From Dokdonia pacifica (lineage in GTDB: Bacteria > Bacteroidota > Bacteroidia > Flavobacteriales > Flavobacteriaceae), in NCBI RefSeq assembly GCF_900188275.1, contig NZ_FZNY01000006.1:248001-312000 (forward strand): DNA of 64,000 nucleotides, given 5' to 3'. Under the pieces are notes generated by a model, which was given only the letters and a program-made list of their open reading frames with translations, searched no databases and was not told the DNA's origin. Of the stretch, positions 1 through 64,000 are shown one piece after another; the stretch's first letter is position 1; every line of letters begins with the position of its first letter. Made by a program: the position numbers and the translations under genes.

Positions 1-880
1 GATTTAAACTAAATGTTGCTTTAACAAGCGCTAATGAGTTTGTGTTTATGTATAGCTTTCCATTATAGAGAGGGTCTATTACATTATCTTTTTGTTTGAA
101 ATTTACAGTATATACGGGAGTTCCATTAATCTCGGAAGTAGGGCCAAATTCAAAGTCATATCCTTCCATTGTATAAGAAGTAAATACATATTCTGGATAT
201 TTCATTAAATCAATATATAAGGTGCTAAAGGGACCTCCTTGGAGTTTTAGGGCGATTGTATCAAGTTTTGAGTAGTCCGTATTTTTTCTTGATTTAATTA
301 ATTTGATCACATCGTCTTTAGTGTCTCCATAAGGTTGTTTATAGACGTTTAATACTGCTTCTGCTAACGACGCATTCTTGTTTCTTTTCTTGATGGTTTC
401 TCTATAGAAAGTAGTCATCAGTGTTTTGTCGTCTAAATAATTAGAACGCTTCTTCTCAAAAACTTTATCAACGAGATCACGTGCGTTTTTATACGAAGTG
501 ATGTTTACCTCTGTAAGCTCTATTGATGAGGTTTGCAACGAGATGCGTAAATCTGTTGCATTGTCTTTACTTACATTGATTGTTTTTGGTTTATAGCCTA
601 GGGCATCAATTTTTAAAACAATAGTCTCAGTATTGTCAATTTTTAATAAAAAGGCGCCTTCGGTATTGGTGATGGTACTTGTGTTGCTGTTTACTTCCTG
701 AATGGAAGCAGCAATGATAGGTTCTCCTGTCGTAATGTTTACAACCTGACCATTGATCTCAAGAAAGGTATTGTCAGTTTGTGCATTTAAGTTCGTGGCA
801 TAGGTGCCAAGGAAAATTAATAAGAAGATGGTTGACATTAATTTTCCTATTTTTTCTGGTAATAAATAAGAAATTTTCAT
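1..880 (-). CDS. Carboxypeptidase-regulatory-like domain secreted protein (partial, 3' end outside window)
   Basis: The frame is open from the ATG at 880 down to the window edge, so at least 293 residues are present and the C-terminus is missing. Residues 1-34 look like a signal peptide ending near NLNAQ; a second ATG at 838 would give a more compact signal peptide and is an equally good start. Residues about 40-110 form a CarboxypepD_reg-like beta-sandwich (INGQVVNITTGEPI, then TNTEGAFLLKI), the domain that commonly begins Bacteroidota envelope proteins. The following part (DKVFEKKRSNYLDDKTLMT, FYRETIKKRN) resembles DUF5686-type or related envelope proteins rather than a TonB receptor plug. 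Role unknown; probably periplasmic or outer-membrane associated. Confidence 0.8.
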   Translation of the reverse strand, partial: MKISYLLPEKIGKLMSTIFLLIFLGTYATNLNAQTDNTFLEINGQVVNITTGEPIIAASIQEVNSNTSTITNTEGAFLLKIDNTETIVLKIDALGYKPKTINVSKDNATDLRISLQTSSIELTEVNITSYKNARDLVDKVFEKKRSNYLDDKTLMTTFYRETIKKRNKNASLAEAVLNVYKQPYGDTKDDVIKLIKSRKNTDYSKLDTIALKLQGGPFSTLYIDLMKYPEYVFTSYTMEGYDFEFGPTSEINGTPVYTVNFKQKDNVIDPLYNGKLYINTNSLALVKATFSLN

Positions 881-1040
881 ACTTGTGTCTTTAAAGGTAT
901 GTATCAGAATAATAATACCTGCATTATAAGATACGAATTTTTTAATTTTTATCCTAGGTGATCTTTATACTAAGGAAGTTTAGAATAGTTTTTTAACAAC
1001 TTTAGCTAAGATATGACCTTGTTTTAGGATTTGTTTCAAA

Positions 1041-1078
1041 AAATAATCCCTTATGAAAATGTTCATAAGGGATTATTT
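1041..1078 (-). terminator. Rho-independent terminator
   Basis: A perfect 17-bp stem (1041-1057 pairs with 1062-1078) with a 4-nt loop sits just past the stop of the minus-strand hypothetical gene at 1097. A-rich and T-rich flanks make it plausible in both directions. Confidence 0.75.
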
Positions 1079-1096
1079 TTTGTGTCATATATATTA

Positions 1097-1792
1097 TTAT
1101 AACGAATTATAATAGTCCATGATTTTTTTCAAGTCATTAGGTTTTTTAACCTTCAGTTTTTTACTTTTTATATAAGCTTCTACTTTATCAGCTTTATCTC
1201 CCATAACTTTTAGGAGTTTAGATTTTTTAAGTTGGAATTTTGAAAAATTCTCACCTTGTACAATGTAATAATCGTAACGTAATAAGAATTTGTCATTAGG
1301 AGCTCCTCGTTGAGGATTAGGGCTTCCTTCTTTTATTTCTATACGGTAGTCTTTATATATAGAAAAGTCTTTATTTTCTACGAGCACTTCAAAAACTCTA
1401 CTTTTTTGATGAATTGGAGAGTAGATGTTTTTAAAGGTTTTATTCTTAATAACAACTTCTTTTAAATTTCTAAAGTTAAATGTAAATAAAGAATCTGCTC
1501 CTATTTTAGATTGAAATGCGTTACGTTGTGCATTAAAGTTTAGGTTGTTTAAACGCACATTAGTTTCTTCAGAAGATACAGTAGCATAATTAGACCAATC
1601 TTCATAAATGTATACAGTACCGTCTATAGGTTTTTTAGGATTTCTGATAATAGAAGAAGATCCAAAGGCTGCTCTATTTGCTCCTAGGTTTGTAAGTCCA
1701 ATAAGAACATTGTTGTTTGGGTTTACACCTTCGTTTTGTCCACACACTACAGTAGAACATAATAATAGTGCGATGATAAGGGTTCTTAACAT
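1097..1792 (-). CDS. Secreted hypothetical protein, 231 aa
   Basis: I do not recognise a family. The N-terminus MLRTLIIALLLCSTVVCGQ is a clear Sec signal peptide, so the product is periplasmic or secreted. The middle has a possible beta-rich part (GTVYIYEDWSNYATVSSEE, LFTFNFRNLKEVVIKNKTF) and the C-terminus is lysine-rich (KKSKLLKVMGDKADKVEAY, then KSKKLKVKKPNDLKKIM). The layout, signal peptide followed by a compact domain and a basic tail, recurs in flavobacterial envelope proteins of unknown function. It stands alone between terminator-like sequence and galE and is probably monocistronic. Confidence 0.75.
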   Translation of the reverse strand: MLRTLIIALLLCSTVVCGQNEGVNPNNNVLIGLTNLGANRAAFGSSSIIRNPKKPIDGTVYIYEDWSNYATVSSEETNVRLNNLNFNAQRNAFQSKIGADSLFTFNFRNLKEVVIKNKTFKNIYSPIHQKSRVFEVLVENKDFSIYKDYRIEIKEGSPNPQRGAPNDKFLLRYDYYIVQGENFSKFQLKKSKLLKVMGDKADKVEAYIKSKKLKVKKPNDLKKIMDYYNSL

Positions 1793-1981
1793 ATTTGTAG
1801 TTTTTTAGGGCGCTAAAATAAATAAATATGATCTATATAGAGGTAAACCCCGACACAAATTAACTTCTTGATAACAGTTAAAACTAAAATTTAACATAAC
1901 AGAGGGGTGTCTTGTCAGAATTAATTCTGATAAAACAAATAATTTGGATACAGATCTTACGTAAGGAGATGTAAAATAGAA

Positions 1982-3001
1982 TTATTTACTACGTACTTTT
2001 TGCTCCCAAGTCCATGCAGATGCCATGGCTTCATCAAGACTACTATTTGCTTTCCAACCAAGATCGTGATTTGCTTTGTGCGTATCTGCATAGGCAGCAA
2101 TAACATCTCCTTCTCGTTTATCGACAATTTTGTAATTAAGTGATGTATTTGTAGCTTTTTCAAAAGAAGTGATTACTTCCAGAACAGAACTTCCAACACC
2201 TGTACCTACATTAAAGACCTCGTAGTTGTCTTTATTTTTATCTTGTAGCAAACGTTCTAGTGCTACTACATGAGCTTTTGCTAAGTCTACTACGTGAATA
2301 TAATCTCTAATGGCTGTACCATCTGGAGTAGGGTAGGTATCTCCAAATACAGATAATTGATCTCTTAGTCCTATAGCTGTTTGCGTAATAAATGGTACTA
2401 AGTTTTGTGGTACGCCTATAGGTAGTTCTCCAATCTCTGCAGATGGATGTGCTCCAATAGGATTAAAATAGCGTAGTGATATTGCTTTAAGATGTGATGT
2501 AATCTTACAGGTATCTCTTATAATTTCTTCTCCAATTTGTTTGGTATTACCATAGGGAGACTCAGCAGGTTTTACAGGGGCATTTTCTGTAATGGGTAAT
2601 TCATCTGCTTGGCCATATACGGTACAAGAAGAACTAAAAATAAAACTGGCTTTATCCTTTTTTTGTAATTCTTGAAGAATGTAAATTAATGTTGCGATAT
2701 TATTTTCATAATATAACAGCGGTTCTTTTACACTTTCGCCTACAGCCTTGGATGCTGCAAAATGAATCACTCCTGCAATATCTTGATGTCTATTAAAAAA
2801 GTCATTTACTTTAGATTTTTCTCTTAGATCAAACTCTTCAAAAATAGGTGTGATCCCTGTGATGTTTGTGATCCCTTTTAAGACCTCTTTTGACGAGTTA
2901 GAACAGTTATCTATAATAACCACTTCATGTCCATTATTTTGTAATTCTACAACGGTATGAGATCCTATAAAACCTAATCCTCCAGTAACGATTATTTTCA
3001 T
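1982..3001 (-). CDS. galE: UDP-glucose 4-epimerase
   Basis: GalE interconverts UDP-galactose and UDP-glucose, the last step specific to the Leloir pathway, in the cytoplasm. The 339-aa length is typical. The NAD-binding Rossmann motif GGLGFIGSH lies at residues 7-15, the catalytic Ser/Thr region SSSCTVYG at 123-130, and the YxxxK pair is Y150/K154 (YGNTK). It is the last gene of the minus-strand galactoside locus, 87 nt after the symporter; the gap holds a copy of the genome palindrome and a -7-like TATCTTTG (3028-3035), so it may have its own promoter. With galK and galT at 19447-21643 the window carries a complete Leloir set except a mutarotase. Confidence 0.95.
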   Translation of the reverse strand: MKIIVTGGLGFIGSHTVVELQNNGHEVVIIDNCSNSSKEVLKGITNITGITPIFEEFDLREKSKVNDFFNRHQDIAGVIHFAASKAVGESVKEPLLYYENNIATLIYILQELQKKDKASFIFSSSCTVYGQADELPITENAPVKPAESPYGNTKQIGEEIIRDTCKITSHLKAISLRYFNPIGAHPSAEIGELPIGVPQNLVPFITQTAIGLRDQLSVFGDTYPTPDGTAIRDYIHVVDLAKAHVVALERLLQDKNKDNYEVFNVGTGVGSSVLEVITSFEKATNTSLNYKIVDKREGDVIAAYADTHKANHDLGWKANSSLDEAMASAWTWEQKVRSK

Positions 3002-3027
3002 CTATTTTTCATGATTTTTTAACTGTA

Positions 3028-3035
3028 CAAAGATA
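3028..3035 (-). promoter_or_regulatory. Candidate -7 element of galE
   Basis: On the minus strand this reads TATCTTTG, an exact match to the Bacteroidota -7 consensus TAnnTTTG, 26 nt before the galE ATG. No clear -33 TTG was found at the usual spacing, so support is moderate. Confidence 0.4.
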
Positions 3036-3053
3036 CAGTATGTATTGTGTTTT

Positions 3054-3075
3054 ATACGCTTTCGCGAAAGCGTAT
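3054..3075. repeat. Genome palindrome, intergenic copy
   Basis: A perfect inverted repeat containing TACGCTTTCGCGAAAGCGTA plus one more matching base on each side. It lies between the symporter stop and the galE start. It is one of about 14 copies in the window. Confidence 0.9.
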
Positions 3076-3088
3076 CATGAACTTTTAT

Positions 3089-4732
3089 TTAAAATATTAA
3101 GTAAGTACTCAGTACTAACAGCGTAATAAGTCCTCCTACGATATAGGCATACTTCCATGGGGTTGTATCTATAGCTTCTGTAGTTTCTGGAACATAAATA
3201 TCTGTTTTTGGTTTTATCATTCCAATCACTAGCATGATAATAATATTAACTACAAATAGAATTCCCATTACATGTAAAAAATGAGGAAAAGCTTCAGCTT
3301 TGATAAGAGCTAACTCAGCGATGTCAGTTATTCCATTTGTTTCAGCTTCAGCAAGAGCTGCTTTTTCATATGTAGGTCTCATGAATATTGTACAAACGTA
3401 CATAATAACACCAGCAATCATAACAACTTTGGCTCCAAGGGCAGGTACTCTTTTTGTAAGTATTCCAATAATAACAACGGCTAAAATAGGAACACTTAAA
3501 CTTCCTAATGCTTGTTGGATGTAGTCAAATAATCCCGCTGGAGCATTGGCTATAAATGGCGCAATGATCATCGATACAATGGCCACTAATAGTCCAAATA
3601 ATTTCCCTGCTTTTACGGTTTGATGCTCTGATGCATCTTTTTTGAAAAACTTTTTATAAAGGTCAAATCCAAATAGCGTAGCACTACTATTTAATAAACT
3701 ATTAAAGGAACTTAAAACGGCTCCAAAGAGTACGGCTGCAAAAAATCCTAATAAGGCTGGAGGCAATACTTCTTTTACTAATTGCGGATACGCTTGATCA
3801 GCAGAACTAAGCTCTCCATTAAATACATTCCAAGCGATGATACCAGGAAGTACTACAATTACTGGAATTAAGAATTTTACGAAAGCAGCAAGCATCATTC
3901 CTTTCTGTCCTTCTTTTAAACTTTTGGCTCCAAATACACGCTGTAAAATAGATTGGTTCGTACCCCAATAGTACATTTGTGCAATCATCATTCCTGTAAA
4001 GATCGTTCCTACGGGAATGGATGAGGTGGCATCTCCAGTAACATCAAATTTATCTTGGTTTTCTGTCCATAGTGTACTAAGTCCTGCAAACATATCTCCA
4101 TCTCCAATGAGTTTTAAACCAAAATATGGGATTAATAATCCTCCTATTAATAATCCAATAGCATTGATCAAATCAGAAACCGCAACGGCTTTAAGTCCTC
4201 CAAAAATAGCATATACAATTCCTATCAGACCGATACTCCAAACACACAAAGCAATTACTGATGATTCTTCCCAACCTAGCATACTAGGTAAATCAAACAT
4301 AGTACTAAAGGCTAAAGATCCAGAATAAAGGATGGTAGGGAGTAATACAATGGCAAAGGCTATTAAGAATAATACAGATAAAATAGCTTTTGTATTTTCA
4401 TCAAAGCGTTTTTCTATAAACTCAGGAATGGTGGTAATTCCTCCTTTCATATACTTTGGAAGAAACCATACTGCGGTAATCACCATAGCTATGGCGGCAA
4501 GTGTTTCCCATGCCATTACAAGAATTCCTTCGCTAAAGGCTTGACCATTTAGCCCTACAATTTGCTCTGCAGATAAGTTGGTGAGTAATAATGATCCTGC
4601 AATAGTAATGGCGCCAAGACTTCTTCCTCCTAAATAATATCCGTCTGCAGATTTTTCATCGGTTCCTCTTGTTTTCCACCAAGCAAATCCTGCTACTAAT
4701 AGTGTAAATCCAATAAATGAAATGATTCCCAT
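3089..4732 (-). CDS. Sodium/solute symporter (SSS family, SglT-like)
   Basis: A 547-aa inner-membrane protein with about 14 hydrophobic segments. The N-terminal part (YYLGGRSLGAITIAGSLLLT, then NLSAEQIVGLNGQAFSEG) and TIPEFIEKRF are the pattern I know from sodium/galactose symporters such as Vibrio SglT, so sodium-driven uptake of galactose or a galactoside is the likely role. It sits between the GlpK-GlpD fusion and galE, which supports a galactoside or galactosyl-glycerol substrate. Since the neighbouring alpha-galactosidase has no signal peptide, this carrier may bring in the intact glycoside. Substrate assignment is inference; the family call is firm. Confidence 0.88.
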   Translation of the reverse strand: MGIISFIGFTLLVAGFAWWKTRGTDEKSADGYYLGGRSLGAITIAGSLLLTNLSAEQIVGLNGQAFSEGILVMAWETLAAIAMVITAVWFLPKYMKGGITTIPEFIEKRFDENTKAILSVLFLIAFAIVLLPTILYSGSLAFSTMFDLPSMLGWEESSVIALCVWSIGLIGIVYAIFGGLKAVAVSDLINAIGLLIGGLLIPYFGLKLIGDGDMFAGLSTLWTENQDKFDVTGDATSSIPVGTIFTGMMIAQMYYWGTNQSILQRVFGAKSLKEGQKGMMLAAFVKFLIPVIVVLPGIIAWNVFNGELSSADQAYPQLVKEVLPPALLGFFAAVLFGAVLSSFNSLLNSSATLFGFDLYKKFFKKDASEHQTVKAGKLFGLLVAIVSMIIAPFIANAPAGLFDYIQQALGSLSVPILAVVIIGILTKRVPALGAKVVMIAGVIMYVCTIFMRPTYEKAALAEAETNGITDIAELALIKAEAFPHFLHVMGILFVVNIIIMLVIGMIKPKTDIYVPETTEAIDTTPWKYAYIVGGLITLLVLSTYLIF

Positions 4733-4800
4733 AGGTTGTTTAGTTTATAGTGTTGCAGTGAAAATATGAAATTTCATTGAATATAAGGTTGCTTTTTGAG

Positions 4801-4820
4801 TACGCTTTCGCGAAAGCATA
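4801..4820. repeat. Genome palindrome, intergenic copy with one mismatch
   Basis: Reads TACGCTTTCGCGAAAGCATA, one base off the perfect repeat. It lies in the 128-nt gap between the GlpK-GlpD ORF and the symporter. Confidence 0.85.
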
Positions 4821-4833
4821 CCCTTTATGATTT

Positions 4834-4849
4834 ACTATAACGTTATAGT
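4834..4849. promoter_or_regulatory. 16-bp perfect palindrome, possible operator
   Basis: ACTATAACGTTATAGT is a perfect 16-bp palindrome 11 nt past the end of the GlpK-GlpD ORF and about 100 nt upstream of the symporter start. It differs from both the genome palindrome and the TACTTT-N3-AAAGTA site. It could be an operator for the symporter or part of a weak terminator; no promoter consensus was seen beside it. Confidence 0.35.
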
Positions 4850-4860
4850 TGTTTTGTTGC

Positions 4861-7800
4861 TTAGGCTTCCATTTCTTTATCATAGTAATGTGATGCATCT
4901 TTTACTAAAATATCAAGCCACTTGTTTTCATCGATTACTCGTGCTTCGTCCCAACCTAAATATTTGATGAGGTCTTCTTGTACGAGTTGTCTGTATTTGT
5001 GTACACTGTGTATATCAAAATAGAGTCTTCCCGTTCTTCGTACAAAGAAATCGGCTAAAGAATTCGTCATTTCATGATGGACACTATACCAAACTTCGGC
5101 ACGTATCAGGCGTTCTTCTACAGATTCATTTAAGAAATAATCTATTTTTTGTATGATATCATTTGCTTGTTTTCCATAGGTAGTCGCTAAATACTCGCTT
5201 TGGTTTTTATCTTTAACTCCTAGTGTTTTAAGTTGGGCTGCAATTTCTTTTTCATACGTATTTACCTCTTTTGTGTTTGACAAAGGGCTAGAGGTAAGAG
5301 GTATGCGTTCTGTATGCGATTTTACAAGATGTTCTTTTTTCTTCTCAGGTACATTTTTTAATACCGTATCAATAACACGTTGGGCCATTTTTCGATATCC
5401 TGTGAGTTTTCCTCCAGCAATAGAGATAAGTCCTGTTTCTGAAACAAAAATTTCATCTCTTCTAGAAAGTTCGGATGGGTCTTTTCCATCTTCATGAATA
5501 AGCGGTCGTAGCCCTGCCCAGTTAGATTCGATATCTTCTATAGTGAGTTGTACGCTAGGAAACATATTGTTTACGGCATCTAATAAATAGGTGGCATCAT
5601 CTTGTGTAGCGACCACTCTATTTAAGTTACCATTATAATTGGTATCTGTAGTTCCTACATAAGTAGATCTTCCTCTTGGAATTGCAAAAATCATACGTCC
5701 ATCGGGGACATCAAAATAAATAGATTGGGTCAATGGGAAACGTTCTCTTGAAAAAACAATGTGTACACCCTTGGTAAGGTGTAGGTGTTTGTTATTCATA
5801 GAGTGATCTTTCTCTCGTACTAAATCTACCCAAGGCCCTGCTGCCGAAACATAATTGTTTGCTTTTAATTTAAAACTGCTTTTGGTATTGTAATCATAAC
5901 AGTGTAGGTTTTTAATCTTTCCTTCATCATCATAATTGAAAGATTTCATTTCACAGTAGTTAATTACGCATGCTCCAAATGAAGCCGCTTTTTTCAAGAG
6001 CTCGATGGTAAGTCTAGCATCATCAGTACGATACTCTGCATAGTAACCACCACCTACAAGATGTTCTTTATTTAATAATGGTTCTTTACTAGCGGTTTCT
6101 TCTGTAGTAAGCATTTTACGTTTGTCTTCTCCTTCTACATTGGCAAGAAAATCATATACTTTTAATCCGATGGCAGTCATCATTTTACCATAGGTGCCTC
6201 CTTCAATAAGAGGAAGTAGCATTTTTTCAGGAACTACGAGATGAGGTGCTAATTTATGTACGGTTGCTCGTTCACTACCAGACTCTTTTACGAGTCCAAT
6301 TTCCATTTGTTTTAAGTAACGTAATCCTCCATGAATGAGTTTTGTAGATTTATTACTTGTGCCAGAGGCGAAATCATTTTTTTCTATCAAACATACATTC
6401 ATTCCTCTAGAGGATGCATCTAAAGCAATACCCGCTCCAGTAACACCACCGCCAATAATGATGAGGTCAAAACGCTCTTTTTTGGCTCTTTGCAATTGGG
6501 TGTCTCTATCTAAAATAGAAAAACGAATAGGTCCTTCTTCTTTAACAGATAGCATATTTTGATTAGAAGATTTCGTACGAGCTACTGCTTGTTTCCATCC
6601 TGTGTATTTCTTAGTACGCGTATATTCTGTAATTTCAGGAGTAAATAGAGTATCTACTTCTCGTAATTTTGCGATATCCTTTTTGGTCCATAAACCTGCT
6701 TGAATCCCTGCTAAAAATGCAGCGCCAAGTGCTGTTACTTCCAGCATTTTAGGACGATCTACCTCTACATTTAAAATATCCGATTGAAATTGCATGAGGT
6801 AATTATTAGCTGTAGCACCTCCATCTACTTTAAGCGATTTCATTTGCTTACCACTATCTTCTACCATAGCTTCTAGTACATCTCTAGATTGATATGCAAG
6901 AGCGTCTATGGTTGCTTTAATAATCTCATTTTTGCCAGAATCTAGTGTGAGACCATAAATGGCTCCTTTTGCTTTCATGTCCCAATGGGGTGCGCCTAAT
7001 CCTGCAAATGCAGGTACTACATACAAGTCGTCTGCAGCAATTGTTGCTTCACAAATGGCTTCGGTTTCTTTTGCGTGATCAATCACTTGGAGTTTATCTC
7101 GTAACCATTGCACAGAAGCTCCAGCTATAAATACACTTCCTTCTAAGGCATACTTTATATTGTCAGATTCTAAGCTTGCACAGAGTGTTGTTAAGAGACC
7201 ATTTTTTGATTGGTATGGTTTTTTACCTGTGTTCATAAGCATAAAACAACCGGTTCCGTAGGTGTTTTTAGCCATTCCCGATTTATAGCCTCCTTGACCA
7301 AATAAAGACGCCTGCTGATCACCTGCAACGCCATAAATAGGTATTTGATGTTCTTTGTACGTAAAATGTCCAAAATTAGATGAAGAATGCTGTACTTTAG
7401 GAAGCATTGCTTTAGGGATTTGTAAAGCATCTAGCATTTTGGCATCCCAGTCTAATTCTAAAATATTATAAAGTAATGTGCGTGATGCATTCGAATGATC
7501 GGTTACGTGATGTTTTCCTTGCGTAAATTTCCAAATTAGCCAACTGTCTATAGTTCCGAATAAGAGTTCTCCTTTTTCTGCTTTTTCTTGTGCACCATGT
7601 ACATGATCAAGAATCCATCGTGCTTTGGTTCCAGAAAAATAGGAATCTATGACAAGACCTGTATTTTTTGCAACATACTCTTCTAATCCTTGTGCTTTTA
7701 ATTGCTCACAAATACCAGAAGTACGTTTATCTAACCATACAATGGCATTGTGTATAGGTTCACCCGTGACTTTGTCCCATATAACTGTTGTTTCTCTTTG

Positions 7801-8043
7801 GTTGGTAATACCAATGGCTGCAATTTGATCTATAGATATAGAAGATTTTTCTATTACTTCTTCAAAAACTTCTTGTTGATGGGTTGCAATTTCTATCGGG
7901 TCATGTTCTACCCATCCTGGTTTAGGATAATGTTGAGTTAATTCTTTTTGTGCAATACCGCAGATAGTGCCTTTCTTATCAAATATTATAGCACGTGTGC
8001 TTGTAGTGCCTTGGTCAAAAGCAATAATATATTCTTTACTCAT
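4861..8043 (-). CDS. glpK-glpD: Fused glycerol kinase / FAD glycerol-3-phosphate dehydrogenase
   Basis: One uninterrupted 1060-aa ORF carries two complete enzymes. Residues 1 to about 490 are glycerol kinase (ATP-binding FDQGTTSTR at 9-17, GVAGDQQASLFGQGG, and the FGGY-type C-terminal region VDGGATANNYLMQFQSD). Residues about 497-1060 are an FAD-dependent glycerol-3-phosphate dehydrogenase (dinucleotide motif GGGVTGAG at 531-538, then KSTKLIHGGLRYL, SAAGPWVD, and the GlpD C-terminal domain). Stand-alone enzymes are about 500 and 555 aa, so nothing is missing and the linker is very short; Met497 probably marks the ancestral GlpD start. The product would convert glycerol to glycerol-3-phosphate and on to dihydroxyacetone phosphate, passing electrons to quinone at the membrane. 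It lies directly behind the alpha-galactosidase (26-nt gap). No glycerol facilitator gene is nearby. Confidence 0.93.
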   Translation of the reverse strand: MSKEYIIAFDQGTTSTRAIIFDKKGTICGIAQKELTQHYPKPGWVEHDPIEIATHQQEVFEEVIEKSSISIDQIAAIGITNQRETTVIWDKVTGEPIHNAIVWLDKRTSGICEQLKAQGLEEYVAKNTGLVIDSYFSGTKARWILDHVHGAQEKAEKGELLFGTIDSWLIWKFTQGKHHVTDHSNASRTLLYNILELDWDAKMLDALQIPKAMLPKVQHSSSNFGHFTYKEHQIPIYGVAGDQQASLFGQGGYKSGMAKNTYGTGCFMLMNTGKKPYQSKNGLLTTLCASLESDNIKYALEGSVFIAGASVQWLRDKLQVIDHAKETEAICEATIAADDLYVVPAFAGLGAPHWDMKAKGAIYGLTLDSGKNEIIKATIDALAYQSRDVLEAMVEDSGKQMKSLKVDGGATANNYLMQFQSDILNVEVDRPKMLEVTALGAAFLAGIQAGLWTKKDIAKLREVDTLFTPEITEYTRTKKYTGWKQAVARTKSSNQNMLSVKEEGPIRFSILDRDTQLQRAKKERFDLIIIGGGVTGAGIALDASSRGMNVCLIEKNDFASGTSNKSTKLIHGGLRYLKQMEIGLVKESGSERATVHKLAPHLVVPEKMLLPLIEGGTYGKMMTAIGLKVYDFLANVEGEDKRKMLTTEETASKEPLLNKEHLVGGGYYAEYRTDDARLTIELLKKAASFGACVINYCEMKSFNYDDEGKIKNLHCYDYNTKSSFKLKANNYVSAAGPWVDLVREKDHSMNNKHLHLTKGVHIVFSRERFPLTQSIYFDVPDGRMIFAIPRGRSTYVGTTDTNYNGNLNRVVATQDDATYLLDAVNNMFPSVQLTIEDIESNWAGLRPLIHEDGKDPSELSRRDEIFVSETGLISIAGGKLTGYRKMAQRVIDTVLKNVPEKKKEHLVKSHTERIPLTSSPLSNTKEVNTYEKEIAAQLKTLGVKDKNQSEYLATTYGKQANDIIQKIDYFLNESVEERLIRAEVWYSVHHEMTNSLADFFVRRTGRLYFDIHSVHKYRQLVQEDLIKYLGWDEARVIDENKWLDILVKDASHYYDKEMEA

Positions 8044-8069
8044 AGTTTACCGAACAAATTCTTTTGTGA

Positions 8070-9836
8070 TTAAAGATAAGTATTCTTTGATAGTTTAATT
8101 ACTCCACAAGGAGGCACTTCCATTTTTAAAATTCCTTTTTGTAACTCTATAGATGATTCACTCAATACTTTTCCTGTACAGTTGTAGATTACGATATTAT
8201 AACTCCCTAAATTATGAGAGAAGTCTATAATCACATGATCCTCTAATTGACCGTTTATGATATCAATCTTTGTAGCCTTTGAAGTAATACGTGCAACATA
8301 ACTATCAAAAATTCCTATAATGTGTTGATCATTTAAAATGGACTCACAAATAGGATAATTTGCTAATGGTTTGTGAGGTGTAAACTCTCCTTTTAATAGT
8401 GTAGTGGCGTTTTGGTTCCAATAATTTGTGTAAAAACCTATCATACTCGCTTCTTCTTGCGATGCGTCTTTTAATAAAATAGACAATTGAGGTACTCCAA
8501 ATAATGTGTTTACTAGTTGTAGTGCTTTTATTTCTATAGGTTCTTCTTTATGATATGTAAACATATCACTATGTACAGCAGTATTCCCACAGATCATTTT
8601 TATGTCTGCAATACGTACGCGGTTCATCGCAGTATCTCCTGGGCAGTCAAACGCTCTAAACATATTTCCATATTTGCGCATTGCAGGTCCTGTATATTTC
8701 TGTCTAAATTCAATAACAATATCTTCTTTGATAGATTTTAAAGAAGTGATAACATCTGTTAATAATTTATCTACTGCTTCATTAATGGAAGAAAAATCTC
8801 TTCCATTTTCTTGTGTTAATACAGTGTCGGGATATGCTTTAAATTCATCAATAAAATCAAGTTTGAAGCCATCTAGATTCCATTCTTTAAGAGCTTTTGT
8901 ATATAACTCAATAAGGTGTGCCCTTACTTCAGGATATCTAGGATCAAACACTGGAGCCCATCGATGGTTTTCAGTTAAAAATTTCCCTTTAAATTTCTGG
9001 TAGGCCTTACTGTGCTTTCCACAAAAGGGTACTGAGTACCACAATGCCAACTTCATGCCAGTGTCTTGAACTGCTTTTGTAAATTCAGCAAGCTTTGGAA
9101 TGCGCTCTGGTTCCCAATCTCCAGTATAATCATAACCTCTATTGCTGTCTTTAGTTTGCCAACCATCATCTAGAATCATGAGTTTATATCCTAATTTTGA
9201 TGCTAATCTACATTCTTGCAATAGTACTTCAGGTTCCAAATTTTGATGAAATTGATACCAAGTTGAATACACAGGTTGTACTGCTAGTGCAGGTGTTGGA
9301 GTAGGAGTAAGGTGTTCAAATTGTTCCCACCAAAAGCTTATATTTTTTAATGCTTTAGAAAAATGATAGTTATTTTGATCTATTCGCAGTTCTGTGCGAT
9401 ATTCTGTAATTTCATGATGAGGTTCTGCAAATAATGTGATATGACAATATATACAATTGTCTTCTTCTCTATACAAGGCATTTAAAGAAGTTGTATTTAT
9501 TGCATCAGAGCATGCATATGTAAGAACATTTGAATCGTCATGTCCATATAGAGCTATTATAGGAGCATCTACAGAAATACGAGATTCCATATGATCTAAT
9601 TCCCAATCGTCCATAATACGTTTAGAAAAATCTGAAGTCGGTTTCCAAACTCCTTTCACATTGATGGCAGGGATTTTCCAACGTATTGTCACAGGTACAG
9701 GTACAAATGCTTTATAGGCTGAAAAATTAATAGTATAAATATCTATATTTCCTTCCTTAGTGTGTGGTGCTATTGTTACATCAAAAGCATCTGAATCTTT
9801 GATGATGTTAAAACGATGTGTAATTACTTCTTCCAT
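8070..9836 (-). CDS. Alpha-galactosidase, GH36-type, cytoplasmic
   Basis: A 588-aa enzyme expected to hydrolyse terminal alpha-galactosides. An N-terminal beta-sandwich (about 1-180) precedes a TIM barrel with LMILDDGWQTKD (DDGW at 223-226) and KLDFIDEF, where D327 in K-x-D matches the GH36 nucleophile position; an Asp in RAFDCPGD (396-401) is the likely acid/base. There is no signal peptide, so it acts in the cytoplasm on an imported substrate. It is somewhat shorter than the roughly 700-aa bacterial GH36 enzymes. It starts 9 nt after the FG-GAP gene and is followed by the GlpK-GlpD fusion, which suggests that its aglycone is glycerol. GH36 also holds raffinose-family enzymes, so specificity must be measured. 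Confidence 0.88.
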   Translation of the reverse strand: MEEVITHRFNIIKDSDAFDVTIAPHTKEGNIDIYTINFSAYKAFVPVPVTIRWKIPAINVKGVWKPTSDFSKRIMDDWELDHMESRISVDAPIIALYGHDDSNVLTYACSDAINTTSLNALYREEDNCIYCHITLFAEPHHEITEYRTELRIDQNNYHFSKALKNISFWWEQFEHLTPTPTPALAVQPVYSTWYQFHQNLEPEVLLQECRLASKLGYKLMILDDGWQTKDSNRGYDYTGDWEPERIPKLAEFTKAVQDTGMKLALWYSVPFCGKHSKAYQKFKGKFLTENHRWAPVFDPRYPEVRAHLIELYTKALKEWNLDGFKLDFIDEFKAYPDTVLTQENGRDFSSINEAVDKLLTDVITSLKSIKEDIVIEFRQKYTGPAMRKYGNMFRAFDCPGDTAMNRVRIADIKMICGNTAVHSDMFTYHKEEPIEIKALQLVNTLFGVPQLSILLKDASQEEASMIGFYTNYWNQNATTLLKGEFTPHKPLANYPICESILNDQHIIGIFDSYVARITSKATKIDIINGQLEDHVIIDFSHNLGSYNIVIYNCTGKVLSESSIELQKGILKMEVPPCGVIKLSKNTYL

Positions 9837-9845
9837 GTAAGCCTA

Positions 9846-12800
9846 TTATTCATTTATAGTCGGGCTATCTCCTTTATTAATTTCAAATACGCATATCTTT
9901 TCGTTATGCTGAGTGGCTATTATACGTATTTGCTTTTCTTTACTAATTGCTGCGGTGATATGATTTGATTGTTTAGGTACTATAAAGCCGCTTTCTTGAT
10001 TATTAATGACTGTAAATCCTTTATCACTTCCCTTTAAAAATACACCTATTAGTGCATCATGCCTTCCATAATTGGATTCGGCGGTATAATCGTTTCCTAC
10101 AAATAGGACATCTTTATAACCGTCTTGATCAATATCTTCAATCAGAATATCTTTGATGGAAGATCGTTGACATTCTTTAGGAAGTGGGTGAATAACAAAT
10201 GTATTATTACCTATGTTTTCTGCATACACAGACTCAAATGTTGTTGCATTAAATGTGTCATTATCGAGATCCTGAATGTTTAAAAGCGTTTTGAAATCTA
10301 CTTTAGCAAACTCACTGTAGGTTCCGTATCTCTTTTTTAGGGAAACTAGTTGTTTAAAAATATCATCCCTTGTATGAATAGGTTTTAATGTTGAGGTTTG
10401 GTGATGCATAAAATATTGTGCTAGTACAGGGTCTACACTACCATTACTATCAAAATCTTTTATATATACATATACGGGATGTTCTTGAGTAGGTTTTGTA
10501 AAGCCATTTATACCTTGGTTTCCTAGTATTAAATCTATATCACCATCATTATCTATATCTGAACTCTTTACAGTATTCCACCATCCATTCATTGATACAT
10601 CTTTCCCTTCTTCATTTTTGAATTGTATAGGAAGTTGTTCTAGTGTATTGTCTTTTATAGTGTGTACAGTGATGCCATTCCAGTGTCCAACGGTAATCAA
10701 CTCTTTATTTCCATTTGTAGAGAGATCAGCCCAAATAGCATTTTTCAAAAAACCGCTAGTACTTTTTATAGTATCGGCTATATAATACTTCTTGTTTTTA
10801 TTTTCTAATAGATAACTTTCCATTCCAAGAGGATAGCTTCCAGCAAGCACACCTCCAGTAATAAACAAATCATCATCCCCATCTTGATCATAGTCTATTT
10901 TACTTACGCTAGAAGTATTAATGCCCATTTCTGGTAACCGCACTTCTTTAGGTATAACAAAATTTCCATTTCCATCATTTAGTAAAATATAATCTTGCAA
11001 GTCTCGTGCATCAGTACCTCCATATCCGATATATAAATCTAAATCACTATCCTGATCAATATCTACAAAGAGTGCTGAGGTTACATCAGAGTTTGAAGTA
11101 AATGTTTGAATGACATTATAAACTCCTAAATCATCTTCTTTTAATAACTGACTTGAGGTTTTACTATTCCCTCCTATAAATAATTCATCACCTACATTAC
11201 CATCTATATCCCCTGAAATAATGACTGGTCCATTTGCATGAAATTGAGAGGGTAGTAGTGACTGTTGTATAAAATCGTTTGCTGGATTTTCAGTATGTGT
11301 ATAGGATAAGATCGCTTCTTTTTTTTGTATGAGTGTCGTTTTTTCTTTTTTAGATACACTTGCTGTTATAGCATCTTTATAACTTAAAACAGAAGTCATA
11401 TTTGGAGTAATATCTTTAGCAGTATACACTTTACCGTCTGGCCAAATCACTTCCAGAGAATCTATTGGCGATGTATTTATCCCAAAATAAATAGTAGGTT
11501 CTACAGAAGAGAGATATCCTTTTACTACAGATTGATACTGTGTTTGTGATATTCCTTGTTGCCACAAGGTAACTTTTGCTCCGATAGCCGTTTTGTTTTT
11601 TGGAGCACCTTTTAATTGGATACGTATATAATCAATAGCTTTTTTATCTGTATGATTTTCAAGGATGAAAGTAGCAGTATTAATGTTGTTTACTATAATA
11701 TCTAAGTCCCCATCACCGTCTAAATCGGCATAAGCAGCGCCGTTTGAGAATGAATCTTTTGATTCCATCCATTGATTAGATACATCTTCAAATGAAATAT
11801 CTCCGGTATTTTTAAACATATAATTAGGAAGGTAAATACCTGGTAGGTCATTTACAAGTGATTGTAATTTCTTAGTGCGTGCTTCAGGAGTTCCAAAAAC
11901 ATTATTTTGCCCAGAATAATTGATAAAATCTAAATCTGTAATATCTTTTACATAGCCGTTTGTAATGTATAAATCTTTCTGGCCATCACCATCATAATCA
12001 GCGATAAGTGGCGCCCAACTCCAATCTGTTTTTGCAATACCAGCTTTATATCCAACTTCAGAAGCAGGCAAAGCAGTACCTTGGGCTACTCCATTATGTA
12101 TCTGTAAGGTATTTTGGACATATTGTGGCGTGTAACCATTACGTTGAGAGAGTAAGAATTTGTCATAGTTATTGAAACCAAGCATCTTTTTTTGACGCTC
12201 ATAGTCATTTGGAAGCATATCTACAACAGCAATATCAGGTAATGCATCATTATTAATATCGGCAATATCTACGCCCATCGCATTATAAGTTTGCGTGGTG
12301 AGGATATCTGTATCCGCTTTCGCGAAAGCGTACCCAGCAGCATCACCTTGATTTATATATAATACATCGTTTGTAATAAAATCATTCGTAATGTAAATAT
12401 CGGGCAATAGGTCATTGTTGTAATCGGTAATAGCAATACCTAGCCCAAAGCCTTTGTGTGTGATTCCTTTTTCTAGTGATACATCTTCAAAAACAGGGTG
12501 AGAGGCTCCTTCTGGAGTTTTGTTTTCTAGAAGAACATCTTTTAGATGTTCAGGAAATTTATCTTTAGGGATTGGATTGTTTCTGCCGTATTTTGTGTTT
12601 CCATTTCTAACAATAAAGGCATCTAAATCATGATCTGAATCATAATCAAAAAAGAGTGTTTGCTGGCTGTACTGTGTATCGTTTAGACCATACGCTGCTG
12701 CTTTTTCTTCAAAGGTTGGAATACCGTCTTGATTAAGTCCTTTGTTTATGTATAATAGATTAGGGCAATCATTATTGCAATGTACCCCGCCTACATTTAT

Positions 12801-13184
12801 ATAAATGTCATCATATCCATCTGTATTGATATCTACAATACTTACCCCTGTAGTCCAACTGTTAGTAGCTATGCCAGAGATCGCAGTAATATCTTGAAAT
12901 TTCATTTCGCCTGTATTGAGGTATAATGTACTGGATACTTGATTTCCCGTAAATACAATATCAGGTAAACCATCATTGTTAAAATCACCAATACCGACGC
13001 CTCCTCCATTGTAGCAATACTGAAAATTGATAGCATTTATAGTATCATTCTCAGTAATCGTATTTTCAAATGTTATTTGAGAATGTGATGGGGAGACATA
13101 CGAAAACAGATGTGTTTTCGAATTTCTTTCTTGGCAAGACCAGAAAGATAGTGTGATAAGAAAAATATACAGGCTATTTTTCAA
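9846..13184 (-). CDS. FG-GAP / ASPIC-UnbV repeat lipoprotein
   Basis: A 1112-aa surface or periplasmic lipoprotein: lipobox cysteine C17 (LSFWSC), then many FG-GAP (VCBS) repeats with calcium-binding-like D-x-D/N-x-D-G loops (GDFNNDGLPDIVF, DYDGDGQKDLYI, DIDNDGDIDLIL). An ASPIC/UnbV domain sits mid-protein (GAKVTLWQQG, then YFGINTSPIDSLEVIWPDG). Such proteins are frequent partners of SusC/SusD pairs in marine flavobacteria, but their job is not established; ligand binding or scaffolding at the outer membrane is a reasonable guess. A palindrome copy at 12315-12330 is read in frame as GYAFAKAD. It follows susD after a 115-nt gap containing a hairpin. Confidence 0.85.
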   Translation of the reverse strand: MKNSLYIFLITLSFWSCQERNSKTHLFSYVSPSHSQITFENTITENDTINAINFQYCYNGGGVGIGDFNNDGLPDIVFTGNQVSSTLYLNTGEMKFQDITAISGIATNSWTTGVSIVDINTDGYDDIYINVGGVHCNNDCPNLLYINKGLNQDGIPTFEEKAAAYGLNDTQYSQQTLFFDYDSDHDLDAFIVRNGNTKYGRNNPIPKDKFPEHLKDVLLENKTPEGASHPVFEDVSLEKGITHKGFGLGIAITDYNNDLLPDIYITNDFITNDVLYINQGDAAGYAFAKADTDILTTQTYNAMGVDIADINNDALPDIAVVDMLPNDYERQKKMLGFNNYDKFLLSQRNGYTPQYVQNTLQIHNGVAQGTALPASEVGYKAGIAKTDWSWAPLIADYDGDGQKDLYITNGYVKDITDLDFINYSGQNNVFGTPEARTKKLQSLVNDLPGIYLPNYMFKNTGDISFEDVSNQWMESKDSFSNGAAYADLDGDGDLDIIVNNINTATFILENHTDKKAIDYIRIQLKGAPKNKTAIGAKVTLWQQGISQTQYQSVVKGYLSSVEPTIYFGINTSPIDSLEVIWPDGKVYTAKDITPNMTSVLSYKDAITASVSKKEKTTLIQKKEAILSYTHTENPANDFIQQSLLPSQFHANGPVIISGDIDGNVGDELFIGGNSKTSSQLLKEDDLGVYNVIQTFTSNSDVTSALFVDIDQDSDLDLYIGYGGTDARDLQDYILLNDGNGNFVIPKEVRLPEMGINTSSVSKIDYDQDGDDDLFITGGVLAGSYPLGMESYLLENKNKKYYIADTIKSTSGFLKNAIWADLSTNGNKELITVGHWNGITVHTIKDNTLEQLPIQFKNEEGKDVSMNGWWNTVKSSDIDNDGDIDLILGNQGINGFTKPTQEHPVYVYIKDFDSNGSVDPVLAQYFMHHQTSTLKPIHTRDDIFKQLVSLKKRYGTYSEFAKVDFKTLLNIQDLDNDTFNATTFESVYAENIGNNTFVIHPLPKECQRSSIKDILIEDIDQDGYKDVLFVGNDYTAESNYGRHDALIGVFLKGSDKGFTVINNQESGFIVPKQSNHITAAISKEKQIRIIATQHNEKICVFEINKGDSPTINE
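12315..12330. repeat. Genome palindrome inside the FG-GAP gene
   Basis: The 16-bp core CGCTTTCGCGAAAGCG is intact and translated as AFAKA on the minus strand. Confidence 0.9.
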
Positions 13185-13215
13185 ATTGTAGGGTGTTTAA
13201 GGGATTATTTTTAAC

Positions 13216-13248
13216 GTCGAGCAGATCACAAGATAAGACCTGCTCGAC
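13216..13248 (-). promoter_or_regulatory. Intercistronic stem-loop between susD and the FG-GAP gene
   Basis: GTCGAGCAG (13216-13224) pairs perfectly with CTGCTCGAC (13240-13248) across a 15-nt loop. It lies in the 115-nt gap after susD, with a modest U-rich stretch downstream on the minus strand. It could reduce read-through or stabilise the susCD transcript so that the transport genes are made in excess of the downstream enzymes. Function is inferred. Confidence 0.5.
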
Positions 13249-13299
13249 AAATTAAAAACAAACTAAATTCAAATATTGTTATTAAAAAGAAAAACGCAC

Positions 13300-14889
13300 T
13301 TAATATCCTTGGTTCTGAGTAAGATTAGGATTTGCTTGTAATTCGGTTAATGGAATCCATAAAACTTCGTCTTGACCTGGTGTAAAAAATGCAGCAGGAC
13401 CTGCTAAAGATTTAGGATGATTTCCACCAGCAACTGTAGATCCTTGTCCTAGGATATCGTCTGCGATTCCCCATCTTACAAGATCAAAGAAACGATGCCC
13501 TTCTCCTGTTAACTCCATTACACGTTCATCTCTTATTGCTTGACGTAATTCTGTTTGTGATATGTTATTAGGTAATTCGCTGATTTGCGCTCTATCTCGT
13601 ACTTGATTTACAAATCCAACTGCTTGTCCAGTAGCGCCACTTTCATTAAGAGCTTCTGCAAGCATTAGTAGAGCATCTGCATAACGTATGATACGCCAGT
13701 TAGTTCCAAGATCATTTCCAAACCCAGAAATGGCAGAACTAGATAATCCTGATTCGATACCTGTATATTTTACAGAAAAAATAGGTTCTACTCCTAATGC
13801 ATTTATCGTTTCTATACTAGGTGCAAAGTCTTCTAAATAAGGAACTCCTGCATATCCTGTTGCTCCTGGATAATCAAATACCATGGTTGCATTACGTCTT
13901 ACAGTATCTCCATTGGCGTCAAAAATGTCACGAATATGTGGGTTGATTACGTGACCTTGATCTAAACTTACATGAGGAGGTGAGTAATCGATATGCCAGT
14001 TTGATTGCGTTCCAGTAAGAGGCGCATCTGATCCCCATACAAAGTTATCTTGTCCTACATATTGTAATTCATAAATAGACTCATTATTATTTTCGACTGA
14101 TGAGTCAGAAGAAAAATTATCTCCATAATTAGCAGCTGGGAGTAGTGAATATCCTAATGTAGTAACAGTAGTTAAATCTGCAGCGGCATTTGCCCAATCT
14201 TGCATGTATAGGTAGGTTTTACCTCTTAATGCTAATGCAGCACCTCTAGTAGGACGACCCAAATCTTCAGATCCCCATGTGTCAGGTAATCTATTAACAG
14301 CCTCTGTTAAATCGGCAATGATTGCTTCATTAAACATTGCTGGAGTTGCATTTGATGGAAAGAATTCATCTGGATTTTGTGGATCTGGTGTTTGCATCAC
14401 TAAAGGAGCAGTTCCAAAAAGATTTAATAAATACCAGTTACAAAATGCCCGTTGGAAATGTGCTTGTCCTAAGATTTCATTTTGTACTTGTCCTGAAAGC
14501 ACCCCATTCTCTGCATCTTCTTCAATAATTTTATTGGCTCTGGAAATAGATTGATATAATTGTGGATATAAATCTACAGCCCATCTAGAAATACCAGGTT
14601 GTCCTTCTAGCGTAGACATTGTGGTATTTTGTTGAAAAGGGATCACATTATATGCATCAGAACGAAGCATAGCCCCTGTATGGATTACGCGTCCCCAGAA
14701 GAAAACGGCAGTAACTGGGTGATACATACCATTTACAGCGAGTCTAAAATCTGCTTCAGACTGAAAAAATTCAGGTTCTGCTACATTATTTGGATTTGAA
14801 ATGTTGAGGTCTTCCTCATCACAACTATAATAGAGTACTACAGCAAGTAGCAACATTATAAAGGGAAACAGTTTTTTAATTGTTTTCAT
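13300..14889 (-). CDS. SusD/RagB-family outer-membrane lipoprotein
   Basis: A 529-aa SusD homologue: lipobox cysteine C23 (VVLYYSC), followed by the typical SusD start (DEEDLNISNPN, FFQSEADFRLAVNGMY) and the conserved C-terminal part (RYADALLMLAEALNE, then RDERVMELTGEGHRFFDLVR). It is the substrate-capturing lid of the TonB-dependent SusC channel. It begins 20 nt after susC, so the two are cotranscribed. With a cytoplasmic alpha-galactosidase as the only glycosidase in the locus, its ligand is probably a small alpha-galactoside rather than a polysaccharide. Confidence 0.95.
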   Translation of the reverse strand: MKTIKKLFPFIMLLLAVVLYYSCDEEDLNISNPNNVAEPEFFQSEADFRLAVNGMYHPVTAVFFWGRVIHTGAMLRSDAYNVIPFQQNTTMSTLEGQPGISRWAVDLYPQLYQSISRANKIIEEDAENGVLSGQVQNEILGQAHFQRAFCNWYLLNLFGTAPLVMQTPDPQNPDEFFPSNATPAMFNEAIIADLTEAVNRLPDTWGSEDLGRPTRGAALALRGKTYLYMQDWANAAADLTTVTTLGYSLLPAANYGDNFSSDSSVENNNESIYELQYVGQDNFVWGSDAPLTGTQSNWHIDYSPPHVSLDQGHVINPHIRDIFDANGDTVRRNATMVFDYPGATGYAGVPYLEDFAPSIETINALGVEPIFSVKYTGIESGLSSSAISGFGNDLGTNWRIIRYADALLMLAEALNESGATGQAVGFVNQVRDRAQISELPNNISQTELRQAIRDERVMELTGEGHRFFDLVRWGIADDILGQGSTVAGGNHPKSLAGPAAFFTPGQDEVLWIPLTELQANPNLTQNQGY

Positions 14890-14909
14890 ATCGTATTCTT
14901 TTTATTTTT

Positions 14910-17900
14910 TTAAAATGACATTTGTATACCCATTGTAAAGGTGCGAGGTCTTGGTTGTGCTCTAATATCCAACCCTCTATCGAAGACAGCATCAGAAGCA
15001 AAAGTAGGATTGAACCCGAAAAACCCTCGATTTGTACCTAATCCAGCATTGTTAGATCCAACTTCTGGATCATAACCAGAATAATTTGTAATTGTAAATA
15101 GGTTTTGGACATTTACAAAAGCACGAGCATTTGAAACCCATTCTTTTCCTATAAAATCTGTAAAGTTATATCCTACTTCAATTGTTTTTAAACGAAGGAA
15201 AGAACCATCTTCTACAAAGAAATCTGAAGGTAATTGATTTCCAGCAGGATCTTGTACAGATACTCTAGGTAGGTTTGTATTTGGATTTTGAGGAGTAAAT
15301 GCATTTCGTACAATACCTAATTTATTGTCATCTAAGAAAAAGTATCCGAAGAACTTCGTCACATTATAAATTTCGTTTCCTTGTACACCATTGAAAAATG
15401 CTGATAAATCCCAATTCTTATAATTTGCAGAAAAATTAATACCATATGTGAAATCTGGGGTAGGATTTCCGATAGATGTTTGATCTTCGTCATTTATACG
15501 ACCATCACCATTAATATCAACTCTTCTAAAATCTCCTGGTTGTAATAAAGCTCTTCGGTCTGGGTCATTTGCAAGAAATGGATCATTATCTATCTCTGCT
15601 TGATCGTTATAAATCCCATCTGTTTTAAATCCAAAGAAGAAACCTAAAGGTTGTCCTACTTCAAAACGATTTGCTCTTAATCCTTCTTCATTATATGAAG
15701 GTCCTACAATTGGATTAGGAGAACTGGTAAGTTCATTTCTAATGGCAGATAAATTAAAACCTACATCAAAAGTAAAATCTCCTCCTTTATCATAGTGATA
15801 TTGTGCTTCAAATTCAAATCCTTTATTATTGATGGATGATGCATTTTGAAATACTGGAGTTACAGACCCATTTGAATCTGGAATCGCAACTGCTTGTATC
15901 ACATCATCATTATCTCTATTGAAATAATCTAAGCTTAACTTTAAATCATTATCAAGTAATGCAGCGTCTATTCCTACATTAACTGTTGTAGAGGTTTCGA
16001 AACTTAAAGTTGGGTCTACAATAGATGTAATTGCAAAACCTGGAATTTGTCCTGAAATACCGCCAACAGTGATAGGAGAGGTAGACCCTACAACAGATTG
16101 ATTTGAGAATGGCGGAACATTTTGCGAACCTAATTCTCCGTATCCAGCTCTAAGCTTTAAATTATTAAATAATCCATCTTTATTAAAGAAATCTTCATCA
16201 CTAATTACCCAACCTGCAGAAAAAGAAGGGAATGTTCCTTCATTAAATCCATCTGAGAATAGTGAGGTTCTATCACGACGTACAATAGCTGTGAACAGGT
16301 ATTTTTTGTTGAAGTTATAATTGATACGTCCAAAAACAGAGAAAAGTTTATTATCAAAACGACCTCCACCAGAGTTGATAATATTATCAGCAAACTGTGC
16401 AATATTTGTAATACTATTACTTGGCAAGCCTTCTGCATATATAGCAATACTATTATCAGTAATATCTTGACGAGCACCTCCTAATAAGACATCAAAGTTA
16501 TGATCTCCAACACTTTTCTTATAATTTAAAGTAGGTTCGACATTGGTTGCATAACGTTCTCCTCTAAATTCTGTTAAGTCATTGAGGGCATTAAGATTAA
16601 ATACTTGATCAAATACAGGTGAATCTAAAGTTGGTCCTCCTAAGTTGAAAATAGGTTGGAATGTATTTCTATAGAAACTAGTGTACTCAGTACCAATATT
16701 TAATTTGGCCGTAAGTCCTTCTATAATTTCATAAGAAAAGTTTAGGTTTCCTAAGAAGTTACGTTCTGTATTTTGGTCATTAACAAGTTGTGCTTGCGCA
16801 AATTTATTAGCTCCTCCAACACCGAAAACATTTCCATCTACAGCTTCAAAGCCTCCTAGATTTTCAGGAACATTTGCTCTGATAATTGGTACGGTACCTC
16901 CTTGATTACCAAATGCATTGTTTCGAGTAAAGCGGTTTTCAGAAAAACCAAATGATTCTTGAATTTTTAACTTGCCTAAATTAAATTCACTATTTAAACG
17001 TATATTTTTACGATTAAAATCTTCACTAATTAATAAACCTTCTTCATCATAATAATTTGCACTAAAGAAAAATCTTGAATTTTCACCCCCTCCAGATACA
17101 TTAAATCCATAATCTTGAATAATGCCTGAATTGATGGTTAGGTCTTGAAAATCAGTATTGATTCCTGGGTCTGCTATATTTCCTTCAAGTCCATCATTAA
17201 TGAGACGTTGATTAAGAAAGGCAATATATTCAGGGCCATTTAATAGGTCTAGTGTTCTTCCTTGGGTGTTAACTCCGCTTCTTATATCAATATTTACGGT
17301 AGTGGCAGTAGCGGTTTTCCCTCTATTAGTTGTTACAATAACTACTCCATTTGCTGCACGAGATCCATAAATTGCGGCTGAAGTTGCATCTTTTAACACT
17401 TGTATATTTACAATGTCTTTGGCATTTAAATAATTAATGTTGTCTGAGATGGCTCCATCTACTACATATAAAGGCGCAGAGTTGGTTAAAGAACTTACAC
17501 CACGTACAAAAACATTGGCAGGGCTCCCTGGAGCACCTCCAGCGGTTTCAACTTGCACACCAGCTAGTTTACCTTGTAGGGCAGAGGTAGGGTTTGCAGT
17601 TACAACTTGTGCAATATCTTCTGTTTTTATTTGTGAAATAGCACCTGTAACATCTCGTTTGGATTGAGATCCAAATCCTACAACAATTACTTCATCTAGA
17701 GCTGCGGCATCTATTTGCATTACGATGTCAATGGTTGTTTGTCCATTTACGGGTACTTCTTTTGTAGTAAAACCTGTATAAGAGAATACAATGATGGCAT
17801 CATCTGCAACATTTGAAAGTGTATAATTACCATCAAAATCAGTAGTTGTTCCATTTTGAGTGCCCTTAACAAGAATATTTACCCCAGGTAATGGTCCTAA

Positions 17901-18002
17901 TTCTTCAGTCACAGTTCCAGTTATTGTCTGTTGTGCATACAAACAACTAGAAATGATGACCAGAAGAAGCGTAACAATGGGTTTGAGTTTTGTTAGATTC
18001 AT
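14910..18002 (-). CDS. SusC/RagA-family TonB-dependent receptor
   Basis: I chose the ATG at 18002 (1030 aa, MNLTKLKPIVTLLLVIISS) because it gives a compact signal peptide; the upstream ATG at 18032 would add ten residues. After cleavage near CLYAQ come a carboxypeptidase-like domain (GTVTEELGPLPGVNILVKG), a plug (VVGFGSQSKRDVTGAISQI) and a long beta-barrel ending with an aromatic residue (MGIQMSF). It is the outer-membrane channel of a SusCD pair powered by TonB. It heads the minus-strand galactoside operon; a predicted promoter and operator lie at 18077-18091. Confidence 0.95.
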   Translation of the reverse strand: MNLTKLKPIVTLLLVIISSCLYAQQTITGTVTEELGPLPGVNILVKGTQNGTTTDFDGNYTLSNVADDAIIVFSYTGFTTKEVPVNGQTTIDIVMQIDAAALDEVIVVGFGSQSKRDVTGAISQIKTEDIAQVVTANPTSALQGKLAGVQVETAGGAPGSPANVFVRGVSSLTNSAPLYVVDGAISDNINYLNAKDIVNIQVLKDATSAAIYGSRAANGVVIVTTNRGKTATATTVNIDIRSGVNTQGRTLDLLNGPEYIAFLNQRLINDGLEGNIADPGINTDFQDLTINSGIIQDYGFNVSGGGENSRFFFSANYYDEEGLLISEDFNRKNIRLNSEFNLGKLKIQESFGFSENRFTRNNAFGNQGGTVPIIRANVPENLGGFEAVDGNVFGVGGANKFAQAQLVNDQNTERNFLGNLNFSYEIIEGLTAKLNIGTEYTSFYRNTFQPIFNLGGPTLDSPVFDQVFNLNALNDLTEFRGERYATNVEPTLNYKKSVGDHNFDVLLGGARQDITDNSIAIYAEGLPSNSITNIAQFADNIINSGGGRFDNKLFSVFGRINYNFNKKYLFTAIVRRDRTSLFSDGFNEGTFPSFSAGWVISDEDFFNKDGLFNNLKLRAGYGELGSQNVPPFSNQSVVGSTSPITVGGISGQIPGFAITSIVDPTLSFETSTTVNVGIDAALLDNDLKLSLDYFNRDNDDVIQAVAIPDSNGSVTPVFQNASSINNKGFEFEAQYHYDKGGDFTFDVGFNLSAIRNELTSSPNPIVGPSYNEEGLRANRFEVGQPLGFFFGFKTDGIYNDQAEIDNDPFLANDPDRRALLQPGDFRRVDINGDGRINDEDQTSIGNPTPDFTYGINFSANYKNWDLSAFFNGVQGNEIYNVTKFFGYFFLDDNKLGIVRNAFTPQNPNTNLPRVSVQDPAGNQLPSDFFVEDGSFLRLKTIEVGYNFTDFIGKEWVSNARAFVNVQNLFTITNYSGYDPEVGSNNAGLGTNRGFFGFNPTFASDAVFDRGLDIRAQPRPRTFTMGIQMSF

Positions 18003-18076
18003 ACAATTGGTTTTTATAAATTGATTATACATGCTTGGTTAATTTGTAACATTTATCATGCTATGATACTCTATGC

Positions 18077-18091
18077 TACTTTTCAAAAGTA
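18077..18091. promoter_or_regulatory. Candidate GntR operator overlapping the susC -7 element
   Basis: TACTTTTCAAAAGTA is a 15-bp near-perfect palindrome of the form TACTTT-N3-AAAGTA, the same form as the site in front of the regulator gene at 19267-19281. On the minus strand positions 18091-18084 read TACTTTTG, an exact match to TAnnTTTG, about 80 nt before the susC start. A repressor bound here would block transcription. No good -33 element was found. Confidence 0.55.
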
Positions 18092-18135
18092 CAGTATTTT
18101 TTCTATTTTTAATAATTAAGTATTAAAAAAATGAT

Positions 18136-18158
18136 AATATGGCAATATTAACCATATT
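18136..18158. promoter_or_regulatory. Inverted repeat upstream of susC
   Basis: AATATGG (18136-18142) and CCATATT (18152-18158) form a 7-bp inverted repeat with 9-nt spacing about 140 nt upstream of the susC start, upstream of the proposed -7 element. It could be an activator site, but AT-rich inverted repeats also arise by chance. Confidence 0.25.
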
Positions 18159-18233
18159 TATATGTAGATATAATAATTGTATTCTGTAGGAAAAAATAGC
18201 GAATACGTTGTGTTTTTACCCTACTATTATGTT

Positions 18234-19250
18234 TTATAGAGAATTTCTTTGACTTAAGTGAGTAGGGATAGTTTCTTGAATAGGCGTACCCTCTTTTACA
18301 TATAGAGCTGCCTTTTTTGCCATTAAGGTAAAATCAGTAGAGATTGTTGATATTCCTCCGAATGCAATTTCTTTTACAATATTGTCATCGTGGGCTAATA
18401 TTCCGATATCCTGTCCAATTCTATATTCGAGTTTTCTAGCATCTTTTAGAATTTGCCAGAGACTTGAATCTGCAATAGTGAAAAAAGCAGTTCTTTTTTT
18501 AAGTAATTTAGATCGATAATCAGGGAAAACTTCTCCTTTAATATTATAATCTGTTATAAATCGTTGAAATGCTTTCAAGATTCCTTTTGGTAAGTCTGTA
18601 TTTGCTTTAAAGAATAGGATCATTTTGTCATATTCTTTAAGACGAGGCGCAAGTTCTACTAATTTTTTATAGGTTACTTCCTCAAATTCTTGTGTTATAT
18701 AAGAATAGGTTGGTGGTAATTTTAAATATCGATCTACAATTAAAAGTCTATCAGATGGTATGGCTTCCATGAGAGGGATAACTTCAGGATCTTGAATAGG
18801 GGCAATTACATATGCACCATATTTTCGATTAATATTATCCATGATCGTTTTGAAAAGGCTTAGATTGTTATGGTGAAAAAAAACATCAATTTGAAACCGC
18901 TTGCCTAATTCTTTTCTAAAAGTGTTGTAAAAATCTTCCTGAAAACTATGAAATGCAAATAGGATCAATGCTACTTTTAAAGTCGTATTTGTTTCTTGAC
19001 TTATTATAAAATACCCTTTTAGGTTTTTAGATTCTACAAGTCCTCGTTCTTTTAACTCTGTATATGCTTTTACAATGGTCTTGCGAGCATAACCTATTTC
19101 TGCAACCATTACATTAATAGAGGGTAGTTTATCACCCACAGTGAGAACACCAGCATCTATAGCATTCATAATCCCATGAACAATCTGCTCATGCTTAGAA
19201 ATAGATGGGATATGTTGTAAATCATATATTTTTTCAAATAACGAAGACAT
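18234..19250 (-). CDS. GntR-family regulator with periplasmic-binding-protein-like sensor domain
   Basis: A 338-aa regulator. Residues about 1-85 are a GntR winged helix (IVHGIMNAIDAGVLTVGDKL, PSINVMVAEIGYARKTIVKA). The rest (TTLKVALILFAFHSFQEDFY, YGAYVIAPIQDPEVIPLMEA, IGILAHDDNIVKEIAFGGIS) is a LacI/periplasmic-binding-like ligand domain, an arrangement known from AraR-type sugar regulators. It lies between susC and the divergent galK-galT pair, so it most likely senses a galactoside, galactose or glycerol compound and controls the locus. The sites at 18077-18091 and 19267-19281 suggest repression of susC and of itself. Confidence 0.88.
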   Translation of the reverse strand: MSSLFEKIYDLQHIPSISKHEQIVHGIMNAIDAGVLTVGDKLPSINVMVAEIGYARKTIVKAYTELKERGLVESKNLKGYFIISQETNTTLKVALILFAFHSFQEDFYNTFRKELGKRFQIDVFFHHNNLSLFKTIMDNINRKYGAYVIAPIQDPEVIPLMEAIPSDRLLIVDRYLKLPPTYSYITQEFEEVTYKKLVELAPRLKEYDKMILFFKANTDLPKGILKAFQRFITDYNIKGEVFPDYRSKLLKKRTAFFTIADSSLWQILKDARKLEYRIGQDIGILAHDDNIVKEIAFGGISTISTDFTLMAKKAALYVKEGTPIQETIPTHLSQRNSL

Positions 19251-19266
19251 AAGGTATGATATAAGA

Positions 19267-19281
19267 TACTTTGCTAAAGTA
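19267..19281. promoter_or_regulatory. Candidate GntR operator overlapping the regulator's own -7 element
   Basis: TACTTTGCTAAAGTA is TACTTT-N3-AAAGTA, identical in form to the site upstream of susC; one further base pairs on each side. On the minus strand 19281-19274 reads TACTTTAG, one base off TAnnTTTG, and TTTTG lies 20 nt upstream (19306-19302). The regulator start is only 16 nt away, so autorepression is expected. Confidence 0.6.
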
Positions 19282-19397
19282 TTATTTTAATAAGTATAAC
19301 TCAAAATAAACTAGAAATTCTATATTGATATCTTTCTAAAATAAGGAATATTCAAACTTTAATAGCTATTGTAGATCGTTTTATTGCATAGGTTTGT

Positions 19398-19405
19398 TAT
19401 TTTTG
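19398..19405 (+). promoter_or_regulatory. Candidate galK-galT -7 element
   Basis: TATTTTTG matches TAnnTTTG exactly and lies 41 nt before the galK start. TTG triplets upstream are not at the normal spacing, so this is a -7 match only. Confidence 0.42.
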
Positions 19406-19446
19406 TGAGTAGACTAGAGTAGCACAGATTTTGAAATCTAGTATTT

Positions 19447-20598
19447 ATGATTATGAATAAACAAATAGCTTCTTTCTTAAACTCTTTTGAAAGTCAATTA
19501 AAAGTTATGTCGCCAGGTAGAATTAATTTTATTGGCGAACATACTGATTATAATAATGGCTTTGTACTTCCTGCTGCTATCGATAAGAAGATTACATTCT
19601 CTTTTAGGAAATCAGTGTCTAAAACCCAGTGCACTATTTTAAGTACTACATATCAAAAGCTTTTCACTTTCTCTATTGATAAAATTTCTATTAGAGAAGC
19701 TACTTGGGAGAATTATATTGTAGGTGTCGTTGCAGAAATGCAAAAAATAATTAGTGGTATAGGCGCTTTTGATTGTATTATAGATAGTGATCTTCCATTG
19801 GGAAGTGGTGTGAGTTCTTCTGCGGCATTAGAATGCGGCATTGCATATGGGCTTAATGCACTTTTTAAACTGAACCTTTCTACATTACAAATGATAGAAA
19901 TATCACAAAGAGCAGAGCATGAGTATGTAGGGACTAAATGCGGTATTATGGATCAATATGCTGTTATGAAAAGTAAAGAAGGGGCTGTATTACTTTTAGA
20001 TTGTTTAATTAATAAGCATTCATATATAGAAGCAAGTTTTGATCCCTATGTCATTGTTCTTTTAAATACAAATGTATCTCACAATCTAGCTTCTAGTGAA
20101 TATAATACACGTAGGGAAGAATGTGAATTTGTTGTAAATACGATTAGAAAAGATAGTAATAATGTGTCTTCTTTACGAGATGTCACATTCTTGCAATTAC
20201 AACAATATAAAGATCAATTGTCAAAAAATCATTATGAAAGAGCTGCTTATGTTCTAGAAGAAAATGAACGTGTCTTAGCCGCAGTTGAGTGTTTGAAAAC
20301 AGGAAATTTAAAGCAATTTGGTTCGTTGATGTATGCTTCTCATAGAGGGTTGCAATATCAATATGATGTGAGTTGCCCTGAGTTAGATTTCTTAGTAGAT
20401 TTTTCTGAAACTAATAAAGAAATTCTTGGTTCAAGGATGATGGGCGGTGGTTTTGGTGGGTGTACCATCAATTTAATTCATAAAAATGCTGTAGATGATT
20501 TTGTTAAAGAAGCTTCAAAAGCGTATAAAGAAAAATTTGGTATTGCATTAACTTCATTTGTAACTGTTCCTAGTCAAGGAACTTCAATGTATTCATAA
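19447..20598 (+). CDS. galK: Galactokinase
   Basis: GalK phosphorylates galactose at C1 with ATP in the cytoplasm. The 383-aa length is normal. The substrate signature GRINFIGEHTDYNNG lies at 24-38, the GHMP ATP-binding motif LPLGSGVSSSAALE at 116-129, and the C-terminal GHMP motif MMGGGFGGCTI is present. The ORF opens ATG ATT ATG AAT, so the start could be the first or third codon. It runs into galT with a 1-nt gap, so the pair is translationally linked. Divergent from the GntR regulator. Confidence 0.97.
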   Translation: MIMNKQIASFLNSFESQLKVMSPGRINFIGEHTDYNNGFVLPAAIDKKITFSFRKSVSKTQCTILSTTYQKLFTFSIDKISIREATWENYIVGVVAEMQKIISGIGAFDCIIDSDLPLGSGVSSSAALECGIAYGLNALFKLNLSTLQMIEISQRAEHEYVGTKCGIMDQYAVMKSKEGAVLLLDCLINKHSYIEASFDPYVIVLLNTNVSHNLASSEYNTRREECEFVVNTIRKDSNNVSSLRDVTFLQLQQYKDQLSKNHYERAAYVLEENERVLAAVECLKTGNLKQFGSLMYASHRGLQYQYDVSCPELDFLVDFSETNKEILGSRMMGGGFGGCTINLIHKNAVDDFVKEASKAYKEKFGIALTSFVTVPSQGTSMYS

Positions 20599-20599
20599 T

Positions 20600-21643
20600 A
20601 TGGCGTCTTTACAGGAACAACCACATAGAAGATTTAATATTTTAACTGGAGAATGGATTCTTGTATCTCCGCATAGAACAAAACGACCGTGGCAAGGTAA
20701 AAATGAAGAGCCTTCATTATTGGCGACAGTAGCATATGATAAAAACTGTTATTTGTGCCCTGGTAATGAGAGAGCAGGAGGCGTTGTAAATCCAGATTAC
20801 AAAGCTCCTTATGCATTTACAAATGATTTTGCGGCTTTACTTTCAGACACATCTACATCAATGATAGAAGATGGTTTGCTACAAGCAAAAGGTGAGCTAG
20901 GAGAGTGTAGAGTAGTTTGTTTTTCAGAAAATCACTCTTTAACCTTGCCTCTTATGGAAGTAAAAAATATTATAAAAGTGATCTCTTTATGGCAAGACGA
21001 ATATGATGTATTAGGAAATAAACAACAAATTAATCATGTGCAAATTTTTGAAAACAAAGGAGCTATTATGGGATGTAGTAACCCGCATCCACATGGTCAA
21101 ATTTGGTCTCAGAGCACAATTCCTGAAGAAGTAATTAAAAAAACAGAAAGACAATTATCTTATTGGAAAAAAAATAATCGATCTCTTCTAGAAGATTATA
21201 TAAAGCAAGAACTTCAAGCAAAAGAGCGTATCATTTTTCAAAACGAGCACTTTGTCATTTTAGTCCCTTATTGGGCAATATGGCCTTATGAAACCATGAT
21301 TATTCCAAAGCGAAAAGTAACTGCAATTACAGGTTTGACTGAGGAAGAAAAAAAGAGTTTTGCAGAAGCAATTAAAAGACTTACCATTAAATACGATAAT
21401 ATTTTTCAAACCTCTTTTCCTTATTCTTCTGGAATTCATCAGGCACCTACCGATGGGAAAGAATATTCTGAATGGCATATGCATATGTCTTTTTATCCAC
21501 CATTATTGAGATCTGCGACAGTAAAGAAATTTATGGTTGGTTATGAATTATTTGCAAACCCGCAACGAGATATCACAGCAGAACAAGCAGCTGCTACTAT
21601 TCGGGATCAAAGTGAGATTCATTACACTCATAAGGCGTCTTAA
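20600..21643 (+). CDS. galT: Galactose-1-phosphate uridylyltransferase
   Basis: GalT exchanges UMP between UDP-glucose and galactose-1-phosphate. The 347-aa protein has the HIT-like active site NPHPHGQIWS (HPH at 163-165, the second His being the uridylylated residue), zinc-type cysteines C50 and C53 (CYLCPGN), and the C-terminal motif EWHMHMSFYPP. It completes the galK-galT operon; tRNA-Val follows 30 nt later. Confidence 0.97.
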   Translation: MASLQEQPHRRFNILTGEWILVSPHRTKRPWQGKNEEPSLLATVAYDKNCYLCPGNERAGGVVNPDYKAPYAFTNDFAALLSDTSTSMIEDGLLQAKGELGECRVVCFSENHSLTLPLMEVKNIIKVISLWQDEYDVLGNKQQINHVQIFENKGAIMGCSNPHPHGQIWSQSTIPEEVIKKTERQLSYWKKNNRSLLEDYIKQELQAKERIIFQNEHFVILVPYWAIWPYETMIIPKRKVTAITGLTEEEKKSFAEAIKRLTIKYDNIFQTSFPYSSGIHQAPTDGKEYSEWHMHMSFYPPLLRSATVKKFMVGYELFANPQRDITAEQAAATIRDQSEIHYTHKAS

Positions 21644-21673
21644 ACCTTCTTTTTTAATTAAATTTACATATAT

Positions 21674-21748
21674 GGGTCATTAACTCAGTTGGTTCAGAGT
21701 GTTACCTTGACAGGGTAGAAGTCACTGGTTCGAATCCAGTATGACCCA
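21674..21748 (+). tRNA. tRNA-Val (anticodon GAC)
   Basis: A 75-nt cloverleaf: acceptor GGGTCAT pairs with ATGACCC, D stem ACTC/GAGT, anticodon loop TTGACAG giving GAC, T arm ACTGG-TTCGAAT-CCAGT, discriminator A and no encoded CCA. It is convergent with murF, whose stop codon is only 3 nt away. Confidence 0.95.
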
Positions 21749-21751
21749 CTA

Positions 21752-23032
21752 TTATTCGATGAGTTCTAAAACACGTTCCATAGCCATACCGCGGGATCCT
21801 TTAATGAGTATAGTGGTATCTGATGGGATATTTTTTTTATACGCTTTCGCGAAAGCGTTATATGTCAGAAATACATGCTGTGTATTATTCTCAGGTGTCG
21901 AAATGCCAAAAGTAGGTCCTACGGCATATACTTGATCAATAGCTAATGAATTGGCATAATTAAGAATGTGCTGATGTTCTTGATTTGTGGTTTCTCCAAC
22001 CTCAAACATATCTCCTAAAAAAGCTATTTTATGTTTTGAGGTTTGCTTGCTTAAGTTATTTAATGCAGCTTCCATGCTTGTAGGGTTCGCATTATACGCA
22101 TCTAAAATAATAGTATTGTTATTCTCCTTTTTAATAATCTGAGATCTATTATTTGCAGGGATATAATTTTCGATACCTAGTTTTATCGCCTCTATATTTA
22201 CAGAAAAATATGATCCTATTGCAATGGCTGCTGCAACGTTTATAGCATTATAAGCACCTGTTAATTGCGTCTGTATAGTAAGATTATTGCAGGCTAGTTG
22301 CACATATGGCGATGCTTCTTTGAATGCAATACTATAGTCTGCATTATGAGGCGCAAATGTTTTGCTATCTATCTCTGCAGATTGTTTTATTTGTATGGGG
22401 TCTTCTTTATTTATAAATACAATACCATTAGTTTTACGTATGTATTTGTATAATTCACTTTTTCCTTTAATAACTCCTTCTACACCTCCAAAACCTTCTA
22501 AATGCGCTTTTCCAAAATTTGTGATGTACCCAAAGTTTGGTTGTGCAATTTCGCTTAATGCGGCAATTTCTCCTTGGTGATTTGCACCCATTTCTACAAT
22601 ACCTATTTCTGTTGCTTTAGTCATAGACAATAGAGTGAGTGGTACTCCAATATGATTATTAAGATTCCCTACTGTAGCAGTAGTTGAATACTTTTGAGAT
22701 AACACAGCATTGATGAGCTCTTTTGTAGTTGTTTTTCCATTACTACCCGTAAGTGCGATGATAGGAATGTCTAGATATAATCTATGATAAGTAGAAAGTT
22801 CTTGTAGTGTTTGTAATACATCTTCTACTATAATTGCATTGTCAAGATTTTCTTGTTTCTCGTCAATGATCGCATATGTAGCTCCTTGATCTATTGCTTT
22901 TTTTGCAAAATGATTCCCATTAAAATTAGCTCCTTTTAATGCAAAGTATAGTTGACCTTTTTCTAATTTTCGAGTATCAGTACATACTCCTGTGCTTTGC
23001 AAAAACAGATGATGTAGTTGTTCTATGTTCAT
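21752..23032 (-). CDS. murF: UDP-N-acetylmuramoyl-tripeptide--D-alanyl-D-alanine ligase
   Basis: MurF adds D-Ala-D-Ala to the UDP-MurNAc-tripeptide, the last cytoplasmic step of peptidoglycan precursor synthesis. The 426-aa length fits. The P-loop GSNGKTTT is at 96-103; other Mur-ligase motifs include EMGANHQGEI, the substrate-binding DAYNANPTSM and FLGDMFEVGE. A palindrome copy near the C-terminus (21840-21859) is read as YNAFAKAYK. It stands downstream of gldJ but is separated from it by a terminator hairpin. Confidence 0.95.
   Translation of the reverse strand: MNIEQLHHLFLQSTGVCTDTRKLEKGQLYFALKGANFNGNHFAKKAIDQGATYAIIDEKQENLDNAIIVEDVLQTLQELSTYHRLYLDIPIIALTGSNGKTTTKELINAVLSQKYSTTATVGNLNNHIGVPLTLLSMTKATEIGIVEMGANHQGEIAALSEIAQPNFGYITNFGKAHLEGFGGVEGVIKGKSELYKYIRKTNGIVFINKEDPIQIKQSAEIDSKTFAPHNADYSIAFKEASPYVQLACNNLTIQTQLTGAYNAINVAAAIAIGSYFSVNIEAIKLGIENYIPANNRSQIIKKENNNTIILDAYNANPTSMEAALNNLSKQTSKHKIAFLGDMFEVGETTNQEHQHILNYANSLAIDQVYAVGPTFGISTPENNTQHVFLTYNAFAKAYKKNIPSDTTILIKGSRGMAMERVLELIE
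21840..21859. repeat. Genome palindrome inside murF
   Basis: TACGCTTTCGCGAAAGCGTT, one terminal base off the 20-bp repeat; it encodes AFAKA about 30 residues before the MurF C-terminus. Confidence 0.9.
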
Positions 23033-23045
23033 AATTTATGGTATT

Positions 23046-23072
23046 AAAAAAGCCCTACAAGAGGGCTTTTTT
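23046..23072 (-). terminator. Rho-independent terminator after gldJ
   Basis: AAAAAAGCCCT (23046-23056) pairs with AGGGCTTTTTT (23062-23072) over a 5-nt loop, 20 nt past the gldJ stop on the minus strand. Confidence 0.85.
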
Positions 23073-23091
23073 AAATATGTTTATGCTAATA

Positions 23092-24753
23092 TTATCTAGC
23101 TCTTTTTCCGCTTTTAGATTTTGAACCTACACGTGACATAGCACATCTAAATCCAATATCGTCAGTAGCCATCCCTTGTGGTAAGAAACGACGTTGCGCA
23201 GGATCTAACCAGTAAGCTCTATCTCTCCATGATCCTCCTTTGTATACTCTTACTTCATCATTAATAAGAGTTGTTCTATTGTTAGACTCATCAAACTCAC
23301 GGTTTAATGCACCAGCACTATCTTTTTCGACTCTATGTCTAGGAGCATCATACATAGCAGGTACTTCACTTTCATCTTCATCTTCATCAAAAGATTCAAA
23401 GTAGCGTGTAGATCTTCTGTCACCATCTCTAAAGTTACGGTTGTCACTTTGAGAGAATTGCGTACGTAAATAAGTTTCATCTTCATCTACAGGTATTTGA
23501 AGAATTTCTCCAGGTAAATCTCTAGCCACTACTTTTCCGTTTGCTAATGTGTCATATACAATAGAATCTACAGTTATAACTCTAACCTTTCCTTCTTCGT
23601 CTATTGCGTTTTTAGTATATACATTACCTCTATAATAGTTAAAATCATTAAACTCGTCATCTACTATTGGGCGGTATACATCAGCAACCCACTCAGAAAC
23701 GTTACCAGCCATATCGTATAATCCAAAATCATTTGGCTCATACGTTTGAACTTCAGCAGTAATATCTGCATTATCATCAGACCAACCAGCGATTCCTCCG
23801 TAATCTCCGTCAGCTTGCTTAAAGTTAGCTAAATGATCTCCTCGAGTACGACGAGAAGCAGATCTAGTATAAGACCCATTCCATGGATATTTTTTACGTC
23901 CTCTGTATACATTATAACTTCTTAATTCAGAAAGTCCTAATGCAGCATATTCCCACTCAGCTTCTGTTGGGAGTCTGTATTTTGGTAAAAGGATACCATC
24001 CTTACGCTGTACATATATATTAGTACTGTCTTCATTTCTTCTTAATCTTGACTCACTCGCTCTTCCGCCTCTTGCAAGACTATCGCTTCCTCCGTAGGTA
24101 AGAGTAGGTGAGTTTAAATACGTTTCTGTGTCGAATGTTGATGCAGCATCTACATCATTACGTGCTCCACGAGCAGTAAATCCTTGTTCTTCAAGAATTA
24201 ACTCGTTTACACGATTTGATCTCCAATCAGAAAATTCTACAGCTTGTAGCCAACTTACACCTACAACAGGGTAATTAGCAAATGCTGGGTGACGTAGGTA
24301 GTTTTCAGTCATCGTTTCGTTAAATCCTAAACGATTTCTCCATACTAAAGTGTCAGGTAGAGCACCTAAATAGATATTACGGTAATTTTCATCTGTAGGT
24401 GGGAATACTTTCTTTATCCAATCTAAGTATTCTAAATACATTACATTGGTTACTTCAGTTTCATCCATGTAAAAAGACTGAACGTGTTGCTGATTTGGAG
24501 AATTGTTCCAATCATGCATAACATCATCCTGAACTTTTCCCATAGTAAAAGTTCCACCTTCAACAAACACTAGCCCAGGACCAGTCGCTTGTTCAGTGTA
24601 ATCTGTATTGGCTTTAAAGCCGCCATCTTTTCCATCGATTTTCCACCCGGTGCCTCGAGAGCTGTCTTTGTAGTTGTTAGATTTACTACAGCTAGCAACG
24701 GTTAAGGATACTGCAGCTACAGCAAAGATTTTTAGAGCAAGATTTAATTTCAT
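23092..24753 (-). CDS. gldJ: Gliding motility / type IX secretion lipoprotein GldJ
   Basis: A 553-aa lipoprotein (lipobox cysteine C22 in SLTVASC) with a formylglycine-generating-enzyme/sulfatase-modifying fold: FVEGGTFTMGKVQDDVMHDW, MDETEVTNVMYLEYLDW, YRLPTEAEWEYAALG, YDMAGNVSEWVADVYR and GGSWRDRAYWLDP. GldJ is required for gliding and stabilises other Gld proteins. Its neighbours confirm the call: porU and porV are divergent from it, as commonly seen in flavobacteria. The acidic insert near residues 450-470 (ESFDEDEDESEVP) is notable but not unusual. Confidence 0.95.
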   Translation of the reverse strand: MKLNLALKIFAVAAVSLTVASCSKSNNYKDSSRGTGWKIDGKDGGFKANTDYTEQATGPGLVFVEGGTFTMGKVQDDVMHDWNNSPNQQHVQSFYMDETEVTNVMYLEYLDWIKKVFPPTDENYRNIYLGALPDTLVWRNRLGFNETMTENYLRHPAFANYPVVGVSWLQAVEFSDWRSNRVNELILEEQGFTARGARNDVDAASTFDTETYLNSPTLTYGGSDSLARGGRASESRLRRNEDSTNIYVQRKDGILLPKYRLPTEAEWEYAALGLSELRSYNVYRGRKKYPWNGSYTRSASRRTRGDHLANFKQADGDYGGIAGWSDDNADITAEVQTYEPNDFGLYDMAGNVSEWVADVYRPIVDDEFNDFNYYRGNVYTKNAIDEEGKVRVITVDSIVYDTLANGKVVARDLPGEILQIPVDEDETYLRTQFSQSDNRNFRDGDRRSTRYFESFDEDEDESEVPAMYDAPRHRVEKDSAGALNREFDESNNRTTLINDEVRVYKGGSWRDRAYWLDPAQRRFLPQGMATDDIGFRCAMSRVGSKSKSGKRAR

Positions 24754-24969
24754 CGGTTTTTGCTTAAGTAGATTTGGGATCGCAATATAACAATTAACAC
24801 GAAAATGACAATATTAATTTATTAAAAGCGGTCATCAAATTTATTTTTTAGTGGTTTTAGTCAACCCATTAGTAACGTAGGTATTTATTCTTTATTATTG
24901 TAAACAAAAAAAAATAATCAAAATATCACCTTTTTTGATACTATTGATTAGCATTTATCGTTACGATAT

Positions 24970-27900
24970 ATGATGAAAATACGCTACGCTATACTTTTAT
25001 TTTTTATTTGCTCCTTTGGTTTTTCTCAAGAAATGCGATTGACGTTAGATTGGGAAGAAATACTAACAGATGCAAATGCTCCATTAAATAGCGCTTTAGA
25101 GCTTTCTCAAAATGAAGATGGTTCATGGAGTTATTTAGCGCAATGGGAAGTGAATCAACCTGTTTTAGAAACAAGCGTACGTCTAGAAGATGTTGTATAT
25201 GAATCCTTACCCGCTTCTCAATTATCTAAATTAAATAGGAATAGTATTACTTCAGAAGTATCCTACTCATTACAAACAGGGCGGGCAAGAGATCAAAATT
25301 ATGCTGTTTTAAATGTAACGCCTTTTATTGTTGAAAACGGTCAGTATAAACGTATTAAAAGTGCTACGGTTACATACGCTTTCGCGAAAGCGTATAACAC
25401 AAGATCCTCCATACCACTTACAAACTCAATATTAGCAAGTGGTGATTATTATAAATTTTATGTAGAAGAAACAGGGGTTCATCAAATCACACGTAATTTT
25501 TTACAAAGTATGGGGATGTCACTTGATGGTATCGACCCACAAACCATAAAAGTATATGGACTTGGAGGCTCGCCATTACCTCTTCGTAATAGTGATAACG
25601 GTGATGAGGTCTTTGATTTACGAGAAATACCTATACAAGTGGTAGGTGGTGAAGATGGATCTTTTAATGGAAATGATCATATTCTCTTTTTTGGTGAAAG
25701 TTCTCGAAAATTTCATGAAGAATTAAATACCAATGTCAATCCATATACAGACAGATCTTATTATTATGTTACCGCAGGAGGGAATGAAGGCTTACGAGTA
25801 CAACCTATGAGTCAACCTCCGGGAGCACCTAACGCGACGTTTACAACCTTTGATGACTATCAATTTCATGAAGAAGACTTAGAAAATATTGTTTTGGTAG
25901 GTCGTAGATGGTTTGGAGAGCAATTTAATATCGAAAATGAACAAACTTTTGAGTTTTCTTTTCCTAATGTAGTAACAAGTCAGGTTGCTAAATTGAGAGT
26001 GCTTCTCGCAGCCGCATCCGAATCTCAAACATCTTTTGAAATTGCTGTAAATGGTTCTTCTGTAGGTACAGCAATACTACTACCTATAAATAATATAGAA
26101 TTAGCACAAGGAAGAACATTTGAGGTAGATATTCCTATCTCTAGTCCGGATGTAACGATAACGCTTACCTATAATAATGGAGGGAATCCTTCTAGTTTAG
26201 GATATTTAGATTATATAAGTCTAGACGTGCCTAGAACACTTCAAGGTACTGGAGAGCAAATTAATTTTAAGAAAAATGAAGCAGCTACTTTAAGTGGCTT
26301 AGGGGAATACGTTTTTAGTAATGCAAGTGATTATACTCAAATATGGGACGTGACTGATCAAACTTCTATAACGACCACCATAAATGATGGAGGTCAAGGA
26401 GAGGTTAGATTTAGAAGTCAATTAGGAACATTACGTCGTTTTGTGGCAGTGACTCCGTCAGATTATTTTACCCCTTTTAGAGAAAGTAATAATACAAGGG
26501 TAGCCAATCAAGACTTAAAAGGAACAGTTTTTCAAAATGACAATGGGGATTTTCAAGATGTAGATTACCTTATGGTTACTGGTGATTTATTACGTCCACA
26601 AGCAGAGCGATTGGCAGCGCACAATAGAAATTTCAGAGGTCTTAATGTAAAAGTAGTGACACTTACTGAAATCTATGAAGAGTTTGGAAGTGGAAGTCAA
26701 GACATAGGAGCGATCCGTAATTTTGTAAAGTATATATATGATAATGCATCTTCCGAAGAAAATAGAATTAAGTATTTATGCTTATTTGGAGATGGCTCTG
26801 TAGATTATAAAGACAGACTCTTTGGTAATAATAATATCATCCCAACTTTTCAAACATTTCAGAGTTTTAGTCTAGCTACCTCTATTATGTCTGATGATTT
26901 TTATGGATTTATGGACCCCAATGAAGGATTTGTTGAGAGTCCAGGAAATGGAAATCCAAATCCTTCTGGAGCCAATGATCGATTGGATATTGCTGTGGGA
27001 CGCATTATAGCAGATACACCATCACTAGCTGCTACTGTAGTGGATAAGATTATAAATTATGATGCAAGAGAATCATATGGTCGTTGGCGTAATAATTTGG
27101 TGATGATTTCTGATGATGCAGATGAGCCTGGAGTTGCTCATTTTGGATTACAAGTAAATCTGGATGCTTTAAGTGATGAAATTGAAGACCAGAGACCTTC
27201 TACCAATGTTATAAAAATACATAGTGATGCATTTCAGCAACAATCTTCTGCGGGTGGAGATCGCTATCCTCAAGTAAATGAGACGATTTCGAATGCCCTA
27301 GAAGTTGGTTCTTTAGTTGTTACATATTTAGGTCATGGAGGAGAGGAGCTTTTAGCTTCCGAGGCAATTATCACACAAAATGAAGTAGATGAACTTGCGA
27401 ATGATGAACGACTTCCATTACTAGTTACAGTAACTTGTGAGTTTACAAAATTTGATAATCCATTACGTCCTACAGGTGGAGAAGGTTTTATCTGGAGTCC
27501 CGAAGGAGGGGTGGTGGCTATGGTTGCAACAACAAGAGAAATTTTTGTTAGTGTCGGGTTAGATTTTAATGACGAGATAGCTGCAGAAATTTTTGGTTTT
27601 AATAATAGTAATCTTGTTAGTGTAGCAGAACACGTAAGAAGAGCAAAAAATCAAGTGGCAAATGGTCAACGTAGAGTAATTTTCTTTTTAGGAGATCCAG
27701 CCATGCGTCTGGCATTTCCAAGGCCTGATGTCCGTCTAACTGCTGTAAATGATATTCCAGTAGGGCAGGATCTTCCTACACTAAGAGCTTTAGATCGAGT
27801 AAAGATAAACGGGATCGTCACCAGTGAACAAGGCCAAGTAATTTCTAATTATACAGGTGTTCTTGCAGTTACTTTATATGATAAAGATATACAGCGTCAA

Positions 27901-28824
27901 ACATTAGGAAATGACGGAACTACAGATACCAATGGAGATTTGTTATTACTCGACTTTAAAACACTAGGAGCAGTATTATACAGAGGACAAGCATCTGTTG
28001 TTAATGGTCAATTTGAGTTTGAATTTATTATGCCACGAGATACGGCAATTCCACTCGGACAAGGAAGATTAAACTTTTATTCAGAACGATTAGGAGTTTT
28101 AGAAGATCAGGCAGGTGTAAATAGAGATATTGTTATAGGTGGTCTTAATGAAGATGCGCCACCAGATAACTTAGGGCCTCGTATTCGATTGTTTATGAAT
28201 GATGAAAGTTTTGTTAATGGTGGTATCACAGATGACTCTCCAATTATACTAGCAAAATTAGAAGATGAAAACGGGATTAATACGGCAGGAGGAATTGGTC
28301 ATGATATTGTAGCCATACTAGATGGTGATGAGACAAATCCTCTTATTATGAATGATTTTTATGAAACCGAAGTAGATGATTTTACAAGAGGAACTGCTAC
28401 TAGAAGACTTCGAGATTTAGAAGAAGGATTGCATACACTCACTTTTATAGCATGGGATGTGTATAATAATTCTTCTAGAGCAGAATTACAGTTTGTAGTT
28501 GTAGGTGATGGAGAATTGCAACTTGAAAATGTGCTGAATTACCCGAATCCTTTTGTAAATTATACGGAATTCTGGTTCAATCACAATAGACCTTTTGAAC
28601 CCCTTGATGTACAGGTTCAAATATTTACAGTGAGCGGAAAAGTAGTGAAAACAATTAACCAAACTGTCATAAATGAAGGCTTCTTATCTAGAGATATTGT
28701 GTGGGATGGATTAGATGATTTTGGTCAGGCGATAGGAAAAGGAGTATACGTATATAAGATAACAGTAAATTCTACGTTAACTAACAAGCGAGTAGAAAAG
28801 TTTGAAAAGCTTGTAATTCTATAA
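24970..28824 (+). CDS. porU: Type IX secretion system sortase PorU
   Basis: PorU is the C25 (gingipain-like) cysteine protease on the cell surface that removes the C-terminal signal of T9SS cargo and attaches it. The 1284-aa ORF has a signal peptide (MMKIRYAILLFFICSFGFSQ), a C25 domain with likely catalytic H789 (YLGHGGEELLASE) and C823 (VTCEFTKFD), and a C-terminal sorting-like beta domain (NVLNYPNPFVNYTEFWFNH, then GKGVYVYKITV). A palindrome copy at 25374-25395 is read as TYAFAKAYN near residue 140. porV follows 47 nt downstream, the standard porUV order. Confidence 0.95.
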   Translation: MMKIRYAILLFFICSFGFSQEMRLTLDWEEILTDANAPLNSALELSQNEDGSWSYLAQWEVNQPVLETSVRLEDVVYESLPASQLSKLNRNSITSEVSYSLQTGRARDQNYAVLNVTPFIVENGQYKRIKSATVTYAFAKAYNTRSSIPLTNSILASGDYYKFYVEETGVHQITRNFLQSMGMSLDGIDPQTIKVYGLGGSPLPLRNSDNGDEVFDLREIPIQVVGGEDGSFNGNDHILFFGESSRKFHEELNTNVNPYTDRSYYYVTAGGNEGLRVQPMSQPPGAPNATFTTFDDYQFHEEDLENIVLVGRRWFGEQFNIENEQTFEFSFPNVVTSQVAKLRVLLAAASESQTSFEIAVNGSSVGTAILLPINNIELAQGRTFEVDIPISSPDVTITLTYNNGGNPSSLGYLDYISLDVPRTLQGTGEQINFKKNEAATLSGLGEYVFSNASDYTQIWDVTDQTSITTTINDGGQGEVRFRSQLGTLRRFVAVTPSDYFTPFRESNNTRVANQDLKGTVFQNDNGDFQDVDYLMVTGDLLRPQAERLAAHNRNFRGLNVKVVTLTEIYEEFGSGSQDIGAIRNFVKYIYDNASSEENRIKYLCLFGDGSVDYKDRLFGNNNIIPTFQTFQSFSLATSIMSDDFYGFMDPNEGFVESPGNGNPNPSGANDRLDIAVGRIIADTPSLAATVVDKIINYDARESYGRWRNNLVMISDDADEPGVAHFGLQVNLDALSDEIEDQRPSTNVIKIHSDAFQQQSSAGGDRYPQVNETISNALEVGSLVVTYLGHGGEELLASEAIITQNEVDELANDERLPLLVTVTCEFTKFDNPLRPTGGEGFIWSPEGGVVAMVATTREIFVSVGLDFNDEIAAEIFGFNNSNLVSVAEHVRRAKNQVANGQRRVIFFLGDPAMRLAFPRPDVRLTAVNDIPVGQDLPTLRALDRVKINGIVTSEQGQVISNYTGVLAVTLYDKDIQRQTLGNDGTTDTNGDLLLLDFKTLGAVLYRGQASVVNGQFEFEFIMPRDTAIPLGQGRLNFYSERLGVLEDQAGVNRDIVIGGLNEDAPPDNLGPRIRLFMNDESFVNGGITDDSPIILAKLEDENGINTAGGIGHDIVAILDGDETNPLIMNDFYETEVDDFTRGTATRRLRDLEEGLHTLTFIAWDVYNNSSRAELQFVVVGDGELQLENVLNYPNPFVNYTEFWFNHNRPFEPLDVQVQIFTVSGKVVKTINQTVINEGFLSRDIVWDGLDDFGQAIGKGVYVYKITVNSTLTNKRVEKFEKLVIL
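25374..25395. repeat. Genome palindrome inside porU
   Basis: A perfect copy of TACGCTTTCGCGAAAGCGTA extended by one base pair on each side, translated as TYAFAKAY. Confidence 0.92.
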
Positions 28825-28871
28825 AATATAAATCTATAAAAAGTCTATATTTGTTCAAATTTGAAATCTTT

Positions 28872-30020
28872 ATGAAGAAAATGATGATGCTGTGCTTAGG
28901 AGCATGTTTTGCTTTTAATGCAACGGTGCAAGCCCAAGACGAGCCTAATACAATTACAACGGCGGTCCCATTCTTAGTTATTGCTGCAGACGCGCGTGCT
29001 GCAGGACTTGGAGAACAAGGAGTAGCAACAAGCCCTGATGTATATGGGGTGCAATGGAACCCTGCAAAACTCGCCTTTTTAGATAGAAAGCATAATGTAG
29101 GAGTTAATTATACACCTTATTTAGGAAATTTAGTAAATGATATTGCTATTTTACAAGCTGCCTATGCAAATCGTATTAATGAGCGAAGTGCTTTTGGAGC
29201 TAGTCTTAGATATTTTAGTTTAGGAACTATTACGACCACTACAGGTCCTAATGATCCAGGATTAGATATCCGTCCTAATGAATTTACATTAGATGCAACC
29301 TATGCACTTAAATTGAGTGAGCGTTTCTCAATGGCAGTATCGGGACGTTATTTACGAAGTGATCTTAGAATCCAGCAATTAGATCCAGATGCAAGAGCAG
29401 CAGGGTCTTTTGGAGTTGATATCTCAGGATATTATCAATCTGAAGAAATTACATATAACAGTTTTGATGGTCGTTGGAGAGCTGGATTCAATATTTCTAA
29501 TATAGGCCCAGAAGTATCTTATAGTGATGCCGATAATGATGATGATTTTATTCCTACTAATTTGAAATTTGGTGGAGGATTTGATTTTATCTTAGATGGA
29601 TATAATAGAGTATTTGTTGGATTAGAGTTCAATAAATTATTAGTGCCTACACCTCCTATTAGAGATGGAGAAGGTAATATAATTGCTGGACAAGATGATG
29701 ATGTGAGTTTCTTTCAAGGAATCTTCCAATCATTTGGTGATGCGCCAGATGGATTTAGTGAAGAGCTAAAAGAATTTACTTGGTCATTAGCAACAGAGTA
29801 TGTATATGATGATGTATTCTCATTACGTGCAGGATATTTTAATGAAAGTGACCTTAAAGGAGCACGTAAGTTTGCTACCTTAGGAGCTGGATTTGAATTT
29901 AATGCTATTGATATTGATTTATCGTATCTTTTCTCTACAGGATCTGTGCGTAGTCCATTGGAAAACACATTACGTTTTGGACTTACCTTCCATTTTGGAG
30001 ATGAGTATGATGAATACTAG
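28872..30020 (+). CDS. porV: Type IX secretion outer-membrane protein PorV (LptO)
   Basis: PorV shuttles T9SS cargo from the translocon to the attachment complex and is a 14-strand outer-membrane barrel. I place the start at ATG 28872 (382 aa, MKKMMMLCLGACFAFNATVQ) because it gives a normal signal peptide; the longer TTG-started frame from 28851 overlaps a -7-like TATATTTG at 28846-28853. Family features: TAVPFLVIAADARAAGLGEQ, VYGVQWNPAKLAFLD and the terminal LRFGLTFHF. It lies directly behind porU. Confidence 0.93.
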   Translation: MKKMMMLCLGACFAFNATVQAQDEPNTITTAVPFLVIAADARAAGLGEQGVATSPDVYGVQWNPAKLAFLDRKHNVGVNYTPYLGNLVNDIAILQAAYANRINERSAFGASLRYFSLGTITTTTGPNDPGLDIRPNEFTLDATYALKLSERFSMAVSGRYLRSDLRIQQLDPDARAAGSFGVDISGYYQSEEITYNSFDGRWRAGFNISNIGPEVSYSDADNDDDFIPTNLKFGGGFDFILDGYNRVFVGLEFNKLLVPTPPIRDGEGNIIAGQDDDVSFFQGIFQSFGDAPDGFSEELKEFTWSLATEYVYDDVFSLRAGYFNESDLKGARKFATLGAGFEFNAIDIDLSYLFSTGSVRSPLENTLRFGLTFHFGDEYDEY

Positions 30021-30052
30021 AAATAATATTTCCGTGTAAACGGTAAATACGT

Positions 30053-30535
30053 ATGAAAAAAATAAAGATCGAATCGTTTTTGGAAGTGTACCCATCTATA
30101 GATGAGCTTCCAGAAACGATTTTTTCATTGATGCAAGAAGCTATTCTTGCAAGAGATACTGCTTATGCACCATATTCTGATTTTTATGTAGGTGCTGCTA
30201 TTTTACTAGAAAATGGTGAGATAGTAAGAGGGAGTAATCAAGAAAATGCAGCCTATCCTTCGGGTTTATGTGCAGAGCGTACTGCCATATATTATGCTTC
30301 AGCTCAATACCCAAATACTACCATAAAGGCAATAACAATTAGTGCACGAGGAAAAGATAAAGTAACTTCTCAACCTATTCCTCCATGTGGATCTTGTAGA
30401 CAAGCTATTGCAGAATATGAGATTAGACAAGGAGAGGCGATTCCTATCTATTTTATGGGAGATCAAGGTGAGGTATGGAAAAGTGATTCATTAGAGAATT
30501 TACTTCCGTTACTATTTACATCTAAATACCTTTAA
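30053..30535 (+). CDS. cdd: Cytidine deaminase
   Basis: A 160-aa cytoplasmic pyrimidine-salvage enzyme deaminating cytidine or deoxycytidine. The zinc site is complete: CAERTAIYYA (C-A-E) and PPCGSCRQA (P-C-x-x-C), with the substrate-binding FYVGAAILLENGEIVRGSNQ, EN. Length is slightly above the homotetrameric CDA norm because of the N-terminal extension. It follows porV by 32 nt and is probably cotranscribed, as in related genomes. Confidence 0.93.
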   Translation: MKKIKIESFLEVYPSIDELPETIFSLMQEAILARDTAYAPYSDFYVGAAILLENGEIVRGSNQENAAYPSGLCAERTAIYYASAQYPNTTIKAITISARGKDKVTSQPIPPCGSCRQAIAEYEIRQGEAIPIYFMGDQGEVWKSDSLENLLPLLFTSKYL

Positions 30536-30570
30536 AAAAATAGGTTTGCCAATTATATTCTTCATGAGTG

Positions 30571-30590
30571 CGCTTTCGCGAAAGCGTATA
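30571..30590. repeat. Genome palindrome, intergenic copy
   Basis: The 16-bp core at 30571-30586 is perfect and is followed by TATA; it lies 35 nt after the cdd stop, where it could act as a weak transcription terminator. Confidence 0.88.
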
Positions 30591-30676
30591 TCCAAAATAT
30601 TACAATTATCTTAACAAAATAAGTAAGATGAAGACAATTACTATTTCGTTTTCGTAACTTTTATTCAAAACCCTTT

Positions 30677-30706
30677 TTGCGGTATCTGTCTAATACCTTA
30701 TTTTTG
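30677..30706 (+). promoter_or_regulatory. Promoter of pdhA-pdhC
   Basis: TTG (30677-30679, within TTTTTG) and TATTTTTG (30699-30706) are separated by 19 nt, an excellent Bacteroidota -33/-7 pair. The predicted transcript leader is about 35 nt. Confidence 0.7.
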
Positions 30707-30747
30707 TTAGTGGCTTTTTTGTAGAGCCATTTTTATACTCGTTATAG

Positions 30748-31746
30748 ATGAAGAAAATCACTAAAGAAACGTATCTCAATTGGTACGAAGAAATGCTCTT
30801 CTGGCGTAAGTTTGAAGATAAGCTAGCTCAAGTATACATCCAGCAAAAAGTAAGAGGGTTTTTACACCTTTATAATGGTCAAGAAGCTATATTGGCAGGA
30901 TCATTACACGCGATGGATTTAAGCAAAGACAAAATGATTACTGCCTACCGTAATCACGTTCAACCTATTGGTATGGGAGTAGATCCTAAACGTGTAATGG
31001 CAGAATTGTATGGAAAAGCTACTGGAACTTCTCAAGGTCTCGGTGGGTCTATGCACATTTTCTCAAAAGAAAAGGGCTTTTATGGAGGACATGGTATTGT
31101 AGGGGGGCAAATCCCATTAGGAGCTGGAATGGCTTTTGGTGATAAATACCATAAAAGAGAGGCCGTAACATTATGTTTCTTTGGAGATGGAGCTGCACGT
31201 CAAGGTTCTTTGCATGAGACTTTCAATATGGCAATGAACTGGAAATTACCTGTAGTTTTCTGTGTAGAAAATAACGGGTATGCTATGGGTACGTCGGTAG
31301 CACGTACGGCAAACCATGAAGATATTTGGAAATTAGGATTAGGTTATGAAATGCCTTGTGGTCCTGTAGATGCTATGAATCCAGTAGCAGTAGCAGAAGC
31401 TATGGATGAAGCTATAGACAGAGCACGTAGAGGTGACGGTCCTACATTTTTAGAATTAAAAACATACCGCTATAGAGGTCACTCTATGAGTGATGCACAG
31501 CACTATAGAACAAAAGAAGAGGTGGCAGAATACCAGAAAATAGATCCTATTACGCAGGTAAAAGATATTTTATTAAAAGAAGGGTATGCTACAGAAGATG
31601 AAATTAAAGTGATGGACAAACGTGTAAAAGAACGCGTTGCAGAATGTGAGAAGTTTGCAGAAGAAAGTCCATTCCCAGAGAAGAATGTGATGTATGATGT
31701 TGTATACGAACAAGAAGATTATCCATTTTTACCTCATAAACTATAA
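30748..31746 (+). CDS. pdhA: Pyruvate dehydrogenase E1 component, alpha subunit
   Basis: The 332-aa E1-alpha subunit binds thiamine diphosphate and decarboxylates pyruvate. The ThDP motif begins at GDGAARQGSLHETFNMAMNW and ends in VENNGYAMGTS; the phosphorylation-loop-like region is YRYRGHSMSDAQHYR. It is followed 3 nt later by the E2 gene. The E1-beta gene is not in the window, the usual flavobacterial arrangement with pdhB elsewhere on the chromosome. Confidence 0.95.
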   Translation: MKKITKETYLNWYEEMLFWRKFEDKLAQVYIQQKVRGFLHLYNGQEAILAGSLHAMDLSKDKMITAYRNHVQPIGMGVDPKRVMAELYGKATGTSQGLGGSMHIFSKEKGFYGGHGIVGGQIPLGAGMAFGDKYHKREAVTLCFFGDGAARQGSLHETFNMAMNWKLPVVFCVENNGYAMGTSVARTANHEDIWKLGLGYEMPCGPVDAMNPVAVAEAMDEAIDRARRGDGPTFLELKTYRYRGHSMSDAQHYRTKEEVAEYQKIDPITQVKDILLKEGYATEDEIKVMDKRVKERVAECEKFAEESPFPEKNVMYDVVYEQEDYPFLPHKL

Positions 31747-31749
31747 GCT

Positions 31750-33375
31750 ATGGCTCAAGTAATAAACATGCCGCGACTTAGCGACACCATGGAAGAAGGT
31801 ACGGTTGCAACTTGGTTAAAAAAAGTTGGTGATACTATTTCTGAAGGAGATATTCTAGCAGAGATAGAGACTGATAAAGCAACCATGGAATTTGAATCTT
31901 TTTATGAAGGGACATTACTTCACATAGGAATTCAAGAAGGAGAAACTGCGCAAGTAGATAAATTATTGGCTATTATTGGTGATGAAGGAGAAGATATTTC
32001 TGCATTATTAAATGGAGAAACAGCTCCTGCTCAAGATACAACAGAAGAGGCTGTAGAAACTGCTGCTGAAACTCCTGCTACAGAAACAACTACAGATGCA
32101 CCCGCAATTCCAGAAGGTGTTGTTGTTGTAACGATGCCTAGACTTTCTGATACCATGGAAGAAGGTACGGTTGCTACTTGGTTAAAAGGAGTAGGCGATA
32201 CTGTAGAAGAAGGAGATATTCTAGCAGAGATAGAGACTGATAAAGCGACTATGGAATTTGAATCTTTTAACGAAGGGACATTACTCCATATAGGACTTGA
32301 AGAAGGGGCTACTGCAAAAGTAGATGCACTACTCGCAGTATTAGGACCTAAAGGAACTGATGTTTCTGGTGTGGTAGCAAATTTTGTGTCTGGAGCGTCA
32401 GCTTCTAAAACTCCTGCCGAAACACCTAAGGTAGAGGCTCCTAAAAAGGAGATGCCAAAGGCTGCGGCATCTAAAGCTGAAGCGCCAAAAGCAACAACTC
32501 CAACAACCACTAGTAGTGGACGTATATTTGCCTCTCCACTTGCTAAAAAAATAGCCGAAGATAAAGGTATTAACTTGGCACAAGTAAAAGGTTCAGGAGA
32601 GAATGGGCGTATTATAAAATCAGATGTAGAAAACTTTACACCAAGCGCTGCTAGTGCAGGAGCAAGTGTGCAACCATTTGTAGCTACAGGAGAAGAAAGC
32701 TTTGAAGAAGTGCCTAACTCGCAAATGCGTAAAGCTATTGCAAGAGCACTTTCTAATTCTAAGTTTACTGCCCCACATTATTACTTAAATGTGGAGTTTA
32801 ATATGGAAAATGCAATTGCATTTAGAAAACAGTTTAATCAATTGCCAGACACAAAAATATCTTACAATGATATGATTGTAAAGGCAACTGCAATAGCATT
32901 AAAGAAACATCCTCAAGTAAATTCTCAGTGGTTTGATGATAAGATGAAATTAAATCATCACGTACATATTGGAGTGGCAGTTGCTGTTCCTGATGGATTG
33001 GTAGTGCCTGTAGTTAATTTTGCAAATGAGAAATCATTACCACAAATTAATGCTGAGGTAAAAGAACTTGCTGGAAAAGCACGTAATAAAAAATTAACTA
33101 TCCCGGAGATGGAAGGAAGTACGTTTACAATTTCTAATCTTGGGATGTTTGGTATCACTGATTTTACATCTATTATCAATCAGCCTAATTCAGCGATTTT
33201 ATCGGTAGGGGCTATTGTAGAAAAACCAGTTGTAAAAGATGGCCAGATTGTAGTAGGAAATACCATGAAGTTAACAATGGCCTGTGATCACCGTACTGTA
33301 GATGGTGCAACAGGAGCACAGTTTTTACAAACATTAAAAACATATATTGAAAATCCAGTATTAATGCTTGCTTAA
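31750..33375 (+). CDS. pdhC: Pyruvate dehydrogenase E2, dihydrolipoamide acetyltransferase
   Basis: A 541-aa E2 with two tandem lipoyl domains (EIETDKATMEFES twice; lipoylated lysines K43 and K165), an Ala/Pro/Thr-rich linker, a peripheral-subunit-binding domain (FASPLAKKIAEDKGINLAQV, then KGSGENGRI) and the catalytic domain with H514 and D518 in DHRTVDGATGA. It transfers the acetyl group to CoA and forms the complex core. The two lipoyl repeats are nearly identical at DNA level over short stretches, consistent with recent duplication or gene conversion. Confidence 0.96.
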   Translation: MAQVINMPRLSDTMEEGTVATWLKKVGDTISEGDILAEIETDKATMEFESFYEGTLLHIGIQEGETAQVDKLLAIIGDEGEDISALLNGETAPAQDTTEEAVETAAETPATETTTDAPAIPEGVVVVTMPRLSDTMEEGTVATWLKGVGDTVEEGDILAEIETDKATMEFESFNEGTLLHIGLEEGATAKVDALLAVLGPKGTDVSGVVANFVSGASASKTPAETPKVEAPKKEMPKAAASKAEAPKATTPTTTSSGRIFASPLAKKIAEDKGINLAQVKGSGENGRIIKSDVENFTPSAASAGASVQPFVATGEESFEEVPNSQMRKAIARALSNSKFTAPHYYLNVEFNMENAIAFRKQFNQLPDTKISYNDMIVKATAIALKKHPQVNSQWFDDKMKLNHHVHIGVAVAVPDGLVVPVVNFANEKSLPQINAEVKELAGKARNKKLTIPEMEGSTFTISNLGMFGITDFTSIINQPNSAILSVGAIVEKPVVKDGQIVVGNTMKLTMACDHRTVDGATGAQFLQTLKTYIENPVLMLA

Positions 33376-33398
33376 TACCTGTTGATTTTTTCTAATAT

Positions 33399-33427
33399 AA
33401 AAACCCATCTTTTAAAGATGGGTTTTT
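33399..33427 (+). terminator. Rho-independent terminator of pdhAC
   Basis: AAACCCATCTTT (33401-33412) pairs with AAAGATGGGTTT (33414-33425) and a T run follows, 24 nt after the pdhC stop. Confidence 0.85.
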
Positions 33428-33506
33428 TATTTGGGGTAAGAAAAACAAAAATGTCACACTATTATGAGTAGGGGCTTAATCCTATATTTAATTAATAAGG
33501 AATAAT

Positions 33507-34331
33507 ATGAAATTACAAAAACTATTTATTGGACTTATCATGTTTGTTGTAAGTCATAGCTTTTATGCGCAAACATTAGTTTATGGTTTAGGTTCAACAG
33601 AAACAAAAGCAGAAGTTACATTTAATGATGGGCATACAGAAGAAGGTGTGGTATCTGGATTTATCCAAAGACGCTATATGTATGTAGATGTGGAATATCC
33701 ATTTAAAACTCTTGAGAGAGAATTAAATTTAGATGATAAGGTATTCACTTTTGAAACTAGTTTTGAAGGAAAACGAAAGATTAAATCTAGCGAAGTGCGA
33801 ATAGTAGAAGAAATATATGAAGATGGCTATAGTTTATTTAAACGACTTACTATTAAAACAGTAAATTCTAAAGGTAAGATCATAGATTTAAAGAAGCAGG
33901 TTTGGTTACCTTATCTTATAGAAGATCGAGTAAACATTCTTGGGTTCAGTGTTTTTGGCGATAATGGCACCTATCTAGGTACCTATATTTATTTAAATAG
34001 AGAAGGTGAAGATTTTGCCATTAACCCAATCGATTTTAATCGATTAAACTTATTTAATATAGGTAAGACAGATGATAAAATGAAGATTGCTCTTAAAGAA
34101 ACTTTTGCAGATTGTGAAGCTACATTATCTTATATAGATGAAATGTTTGCTAAAAAAGGAAAGAAAAGAAATAAAAGAGTCACGCTTGCAAAGGAGGATC
34201 TTGATAGTATTAAAAAACGAAAATTAAAAGGAAAAGAGAAGGCCTATGAAATTGGGAAATTATATGAGAAGTTTATGATTGACTTTTACCGCAATATCGT
34301 TGATCATTATAACGAGCATTGCCCTGAATAG
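33507..34331 (+). CDS. Secreted hypothetical protein, 274 aa
   Basis: No family recognised. An N-terminal signal peptide (MKLQKLFIGLIMFVVSHSFY, cleavage near AQT) indicates export. The next part (KAEVTFNDGHTEEGVVSGFI) looks like a beta-rich repeat seen in flavobacterial envelope proteins, and the C-terminal third is helical and strongly basic (KKGKKRNKRVTLAKEDLDSI, KKRKLKGKEKAYEIGKLYEK). It stands alone after the pdh terminator. Confidence 0.72.
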   Translation: MKLQKLFIGLIMFVVSHSFYAQTLVYGLGSTETKAEVTFNDGHTEEGVVSGFIQRRYMYVDVEYPFKTLERELNLDDKVFTFETSFEGKRKIKSSEVRIVEEIYEDGYSLFKRLTIKTVNSKGKIIDLKKQVWLPYLIEDRVNILGFSVFGDNGTYLGTYIYLNREGEDFAINPIDFNRLNLFNIGKTDDKMKIALKETFADCEATLSYIDEMFAKKGKKRNKRVTLAKEDLDSIKKRKLKGKEKAYEIGKLYEKFMIDFYRNIVDHYNEHCPE

Positions 34332-34391
34332 ATTGTATATAAGTTCTAAAATCATTAGGGCTAAGCTATCGTTTTTTTTATCTTTAAGCCC

Positions 34392-35438
34392 ATGAGAAAA
34401 ATACTTTTTTATATCCTGATAGGAAGTCTAATTACTTCGTGCGGTACTGCACTACAATCTGTAGATGAGTCTAAGGTTCCGCCACCGCCACCGCCTGTTT
34501 CTATACCAGATGTACCTAAACCAGACCCGACAAAAGCTCAGGTGACTATGGTGTTTCCTGATGTAGATAGAATGAAATCGGTTAAGAGGACTATAGAGTT
34601 TCTTGCAGCAGATGAATTACAAGGAAGAGATACTGGGAGCCAAGGAATCGAAATTGCAGCTCAGTTTATAGAAGCACGTTTTAAAAATGCAGGTGTTGCG
34701 CCTTATTTTGAGACGTATCGGGATGACTTTAAAGCAAAAGATAAAGATGCTTTTAATATTGTAGGTGTAGTAGAAGGAAATGATCCAAAGCTTAAAAATG
34801 AAATTATCATTATTGGTGCGCATTATGATCATATTGGAAAAGCAAAACCTGTGGGAGATGATGTTATAGCAAATGGGGCAAATGATAATGCAGCTGGAAC
34901 AACAGCAGTGTTGGCACTTGCAGACCATTTCGCGAAAGCGAAAACTAATAAACGCACTATTATTTTTACATTATACTCTGCTGAAGAAAAAGGACTTTTA
35001 GGGTCAAAACATTTGGCAAAAAAACTTAAAAAAGAAAATATCACGCCTTATGTGATGTTTAATATCGAAATGATAGGGGTGCCTATGAAAGATAAAGATC
35101 ACTTGGTATATATTTCTGGGTATGATCTTTCTAATATGCCTGCAAAGTTTAATGAATATGCAGGAGAAAAAGTAATAGGTTTTTTGCCAAAAGCAAAAGA
35201 ATTTAATCTCTTTAGACGTAGTGATAACTATCCTTTTTACCAAGAGTTTGGGATTCCAGCACATACCATTTCTTCTTTTGATTTCACCAATTTTGATCAT
35301 TATCATGGCGTAGGTGACGAAGCAGATAAAATGGATATCGCATTTATGGAAAATGTGATAGAGAAGCTTATTCCTGGGCTAGAGCGTATGGCAAATACAC
35401 CTAATCAGGAAATTAAAATGAATGAAATAAAGAACTAA
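34392..35438 (+). CDS. M28-family zinc metallopeptidase, lipoprotein
   Basis: A 348-aa lipoprotein (C17 in SLITSC) followed by a proline-rich linker (VPPPPPPVSIP) and an M28 aminopeptidase-like domain. Zinc ligands visible: H144 in GAHYDHIG, D165 in NGANDNAAGT, catalytic E198/E199 in SAEEKGLLGS, and a late His in NFDHYHGVGDEAD. It is expected to trim peptides in the periplasm or at the surface. A partial palindrome is read as DHFAKAKTN at 34928-34940. Its stop overlaps the ATG of the next gene by one base. Confidence 0.9.
   Translation: MRKILFYILIGSLITSCGTALQSVDESKVPPPPPPVSIPDVPKPDPTKAQVTMVFPDVDRMKSVKRTIEFLAADELQGRDTGSQGIEIAAQFIEARFKNAGVAPYFETYRDDFKAKDKDAFNIVGVVEGNDPKLKNEIIIIGAHYDHIGKAKPVGDDVIANGANDNAAGTTAVLALADHFAKAKTNKRTIIFTLYSAEEKGLLGSKHLAKKLKKENITPYVMFNIEMIGVPMKDKDHLVYISGYDLSNMPAKFNEYAGEKVIGFLPKAKEFNLFRRSDNYPFYQEFGIPAHTISSFDFTNFDHYHGVGDEADKMDIAFMENVIEKLIPGLERMANTPNQEIKMNEIKN
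34928..34940. repeat. Partial genome palindrome inside the M28 peptidase gene
   Basis: TTTCGCGAAAGCG keeps the centre and the right arm only; read as FAKA. Confidence 0.7.
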
Positions 35439-36118
35439 TGAAGCGAATCATAGTTACAGGAACAAGTAGAGGAATAGGGTATGAGTTAGTTCAATTATTA
35501 GCCGAACAAGGGCATCAGGTTCTTGCGCTTTCGCGAAATGAGACTCCGTGTAAACTCTTGAATAAACAAAATATCACGGCTTTTTCTTTTGATATCACAG
35601 ACATGAGCCATTTTCAAAAAGTTATAGATTTTATAGAAAGTGATTGGGAAGGTGTAGATGTCTTAATTAATAATGCAGGCGCTTTGTTGAATAAGCCTTT
35701 TGCCGAAACGACGATGGAAGAGTTTGAGGCTGTTTATAAAGTGAATGTATTTGGTGTGGCAGAATTGACGCGGGTGGTACTTCCGTATATGAAAGAAGGT
35801 AGTCATGTGGTGACGGTAAGTAGTATGGGAGGCGTACAAGGAAGTATGAAGTTCCCAGGACTTGCGGCTTATAGTTCTAGCAAAGGAGCTGTGATAACAT
35901 GGAGCGAACTTCTCGCTGAAGAATATAAAGAACAACAAATAGCATTTAATGTAGTGGCATTGGGAGCTGTGCAAACCGAGATGTTGGAAGAAGCATTTCC
36001 TGGTTATCAAGCGCCACTTTCTGCAAAAGAAATGGCTGTGTATTTGGCTGATTTTTCTCTCACAGGGAATAAGTTTTACAATGGAAAGCTGTTACAAGTC
36101 TCTGCAAGTACGCCTTAA
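35438..36118 (+). CDS. Short-chain dehydrogenase/reductase
   Basis: A 226-aa classical SDR: NAD(P)-binding GTSRGIGYELV near the N-terminus, NNAGALL, catalytic Ser in VTVSSMGG and YSSSKGA (YxxxK). The substrate is not predictable. Translation is coupled to the M28 gene through the TAATG overlap. A partial palindrome is translated as LALSRNE at 35526-35538. Confidence 0.9.
   Translation: MKRIIVTGTSRGIGYELVQLLAEQGHQVLALSRNETPCKLLNKQNITAFSFDITDMSHFQKVIDFIESDWEGVDVLINNAGALLNKPFAETTMEEFEAVYKVNVFGVAELTRVVLPYMKEGSHVVTVSSMGGVQGSMKFPGLAAYSSSKGAVITWSELLAEEYKEQQIAFNVVALGAVQTEMLEEAFPGYQAPLSAKEMAVYLADFSLTGNKFYNGKLLQVSASTP
35526..35538. repeat. Partial genome palindrome inside the SDR gene
   Basis: CGCTTTCGCGAAA keeps the left arm and centre; here it is read in the LSR frame rather than the AFAK frame. 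Confidence 0.68.
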
Positions 36119-36149
36119 ACTTCTACAATATATGGGGCAGCGGCTATAT

Positions 36150-36899
36150 ATGATTACAATAGATACTAAGAAGATTCAAGAAAACTTAGCTCCTTTTATT
36201 GATAAAAAGATCGAGTCGCATCTTAAAAGATTTTTGAAAGAGTATTGGTATAAGGTGTCTAAAGAGGTATTGCTTGATAAAGTAATTGATAATCCAAATG
36301 CATTTACAATTCTTGAAGTAGAATGTCTATATTTTTGGTTAGATGATTTACATGACACATTATATAGAAGCTACCAGAATAGAATACGTAAAATTCGAAA
36401 AACGGGTAGTATTAGGGCAGATGTTTTAAAAATGAATAAATTAAAGTTTTTAAAGCATTATGGTGTTAATTTATTTTTTGAAATACCTTCAAAAACTCCT
36501 GTCAGAGCTTTTTTAGAAATCTTCTACTATTATTTCTGGAACTATGAAAAGAAAATATCTTTTTTTGAAGACATAGATGATTTAAATAAAATGGAAATCT
36601 GTTTGATAAAAGACTTACATCATTTTTCTAATTATTTTCTAGTTTATTGCGGTCAGATAGTTATTCATTTTGGGGATGATGAAGATGATAAGAAAGAAGC
36701 GAAAAACATTTTAGAGGACATAAAACTAATAGATCTATATACTTATAAACTTGCTGTAGAGGATACTAGTCATTTGATGAATACCACAGGTGAAGGATTC
36801 AAATATTCATTAATACAACTGTTTTATTATGCGCAAGGTTTTGAAAAAGAAATTGTGAACTTGCCAATAAATACAAGGGTTTGGAATTTCCATACCTAG
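36150..36899 (+). CDS. Hypothetical protein, 249 aa, mostly helical
   Basis: Unrecognised. I choose the ATG at 36150 (MITIDTKKIQENLAPF); an ATG at 36081 in the same frame would overlap the SDR by 38 bases and gives an unlikely N-terminus. It has no signal peptide and no membrane segment long enough to be convincing. Aromatic-rich helices (FLKEYWYKVSKE, FLEIFYYYFWNYEKK) and an acidic stretch (HFGDDEDDKKEAKN) stand out. The overall size and helical character recall the RteC-like proteins of Bacteroidota, but I see no motif that would justify the name. Confidence 0.65.
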   Translation: MITIDTKKIQENLAPFIDKKIESHLKRFLKEYWYKVSKEVLLDKVIDNPNAFTILEVECLYFWLDDLHDTLYRSYQNRIRKIRKTGSIRADVLKMNKLKFLKHYGVNLFFEIPSKTPVRAFLEIFYYYFWNYEKKISFFEDIDDLNKMEICLIKDLHHFSNYFLVYCGQIVIHFGDDEDDKKEAKNILEDIKLIDLYTYKLAVEDTSHLMNTTGEGFKYSLIQLFYYAQGFEKEIVNLPINTRVWNFHT

Positions 36900-36935
36900 A
36901 AATGGATATATAAAACATAATATATTAAGATATAT

Positions 36936-37430
36936 ATGCAGAAAGAAACCATCATAATTCTTGCAAGTTCTCGTTCTCATGGAGATACGGCAAAAGTAGT
37001 TCAGCAATTACAGCAGATCATACATTGTGATATGGTAGATCTAAATGACTATGATATTAGTTATTATGATTATGAACATGCTAATAAGGATGATGATTTT
37101 CTGCCTTTAATGAAGCGTATTATCAATGACTATCAGAATGTCATTTTTGCAACACCTGTGTATTGGTACACTATGAGTGGAATTCTAAAAGTGTTTTTTG
37201 ATAGAATTTCTGACCTACTAACTATTGAAAAAGATCTAGGTAGACAATTGCGAGGGAAAGGTTTTGGCGCAATTAGTTGTTGTATGAATGGGAGTATTGA
37301 TCAAGAGTTTTGGCACCCTTTTGTGAAAACTGCGGGTTATTTAGGAATGAGGTATTTGGGAAATATTCATGTTGACTCATTAGAGAATCTACCATTACTT
37401 GAAGATTTTAGGAATAAGATTATTACATAG
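36936..37430 (+). CDS. NAD(P)H-dependent FMN reductase / flavodoxin-like oxidoreductase
   Basis: A 164-aa flavodoxin-fold protein. The FMN phosphate loop is ILASSRSHGDTAKVV and the second flavin loop is ATPVYWYTMSGILKVFFDRI. Proteins of this type reduce FMN, quinones or azo and nitro compounds with NAD(P)H. No partner gene is obvious nearby. A perfect 14-bp hairpin terminator follows. Confidence 0.85.
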   Translation: MQKETIIILASSRSHGDTAKVVQQLQQIIHCDMVDLNDYDISYYDYEHANKDDDFLPLMKRIINDYQNVIFATPVYWYTMSGILKVFFDRISDLLTIEKDLGRQLRGKGFGAISCCMNGSIDQEFWHPFVKTAGYLGMRYLGNIHVDSLENLPLLEDFRNKIIT

Positions 37431-37440
37431 TAACACATAA

Positions 37441-37474
37441 AAAGTCATCTAGATGTTTATATCTAGATGACTTT
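37441..37474. terminator. Bidirectional terminator
   Basis: AAAGTCATCTAGAT (37441-37454) pairs perfectly with ATCTAGATGACTTT (37461-37474) over a 6-nt loop, between convergent genes. Confidence 0.82.
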
Positions 37475-37497
37475 AATTATTCTTTATTAGAATACCT

Positions 37498-37707
37498 TTA
37501 ATTAAATTGACATACATCAAAAAATTCTATAGGTCCTTGCGGAGTATCTACTGTAATTCCGCAGCTACGACCACAAGGACAGTCATTGTCATCAAAACAT
37601 TGGACAAGTTGAGGTTGACAACCTCCCCAAAATCCTCCTTTAATTTCTTTTTGTTCGGTGTTAGATAATGTTCTAACACCTTTAAGATTTAATGTTTTCT
37701 TTAACAT
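37498..37707 (-). CDS. Cys-rich small peptide with double-glycine leader
   Basis: A 69-aa ORF. The leader (MLKKTLNLKGVRTLSNTEQ, KEIKGG) has the LSxxEQKxIKGG form found on exported flavobacterial peptides that are cut after GG by a C39 peptidase-containing ABC transporter. The 43-residue remainder begins FWGGC and carries six cysteines, with a tight C-P-C-GRS-C group, so it may form three disulfides. Possible roles are bacteriocin-like toxin, signal peptide or modified (RiPP) precursor. No maturation or export gene is close by. Short length lowers certainty that it is translated. Confidence 0.7.
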   Translation of the reverse strand: MLKKTLNLKGVRTLSNTEQKEIKGGFWGGCQPQLVQCFDDNDCPCGRSCGITVDTPQGPIEFFDVCQFN

Positions 37708-37712
37708 AGTAA

Positions 37713-37773
37713 TAAGGTTTTTATGAGTTTATATCTTTAATAAGGTACGTTCTTTTTGATGTTAAAAACCTTA
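37713..37773 (-). promoter_or_regulatory. Long-spaced inverted repeat upstream of the GG-leader peptide
   Basis: TAAGGTTTTTA (37713-37723) and TAAAAACCTTA (37763-37773) are perfect 11-bp inverted repeats 39 nt apart, starting 6 nt upstream of the peptide ATG. They could be paired operator half-sites or fold in the leader RNA. Confidence 0.4.
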
Positions 37774-37831
37774 ATTTTAGGATGTTAGTGTCCTATTTTG
37801 TTTAAAATGAGGAAGTGTTTTTATAATCGTA

Positions 37832-38272
37832 TTATTCTTTATAAGCTTTTAAAATCACTTTGGAAGAAATGATTTCTTCACCATCTATAATCACTTTAGT
37901 ACGTGTGATGTTTGAAAGAATAGTGTCTTGTTTATTATTAGCATATATAATTACTGTACGTATATTTTTGTTACTAGCATTTTCAAGAGTGATAGGGTCT
38001 AATAATATAATATCAGCTATAGTTTCCTGATAGTTTAAGTTTAATAATGCCATCGTATCAACATTTTGTTTAAAATCAGGATATTGCGATTGAAGTTTCT
38101 GAGTGTCTATATGATCTTGAATTTTCTCTTGGATTAATACTTCATAAGCATTTTCTAATGAAATAGTAACCGGTGCTTTTTCTTTATAGATACGGTCAGA
38201 CATAGAATTATTGTTTTTAGAACATCCTCCTAATAACACACATAAACCTATAAAGAGAATTACTTTATTCAT
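37832..38272 (-). CDS. Small lipoprotein, 146 aa, unknown function
   Basis: I start at the ATG at 38272, which yields a clean lipoprotein signal (MNKVILFIGLCVLLGGC, lipobox cysteine C17); nine further upstream codons in frame are probably not translated. The body is soluble with no recognised domain (QEKIQDHIDTQKLQSQYPDF, VIIYANNKQDTILSNITRTK). Its start overlaps the end of the upstream membrane protein by 8 bases, so the two are coupled and likely act together in the envelope. Confidence 0.7.
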   Translation of the reverse strand: MNKVILFIGLCVLLGGCSKNNNSMSDRIYKEKAPVTISLENAYEVLIQEKIQDHIDTQKLQSQYPDFKQNVDTMALLNLNYQETIADIILLDPITLENASNKNIRTVIIYANNKQDTILSNITRTKVIIDGEEIISSKVILKAYKE

Positions 38273-39182
38273 GGCTAGTTCTAAATTTAAGTTTAACAAT
38301 CTGATTGCCTTCTTTGATAGATTCTATAATTTCAAATCGTTGTAGGCTTTTTGTGGGAGTCGTAAGTTTATCTATAAACTCTTCTTTTGTATACATTTCA
38401 ACACCTACATCATAAGGGAGTACTTGAATTAAAATGGCATTCTTTGCAATGAGTTGATGTAATTGTTGTTTCCGTTTTTTCCAATCATTTACTTTATTAT
38501 TTGCATAAAAATGTAACATGAGATTGTAATCATCTGTACGCAAAGGGATGTCTTCGGTAATTGAAGTGTTTATATGTCGTTTGATGGTATCTGTTTTGTG
38601 ATAGGGTGATTGCACTATAAATTGTATATAATCTGCTTTTGCTTTCCAAGAGAAGCAACCTAAGCTATCACTTTTTATATAGGTAGGTGATTGATTGTTA
38701 TTTAAAATGGTAATATCTAAAGGGATAGTATTAATATACGCACCCCTATCTGTATCTATAAAACAAAACCGGAATGTATTCTCTGTTTTAAAATAAGAGC
38801 TCATCAATACAAGAATAGTAACGATAAGTAAGAGTCCAATACCTATGTATTTGTATAAAGAATTTGTTTTCTTTTTTTCTTGAGTTGTTATTTTCTGTTC
38901 TTTAGAGAATGCAGACCAAGAGCTAGCTCCTGTATAACGGGATAATAGATTAAGAACATCAATTCTTGGAAGTTTTTTTGGTTCATTTTTAAAATACGTA
39001 TAAAATGATTTTTCACTAATACTTCCATTTACTTGCTTTATTAAATCTTCCTGAAACAACACAATATCTTGTCCTTTCCAAGAAGCAATAGGTTTCTCTA
39101 CCGTAGGGTGATTTTTCCTAAAAGTGGCTAATACTGCTTGTGTTAATGTGGTAAATAGTATGTATTCTTCCTTTGTGATAAT
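38265..39182 (-). CDS. Single-pass membrane protein with cytoplasmic N-terminal domain; possible ATT start
   Basis: From the GTG at 39062 the ORF is 265 aa, but the same frame stays open upstream to a TAA at 39194-39192 and reads a coherent sequence (ITKEEYILFTTLTQAVLATF, RKNHPTVEKPIASWKGQDIV). That stretch has no ATG, GTG or TTG before the GTG at 39062. I therefore give the longer frame, beginning at ATT 39182 (305 aa), as a hypothesis. The N-terminal 100 residues look like a flavobacterial cytoplasmic module (QEDLIKQVNGSISEKSFYTY, LPRIDVLNLLSRYTG); a membrane helix follows near residue 125 (YKYIGIGLLLIVTILVLMSS) and then an exported domain. Function unknown. Confidence 0.62.
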   Translation of the reverse strand: MITKEEYILFTTLTQAVLATFRKNHPTVEKPIASWKGQDIVLFQEDLIKQVNGSISEKSFYTYFKNEPKKLPRIDVLNLLSRYTGASSWSAFSKEQKITTQEKKKTNSLYKYIGIGLLLIVTILVLMSSYFKTENTFRFCFIDTDRGAYINTIPLDITILNNNQSPTYIKSDSLGCFSWKAKADYIQFIVQSPYHKTDTIKRHINTSITEDIPLRTDDYNLMLHFYANNKVNDWKKRKQQLHQLIAKNAILIQVLPYDVGVEMYTKEEFIDKLTTPTKSLQRFEIIESIKEGNQIVKLKFRTSHE

Positions 39183-39268
39183 CTTCTTACTATTAGGTTA
39201 TTGCGTTTTGTAAATTAATTTACAAAGCCTTTACAAGTGTTTTACAATACTTTTCTAAGGGTTGGTTT

Positions 39269-39276
39269 TATGTTTG
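39269..39276 (+). promoter_or_regulatory. Candidate -7 element of the DUF4349 gene
   Basis: TATGTTTG matches TAnnTTTG exactly, 25 nt before the ATG at 39302. No clear -33 element. Confidence 0.42.
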
Positions 39277-39301
39277 ACTTCAGTAATCAATAAATAAAAA
39301 A

Positions 39302-40162
39302 ATGAAGACACAAACATCAATTTTAAAGGTACTATTTCTTTTTATAGTTTCATCACTTTTCTATATTTCTTGTAGTAGGGAAAATGAATTTAATGATTTT
39401 GCACCTGTCGAATTAGAACGCACAGGAGAAACTGAAATGTTTAAATCTGTTGGAGCAAATGAAAAAGAAAGCACTATTTCTAAAACAGCACAATCAACAA
39501 TAAAAATTATTAAAAATGCTACACTTAGAATGGAAGTAGATGATGTAGTTTATGCTACTCGTGTAGCTCGTGATTATGCACAGCGATATGAAGGATACAT
39601 TTCTGATGAACGAATGACCACAAATACCTACCGTAAAGAAAATAGATTTACCATACGTATACCGCAGACTCATTTTGATACCCTATTAGATAGTATAAGT
39701 ACGCTTTCTAAAACCATAGAAACAAAAAATATCACAACCGTAGATGTGACCGAAGAATATATAGATATTCAAAGTAGACTACAAACTAAAAAAGAAGTGA
39801 AAGAACGCTATGAATCTATATTAAGAAGTAAAGCAAAGACAGTAGAAGAAGTGCTTCAAGCCGAAGAAAAAATACGTACTCTTCAAGAAGAAATAGAATC
39901 TGCAGAAGGGAGATTACGCTACATGTCTAATAAAATAAGTTATAGTACAATACAAATAGATGTGTATCAGGAACTCCCTGTTATAGAAGAACCTATAGAT
40001 AAAGGGCCTTCTTTTTTAACAGAAATAAAAGAAAGTTTACAGATAGGACTTTCAGTATTAAAAGTGCTTGTTTTAATATTATTTCGCATCTGGCCTATAC
40101 TAATTATTGGCACAGGAATTTTGATATATTATCGCAAGAGAAAAAGTAAGCGTTTAAAATAA
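39302..40162 (+). CDS. DUF4349 domain lipoprotein
   Basis: A 286-aa lipoprotein (C24 in SLFYISC). The DUF4349 pattern is clear: KIIKNATLRMEVDDVVYATR, GYISDERM, a central coiled coil (VEEVLQAEEKIRTLQEEIES, AEGRLRYMSNKISYSTIQID) and one C-terminal membrane helix followed by a basic tail (RIWPILIIGTGILIYYRKRK). The family is widespread and its function is unknown; an envelope anchor or sensor is plausible. Confidence 0.88.
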   Translation: MKTQTSILKVLFLFIVSSLFYISCSRENEFNDFAPVELERTGETEMFKSVGANEKESTISKTAQSTIKIIKNATLRMEVDDVVYATRVARDYAQRYEGYISDERMTTNTYRKENRFTIRIPQTHFDTLLDSISTLSKTIETKNITTVDVTEEYIDIQSRLQTKKEVKERYESILRSKAKTVEEVLQAEEKIRTLQEEIESAEGRLRYMSNKISYSTIQIDVYQELPVIEEPIDKGPSFLTEIKESLQIGLSVLKVLVLILFRIWPILIIGTGILIYYRKRKSKRLK

Positions 40163-40181
40163 AATGAAACACTTTGCAGAC

Positions 40182-40212
40182 TTGTCAGACATATAGAATA
40201 TTCTTACTTTAG
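40182..40212 (+). promoter_or_regulatory. Candidate promoter of the sprT-manC operon
   Basis: TTG (40182-40184) and TACTTTAG (40205-40212, one base off TAnnTTTG) are 20 nt apart. The ATG at 40225 is only 12 nt downstream, so the transcript leader would be very short. Confidence 0.45.
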
Positions 40213-40224
40213 AAGAAGATTCCT

Positions 40225-40821
40225 ATGGTAGAGATACTTGAAAAATATATTCCTGAACGTGCTGTACAGCCTGCTTTTGAACTTATCAAAACACATGGCG
40301 TGTATTTGAAAATCGTAAATGAACGTATTACTCGACATGGGGATTATAGAAGAATGCCAGATGGTCAACATCAAATTACAGTAAATGTAAGCCTAAATAG
40401 ATATCGGTTTTTAATGACTCTTATTCATGAGATAGCTCATTTGGTCGCTTTCGAAAAATATGGACGTTTTATAAAACCGCATGGTAAGGAGTGGAAGCAA
40501 ACCTTTCAATTACTAATGCTACCATTTATTAGACCAGATGTTTTCCCCCAAGAAGTTTTGCCATATATAGCACGTCATTTTAAAAACCCTAAAGCAAGTA
40601 GTGATACAGATGCGCATCTCTCTGTAGCACTTAAAAAGTATGACCCTCCCACTGATAAAAACTATATCTTTGAGATACCTCAAGGGTCGAGATTCAGAAT
40701 TTATAATGGTAAAATTTTTAAAAAAGGAAACAAACGTGTAAAACGCTATGAATGTGTTGAGGTAGCCACAGGAAAGGTGTATTTGTTTCAGCCTAATGCT
40801 GAAATTGAACAATTGGATTAA
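40225..40821 (+). CDS. SprT-like zinc metallopeptidase domain protein
   Basis: A 198-aa cytoplasmic protein with the SprT signature HEIAH (H68, E69, H72) and a downstream HGKEW (H86) as the third ligand candidate. The C-terminal half has a beta-rich part (GSRFRIYNGKIFKKGNKRVK, YECVEVATGKVYLFQPNAEI) but lacks the zinc-ribbon cysteines of SprT proper. It resembles Spartan/SprT domains that degrade DNA-protein crosslinks in other organisms; the bacterial role is uncertain. It is 6 nt upstream of manC. Confidence 0.88.
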   Translation: MVEILEKYIPERAVQPAFELIKTHGVYLKIVNERITRHGDYRRMPDGQHQITVNVSLNRYRFLMTLIHEIAHLVAFEKYGRFIKPHGKEWKQTFQLLMLPFIRPDVFPQEVLPYIARHFKNPKASSDTDAHLSVALKKYDPPTDKNYIFEIPQGSRFRIYNGKIFKKGNKRVKRYECVEVATGKVYLFQPNAEIEQLD

Positions 40822-40827
40822 GAAAAT

Positions 40828-41916
40828 ATGAGTATAAAAAATAAAAACTATTACGCATTATTAATGGCTGGTGGTGTTGGTTCAAGATTTTGGCCTGTAA
40901 GTGTAGAAGCTTACCCTAAGCAATTTCACGATATGTTAGGAACAGGAGAGACCTTATTACAAAAAACCTTTAAAAGATTAGCAAAACTTGTTCCTGAAGA
41001 CCAAATACTTATTCTGACCAATAGTAAGTATAATGAATTAGTGAAAGAGCAAATTCCTGAGATCAAACAAAAAAATATTGTGTTGGAATCTGCAATGCGT
41101 AATACAGCTCCGTGTATTTTGTTATCTGCACTTAAAGTAGAAAAAGAAAACCCAGACGCTGTCATGATTGTAGCACCTAGTGATGCTTGGATTGAAGATG
41201 AAGATGCTTTTGTACATGATTTACAAATTGCATTTGATGCCTCGCAAGAAGAAAATGTGATTACCACATTAGGTATTCAACCTACATTTCCTAATACGGG
41301 ATATGGATATATAAATTATGACCAGACGGATTCCGCTTTCGCGAAAGCGGTGAAACGTTTTACCGAAAAACCAGATTATCCTACAGCAAAACAATTTGTT
41401 GAAAGTGGGGAATATTTATGGAATGCCGGAATGTTTATCTGGAGTGCACAAACCGTTTTAAATGGATTTAAAGCACATCTTCCTGAAATGTATGCGCTAT
41501 TTGCTAATGGAATACCAGTATATAATACTCCGGAAGAGCAAACATTTATAGATCGATACTATCCAGATGCCGAAAATATAAGTATTGATTATGGTATCAT
41601 GGAGAAGCATGAGCAAGTAAAAGTAGTGCCCGCTACTTTTGATTGGAATGATTTAGGAACTTGGGGATCTTTGTATGAAAAAATGGATAAAGACCAAGAC
41701 CAGAATGCAATTATTAATGCAAGAGTTGTTACTACAAATACATCAGGGACCATTATTAGAACATCAGGCAATAAAGTGGTTGTGGTAGATGGACTTCAAG
41801 ATTATATTATCGTCGAAAAGGAAGATGTTCTCGTTATAGTACCAAAATCTAAAGAACAAGATATTAAAGAAATACGCAATACAGTACAATCAAAATTTGG
41901 TAGTAACTTAGGATAA
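40828..41916 (+). CDS. manC: Mannose-1-phosphate guanylyltransferase
   Basis: A 362-aa nucleotidyltransferase that makes GDP-mannose for surface polysaccharide. The signature GGVGSRFWPVS lies at residues 15-25, followed by VEAYPKQF and the ManC/GMP motifs FTEKP and WNAGMF. It lacks the phosphomannose isomerase domain of bifunctional enzymes. A palindrome copy at 41333-41350 is read as DSAFAKAVK just before FTEKP, in what should be a surface loop. Confidence 0.94.
   Translation: MSIKNKNYYALLMAGGVGSRFWPVSVEAYPKQFHDMLGTGETLLQKTFKRLAKLVPEDQILILTNSKYNELVKEQIPEIKQKNIVLESAMRNTAPCILLSALKVEKENPDAVMIVAPSDAWIEDEDAFVHDLQIAFDASQEENVITTLGIQPTFPNTGYGYINYDQTDSAFAKAVKRFTEKPDYPTAKQFVESGEYLWNAGMFIWSAQTVLNGFKAHLPEMYALFANGIPVYNTPEEQTFIDRYYPDAENISIDYGIMEKHEQVKVVPATFDWNDLGTWGSLYEKMDKDQDQNAIINARVVTTNTSGTIIRTSGNKVVVVDGLQDYIIVEKEDVLVIVPKSKEQDIKEIRNTVQSKFGSNLG
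41333..41350. repeat. Genome palindrome inside manC
   Basis: CCGCTTTCGCGAAAGCGG, a perfect 18-bp palindrome with C/G instead of A/T in the outer positions; encodes AFAKA. Confidence 0.9.
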
Positions 41917-41945
41917 TGTAAGATCAAATTTATAGTTTGAAGAAT

Positions 41946-43361
41946 ATGGACGAAGCAGATAAAGAAATACAACAAAACAAAGAAGCGGTAAAACAAGATG
42001 CAAAAGGGCTTTGGGAAAGTTTGAAATCTTTTGTTTTAGAACTTCTTGACTTTAGAGCCGACACAGATCGTGAGGTTACGATCGAGCATATAAAAAATGA
42101 TATCCCTTTTAAAGGAGCTACCGCTTGGATTTTGATATGCTCAATTTTTGTGGCATCTATTGGATTAAATGCAGATTCTACTGCGGTAGTAATTGGAGCC
42201 ATGCTTATTTCTCCTCTTATGGGACCTATTTTAGGAATGGGAATGTCTATTGCAATTAATGATATCGATACTCTGAAAAAGTCATTAATCAACTTAACAA
42301 CAATGATTGTGTTAAGTCTTATGACTGCCTATTTGTTTTTTAAGTTTTTCCCATTAGGAAATCAAGAAACATCTGAGCTTTTAGGAAGAACACAACCAGA
42401 TATTAGAGATGTACTTATTGCTTTTTTTGGAGGACTAGCATTGATAATTGCTAGAACAAAAAAAGGAACCATTGCTAGTGTGATTTTTGGAGTGGCGATT
42501 GCTACTGCCTTAATGCCGCCTTTATGTACAGCAGGTTATGGACTCGCTAATGGGAATATGAAGTTCTTTTTAGGGGCGATGAACTTGTTTACTATTAATA
42601 CTATATTTATTGCTCTTGCAACATTTATTGTGTTAAAAGTCTTGCGTTTTCCAATGCGTAAGTATGCAAATTCTAAAAAAAGAAAACGTATTGCACAACT
42701 AGCATCTCTTGCTGCTATCATAGTAATGATTTATCCTACAATTACATTTTTAAGAGTCTTGAAGGATAGTGGGTTTGAAAGAGATTATACAAATTATCTT
42801 AAAACAGAAATTGATTCTAATAATGAGCTTTGGTTTCAAAAAGGGATCTTAGATACAGATAAAAAAACGATCACTTTGTATTTTAATGGAGAGATAGCAG
42901 AAGCTACAGAAACCGACTTAAGAAATGAGGTGAAGAAATATGATAATATTGGTGATTTTGAAGTGAAAGTTAATGGAAATAAGAATAGAAGTTTCGATAA
43001 AATTTCAGATGCATATGATAGGGCTATTGTCGATTTAGATAAAAAAGATAATATCATATCAGGCTTACAAAATGAAATAGAAAACTTAAAAATCCAAATC
43101 GCAAATATTAATAAAAAGAATAATTCATTTTCTTTTTCTGAAATGTCTAAAGATGCCAAAATACAATTTCAAGAGTTAGAATCTTTTGGGTTTTCAAAAA
43201 TGTTGATATCTGATGATTTTAGGACTGTAGATACAGTTAATGTAGCTACCGTAAAATGGAAATCTTCCTTAAATGATAGTGTCATTAAGGTCAGAGATAA
43301 TCAATTAATAATTTGGTTGAAAGAACAAGTAAAAGCAGATTCGATAGTACTCAAAAAATAG
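41946..43361 (+). CDS. DUF389 (TIGR00341) family membrane protein
   Basis: I place the start at ATG 41946 (471 aa, MDEADKEIQQNKEAV); the TTG three codons earlier is less likely. A short cytoplasmic N-terminus is followed by about six membrane segments typical of DUF389 (NADSTAVVIGAMLISPLMGP, then ILGMGMSIA; SVIFGVAIATALMPPLCTAG) and a long C-terminal region with a BON-like part and a coiled coil (NIISGLQNEIENLKIQIANI). Function unknown. It lies 29 nt after manC in the same direction. Confidence 0.88.
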   Translation: MDEADKEIQQNKEAVKQDAKGLWESLKSFVLELLDFRADTDREVTIEHIKNDIPFKGATAWILICSIFVASIGLNADSTAVVIGAMLISPLMGPILGMGMSIAINDIDTLKKSLINLTTMIVLSLMTAYLFFKFFPLGNQETSELLGRTQPDIRDVLIAFFGGLALIIARTKKGTIASVIFGVAIATALMPPLCTAGYGLANGNMKFFLGAMNLFTINTIFIALATFIVLKVLRFPMRKYANSKKRKRIAQLASLAAIIVMIYPTITFLRVLKDSGFERDYTNYLKTEIDSNNELWFQKGILDTDKKTITLYFNGEIAEATETDLRNEVKKYDNIGDFEVKVNGNKNRSFDKISDAYDRAIVDLDKKDNIISGLQNEIENLKIQIANINKKNNSFSFSEMSKDAKIQFQELESFGFSKMLISDDFRTVDTVNVATVKWKSSLNDSVIKVRDNQLIIWLKEQVKADSIVLKK

Positions 43362-43365
43362 ATTT

Positions 43366-43402
43366 AAATGCTTAGTAAACTGTAATGGTTTACTGAGCAT
43401 TT
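43366..43402. terminator. Bidirectional terminator between convergent genes
   Basis: AAATGCTTAGTAAAC (43366-43380) pairs with GTTTACTGAGCATTT (43388-43402) with one G-T pair. The hairpin includes the stop codon of the minus-strand ABC ATPase gene. Confidence 0.75.
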
Positions 43403-44151
43403 TGTGCTTTTCGTACCATCTTAAACAAATTAGAAGAATATACAAAGTTGGTTACTTCTTCATTATCTGTTCTAAAGATTTGAGTTTTGTCACCTTCCCA
43501 AGCAAGATTTCCCTCTTTTAAGAAAACAATTTTTTCCCCAATTTCCATAACGGAGTTCATATCATGGGTATTAATAATAGTGGTGATGTTAAATTCCTTT
43601 GTTATTTCTTGAATCAAATTATCAATAACTGTTGCTGTATGTGGATCTAAGCCAGAGTTAGGCTCATCACAGAAAAGATATCTTGGATTGTTTACAATAG
43701 CTCTAGCTATTGCAACACGTTTTTGCATCCCTCCAGATATTTCTGAAGGTAATTTATGATTTGCATTTTCAAGGTTTACACGATCTATAACAACGTTTGC
43801 ACGCTCTCGCATTTCTGTTTTTTTCATCTTAGTAAACATCTGTAATGGAAACATTATATTTTCCTCAACAGTCATAGAATCAAATAGTGCACTTCCCTGA
43901 AAAACCATCCCTATTTTTTCTCGTATAGCACGTTGCTCTTCAAAATCTAAATCAGAATAACAAATTCCATCATAGAGAATTTTACCACTATCAGGTCTGA
44001 ATAACCCGAGCATACTTTTTATAAAAACAGTTTTTCCAGATCCACTTTGTCCAATAATAAGATTGGTCTTGCCTTTGTCAAAAGAAGTCGTAAGTCCTTT
44101 AAGAACTTCTACATCACCAAACCCTTTTCTTAATTCTCTTACCTCTATCAT
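43390..44151 (-). CDS. ABC transporter ATP-binding protein, MlaF/Mkl type
   Basis: A 253-aa ATPase: Walker A GQSGSGKT at 34-41, signature SGGMQKRVAIARA, Walker B YLFCDEPNSGLD, and a switch His in NTHD. The sequence class and the adjacent MlaE permease mark it as part of an MCE-type lipid transport system keeping outer-membrane asymmetry. Its ATG overlaps the permease stop by one base (position 44151). No MCE-domain gene is in the window. Confidence 0.92.
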   Translation of the reverse strand: MIEVRELRKGFGDVEVLKGLTTSFDKGKTNLIIGQSGSGKTVFIKSMLGLFRPDSGKILYDGICYSDLDFEEQRAIREKIGMVFQGSALFDSMTVEENIMFPLQMFTKMKKTEMRERANVVIDRVNLENANHKLPSEISGGMQKRVAIARAIVNNPRYLFCDEPNSGLDPHTATVIDNLIQEITKEFNITTIINTHDMNSVMEIGEKIVFLKEGNLAWEGDKTQIFRTDNEEVTNFVYSSNLFKMVRKAQNAQ

Positions 44152-44888
44152 TAGCTTAATAACATTTGGGTTATAAAATAATTAACAACGATAATAGATA
44201 CACTTGTCCATACAAAGGAAGTTGTACTTGCTTTTCCTACTTCTAGAGCTCCTCCACGCATATAAAACCCATGAAAGGAAGGGATAGTGGCTAGCAAGAA
44301 AGAAAATATAAAAGTCTTTATAAAAGCATATGAAATATGAAAAGGAATAAAATCATCTTTTAGACCTGTTAAAAACTGATCGGCGGTAGTAAAGCCACCA
44401 TATACAGCAGCAATATAAGCACCTAATATACCTAGAAACATAGCAATTGCAATGACAAAAGGATAGAAGCACATTGCTACAATTTTAGGAAATACGAGAT
44501 AGTTTAAAGAATTAATTCCCATAACTTCCAGTGCATCAATTTGCTCAGTTACTCGCATTGTTCCTATGCTAGACGTGATAAACGACCCTACTTTTCCCGC
44601 CATAATAATAGATAAAAACGTAGGCGCAAATTCGAGAATAACAGATTGCCTTGATGCAAACCCTATCAACTCTTTTGGTATAATAGGATTGGTAAGGTTC
44701 AGTGCTGTTTGGATAGCAACCACACCACCTACAAAAAAGGAGATAAAGGCTACAATCCCTAAAGAACCGATAATTAGATCATCAATCTCTTTAAAAATTA
44801 ATACTCTCAAGACTTTTCCTTTTGTCGGTTTGACAAAAGTCTCTTTAATCATTAAGAAGTACTTACCTATATCGTGTAGATATGTCAT
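44151..44888 (-). CDS. ABC transporter permease, MlaE family
   Basis: A 245-aa inner-membrane protein with five to six helices and the MlaE signature region (EFAPTFLSIIMAGKVGSFIT, SSIGTMRVTEQIDALEVMGI, NSLNYLVFPKIVAMCFYPFV). It pairs with the downstream ATPase in phospholipid trafficking between the membranes. Confidence 0.92.
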   Translation of the reverse strand: MTYLHDIGKYFLMIKETFVKPTKGKVLRVLIFKEIDDLIIGSLGIVAFISFFVGGVVAIQTALNLTNPIIPKELIGFASRQSVILEFAPTFLSIIMAGKVGSFITSSIGTMRVTEQIDALEVMGINSLNYLVFPKIVAMCFYPFVIAIAMFLGILGAYIAAVYGGFTTADQFLTGLKDDFIPFHISYAFIKTFIFSFLLATIPSFHGFYMRGGALEVGKASTTSFVWTSVSIIVVNYFITQMLLS

Positions 44889-44962
44889 GTAATTGCTTTG
44901 AGAAAGCTAAATTAACAAAATAAACTCGCAGAGCGTTATTTTGCTATAGCTTTATGAACGTT

Positions 44963-46090
44963 CTATAACTTGAGTAATGCTTTGATTTTTTTGTAAATCT
45001 CTGTGTTTTCATAGATTCCAGAAAATTCTTCGGCACCAGGGCCATATGCAAAAACAGGAACCATAGTGGCTGAGTGTCCTCCGGTTGAAAATGAAGGTTT
45101 AATTTTATTGTAATTTCCATCGTCAGATGCCAATGTAAAGCCACCAGTTTCATGATCGGCGGTAACAATGACTAAGGTGTTTTTATCTCTTTTTGCAAAA
45201 TCAAGTACTTTTCCTAATACCTTGTCAAAATCTATCATTTCTCCAATAAGATAATCTGCATCATTGGCATGTCCTCCCCAATCTATTTGAGAACCTTCTA
45301 CCATCAAGAAAAAACCATCTTTGTCTTCTTGTAAATAAGAAAGTCCTAATGCTGTAGCATCATATAAAAACGAACCTCTTCCGTCTATCTTTTTAGGCAT
45401 ACCCCCATCAGCAAGTAGGAATCCATATTTTTTATCTTGACGCATAAACATATCCGTGTTAAGAAAGGTGGTATTTACTTCAAAGTTGTTTTTTTTCAAT
45501 TGTGCTAAAAGATCTTTTTTATCTGATCTTTTATTAAAAAATTTAAGTCCGCCTCCTGCAAAAAAGTCTACAGAAGAGTTGGTAAGTGCTTCAGCAATTT
45601 CTTCTTCCATTCTACGTAATTTTACATGCGCATAAAAACTTGCAGGCGTTGCATGCGTTATTGTTGAGGTTGCAATCACTCCCGTGGCATACCCACGTTC
45701 TGATAACTCTTCTAGAATAGTTGGTGTTGCAATAGTGTCTGTATTTACTCCTATGGCACCATTATATGTTTTAATACCTGATGCAAATGAAGTTGCTCCT
45801 GCGGCAGAATCTGTAATAAGATCACTCGCAGAAGATGTTTTTATAAGCCCTATATATTTAAAGCGTTCATAATTTGAAGGCTCAGAATGGTAAAATTGTG
45901 TAGATGATATTTGAGTTAATCCCGTTCCATCAGCAATCATCATAATGATGTTTTTTGGTGCTTTTTGCTGTTGTACAGTTGTTTGTGGGGGAGTAGGAGG
46001 TTGTGGTGTTGTTGTAATTTTCTTGGTTGCACAAGAGAATAGTGTAAATAACGAGGCTATCGCTATAAGTTGAAATCTAAATCTAGACAT
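44963..46090 (-). CDS. Alkaline phosphatase, lipoprotein
   Basis: A 375-aa phosphatase with lipobox cysteine C20 (TLFSC) and a Pro/Gln/Thr linker. Metal and catalytic residues: D54 in MMIADGTGLTQ, S95 in LITDSAAGATSFASG, late D/H pairs in VEGSQIDWGGHANDAD and VIVTADHETGGF, and SFSTGGHSATMVPVFAYGP. It would release phosphate from organic phosphoesters in the periplasm or at the surface. It is smaller than E. coli PhoA, in line with flavobacterial homologues. No Pho box was identified. Confidence 0.93.
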   Translation of the reverse strand: MSRFRFQLIAIASLFTLFSCATKKITTTPQPPTPPQTTVQQQKAPKNIIMMIADGTGLTQISSTQFYHSEPSNYERFKYIGLIKTSSASDLITDSAAGATSFASGIKTYNGAIGVNTDTIATPTILEELSERGYATGVIATSTITHATPASFYAHVKLRRMEEEIAEALTNSSVDFFAGGGLKFFNKRSDKKDLLAQLKKNNFEVNTTFLNTDMFMRQDKKYGFLLADGGMPKKIDGRGSFLYDATALGLSYLQEDKDGFFLMVEGSQIDWGGHANDADYLIGEMIDFDKVLGKVLDFAKRDKNTLVIVTADHETGGFTLASDDGNYNKIKPSFSTGGHSATMVPVFAYGPGAEEFSGIYENTEIYKKIKALLKL

Positions 46091-46160
46091 AATGTATGCT
46101 TTATAGAAATGTAAAAATACTAATATATAAAAGGTAATGTATCAGGATAGTGTTAAGAAT

Positions 46161-47015
46161 TTACGGAGTAATTTTAGAAATGATACCTTGCCATCTTAAT
46201 TTCCTGATAAAAATCCCTTCTTCTTTAGTTACAAGATATGGTTGTTGTTCTCGTTTTGCACGAAAATAACCACTCATATAATCAAAAAAGAATTTTATTT
46301 TTTTCTTACGAAGTGCTAATTTTAAAGATGCAATGGTTGTTAGTATAAAGCCATATCGCATTCCATAAAATGCTTGTCCCTGTTTATATTTTGCAGCTTT
46401 TGTATAAGTGTTTCCTGTAGGTTTTAAATGTTTTACAGCGAGCCTTTCATTTGTGACAATATGCCATCCGTAATATTTTGACTGCAATTCATCTACGGTA
46501 TCCCATCCCATTGCAGCTTTAAGGCCATTTATTTGTTTAAAACACGCTTTTCGATATGCTTTGAGCGCTCCTCTGATATGATCTTTATTCGTTAAATTTT
46601 CTAAGACCCATTTGTCCTGTTGTTTGATATAACAAAATCCTCCAGCCATTCCTACTTTTGAGTCTTCTTTAAAATGCTCAATAATGGTTTCTATGTAATC
46701 TGGTGGGAAGATAAGGTCTGCATCAAATTTGCATATGATATCATAATTTTCATCTAAGGTATCTAAACCTTTTTGAAAGGCTTGTATTACTTTACTCCCT
46801 GGTAAGTGTTGTGATTTAGCATTAGAATTAACTAGAGTTATGAATGGGTACGCTTTCGCGAAAGCGTATATCACCTCTTCAGAATTATCAGTACTGTGGT
46901 CATTTACAACAACAATTTTTTTTGGAAGTACTGTCTGAGTTACTAGAGAATCTAATGTTTGAGTTATGAGTGTAGCTTCATTATGACACGGTATGACAAT
47001 GTAAACATCCATCAT
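46161..47015 (-). CDS. Family 2 glycosyltransferase
   Basis: A 284-aa GT-A enzyme beginning MMDVYIVIPCHNEATLITQT, with VVNDHSTDNSEE, the DxD-like CKFDADLIFPPDYIE and a TVDELQ acceptor-side motif. It transfers a sugar to a lipid or surface glycan; the product is not predictable. A perfect palindrome copy (46849-46868) is read as EVIYAFAKAYPFIT right after the DHSTDNS loop. It follows the KAS III-like gene. Confidence 0.87.
   Translation of the reverse strand: MMDVYIVIPCHNEATLITQTLDSLVTQTVLPKKIVVVNDHSTDNSEEVIYAFAKAYPFITLVNSNAKSQHLPGSKVIQAFQKGLDTLDENYDIICKFDADLIFPPDYIETIIEHFKEDSKVGMAGGFCYIKQQDKWVLENLTNKDHIRGALKAYRKACFKQINGLKAAMGWDTVDELQSKYYGWHIVTNERLAVKHLKPTGNTYTKAAKYKQGQAFYGMRYGFILTTIASLKLALRKKKIKFFFDYMSGYFRAKREQQPYLVTKEEGIFIRKLRWQGIISKITP
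46849..46868. repeat. Genome palindrome inside the family 2 glycosyltransferase gene
   Basis: Perfect 20-bp copy, TACGCTTTCGCGAAAGCGTA, translated as YAFAKAY. Confidence 0.92.
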
Positions 47016-47056
47016 TATATTGGTTTTTTAAACCTCATCTTGTAGGGAGTTCCGTG

Positions 47057-48118
47057 TTAATATCTATAGGCAATTGCATTAATATTCATTCCAGCACCAA
47101 CACTAGCAAATAAGATTAAATCTCCTTTAGCTATTTCTTGATCTTTTATTTTCCCATTGATAACAAGGTCAAATACCGTAGGTACTGTAGCTACAGAGCT
47201 ATTTCCTAATTTATGAATACTCATAGGCATTACATTTTCAGGCATTGGATACTCATACAATTTGAAAAAACGCTCACAGATGGCTTCATCCATTTTTTCA
47301 TTTGCTTGGTGAATAAATATTTTTTTTACGTTTTCTATTTTTTCTCCGCTCTTATCAAGGCAAGATTTCATAGCCTTAGGTACATTTGTTAGTGCAAAAT
47401 TGTAAATTTTACGACCATGCATTTTTATATACCTAGTATCTTCAGGTTCTTCTTGATTATTTGATTTTCCAAAAAACAAGAAATAAGCTTCGTCATAGGT
47501 GTAGGTTGCAGATTCAAAGGAAAGAATGCCTGTGTCATTATTTTGATCCTCTTCTATAATGGTTGCTCCAGCACCATCACTATAAATCATACTATCTCTA
47601 TCGTGCGGATCTACTACACGAGATAAAGTTTCTGTACCAATGACAAGACATCGTTTTGCCATCCCCGCTTTAATGAATGCTTGTGCTTGTATAACACCTT
47701 CTATCCATCCAGGGCATCCAAATAAAATATCATAAGCAACACAACGAGGGTTTTTAATACGTAAACTATGTTTTATACGAGAGGCAAGACTCGGAACAAG
47801 ATCACTTTGCTCTCTGCCCTTTTGTACATCTCCAAAGTTATGAGCAACAATGATATAATCTATCGTTTCAGGATCTATATCTGCATCAGAAATTGCTTTT
47901 TCAGCTGCAAAAAAGCCTAAATCTGAAGAAGTAAGGTGATCTTTAGCATACCTGCGTTCTTCAATCCCAGTAATAGCTTTAAACTTTTCTATAATAATTG
48001 TGTTTTCATGCTTTATAGAAGAGCCATCACTATTTAGAAATAAGTGGTTATTAAAATCTTCATTTTTTTCAACCGCGCTAGGAATATAGCTTCCTATTCC
48101 TGTAATCTTAATACCCAT
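47057..48118 (-). CDS. 3-oxoacyl-ACP synthase III-like (KAS III) protein
   Basis: A 353-aa thiolase-fold enzyme related to FabH: active-site C135 in ILFGCPGWIEGV, His in FIHQANEKMDE and Asn in LGNSSVATVPTV. It would condense an acyl-CoA with malonyl-ACP or carry out a related acyl transfer. Being alone and not in a fab cluster, it may serve a secondary lipid rather than bulk fatty acid synthesis. The glycosyltransferase gene follows 41 nt downstream. Confidence 0.87.
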   Translation of the reverse strand: MGIKITGIGSYIPSAVEKNEDFNNHLFLNSDGSSIKHENTIIIEKFKAITGIEERRYAKDHLTSSDLGFFAAEKAISDADIDPETIDYIIVAHNFGDVQKGREQSDLVPSLASRIKHSLRIKNPRCVAYDILFGCPGWIEGVIQAQAFIKAGMAKRCLVIGTETLSRVVDPHDRDSMIYSDGAGATIIEEDQNNDTGILSFESATYTYDEAYFLFFGKSNNQEEPEDTRYIKMHGRKIYNFALTNVPKAMKSCLDKSGEKIENVKKIFIHQANEKMDEAICERFFKLYEYPMPENVMPMSIHKLGNSSVATVPTVFDLVINGKIKDQEIAKGDLILFASVGAGMNINAIAYRY

Positions 48119-48293
48119 ATATTATGGTCTTTTTATTAATATTTTGTAAAAGTAATGAAACTCAATTGAATAGTTAATTCAAGATGAATTTATGATTATA
48201 TTTTTGTGAATTTATAACTAATTTCAAGAAAATGATAAAAGATTAATTATAGTGAGTTTTATTTTTATTTTTTTTTGAGGATACTTAAAAAAA

Positions 48294-48317
48294 TAGCAGG
48301 TATGTGTATACCTGCTA
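48294..48317 (-). terminator. Rho-independent terminator of gcvP
   Basis: TAGCAGGTAT (48294-48303) pairs with ATACCTGCTA (48308-48317); on the minus strand it is followed by seven T, 25 nt past the gcvP stop. Confidence 0.85.
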
Positions 48318-48342
48318 CTCTATATAATGTATGTAAAATATG

Positions 48343-51192
48343 TTATGCTTCTTCCATATACTCTTCAATAGGAGCACATGTACATATTAAGTTGCGATCT
48401 CCATAGGCATCGTCTACACGTCTTACCGTTGGCCAGAATTTATTTTCAGCGATATATGATAATGGGTACGCTGCTTTTTCTCTGGTGTATGGGAAATCCC
48501 ACGTGTCAGCAGTTAACATTGCAAGTGTATGTGGTGCGTTTTTCATCACATTATTAGGATCACTTACCGCTTCGTCAATTTCTTTTCTAATACTAATCAT
48601 GGCATCACAAAAACGATCAAGCTCTTCTTTACTTTCACTTTCTGTTGGTTCAATCATAATTGTTCCAGCTACAGGGAAAGATACAGTAGGCGCATGGAAT
48701 CCATAATCCATAAGACGTTTTGCTATATCCGTAACTTCAATACCATTAGTTTTGAACGGACGACAATCTATAATCATCTCGTGAGCTGCACGACCACGTT
48801 CTCCAGTATATAAACATTGATAGTGTCCATCTAAACGTTCTTTAATGTAATTAGCATTTAGAATAGCATATTCTGTAGATCTACGAAGTCCATTTTCTCC
48901 TAGCATTGTAATGTATGCATAGGATATTAAACAAGCCAATGCAGATCCCCATGGCGCTGCAGATATTGCAGTTATCGCTTTATCTCCTCCTGTTGTAATG
49001 ATTGGATTTGATGGTAAGAATGGAACTAATTGACTAGCTACACAGATAGGGCCAACTCCAGGACCTCCTCCTCCATGAGGGATGGCAAATGTTTTATGAA
49101 GATTTAGGTGGCATACATCTGCACCAATAGCACCTGGATGTGTAAGTGCTACTTGGGCATTCATATTTGCACCATCCATATATACTTGACCACCATTTTC
49201 ATGAATGATACTTGTAATTTCTTTAATAGCACTTTCATATACCCCATGCGTAGATGGGTATGTTACCATTAATGCTGCTAGATTGTCTTTGTGTTCTTCA
49301 GCTTTTGCACGTAAATCATCTAGATCTATATTTCCATTATCTAATGCTTTTGTTACAATTACTTTCATTCCAGCCATTACTGCACTGGCAGGATTTGTTC
49401 CATGAGCAGAAGATGGAATTAAGCATATATTTCTGTGAGCATCACCTCTTGATTCGTGGTAAGCACGTATCACCATTAATCCAGCATATTCTCCTTGAGC
49501 TCCAGAATTAGGTTGTAATGATGTTCCAGCAAAACCAGTAATTTCGGTGAGTTGATCTTCCAGTTTCTTTAACATTGCTTGATACCCTTGTGCTTGCTCT
49601 AAAGGAGCAAATGGATGGATATTTCCCCATTGTGGATTACTTAAAGGAAGCATTTCTGAAGCAGCATTTAACTTCATAGTGCATGATCCTAAAGAAATCA
49701 TAGAATGATTTAGAGAGAGGTCTTTGCGTTCTAATTTCTTAATGTAACGCATCAGTTCTGTTTCAGAATGATAACTGTTAAATACATCTAACGTTAAAAA
49801 AGAAGTATCACGAGCTACTCCTCCAGAAATACTAGATCCTTCTATGAGTTCTTGTACTTTAATAGGAGTCTTGTCTAAGGCTTTTGCAAAAACAGCAATG
49901 ATAGCATTGATGTTTTTTAATGTGGTTGCTTCATGTATTGATATAGACACCGTATCGGCATCTGGATAATAAAAGTTAATATTGTTTTCAGTAGCTATTG
50001 CTGCTACTTTTTGGCTATCTGTTTTTACTTGAATGGTATCAAAATAGGCTGTATTTGTCTGGTATAACCCTAATTTTTCTAATGCATCTGCAAGTGTTGC
50101 TGCAGCGTTATGTACTTTATTAGCGATATTTTTCAATCCTTCTGGGCCATGATAGACTCCATACATTCCAGCCATTACAGCTAGTAATACTTGTGCTGTG
50201 CAAATATTTGAAGTTGCTTTATCGCGTTTTATATGTTGTTCTCTGGTTTGGAGAGCCATGCGTAATGCACGATTTCCATTCATATCTTTTGTAACACCAA
50301 TGATACGACCAGGAATATTACGTTTGTACGTTTCTCTTGTAGCAAAATAAGCAGCATGAGGACCACCATATCCCAATGGAATCCCGAAACGTTGTGTTGT
50401 TCCTACGACAACATCAACACCCATTTCTCCGGGAGCTTTTAATTTTACAAGACTTAAAATATCTGCTGCAACAGCTACTTTAATTCCAGCATCATTTGCT
50501 TGATTTACAAATCCTGAGATATCGTGTACTTGTCCTGATTTTCCAGGATATTGTAATATAGCTCCAAAGAAATCTTGAGAAAAATCAAAGGTTTCATGAT
50601 TTCCTATGACAAGTTCAATACCTATCGGGGTTGACCTTGTTTGTAATAATGATAAGGTTTGAGGTAGTATTTCTTCAGATACAAAGAATTTTGAAATTCC
50701 AGCCTTTTTCTGATCTCTACTACGAACAGCATATAACAGTGCCATGGCCTCAGCAGCAGCAGTTGCTTCATCTAATAAAGATGCATTTGCTAGTTCCATT
50801 CCTGTTAGATCAGTGATCATTGTTTGGTAATTAAGCAATGCTTCTAATCTCCCTTGGGCTATTTCTGCTTGATAGGGTGTATATGCAGTATACCAACCTG
50901 GATTTTCTAAGATGTTACGTTGTATTACAGCGGGTGTAACTGCTTGATGATATCCTAATCCAATATAGGAGTTAAATACTTTGTTTTGTGAAGCAAGGTC
51001 TTGTATATGTGCTGCAAATTCATGTTCACTCATTGCAGGATCAAGGGCAAGGGGTTGCTCTAGTCTAATATTATCTGGGATGGTTTCAAAAATGAGTTGA
51101 TCTATAGTTTCAACACCTACTTTTTGAAGCATGGCCGGAAGATCTGATCTTCTAGGGCCAATATGGCGTAAAGCAAATGAATCAGTATTCAT
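48343..51192 (-). CDS. gcvP: Glycine dehydrogenase (decarboxylating), P protein
   Basis: A 949-aa fused P-protein of the glycine cleavage system, decarboxylating glycine and loading the aminomethyl group onto lipoyl-GcvH. The N-terminal half contains [20 protein letters not shown], the C-terminal half the PLP lysine in [18 protein letters not shown] and [13 protein letters not shown]. Length matches the single-chain form. gcvH and gcvT are not in the window. A -7 match TAATTTTG lies 23 nt upstream. Confidence 0.97.
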
Positions 51193-51214
51193 ATTGTTTT
51201 GAATTTTTAAGTAA

Positions 51215-51222
51215 CAAAATTA
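51215..51222 (-). promoter_or_regulatory. Candidate gcvP -7 element
   Basis: The minus strand reads TAATTTTG, an exact TAnnTTTG, 22 nt before the gcvP ATG. No convincing -33 element and no glycine riboswitch aptamer were seen. Confidence 0.45.
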
Positions 51223-51282
51223 CGACTTATAACTGTAAAAAATCTATCTTTTAAGACTACAATTGGGTAAGTTGTAAACGAT

Positions 51283-51315
51283 TTTGTGAGCTTATTAACA
51301 GTTGTCTTATTTTTG
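51283..51315 (+). promoter_or_regulatory. Promoter of the UbiA-like gene; fixes its start
   Basis: TTTG (51283-51286) and TATTTTTG (51308-51315) are 21 nt apart, a full Bacteroidota match. The -7 element lies inside the upstream TTG-started frame, so translation must begin at the ATG 51320, nearly leaderless. Confidence 0.65.
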
Positions 51316-51319
51316 TTTA

Positions 51320-52147
51320 ATGAAATGGTTAAAACGTATTTTTAATTTTTACATCAATAGTAGTATTCACGTGAGTTTAGCGGTGGTTTCTTTGGTGTTT
51401 ATAACGTATGAAACTTTCAACATTTTATATCACAAGGAATTTATCTTTTTTGTTTTTTTTGCAAGTATAACGGGGTATAATTTTATTAAGTACTCTCGTT
51501 TAGCAAAACTGCATCATTTGAGTCTTACAGAATCACTGCGTGCCATTCAATTATTCTCATTACTATCTTTTGTTTGTATGATTTATTATGCAATGCAACT
51601 TTCTTATGATGTGTTGTTTGTATGTGGTGTTTTTGGCTTATTAACATTATTATACGCGTTGCCTGTGCTTTCGCGAAAGCGTAATTTACGATCCTTTCAT
51701 GGGGCAAAAATGTATACGATTGCTATCGTGTGGTCAGGTGTAACGGTATTGTTGCCAGCAATAGATGGTATGTTGGAACTACAGGTAGATGTGTGGATTA
51801 CTTTTGTACAACGATTATTGTTTATTATCGTTATTACATTACCATTTGATATTCGAGATCTGAATTATGATCGAGAAGAAATAAATACTATTCCTAAAAG
51901 TTTAGGAATAAAATATACTAAGCTTTTAGGAATAGGTTTATTGATATTATTTTTTATACTTGAGTTTTTTAAAGATCAACTTCAGTATAAAAATGTGTTT
52001 TCTATATGTTTGATAAGTGTGCTTTCTGCTATATGTTTACTAGCTTCTTCAGATAAGCAATACAAATATTATGCTTCTTTTTTTGTGGAAGGGTTGCCTA
52101 TGATTTGGTTTGGTATATTGAGTTTATTATATGCTTTATTGCCCTAA
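51320..52147 (+). CDS. UbiA-like / hypothetical polytopic membrane protein
   Basis: A 275-aa protein with about seven to nine membrane helices. The order of helices and the motif LPFDIRDLNYDREEINTIPK resemble the second Asp-rich loop of UbiA prenyltransferases (D-x-x-D-x-x-x-D), but the first D-rich motif (NDxxD) is not obvious, so enzyme activity is doubtful. Start chosen at ATG 51320 because a promoter occupies the upstream part. A 14-bp palindrome at 51667-51680 is read as PVLSRKRN. Its end overlaps the convergent zinc-protein gene by 12 bases. Confidence 0.75.
   Translation: MKWLKRIFNFYINSSIHVSLAVVSLVFITYETFNILYHKEFIFFVFFASITGYNFIKYSRLAKLHHLSLTESLRAIQLFSLLSFVCMIYYAMQLSYDVLFVCGVFGLLTLLYALPVLSRKRNLRSFHGAKMYTIAIVWSGVTVLLPAIDGMLELQVDVWITFVQRLLFIIVITLPFDIRDLNYDREEINTIPKSLGIKYTKLLGIGLLILFFILEFFKDQLQYKNVFSICLISVLSAICLLASSDKQYKYYASFFVEGLPMIWFGILSLLYALLP
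51667..51680. repeat. Genome palindrome core inside the UbiA-like gene
   Basis: GCTTTCGCGAAAGC is perfect over 14 bp and is read in the LSRK frame. Confidence 0.85.
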
Positions 52148-52378
52148 TTCTCTTGCAAGTCTTTCTTTAAGAGCATTCTTTTCATCTTTACTTACTGTTT
52201 CAACTTTAGGATTATTCATCGCTTTTGTAAGTTTAGTATTGTTTGCAGTATATGTTCTACAAGCCCTACAATACAGTAAGTGAAAGGTAAGCTTTACTTT
52301 CTCTAGAAAGCTAGCTTCTTTGTATTGATTTTTGTCACATATATGATTTGCTTCGTGACATTCTAATTTTACTTTCAT
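52136..52378 (-). CDS. Small zinc-binding protein, probable anti-sigma factor
   Basis: An 80-aa soluble protein with H33-x3-C37-x2-C40 (HLLYCRAC), the core motif of ZAS zinc anti-sigma factors, and upstream Cys/His (C7, H8, H12, C14) that could complete the site. It follows the ECF sigma gene by 28 nt in the same direction, which supports a sigma/anti-sigma pair. Similar short flavobacterial proteins are sometimes labelled glycine dehydrogenase in annotation because gcvP is often next door; nothing in the sequence supports that name. Confidence 0.72.
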   Translation of the reverse strand: MKVKLECHEANHICDKNQYKEASFLEKVKLTFHLLYCRACRTYTANNTKLTKAMNNPKVETVSKDEKNALKERLARELGQ

Positions 52379-52406
52379 AAGTCTTTTTCTTAATAGTTTT
52401 GAGTCT

Positions 52407-52958
52407 TTAGAACCAGTCTTTTTCCATACAACTAGCCATAGCTGTACGAGCTCTATGTATTATTACCCAAAAGTTAGACGGGGTAATATCAAATTCATTA
52501 CAAATTGTTTCTGTATCAAATCCGTCTATTGTTTTCATTCTGAAAATACGCGCTTGTTTTTCTGGAAGCTTTGAGAGACAGCCATATATTGCTTCTCCTA
52601 ATTCTTCATTTTGAATCTGATCCTCGGCAGTTTTATCAAATGGATCAGCTACGCGTTCTTCTAGCCAATCTCCTTCGCTCTCATCGTCTTTATAATTGAT
52701 ATGAACTTCGGCCTTTCCTTTTTTGGAATTAGATTTACGATAATGATCAATAATTTTACGCTTAAGGATAGATATAAGCCATGTACGTTCACTGGCATCT
52801 CCTTTAAAGTTTTTCATAGACTTAAGACCAGCAAGAAAAGTTTCTGATATTAAATCTTGAGCCATCTCTCTATCATTAACGCGAGCTATGGTATAATTAA
52901 ATAAATAATCTGAATATTGATCGACCCATTTCGTAGGATCTATTTGGTTTGATGGCAT
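52407..52958 (-). CDS. RNA polymerase sigma-70 factor, ECF subfamily
   Basis: A 183-aa ECF sigma factor. Region 2 is visible as YLFNYTIARVNDREMAQDLI and SETFLAGLKSMKNFKG, with the DNA-melting part ERTWLISILKRKIIDHYRK; region 4 as LPEKQARIFRMKTIDGFDTE, TICNEFDITPSNFWVIIHRA. It probably directs a small stress or envelope regulon under control of the adjacent zinc protein. A -7-like TATTTTTG precedes it. Confidence 0.92.
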   Translation of the reverse strand: MPSNQIDPTKWVDQYSDYLFNYTIARVNDREMAQDLISETFLAGLKSMKNFKGDASERTWLISILKRKIIDHYRKSNSKKGKAEVHINYKDDESEGDWLEERVADPFDKTAEDQIQNEELGEAIYGCLSKLPEKQARIFRMKTIDGFDTETICNEFDITPSNFWVIIHRARTAMASCMEKDWF

Positions 52959-52982
52959 AGCCTATTTTATCGAGGATTCACG

Positions 52983-52990
52983 CAAAAATA
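52983..52990 (-). promoter_or_regulatory. Candidate -7 element of the ECF sigma gene
   Basis: The minus strand reads TATTTTTG, an exact TAnnTTTG, 24 nt before the ATG. No -33 element at the normal spacing. Confidence 0.42.
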
Positions 52991-53079
52991 ACAATTTTGA
53001 TAATATTGACACGGTTAATGCAAATTTTATGTGATTTATATATAATTTCTCTCAAATGAATAAGGCATTTTTAGTTAAT

Positions 53080-53113
53080 AAAGGCAAGTTCGCACCACAC
53101 ACAACTTGCCTTT
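53080..53113 (-). terminator. Terminator of the 53146-57268 operon
   Basis: AAAGGCAAGTT (53080-53090) pairs with AACTTGCCTTT (53103-53113) over a 12-nt loop, 33 nt past the SRPBCC stop. The downstream U run is weak. Confidence 0.6.
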
Positions 53114-53145
53114 ATGATACTAAACATTATATGTAATTATAATGC

Positions 53146-53601
53146 TTAGCGATTATTTTCTAGTTCCTTTTTTAAAATTGAATTTCTGTTTACAATAAAA
53201 TCTTTCATATGTTTTTTAAGAAGTAATCGGTCAAATAATTTCCCAAAGACACCGTAAGGGGTTTGATAGGTGATCACATCTTTCATATGAACACCATCTT
53301 CTTTTTGTTCAAAATAGTGTTGATGTCTAAACGATTTAAAACGCCCATCTATCATTTCATCTACAAAATAGGTAGGGGCATCATAAGCCGATATGATGGA
53401 AGTATGGGTCAAGAATACACCAAAGTGTTTTCCTCTCCAAGTAACCGTCTCGTTATGTTTAATAATCCCAGAAGTTACACCTGCAATGGCTTCTTCATTT
53501 GTTTGTGAAGCGGTTTTCTTATGAAAATCAATATCTAAAGAGAGTTGAAAAGCGTCTTCTATAGTACTATTTATTTTAGTATGTAAAGTAATTACGGTCA
53601 T
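53146..53601 (-). CDS. SRPBCC (START-like) family protein
   Basis: A 151-aa helix-grip protein (MTVITLHTKINSTIEDAFQL, VTWRGKHFGVFLTHTSIISA, ITYQTPYGVFGKLFDRLLLK). Members bind hydrophobic ligands; in this subgroup they often neighbour TIGR01777 epimerases, as here, where the start overlaps the epimerase stop by 4 bases (ATGA). Last gene of the operon. Confidence 0.87.
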   Translation of the reverse strand: MTVITLHTKINSTIEDAFQLSLDIDFHKKTASQTNEEAIAGVTSGIIKHNETVTWRGKHFGVFLTHTSIISAYDAPTYFVDEMIDGRFKSFRHQHYFEQKEDGVHMKDVITYQTPYGVFGKLFDRLLLKKHMKDFIVNRNSILKKELENNR

Positions 53602-54509
53602 TTGATTAATTGCTTTAATGCTTTTTCTAAATCTGTATGTGAAAATGTATATCCATAATCGAGCAATCGTTTGGGTACTACATTTCGGCTTTTTAGTAGC
53701 AATTCAGTTTCCGTACGAATTAGAAATGCTCCAAACTCTAATATAGGCTTATTTGCAGGTATTCCAAAAGGTACCTTAAGTGTTTTACGTAATAAACTCA
53801 TTAATACTCTATTGGTAGATGGATGAGGAGATACTACATTTATGACACCTTGAATTTGATCATTTTGAATGCAAAAATCAATGATTTGAACAAAGTCTTC
53901 TTCGTGTATCCAACTGAATTTTTGATTGCCAGATCCTTGCTTTCCACCAAGACCTAATCGGGTCATGGTGACCATAGGTTGTAAAGCTCCTCCTTCTTTA
54001 CCTAATACAATAGCGGTGCGTAATGCAATCTTTCTTGTAGTAGGTGTATTGGTTTCAAAAAATGCTTTCTCCCAAGCTTTCGCCACTTCTACAGAAAAAC
54101 CACTCCCAATCTCTCCATGTTCTTCATCCATTTCTTTATCCAGTGAGTGCCTATAAATAGTCGCTGTAGAAGAGTTTAACCATATTTTGGGAGGATGCTT
54201 AGCCATTGCGATTGCTTCACCAAGAACTTTAGTGCTATCTACTCTAGAATTTAGAATGAGGTCTTTGTTTTTTTGATGATATCTACAATCTACAGACCGT
54301 CCTGTCATATTTATAAGAACAGTTGCATCCTCTAATTCAGAAGCCCAATTACCTATCGTTCTGGCATCCCATATCACCGTTTTATAGTTGGTAGAAGGCT
54401 GGGTGCGCTCTCGCGAAAGCAAAACAATTTCGTCAAAAGCGTCTTTGAAATAAGAAATGATAACCGATCCTAAAAAGCCAGTACCTCCAGCAATAATTAA
54501 TTTTCTCAT
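53598..54509 (-). CDS. TIGR01777 family epimerase (NAD-dependent, YfcH-like)
   Basis: A 303-aa extended-SDR-like protein with the N-terminal GGTGFLGSVI, WDARTIGNW, LINMTGRSVDCRYH, NSRVDSTKVLGEAI and the C-terminal DUF1731 end (RVMMSLLRKTLKVPFGIPAN-like, VVPKRLLDYGYTFSH). Substrate unknown in the family. An imperfect palindrome at 54405-54420 is read as LLSRERT. It lies between a small membrane protein (3-nt gap) and the SRPBCC gene. Confidence 0.9.
   Translation of the reverse strand: MRKLIIAGGTGFLGSVIISYFKDAFDEIVLLSRERTQPSTNYKTVIWDARTIGNWASELEDATVLINMTGRSVDCRYHQKNKDLILNSRVDSTKVLGEAIAMAKHPPKIWLNSSTATIYRHSLDKEMDEEHGEIGSGFSVEVAKAWEKAFFETNTPTTRKIALRTAIVLGKEGGALQPMVTMTRLGLGGKQGSGNQKFSWIHEEDFVQIIDFCIQNDQIQGVINVVSPHPSTNRVLMSLLRKTLKVPFGIPANKPILEFGAFLIRTETELLLKSRNVVPKRLLDYGYTFSHTDLEKALKQLIK
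54405..54420. repeat. Degenerate genome palindrome inside the TIGR01777 gene
   Basis: GCGCTCTCGCGAAAGC has one mismatch in the left arm; read as LSRER on the minus strand. Confidence 0.65.
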
Positions 54510-54512
54510 AGT

Positions 54513-54911
54513 TTACTGCGTTACGGTAGGCCCTTGAACCCGTTGAATAATAGTAGATTTTGATTTCTTACGACCTCTTAAAAATAAGAATAAATTTAGG
54601 AAGAGCATTACTCCTAAATAAATAGAAAAACCACCAATTTTAGTGCTTAATACCTCAATAAGTTCTTGATAAGTTTCATTAAAATGATAACTAGGGATTC
54701 TTAATATAGAAAGTCCAAAACCTAGGTTTAATAAATAGAACCCGACTTCAAAAAGCTTATTGGTAGAAAGTGCAATTTCTTCTCGGCCTTTAAAAATTTC
54801 TATCATAAAAATGCGACCATTCTTAAATAATGTTTTTGATACAAAAAAAGTAAGTAAAATAATAACTGGTAAGTAGATAAGATAACCGATAATGATTTTT
54901 GAAGTTTCCAT
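54513..54911 (-). CDS. Small membrane protein, 132 aa
   Basis: Three membrane helices (IIIGYLIYLPVIILLTFFVS, FEVGFYLLNLGFGLSIL, IGGFSIYLGVMLFLNLFLFL) and a basic tail (RGRKKSKS). The middle FYLLNLGFGLSIL resembles GYYLLNIGYAVYS in the next gene, so the two are probably diverged paralogues. Function unknown; 11 nt separate it from that gene. Confidence 0.78.
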   Translation of the reverse strand: METSKIIIGYLIYLPVIILLTFFVSKTLFKNGRIFMIEIFKGREEIALSTNKLFEVGFYLLNLGFGLSILRIPSYHFNETYQELIEVLSTKIGGFSIYLGVMLFLNLFLFLRGRKKSKSTIIQRVQGPTVTQ

Positions 54912-54922
54912 AGTAAATGTAT

Positions 54923-55276
54923 TTAAATGTGTTGTTTTTTTGATTTGAAAAAAAGTTGCAATACGATAATATTCATATAATGTAACACCGCAAGGGTAAG
55001 CACAATACTTCCCACATGTGATGCTATAGTATCTATCATGCTATAGGTATTTTGTATAGTTTTCCAAGTAGATATGCTATATACAGCATACCCTATGTTT
55101 AGTAAATAATACCCCGTTAATAGTATGTTGTTTATATACAAGCATAATTGTGTATTAGTAGGCATAAGATGTAAGACAAAGACATTTCCATTACGATAGC
55201 AGATAAGCCCTACTTTGTATATGATATATACCATGATACAACCATAAATAAGATATGAGAGGATGTTATAGTTCAT
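54923..55276 (-). CDS. Small membrane protein, 117 aa, paralogue of the neighbour
   Basis: Three helices (YNILSYLIYGCIMVYIIYKV, NILLTGYYLLNIGYAVYSIS, IVLTLAVLHYMNIIVLQLFF). It shares with the 132-aa neighbour the order helix, RNGxxF loop, TGYYLLNIGYAV helix and third helix with a basic tail. Its ATG overlaps the upstream stop by 4 bases. Function unknown. Confidence 0.78.
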   Translation of the reverse strand: MNYNILSYLIYGCIMVYIIYKVGLICYRNGNVFVLHLMPTNTQLCLYINNILLTGYYLLNIGYAVYSISTWKTIQNTYSMIDTIASHVGSIVLTLAVLHYMNIIVLQLFFKSKKQHI

Positions 55277-55608
55277 ATACTTATATGTTTATGCTGTTTG
55301 TAAGAGAGAAATAAGAAGTAAAAAGCTAATATTCCTGAATACCCTATTAATGTATTTAAAAATACATCAGAAGAGACAAAACAATAATATGGGACTAAAA
55401 GAGAAATTAAAATTCCATAAATAATAAAATAAGGCTTTAATGGTGTTGCTATTTTTTCCCAATTGAAAATATAGATGCCAAAACTAATGAGCTGAATAAC
55501 CCCTAAAACTGCCTGAAATAATCCACCTATAATCATTCCTATTATACTTAGATATAATATTGATGTAGTAATGATCCACCATTTATTTATTTGATATAGA
55601 TTTTTCAT
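55273..55608 (-). CDS. Small membrane protein, 111 aa
   Basis: Four predicted helices (WWIITTSILYLSIIGMIIGG, VLGVIQLISFGIYIF, PYFIIYGILISLLVPYYCFV, LIGYSGILAFYFLFLSY). No family recognised. It starts 6 nt after the methyltransferase stop and overlaps the next gene. Confidence 0.75.
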   Translation of the reverse strand: MKNLYQINKWWIITTSILYLSIIGMIIGGLFQAVLGVIQLISFGIYIFNWEKIATPLKPYFIIYGILISLLVPYYCFVSSDVFLNTLIGYSGILAFYFLFLSYKQHKHISI

Positions 55609-55614
55609 AGTATT

Positions 55615-56502
55615 TTATTTTTCTGCGGTGATGAGGTAATACCCAAAATCTTTCATATGAAGTCCAGAAGTCAACGCATAAAAAGAAGCTTTTAGATTAT
55701 CCCAACTTTGTTTTTTGATAGGTTCTCTTTTAAAAAGTTTCTTTATGAGAAATAAAGGAATGGCAAAAGGCACATGAAAAACAGAAGGTGCTACTCTAGG
55801 AGAGATGTCTTCTATCGTAATTTTGGAAAAACCTATGTTTTCTAAATCGCGTTTAACCTCATGGATCACTCCAAGACCTTCCAAACTCCATTTTTCACAA
55901 AGCTTTTTATAACTATACGAACTTCCGATGCATAATTTATTAGGGTCTTTTTTTATGAAAGCATCTGCAATTACTAAACGTTTTCCTGGTGTAAGTATAC
56001 GATGTGCTTCTTCTAGTGTTTTATAACTATGTCCTGTATGACAAAAACTTTCCATCGCAATAGCCCCATCAACACTATTTGAGGGTATAGACGTATTTCT
56101 AAAATCTTCTTTAACAATAACACCTGGATATTTTTTTAGTAGTTTGTTTCCTTCTGTTACTTGAAAATCAGATAGGGTAACACCTATCATAGAGGCTAAT
56201 GAATGTCTCTGTAAAAGATAGCGCATGGTTCCTCCCATACCACATCCTAAATCTGCTATAAACTGTTTTGAAGAAGAGAGGTTAAGTCTTTTTAAAACCT
56301 GAGAGTTCATCTCATTAAGCATGGTGTCACGTCTCAGAGGATTTGTTTTTCCAAATAAGAAATACCCAAAATGCATATTAAAATCCTGACTCCAAAAAGT
56401 GTAATCTTCTGTTGCTTCATCATAAAATGTTTTTATCTCTTTAGGTGTAGCATGTGTCTTTTTTTGATAAGTCTTTATGATATGTGAAAGTGGAATATTC
56501 AT
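55615..56502 (-). CDS. SAM-dependent class I methyltransferase
   Basis: I start at ATG 56502 (295 aa), because the longer frame from 56592 overlaps the preceding gene. SAM motif I is ADLGCGMGGTMRYLL, motif II region VIVKEDFRNTSIPSNSVDGA, and VIADAFI follows. The N-terminal HFGYFLFGKTNPLRRDTMLN resembles the sterol/tocopherol C-methyltransferase and cyclopropane-type groups, so a lipid or quinone-like substrate is likely. It lies among small membrane proteins. Confidence 0.85.
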   Translation of the reverse strand: MNIPLSHIIKTYQKKTHATPKEIKTFYDEATEDYTFWSQDFNMHFGYFLFGKTNPLRRDTMLNEMNSQVLKRLNLSSSKQFIADLGCGMGGTMRYLLQRHSLASMIGVTLSDFQVTEGNKLLKKYPGVIVKEDFRNTSIPSNSVDGAIAMESFCHTGHSYKTLEEAHRILTPGKRLVIADAFIKKDPNKLCIGSSYSYKKLCEKWSLEGLGVIHEVKRDLENIGFSKITIEDISPRVAPSVFHVPFAIPLFLIKKLFKREPIKKQSWDNLKASFYALTSGLHMKDFGYYLITAEK

Positions 56503-56513
56503 GGTGATAGTGT

Positions 56514-56948
56514 TTAAATGATTCCTGAAAGGTTGTGTATAAATAATACGGTATAGACTATTGCGAATAGAACAAACAAGGTATTCATGCAATAACTCCC
56601 TATTTTAAAGATGGGTTCTTGCGGAATTTCATACATAGGGTAATACGCGATTTGAGTACCTACTTTTCCTACCCAGTAAGCTCCAATTAACCCCGTGATT
56701 GCTATGGCTAAGGGCGTTTGATTTTTAAGATCCTCTGTGAGTAAAAGAGCGATCAGTCCAAAAGAAAAATTAAGCCCTTGAATATAACGTCCATACGTTT
56801 TTGCAATTTCTTGATTAAGTGGTTTTAATTGTTTTACATCCGTATACCAATCAAAAACACGGTGACGTATGTAGGGATAGATAAGCGCTGTAAATATTTG
56901 ACCACAACCTCCTACAACGATAAGCCAATTTGGAATTGAAAAATTCAT
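56514..56948 (-). CDS. Small membrane protein, 144 aa
   Basis: The ATG at 56948 overlaps the upstream stop in an ATGA, which fixes the start. Four helices (NWLIVVGGCGQIFTALIYPY, IQGLNFSFGLIALLL, TPLAIAITGLIGAYWVGKVG, YCMNTLFVLFAIVYTVLFIH). No family recognised; the G-Q-I-F / W-Y-T-D-V layout is conserved-looking but not diagnostic. Confidence 0.8.
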   Translation of the reverse strand: MNFSIPNWLIVVGGCGQIFTALIYPYIRHRVFDWYTDVKQLKPLNQEIAKTYGRYIQGLNFSFGLIALLLTEDLKNQTPLAIAITGLIGAYWVGKVGTQIAYYPMYEIPQEPIFKIGSYCMNTLFVLFAIVYTVLFIHNLSGII

Positions 56949-57268
56949 AACTTCTCTGGATTTATAGTGTATAACATAAAGGTGAAATAAAGCGATAATG
57001 GAATAGGTAAAAACATCCAGCTTTTTTCCCAAGGCAGATAACAACTTCCTAGAAATAATAATAAACCTCCTATATATAATTGAAAACGAGTGCTAAAAGG
57101 TTTGTACATGAAAAGGAACAAGCCTGTAATCCCTTGAAAAATCCCAAGAAAGAATGCAAATACAGCAGCGATCAACCAAAATCCATTTGATATTAACCCT
57201 AATAAACTTAAAAGGATACCGACTCCCATTAAAAAGTAGTTGATGTTTCTTGTTGTTCTCATAATCAA
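56945..57268 (-). CDS. Small membrane protein, 107 aa, first gene of the operon
   Basis: Three to four helices (INYFLMGVGILLSLLGLISN, GFWLIAAVFAFFLGIFQGIT, LFLFMYKP, PIPLSLYFTFMLYTINPEKL). It resembles DUF2892-type inner-membrane proteins in size and glycine-rich helices, without certainty. A candidate MarR operator lies 13 nt upstream. Confidence 0.78.
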   Translation of the reverse strand: MIMRTTRNINYFLMGVGILLSLLGLISNGFWLIAAVFAFFLGIFQGITGLFLFMYKPFSTRFQLYIGGLLLFLGSCYLPWEKSWMFLPIPLSLYFTFMLYTINPEKL

Positions 57269-57280
57269 AGTATTTTAAAG

Positions 57281-57298
57281 TTTCAGAAAATATTGAAA
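57281..57298. promoter_or_regulatory. Candidate GbsR/MarR operator of the membrane-protein operon
   Basis: TTTCA-N8-TGAAA (inside AAGTTTCA...TGAAACTT) is the same form as the site in front of the regulator at 57860-57877. It lies 13 nt upstream of the first operon ATG, with a TACTTTG-like -7 between them. Confidence 0.5.
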
Positions 57299-57328
57299 CT
57301 TATAATTAAAAAAATAGTTTAATACCTG

Positions 57329-57832
57329 TCAGCGCATTAATTTTAATATGGTTTTTGTGATCCAGTTTTCTTTTTGTTCTGTTATTTTTTCAAGCATATT
57401 ATCGGCTCTCGAAACAAAGTCATATAACTCTTCGGTCTTTGCTTTAAAATGAGATGCTTTTGTAGACTCTTCTCCATCTATAGCACTAATATCTTGTAGT
57501 ACTCTTAAGGTAGGTTTGATTTCTCTACGACTGCGCTCTCTAGCAATCTTACGTGCCAACTCATCTATGTTTCCTTCGGCAGAGAAGAACTCTTTTCGCT
57601 CTCCAGGTTTATACTCTTTAAATACAATCCCCCAATCCATAAGTGACCGCAAATTCATACTAGTGTTTCCTCTAGAAATATGAAGCTCCTCCATAATGTC
57701 CTCCATACTTAAAGGCTCAGGCGATATCATCAATAAGGCATGTATTTGTGCCATGGTTTTATTAATACCCCATTGTGAACCTAGTGCTCCCCAAGTTTGA
57801 ATAAATTTTGATTTTGCTTCTTCAAATTTCAT
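57329..57832 (-). CDS. GbsR/MarR-family transcriptional regulator
   Basis: A 167-aa regulator: winged helix with WGALGSQWGINKTMAQIHAL, MEDIMEELHISRGNTSMNLR and a GERKEFFSAEG wing; the C-terminal half is helical for dimerisation. The GbsR group regulates osmolyte or membrane-related genes in other bacteria. It lies 60 nt upstream of the membrane-protein operon in the same direction. Both its own promoter and the operon carry TTTCA-N8-TGAAA. Confidence 0.9.
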   Translation of the reverse strand: MKFEEAKSKFIQTWGALGSQWGINKTMAQIHALLMISPEPLSMEDIMEELHISRGNTSMNLRSLMDWGIVFKEYKPGERKEFFSAEGNIDELARKIARERSRREIKPTLRVLQDISAIDGEESTKASHFKAKTEELYDFVSRADNMLEKITEQKENWITKTILKLMR

Positions 57833-57836
57833 ATGT

Positions 57837-57867
57837 CAAAGATACTACTATTTTTGAACTTTCAAAA
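57837..57867 (-). promoter_or_regulatory. Promoter of the GbsR/MarR gene
   Basis: On the minus strand TTTTG (57867-57863) and TATCTTTG (57844-57837) are 18 nt apart, both consensus. The ATG is 4 nt downstream, so the transcript should be leaderless. Confidence 0.65.
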
Positions 57868-57877
57868 TATTTTGAAA
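57860..57877. promoter_or_regulatory. Perfect 18-bp palindrome over the regulator's -33 element
   Basis: TTTCAAAATATTTTGAAA is perfectly palindromic, covers the -33 TTTTG of the GbsR/MarR promoter, and matches the TTTCA-N8-TGAAA site at 57281-57298. Autoregulation is the simplest reading. Confidence 0.6.
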
Positions 57878-58056
57878 CATTTATAACTTTATTTCATTTT
57901 TAATGAAAGGAAAGAGTGCTGGATGTAATTTCGCCGAAAGGCAGAGAAATAGAAAATAGAAAAGAGAAAAAAGATATTTGAGATTTGATTTTTATAATTC
58001 GATACATATTACCTAAGTAATAGCTTTAAAAATGATCTATTCCTTATTTTTACCAT

Positions 58057-59289
58057 GTGAACGTATTAATCATTTCTAGTGTTTGGGTAGAACCACAATC
58101 ATCGGCAGCGGGAAGTCGGATGTTGCAATTAATAGGGTTGTTTCTTTCTAAGGATTGGAAGATCACCTATGCATCTACAGCATCTCCTAGCGAATATGCT
58201 ACAGATCTTACCAAAAAGGGAATTGATACAATTTCTATCGCTTTAAATGATGCTAGTTTTGATGTTTTTATAAAAGATAACTCACCAGATATAGTGCTTT
58301 TTGATAGGTTTATGGTCGAAGAGCAATTTGGATGGCGCGTTGCACAACAGTGTCCAGATGCCCTACGTATACTCGATACAGAAGATTTACATTGTTTACG
58401 TAAAGCACGACACCAAGCTGTAAAGGAAAATCGCATTTTTAATGAGAATGATCTTCTTTCTGATATCGCCAAACGAGAAATCGCAAGTATCTATAGATGT
58501 GATCTTACACTAATGATCTCTGAATATGAAATGGAGTTGCTTCAGGAGTTCTTTAAAGTTCCTAGAAAGCTTTTGCATTACCTGCCATTTGTGCTCTCGC
58601 CTGTATTAGGAGACTTTATTCCTTTTGAAGAAAGAGCTCATTTTATTGCTATTGGTAATTTTTTACATGCACCCAATTGGGATGCAACATTACAGCTTAA
58701 AAAGGTTATCTGGCCAGAAATTAGAAAAACCATTCCGGATGCGCAATTGCATGTGTATGGAGCGTATGCTTCAGAGAAAGTACTGCAATTACATAATCCC
58801 AAAGAGGGATTTTATGTAAAAAGAAGGGCTGAAGATGCTATAGAAGTTATTTCAAAAGCGAAAGTATTACTGGCTCCCTTACGTTTCGGGGCAGGTCTCA
58901 AAGGAAAATTTATAGATGCTATGCAATGTGGTACGCCAAGTGTGACCACTCAAATAGGGGCAGAGGCAATGCAAGGTGATTTTACATGGGGAGGTGCTAT
59001 TGAGGATGATGTATACGCTTTCGCGAAAGCGGCCACCGCCTTATACACTTATAAAAACCTGTGGAAAGTAGCGCAAGATCATGGGCGTATTCTTATCAAT
59101 AATCGTTTTCAACGTGTAGATTTTGAAGATGGTTTTTATGATGTCATCATGCAGTATAAAAACACATTGACAGCTCATAGACAAGCTAACTTCACAGGAC
59201 AAATGTTGTTACATCACACCTTACAAAGCACTAAGTATCTCTCTAAGTGGATTGAGGAGAAGAATAAAAAAGAGAATGTAAAAAAATAA
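58057..59289 (+). CDS. GT4-like glycosyltransferase
   Basis: A 410-aa GT-B enzyme starting at GTG 58057 (the ATG two bases earlier runs into TGA). N-terminal Rossmann half VLIISSVWVEPQSSAAGSRM; C-terminal half FIAIGNFLHAPNWDATLQLK and the nucleotide-sugar region LLAPLRFGAGLKGKFIDAMQ, GTPSVTTQIGAEA. It builds a surface or lipid-linked glycan. A palindrome copy near the C-terminus is read as DVYAFAKAATAL. The AraC-type gene follows after 11 nt. Confidence 0.87.
   Translation: MNVLIISSVWVEPQSSAAGSRMLQLIGLFLSKDWKITYASTASPSEYATDLTKKGIDTISIALNDASFDVFIKDNSPDIVLFDRFMVEEQFGWRVAQQCPDALRILDTEDLHCLRKARHQAVKENRIFNENDLLSDIAKREIASIYRCDLTLMISEYEMELLQEFFKVPRKLLHYLPFVLSPVLGDFIPFEERAHFIAIGNFLHAPNWDATLQLKKVIWPEIRKTIPDAQLHVYGAYASEKVLQLHNPKEGFYVKRRAEDAIEVISKAKVLLAPLRFGAGLKGKFIDAMQCGTPSVTTQIGAEAMQGDFTWGGAIEDDVYAFAKAATALYTYKNLWKVAQDHGRILINNRFQRVDFEDGFYDVIMQYKNTLTAHRQANFTGQMLLHHTLQSTKYLSKWIEEKNKKENVKK
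59014..59033. repeat. Genome palindrome inside the GT4-like gene
   Basis: TACGCTTTCGCGAAAGCGGC; the 16-bp core at 59016-59031 is perfect; encodes YAFAKA. Confidence 0.9.
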
Positions 59290-59300
59290 TACTACCAAGA

Positions 59301-60155
59301 ATGTTGCAATTTGATTTCTTAAAAAATAAGTATGGTAAAGAGTTGCTTATTGATTTAGGTCGGATAGAAAGATTGCATGGCTACATTCTAGAAGATACAC
59401 TTCATTATATAACTTTTTATGAAGTATTAGTTATCACAGATGGTAAAGGTACGTTTTCATTAGATGGAGAAATCAAAGAACTACGACGAGGAACGGTAAT
59501 AGTTGCTTTGCCTAATCAAGTACGTCAATGGAACGTTAAGGGAGCTGTAAAAGGATTTGCTTTTTTCTTTGAAGGAGAATTTTTAAATACACACTTTAAG
59601 GATAAATTTTTTTTAAACCGTTTTTCAATATTTGACTACGATCGGCCAAGAATTGGATATGATTTGGAAGAAGAGCACATACAAAAGTTACTGTGGTCTT
59701 TTGAAGAAGTCGAAAAAGAATTTCTTGAATTAGAAGGAGATAGTTCTCATATATTTCGTTCCTTATTATATTTTGTTATTAGTCAAATTGACCGATATTA
59801 TCGTAAAAATGTCGGACAACAAAATGAAGAAGCTCCTCTTCATATATATCAATTTAAAAAGCTGTTGGATAAGAACATTTATCAATGGCAAACTGTTCAA
59901 GAGTATGTTAGTGCAATGCAAATAAGTAAGGATCACTTAAATAATCTAATACAAGGTTATTTTAAACAAACCCCTTTACAGATTATTCATCGTAGAATAG
60001 AACTCATCGCCAAACGGGAAATTCAATATTCTGATAAGACAATGAGTGAAATATCTCACGAACTTAATTTTTCTGATGTTTCCAATTTTAATCGCTTTTT
60101 TAAGAAAAGAACAGGACTCACTCCTAAATCATTTAGAGTCAAAATGACCAGGTAA
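59301..60155 (+). CDS. AraC-family transcriptional regulator
   Basis: A 284-aa regulator with an N-terminal cupin-like sensor (ITFYEVLVITDGKGTFSLDG, RRGTVIVALPNQVRQW) and a C-terminal pair of helix-turn-helix motifs (WQTVQEYVSAMQISKDHLNN, MSEISHELNFSDVSNFNRFF, KKRTGLTPKSFR). Its position 11 nt after the glycosyltransferase is probably incidental; it may control the secreted protein downstream or a remote target. Confidence 0.9.
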   Translation: MLQFDFLKNKYGKELLIDLGRIERLHGYILEDTLHYITFYEVLVITDGKGTFSLDGEIKELRRGTVIVALPNQVRQWNVKGAVKGFAFFFEGEFLNTHFKDKFFLNRFSIFDYDRPRIGYDLEEEHIQKLLWSFEEVEKEFLELEGDSSHIFRSLLYFVISQIDRYYRKNVGQQNEEAPLHIYQFKKLLDKNIYQWQTVQEYVSAMQISKDHLNNLIQGYFKQTPLQIIHRRIELIAKREIQYSDKTMSEISHELNFSDVSNFNRFFKKRTGLTPKSFRVKMTR

Positions 60156-60322
60156 AAGTCTTTTTGACCTGTTTTGGGTTTGGTAAATGGTGCAATTTTG
60201 CGCTAAAGATTTATGCCATTGAAGAGTGTTAGATTCTTATTATTTATATGAACAAAATCCTATTATGCTATGGGTTTGAGTCAGTATGAGATAAATGGTA
60301 TTTCAGATTAATTATTAGAATA

Positions 60323-61405
60323 ATGAAAAAAATAAGTTTATTGGTAGTGATTGTCATAATAAATATGTCGACACTACTTGGACAAGAAAAAATGGATGAA
60401 ATTCCATTAAATGAGAACACTTTGATTTTTAGTAAAAGTACTCAGTATGCTTTTGAAACTATAGATGGTAAAAATACCTTAGTACTTAATGGAAGGGCTG
60501 AAGTTAAGAACGCTTTTTTTTCAAATGGTACAATTACAGTAGATGTTTTGGCAAATCAAAAAAGAAGTTTTGCAGGTATTACTTTTAGAAAACAAGATGA
60601 TACTTTTGAGGAAGTTTATATACGTATGCACAAATCTGGAGAACCAGATGCATTACAATATACTCCAGTATTTAATAATGAAAGTAATTGGCAATTGTAT
60701 CCAGAATATCAAACAGTAGCAATTACAAAGAATGAAGGCTGGAATACATTAAAAATACATGTTATGGATAATGTAGCTGAAATATTTGTTAATGGAAAAA
60801 GCATGCTAATCGTAGACGATTTAAAAACTGACCATAAAGCTGGTAGTATTGGTTTATTTGCTCTTTTTGAAAATCGTTTTGCTAACTTGAAATTTTCAGA
60901 AAATAAAAAGGTGATTAATGCTAAAAAACAAGATGATAAAACTATAGAAGGGTTAATCACAGAATGGCAATTATCAGATCCAAAACCTTATAATGAAGTA
61001 GATGACTTTGATAAATTATTGAATGTTGCTCATAAAAAAAATGTAAAAACAGAATCTAATGGTCTTTTACTTATTTCAAAATATGTTGTAAAACCCTCAA
61101 GAGGAATGTATGAAAGGAATAGTGAAGATTATGTTATTGTTGAGACATCAATAGATTCTAATTCGGAAATAATAAAGAGTTTTTCTTTTGATTATAGCGA
61201 TAAAATAATAGTATATCTAAATGGAGAATTATTATATATAGGTAACAACGGTTTCCGTTTTAAAAATATTCAGTATAAAGGACATTTAAAAATGGATACA
61301 AACCGTATTCCTTTAAAACTAAAGAAGGGTAAAAATTTATTACAATGCATAGTTGTAGAGAAAGCTAATGGTTGGGGCTTAATGGGACGTGTTACAGATT
61401 TATGA
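60323..61405 (+). CDS. Secreted protein with LamG/DUF1080-like fold
   Basis: A 360-aa exported protein (signal peptide MKKISLLVVIVIINMSTLLG). Residues about 25-200 look like a concanavalin/LamG-type beta-sandwich as in DUF1080 proteins (FAGITFRKQDDTFEEVYIRM, NTLKIHVMDNVAEIFVNGKS, GSIGLFALFENRFANLKFSE). The rest (ITEWQLSDPKPYNEVDDFDK, FSFDYSDKIIVYLNGELLYI, LKKGKNLLQCIVVEKANGWG) resembles a galactose-binding-like domain. No catalytic residues were recognised; carbohydrate binding is plausible. Confidence 0.78.
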   Translation: MKKISLLVVIVIINMSTLLGQEKMDEIPLNENTLIFSKSTQYAFETIDGKNTLVLNGRAEVKNAFFSNGTITVDVLANQKRSFAGITFRKQDDTFEEVYIRMHKSGEPDALQYTPVFNNESNWQLYPEYQTVAITKNEGWNTLKIHVMDNVAEIFVNGKSMLIVDDLKTDHKAGSIGLFALFENRFANLKFSENKKVINAKKQDDKTIEGLITEWQLSDPKPYNEVDDFDKLLNVAHKKNVKTESNGLLLISKYVVKPSRGMYERNSEDYVIVETSIDSNSEIIKSFSFDYSDKIIVYLNGELLYIGNNGFRFKNIQYKGHLKMDTNRIPLKLKKGKNLLQCIVVEKANGWGLMGRVTDL

Positions 61406-61458
61406 TTAACAAAAGAATCTTTAAACTGAAACCTCAGAATACTTTAATTAAAAAAATG

Positions 61459-61497
61459 CCATAAAAAAAGCGCAGTAGTACTGCGCTTTTTTTATGG
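61459..61497. terminator. Strong bidirectional terminator
   Basis: A near-perfect 39-nt inverted repeat with the GC-rich core GCGCAGTAGTACTGCGC and seven A/T on both sides, between the convergent secreted-protein and M3 peptidase genes. Confidence 0.92.
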
Positions 61498-61500
61498 TCA

Positions 61501-63528
61501 CTAAATAAGTCCCGCTCTCCTAAGTAAAGCATCAGGTTGAGGTTCTTGCCCTCTAAATCGTTTGTATAACGTCATTGGGTTTTCTGTACCTCCTTTGGAT
61601 AATACATGCTCCTTAAATTTTTGAGCTATCTCTTTATTGAAAATACCGTGTTCTTTAAAATATTCAAAAGCATCGGCATCCAATACTTCTGCCCATTTAT
61701 AGCTATAATATCCAGAAGAGTATCCTCCTTGGAAAATATGAGAAAATGAAGTACTCATACACGTTTCAGGAGTTGGAGGGTATAAACTCGTTTCAGAAAA
61801 AGCTGTTGTTTCAAATGCTTTTACATCGGTAATAGCAGATGGGTTTTGACTATGCCATGCCATATCCATCAGTCCAAAACTCAGTTGACGTAAGGTTTGC
61901 ATTCCTTCTTGAAAGGTAGCAGAATCTTTTATTTTCTGAATCAGTTCCATGGGGATTACTTCCCCAGTTTCGTAATGTGTTGCAAATAATTCTAAAGCTT
62001 CTTTTTCATAACACCAGTTTTCTAATACTTGACTCGGAAGTTCTACAAAATCCCAGTACACAGAAGTGCCAGATAGGCTAGGGTAGGTAGTATTGGCAAG
62101 CATTCCGTGTAATCCGTGTCCAAACTCATGGAATAAAGTGGTGACCTCTCCAAAAGTAAGTAAGGAAGGTTTGCTTGGCGTAGAAGGAGTAAAATTACAT
62201 ACGTTAGATACATGAGGACGTTCATTAATCCCATCCTTCATCATTTGTGATTTAAAAGATGTCATCCAGGCGCCACCACGTTTTCCTTTACGCGGATGGA
62301 AATCTGCATAAAATAAAGAGATAAAATTCCCATCTGCATCTAGTACATGGTATGTTTTTACTTCTTCGTGATATGTATCTACATTAAATACTTCTTCAAA
62401 TTGAAGCCCAAATAGTTTTTGAGCTACGGTAAATACACCAGCAATGACATTTTCTAATTTGAAGTACGGTTTTAATTGCTCGTCATCCAGATTAAATAAT
62501 TTTTGCTTTAGTTTTTCAGAATAATAAGAACCATCCCATTTTTCTAATTGTTCAATGTTGTCTTCCGCTTTCGCGAAATTTTCTAACTGAGCAAACTCTC
62601 GCTGTGCTGCAGGTTTTGCTTTTTCCAATAATGTGTTTAGGAACGCAATGACTTTACTAGGCGTTTCTGCCATACGTTCTTCTAATACAAAATGTGCATG
62701 GGTTTCATACCCAAGAAGATTCGCACGTTCATGTCTTAATTGAACAATTTCTAGTACATTTTTTTGATTGTCATGCTCATTTCCTTTAAAAGCTTTGCTT
62801 CCAAAAGCAATAGAGAGTTCTTTACGTAATGCTCTATTGGTAGCATATTTCATAAATGGAATATAACTTGGGTAATCTAATGTAATCACCCATCCTTCTT
62901 TATCTCTGCTCTTAGCTGCACTTGCAGCGGCTTCTTTAGCGCTTTCTGGTAACCCCTCTAGATCGCTTTCATCTGTAAGATGTAATTCATACGCATTTGT
63001 TTCTGCCAATACATTTTCACCAAACGTAAGTTTTAATTTTGCTAAAGATGCATCTATTTCTCTCAGTCTAGATTTCTTGTCTTCAGCTAAGTTTGCGCCA
63101 TTGCGCGCAAAACTTTTATATCTTTTCTCAAGAAGAGTTTGCGCTTCTACAGATAGCGTAAGAGTATCTTTTTGATCATATACATGCTTTATACGAGCAA
63201 ACAATTGTTCGTTAAGCGTGATGTCATTTCCAAATTCAGAAAGTAATGGAGATACTTCTTGTGCTATTTTTTGAATGTGATCATTCGTTTCGGCACTATT
63301 CAAATTAAAAAATACACTAGAAATACGATCTAATTGTGCCCCTGCATAATCAAGTGCTACAACGGTATTTTCAAATGTAGGTGTATCTGTATTATTTGTA
63401 ATCGTATCTATTTCTTCTCTAGCCATGGTAATGGCTGTTTCAAATGCAGGCTTAAAATGTTCATTTTTAATACTTGAAAAAGGAGCTTCGTTAAAAGGAA
63501 GTAAGAGTGGATTATCAGCTATGTTCAT
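61501..63528 (-). CDS. M3-family oligopeptidase (Dcp/PrlC-like)
   Basis: A 675-aa zinc metallopeptidase: HEFGHGLHGM with H467, E468 and H471, upstream FHPRKGKRGGAWMTSFKSQM, downstream SVYWDFVELPSQVLENW and a late Tyr-rich substrate region (IFQGGYSSGYYSYKWAEVLD, DAFEYF). No signal peptide, so it degrades small peptides in the cytoplasm. The C-terminal LYKRFRGQEPQPDALLRRAG is the family end. A partial palindrome (62566-62578) is read as NFAKAED. Confidence 0.95.
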   Translation of the reverse strand: MNIADNPLLLPFNEAPFSSIKNEHFKPAFETAITMAREEIDTITNNTDTPTFENTVVALDYAGAQLDRISSVFFNLNSAETNDHIQKIAQEVSPLLSEFGNDITLNEQLFARIKHVYDQKDTLTLSVEAQTLLEKRYKSFARNGANLAEDKKSRLREIDASLAKLKLTFGENVLAETNAYELHLTDESDLEGLPESAKEAAASAAKSRDKEGWVITLDYPSYIPFMKYATNRALRKELSIAFGSKAFKGNEHDNQKNVLEIVQLRHERANLLGYETHAHFVLEERMAETPSKVIAFLNTLLEKAKPAAQREFAQLENFAKAEDNIEQLEKWDGSYYSEKLKQKLFNLDDEQLKPYFKLENVIAGVFTVAQKLFGLQFEEVFNVDTYHEEVKTYHVLDADGNFISLFYADFHPRKGKRGGAWMTSFKSQMMKDGINERPHVSNVCNFTPSTPSKPSLLTFGEVTTLFHEFGHGLHGMLANTTYPSLSGTSVYWDFVELPSQVLENWCYEKEALELFATHYETGEVIPMELIQKIKDSATFQEGMQTLRQLSFGLMDMAWHSQNPSAITDVKAFETTAFSETSLYPPTPETCMSTSFSHIFQGGYSSGYYSYKWAEVLDADAFEYFKEHGIFNKEIAQKFKEHVLSKGGTENPMTLYKRFRGQEPQPDALLRRAGLI
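62566..62578. repeat. Partial genome palindrome inside the M3 peptidase gene
   Basis: CGCTTTCGCGAAA keeps the left arm and centre; translated FAKA on the minus strand. Confidence 0.7.
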
Positions 63529-63760
63529 AATAAGCGGATTTAAAATATAATTTAATTGTGTGTTTCGTCGATGTTTTTGCGTATTTCATCTGTTTTTAGA
63601 TAATGGTAGTCAGACTTTTTCATGAGTTCTGTAGCTACATAATATCTTTGACGTGAGTTTTAGTGAGAATTCCCCAATTCAATGTAAAAACATAAGGTTT
63701 GATACTATTTAGGATGGTTAATAAATACAAATTCAATACCCCAACGTTACATTGATTGAT

Positions 63761-63788
63761 AAAAGGCCACTCGGAGGAGTGGTCTTTT
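63761..63788 (-). terminator. Rho-independent terminator of purE
   Basis: AAAAGGCCACTC (63761-63772) pairs with GAGTGGTCTTTT (63777-63788) with one G-T pair; it directly abuts the purE stop on the minus strand. Confidence 0.82.
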
Positions 63789-64000
63789 TTATTTTAGACT
63801 TTTAGCCCCGTCAATCACTTTTTGTTTTAGTTCTTCTTTATAGGTCATAATTCTATCTTGTATTTCAGTATTTGTTGCTCCCAAAATTTGAGCAGCTAGA
63901 ATACCTGCGTTTTGAGCTCCATCTAAAGCTACAGTTGCTACAGGAACACCACCAGGCATTTGTAAGATAGACAATACAGAATCCCATCCATCTATAGAAT
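63789..64000 (-). CDS. purE: N5-carboxyaminoimidazole ribonucleotide mutase (partial, 5' end outside window)
   Basis: Only the last 70 or so residues are in the window; the frame is open to the edge, so the internal Met at 63974 is not the start. The sequence ([40 protein letters not shown]) is the conserved C-terminal part of PurE, which moves the carboxylate from N5-CAIR to CAIR in purine synthesis. Confidence 0.9.

Follow-up and report, generated by a model that had tools for sequence, protein, structure and literature searches.

A SusCD locus of Dokdonia pacifica probably serving the uptake and catabolism of a small alpha-galactosyl-glycerol

In a 64,000-nucleotide stretch of the genome of the marine flavobacterium Dokdonia pacifica (contig NZ_FZNY01000006.1, forward-strand positions 248,001–312,000; hereafter the window, to which all coordinates refer), positions 1982–21643 hold a SusCD locus that probably mediates the import and catabolism of an alpha-galactosyl-glycerol that is small and soluble, with floridoside, isofloridoside, or both as the likeliest substrates. 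An earlier, sequence-only reading of this DNA had proposed an alpha-galactosyl-glycerol such as floridoside. Its core stood up, in that the evidence below points to cytoplasmic cleavage of a small alpha-galactoside and to a recurrent glycerol link; floridoside itself, however, is not distinguishable here from isofloridoside or another galactosyl-glycerol.

Gene content and organization of the locus

All nine genes named in the earlier reading are open frames within 1982–21643 whose families were confirmed by profile, while a tenth gene, lying between susD and the GH36 gene and encoding an FG-GAP/UnbV lipoprotein, had been overlooked. The genes for surface transport lie adjacent on the minus strand: susC, encoding a TonB-dependent outer-membrane transporter (14910–18032; TIGR04056, 785 bits), susD, encoding a surface binding lipoprotein (13300–14889; PF07980 and PF14322), and the overlooked gene (9846–13184; PF13517 and PF07593), which begins with a TTG start codon. 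Its product, an FG-GAP/UnbV-ASPIC protein of 1112 amino acids with a lipoprotein-like N-terminus, is the probable third outer-membrane component; among 80 related loci, 61 have a relative in their flank. Downstream on the same strand follow genes for a predicted GH36-type alpha-galactosidase (8070–9836; Melibiase profile and predicted structure), a GlpK-GlpD fusion (4861–8043), a vSGLT-like SSF sodium:solute symporter (3089–4732; PRK10484, 719 bits), and UDP-glucose 4-epimerase (galE, 1982–3001; TIGR01179, 399 bits).

Upstream of susC, a minus-strand gene (18234–19250) encodes a GntR-type regulator with a LacI-type effector domain (PF00392 plus PF13377, Peripla_BP_3). It diverges from the plus-strand genes galK (galactokinase, 19447–20598; TIGR00131, 302 bits) and galT (galactose-1-phosphate uridylyltransferase, 20600–21643; TIGR00209, 491 bits), the latter giving the genome's sole PF01087 match. 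With galE, galK, and galT all scoring above the cut-offs of these models, the Leloir set is complete at the locus.

A susC–susD pair with a carbohydrate-active enzyme alongside identifies a SusCD locus. No exported polysaccharide-cutting hydrolase or lyase is encoded at the locus, which thus falls outside the classical polysaccharide-degrading PULs; the sole hydrolase is the signal-less GH36 protein, bearing out the absence of secreted glycosidases noted earlier.

When palindromes were counted over upstream regions, A/T runs swamped the result, and TACTTTNNNAAAGTA ranked first once G/C was required. Exact copies lie in the susC promoter (18077–18091) and between the divergent gntR and galK (19267–19281); the 5.52-Mb genome holds seven in all (reversed control: two), of which three fall outside ORFs, the two promoter copies just named included. 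Half of the sequence coincides with a promoter-like box of the type TAnnTTTG. In the 80 related loci we counted only seven exact copies, and 31 with at most one mismatch, where mononucleotide shuffles gave about 22, so conservation is weak. We therefore regard TACTTTNNNAAAGTA as a candidate operator at the level of a hint.

A cytoplasmic GH36 enzyme beside a galactose-type symporter

Against Pfam Melibiase, the GH36 protein scored 31.1 bits (cut-off 27) over residues 193–344 only, a stretch of roughly 150 residues. This label, weak by sequence, is upheld by the predicted structure, which matches alpha-galactosidases with a GH36 fold spanning the full length; the first-ranked Foldseek hit was, however, a GH36-type galactosaminidase rather than an alpha-galactosidase. 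D327, which aligns with AgaA D478 and does not vary in any of 20 sequences, is the candidate nucleophile, and invariance and spacing suggest D397 as the acid/base.

The earlier reading had described the enzyme as lacking a signal peptide, a property that extends to its relatives: none of 80 orthologs has a hydrophobic N-terminus, and testing 45 or 60 residues, in orthologs and distant homologs alike, did not alter the outcome. Because the GH36 enzyme carries no export signal, the intact galactoside must enter the cell. A candidate carrier is at hand in the SSF protein, whose closest solved chain is vSGLT (2xq2). Of eight positions that we take to be the galactose contacts of vSGLT, six are kept, all eight being invariant in 71 of 71 sequences; the two departures from the Vibrio parahaemolyticus Na+/galactose symporter (PDB 2xq2, 3dh4), S91 to A and N260 to Q, occur in every one of them. 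By family and by six of eight site residues, the protein qualifies as an SglT-type Na+/sugar symporter.

This likeness to a galactose carrier also fits another arrangement, in which glycerol and an alpha-galactoside serve as independent nutrients under a shared locus and regulator, with the SSF protein importing glycerol or galactose, and two loci (L074 and L078) do carry SSF and glpKD without GH36. Yet the symporter adjoins GH36 in 70 of the 80 loci, 33 of which lack glpK and glpD, and an enzyme that stays inside needs its galactoside delivered intact; we consider two separate nutrients improbable.

Linkage of the GH36 clade to glycerol genes

The kinase half of the fusion is well supported (PRK00047, 758 bits; equivalog TIGR01311, 691 bits, cut-off 590). 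The C-terminal half contains DAO and DAO_C; since its best NCBIfam models stay below their cut-offs (471 of 840 and 328 of 360 bits), we describe it as an FAD-dependent glycerol-3-phosphate dehydrogenase or oxidase. A family search of the genome recovered a single further FGGY kinase, encoded on a different contig; since its identity to the GlpK part is just 23%, no GlpK other than the fusion is recognized in the genome. Both MIP channels found in the genome carry NPARS; NPARD is the motif we would expect of GlpF.

Across the 80 related loci, of which eight end early at contig ends, susC, susD, GH36, and SSF all recur in 57, arguing that the arrangement is not due to chance; galE is present in 17. 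Linked glpK and glpD adjoin the GH36 gene in 38 loci and are missing from 42. Hence the earlier statement that every enzyme needed is present applies to the window and fails for many relatives. The linked glpK genes fall into two separated sets of the GlpK tree, most simply suggesting at least two recruitments, though a single ancient linkage followed by many losses may also be compatible with the tree. Counting only listed glp places in 199 family genomes, glp genes adjoin seven of 14 members of this GH36 clade and one of 53 other Melibiase-profile matches, an unrelated classical GH36 (in G047). As the link to glycerol kinase and dehydrogenase genes is both recurrent and fairly specific, it argues for glycerol as the aglycone.

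The fusion itself was rejected as a pathway marker: the family genomes G148, G190, G085, and G144, at the least, have it without GH36 of this clade, and, judged by open frame, so do G075 and G025. It is therefore a general glycerol enzyme. Separation of the fusion from alpha-galactosidase in relatives had been named in the sequence-only reading as a finding that would speak against it, and these genomes, at least four in number, partly bear this out.

GH36 enzymes commonly act on melibiose, the raffinose family, and galactomannan side chains, and such ordinary alpha-galactosides could be the substrate here, the glycerol genes then being a passenger operon, as their absence from 42 loci might indicate. 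Set against this are the recurrence of the linkage from two separated GlpK sets and its absence, by listed glp places, for 52 of the 53 other melibiase-family matches. Moreover, scanned examples of all 18 other recurring neighbor families, among them an acetyltransferase, a GH2, and a nucleoside hydrolase, yielded no sucrose, fructose, or glucose enzyme. Taken together, we judge ordinary alpha-galactosides an unlikely substrate.

Digalactosyl-glycerol, the headgroup of the galactolipid DGDG, would likewise yield galactose and glycerol, through an alpha- and then a beta-galactosidase. A gene family exemplified by a GH2 LacZ (L132) lies near five of the 80 loci, and a GH2 gene of LacZ type (L175) is found elsewhere in the D. 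pacifica genome, on a different contig. However, the terminal alpha-galactose must leave first, in the cytoplasm, and yet both of these GH2 proteins, the two that we inspected, start export-like (three further, weaker GH2 matches exist in the genome); the window locus itself has no beta-galactosidase, as had been pointed out before. This makes a galactolipid headgroup a rather remote candidate.

On the debit side of the galactosyl-glycerol reading we counted the 42 loci lacking linked glpK and glpD, the fusion without this GH36, SSF plus glpKD without GH36, the GH36 near glp genes in G047, the weak Melibiase match, and the galactosaminidase in first place in Foldseek.

Proposed pathway and its biological setting

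In the pathway that we infer, SusC/SusD and the UnbV lipoprotein would carry the galactosyl-glycerol across the outer membrane and the vSGLT-like Na+ symporter would then pass the heteroside, still intact, through the inner membrane. In the cytoplasm, the GH36 enzyme would hydrolyze it to galactose, converted to glucose-1-phosphate via GalK, GalT, and GalE, and glycerol, which the GlpK-GlpD fusion would turn into dihydroxyacetone phosphate; the GntR regulator may sense the heteroside or galactose.

With the SusCD loci (polysaccharide utilization loci) of Bacteroidota, the locus shares the susC–susD pair, a surface lipoprotein, a glycoside hydrolase, and a local regulator; it differs in having no exported hydrolase and in its predicted substrate, a sugar-glycerol heteroside instead of a glycan. 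Melibiose/raffinose utilization operons with cytoplasmic GH36 likewise pair an intracellular alpha-galactosidase with a dedicated symporter, whereas here a distant GH36 subgroup, an SSF-type carrier, and SusCD are combined, and a glycerol module replaces the sucrose/glucose enzymes. The Escherichia coli yih operon, for sulfoquinovosyl-glycerol catabolism, offers a parallel in the import of an alpha-glycosyl-glycerol and its cytoplasmic hydrolysis freeing glycerol, with GH31 and sulfoglycolysis in place of GH36 and the Leloir pathway.

Floridoside is one of the chief soluble forms in which red algae store carbon. Carriers of the locus were enriched for red-algal origin against all genomes of the study (p = 0.013) and not significantly so against macroalgal genomes only (p = 0.18), MAG sources being inferred from naming style, in which the letters H and R, both red algae, are defined two opposite ways in the paper. 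Several named carriers are sponge or coral isolates, and the red-alga association is circumstantial. Within open-licence PMC papers we found no SusCD-type floridoside locus, in agreement with the earlier claim that none is described, and nothing on floridoside with TonB-dependent transport or on a GlpK/G3P dehydrogenase fusion in Flavobacteriia; papers there on floridoside, bacteria, and alpha-galactosidase dealt with algal metabolism and enzymatic synthesis, and those retrieved for floridoside together with polysaccharide utilization, Zobellia, flavobacterial utilization, or the carbon sources of marine bacteria seemed unrelated, judging by title and abstract. One passage on floridoside degradation in red algae names alpha-galactosidase, GalT, and glycerol enzymes (PMC8703398), concerning the alga's own storage metabolism as opposed to the bacterial uptake proposed here; another reports that GH27 and GH36 were not detected by PCR in Arenibacter (PMC3721217). 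What is new is the predicted substrate; the kind of locus is already known.

A broader proposal, for and against which we find the case evenly balanced, sees here a dedicated floridoside/isofloridoside locus widespread among marine Bacteroidota. Its SusCD system would serve a compatible solute of algae and not a glycan, and would channel carbon from algal osmolytes into the bacterial food web. Downstream modules of the locus would be interchangeable (fused or split GlpKD, GalKT, a LacA-type acetyltransferase), with a 3-keto-hydrolase module replacing GH36 in a relative. The reading of the locus as one for galactosyl-glycerol would widen SusCD systems from glycans to heterosides and offers a testable substrate for uncharacterized loci in Aquimarina, Zobellia, Maribacter, and Algibacter, and the co-occurrence of SusCD and SSF with GH36 of this clade could serve as a gene marker to trace substrate turnover in metagenomes.

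Gene content of the locus and its genome

All nine genes named in the sequence-only reading (susC, susD, gntR, galE, galK, galT and the genes for an SSF symporter, a GlpK-GlpD fusion and a GH36-like enzyme) are present as open frames at 1982–21643, with a tRNA-Val next at 21674. A tenth gene, encoding an FG-GAP/UnbV-ASPIC lipoprotein (9846–13184), lies between susD and the GH36 gene (8070–9836). Genome-wide (5.52 Mb, 31 contigs), the fusion (4861–8043) is the only GlpK recognised and galT the single PF01087 match. Both MIP channels found carry NPARS, and hence no GlpF was recognised in the genome, extending the absence of glpF already remarked in the sequence-only reading; glycerol probably arises inside the cell. 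A GH2 LacZ with a lipoprotein-like N-terminus is encoded elsewhere, besides three weaker GH2 matches.

Exact copies of TACTTTNNNAAAGTA, a candidate operator, stand before susC (18077–18091) and between gntR and galK (19267–19281); these are two of the three sites outside ORFs, out of seven genome-wide. The candidate sites would place galKT in the regulon, but the site is poorly conserved among relatives.

The symporter had been called SglT-like, and vSGLT is indeed its nearest solved relative. At eight galactose-contact positions of the vSGLT structure, six residues are kept (N64, Q69, E88, Y263, K294, and Q428) and two are changed (S91A, N260Q); the solved vSGLT chain used for comparison is the K294A mutant and so has alanine at 294. 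None of the eight positions varies across 71 of 71 symporter sequences, and this conservation speaks for one ligand carrying a galactosyl part.

Conserved context of related loci

We scanned the GH36 protein against the genome_contigs collection (84,980 species; possibly leaving out the window's own genome) and analysed the loci around the best 80 of 450 relatives, several from genomes also in the family search below. The closest named locus among these 80 is from an uncultured Dokdonia (L093). Identity to it is 86% for the GH36 enzyme and 82% for the UnbV lipoprotein, against 95–97% for the remaining locus genes, as if the stretch 8070–13184 had been exchanged or were faster-evolving.

Counted in the flanks by identity thresholds, with eight loci ending at a contig edge, SSF recurs in 70 of the 80 loci, susD in 66, susC in 65, UnbV in 61, gntR in 56, glpD in 39, glpK in 38, galE in 17, galK in seven, and galT in four; susC, susD, GH36, and SSF occur all together in 57. 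Both glycerol genes are present in 38 loci (fused in 22), including 12 of 22 from Aquimarina, five of eight from Maribacter, none of five from Zobellia and nine of the 25 lacking a genus name. They are also linked in Dokdonia, Tenacibaculum, Flavivirga, Algibacter, Polaribacter, Cellulophaga, Mariniflexile, Gelidibacter, and Kordia, and unlinked in the one locus each of Ulvibacterium, Poritiphilus, Flavobacterium, Pelagihabitans, Croceitalea, and Flagellimonas and in both Saprospiraceae loci. Dokdonia and Aquimarina mostly have the order GH36-glpKD-SSF, and GH36-SSF-glpKD is found elsewhere.

Eighteen further gene families each recur in at least five loci. Judged by a Pfam scan of one example each, many are housekeeping or unrelated (histone deacetylase, PAP2, SurA-like, Tex, MetRS, NrtR, CNNM, DUF1501, YhhN, and others), four gave no match or a repeat only, and others are another SSF, a nucleoside hydrolase, and a GH2 LacZ (five loci); these scans revealed no sucrose, fructose or glucose enzymes. 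In 18 loci (for example L115:11748–12305; Zobellia amurskyensis is among the carriers), the gene next after GH36, at a median gap of 11 bp, is of the maltose/galactoside O-acetyltransferase type, and 17 of these loci have no linked glpK; such a LacA-kind enzyme is in keeping with galactoside import. In seven loci (L096:11771–13339 and six others), the GH36 gene is followed at a distance of about 50 bp by a member of a different SSF family, which in some of them takes the place of the usual symporter.

Specificity of the glycerol linkage

Of 199 family genomes searched, 19 had a match to this GH36, 111 to GlpK-GlpD (E ≤ 1e-50; three candidates scored per genome), and 53 to any Melibiase. Among the glp places listed, glp genes lay within 12 kb of seven of 14 members of this enzyme's clade versus one of 53 other Melibiase matches, which include weak ones and six distant homologs (Fisher p 3e-5); restricted to genomes with a listed glp, the counts were 7/14 and 1/28 (p 8e-4). 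A glp match anywhere in the genome was found for 14/14 clade genomes versus 97/185 others (p 3e-4). As the rows are related, these p values are guides only. The sole linked non-clade match (G047; L207:212–11360) has all three Pfam domains of a classical GH36 and an export-like N-terminus; it shares a cluster with glpD-glpK and a MIP channel, possibly a second route joining galactoside and glycerol use. Export-like N-termini also mark a distant GH36 set (L037–L042; 39–46% identical), which has other neighbours, some sulfatase-like by eye.

A quick-method GlpK tree (71 rows; 22 of 68 inner branches open) required at least six linked/free label changes, three of them forced by starred branches, versus 23.6 in shuffles. 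Maribacter and Cellulophaga rows fall among free GlpK, separate from the main linked set, so that linked GlpK would most simply reflect two recruitments; a single old linkage with later losses could also account for the tree.

The linkage of glycerol genes to this GH36 clade does recur, but fusions without a clade GH36 exist in other family genomes (L075, L076, and L077), and the fusion is therefore older or wider than the locus. In another genome (G148; L074:3–11595), where the family search found no clade GH36, a fusion accompanies an SSF 76% identical to that of the window. Beside them are genes for a 3-keto-disaccharide hydrolase, a Gfo/Idh enzyme, a GMC oxidoreductase and two AP_endonuc_2 proteins; the cluster may degrade the same glycosyl-glycerol, or a sister compound, by oxidation.

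Algal origins and substrate

Of the 80 loci, 11 belong to MAGs named in the style of the Weihai macroalgae study (PMC10233909), whose naming code assigns nine to red algae and one each to Ulva and Saccharina; red algae yielded 1148 of the 2584 genomes there. For Aquimarina, the commonest named carrier among the 80 loci, that study's table gives red algae as the source of 323 of 377 cultured strains; both "floridoside" and "GH36" are absent from the paper's main text. The MAG and Aquimarina origins fit a red-algal substrate without proving one.

Floridoside and isofloridoside are the abundant alpha-galactosyl-glycerols known in red algae, and an alpha-galactosyl-glycerol is the most economical substrate giving galactose and glycerol by one alpha-galactosidase step. 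Although the fusion serves glycerol use in general and about half of the 80 loci have no glpK plus glpD nearby, an alpha-galactosyl-glycerol such as floridoside, as originally proposed, stands as the best hypothesis for this locus, now with added comparative support.
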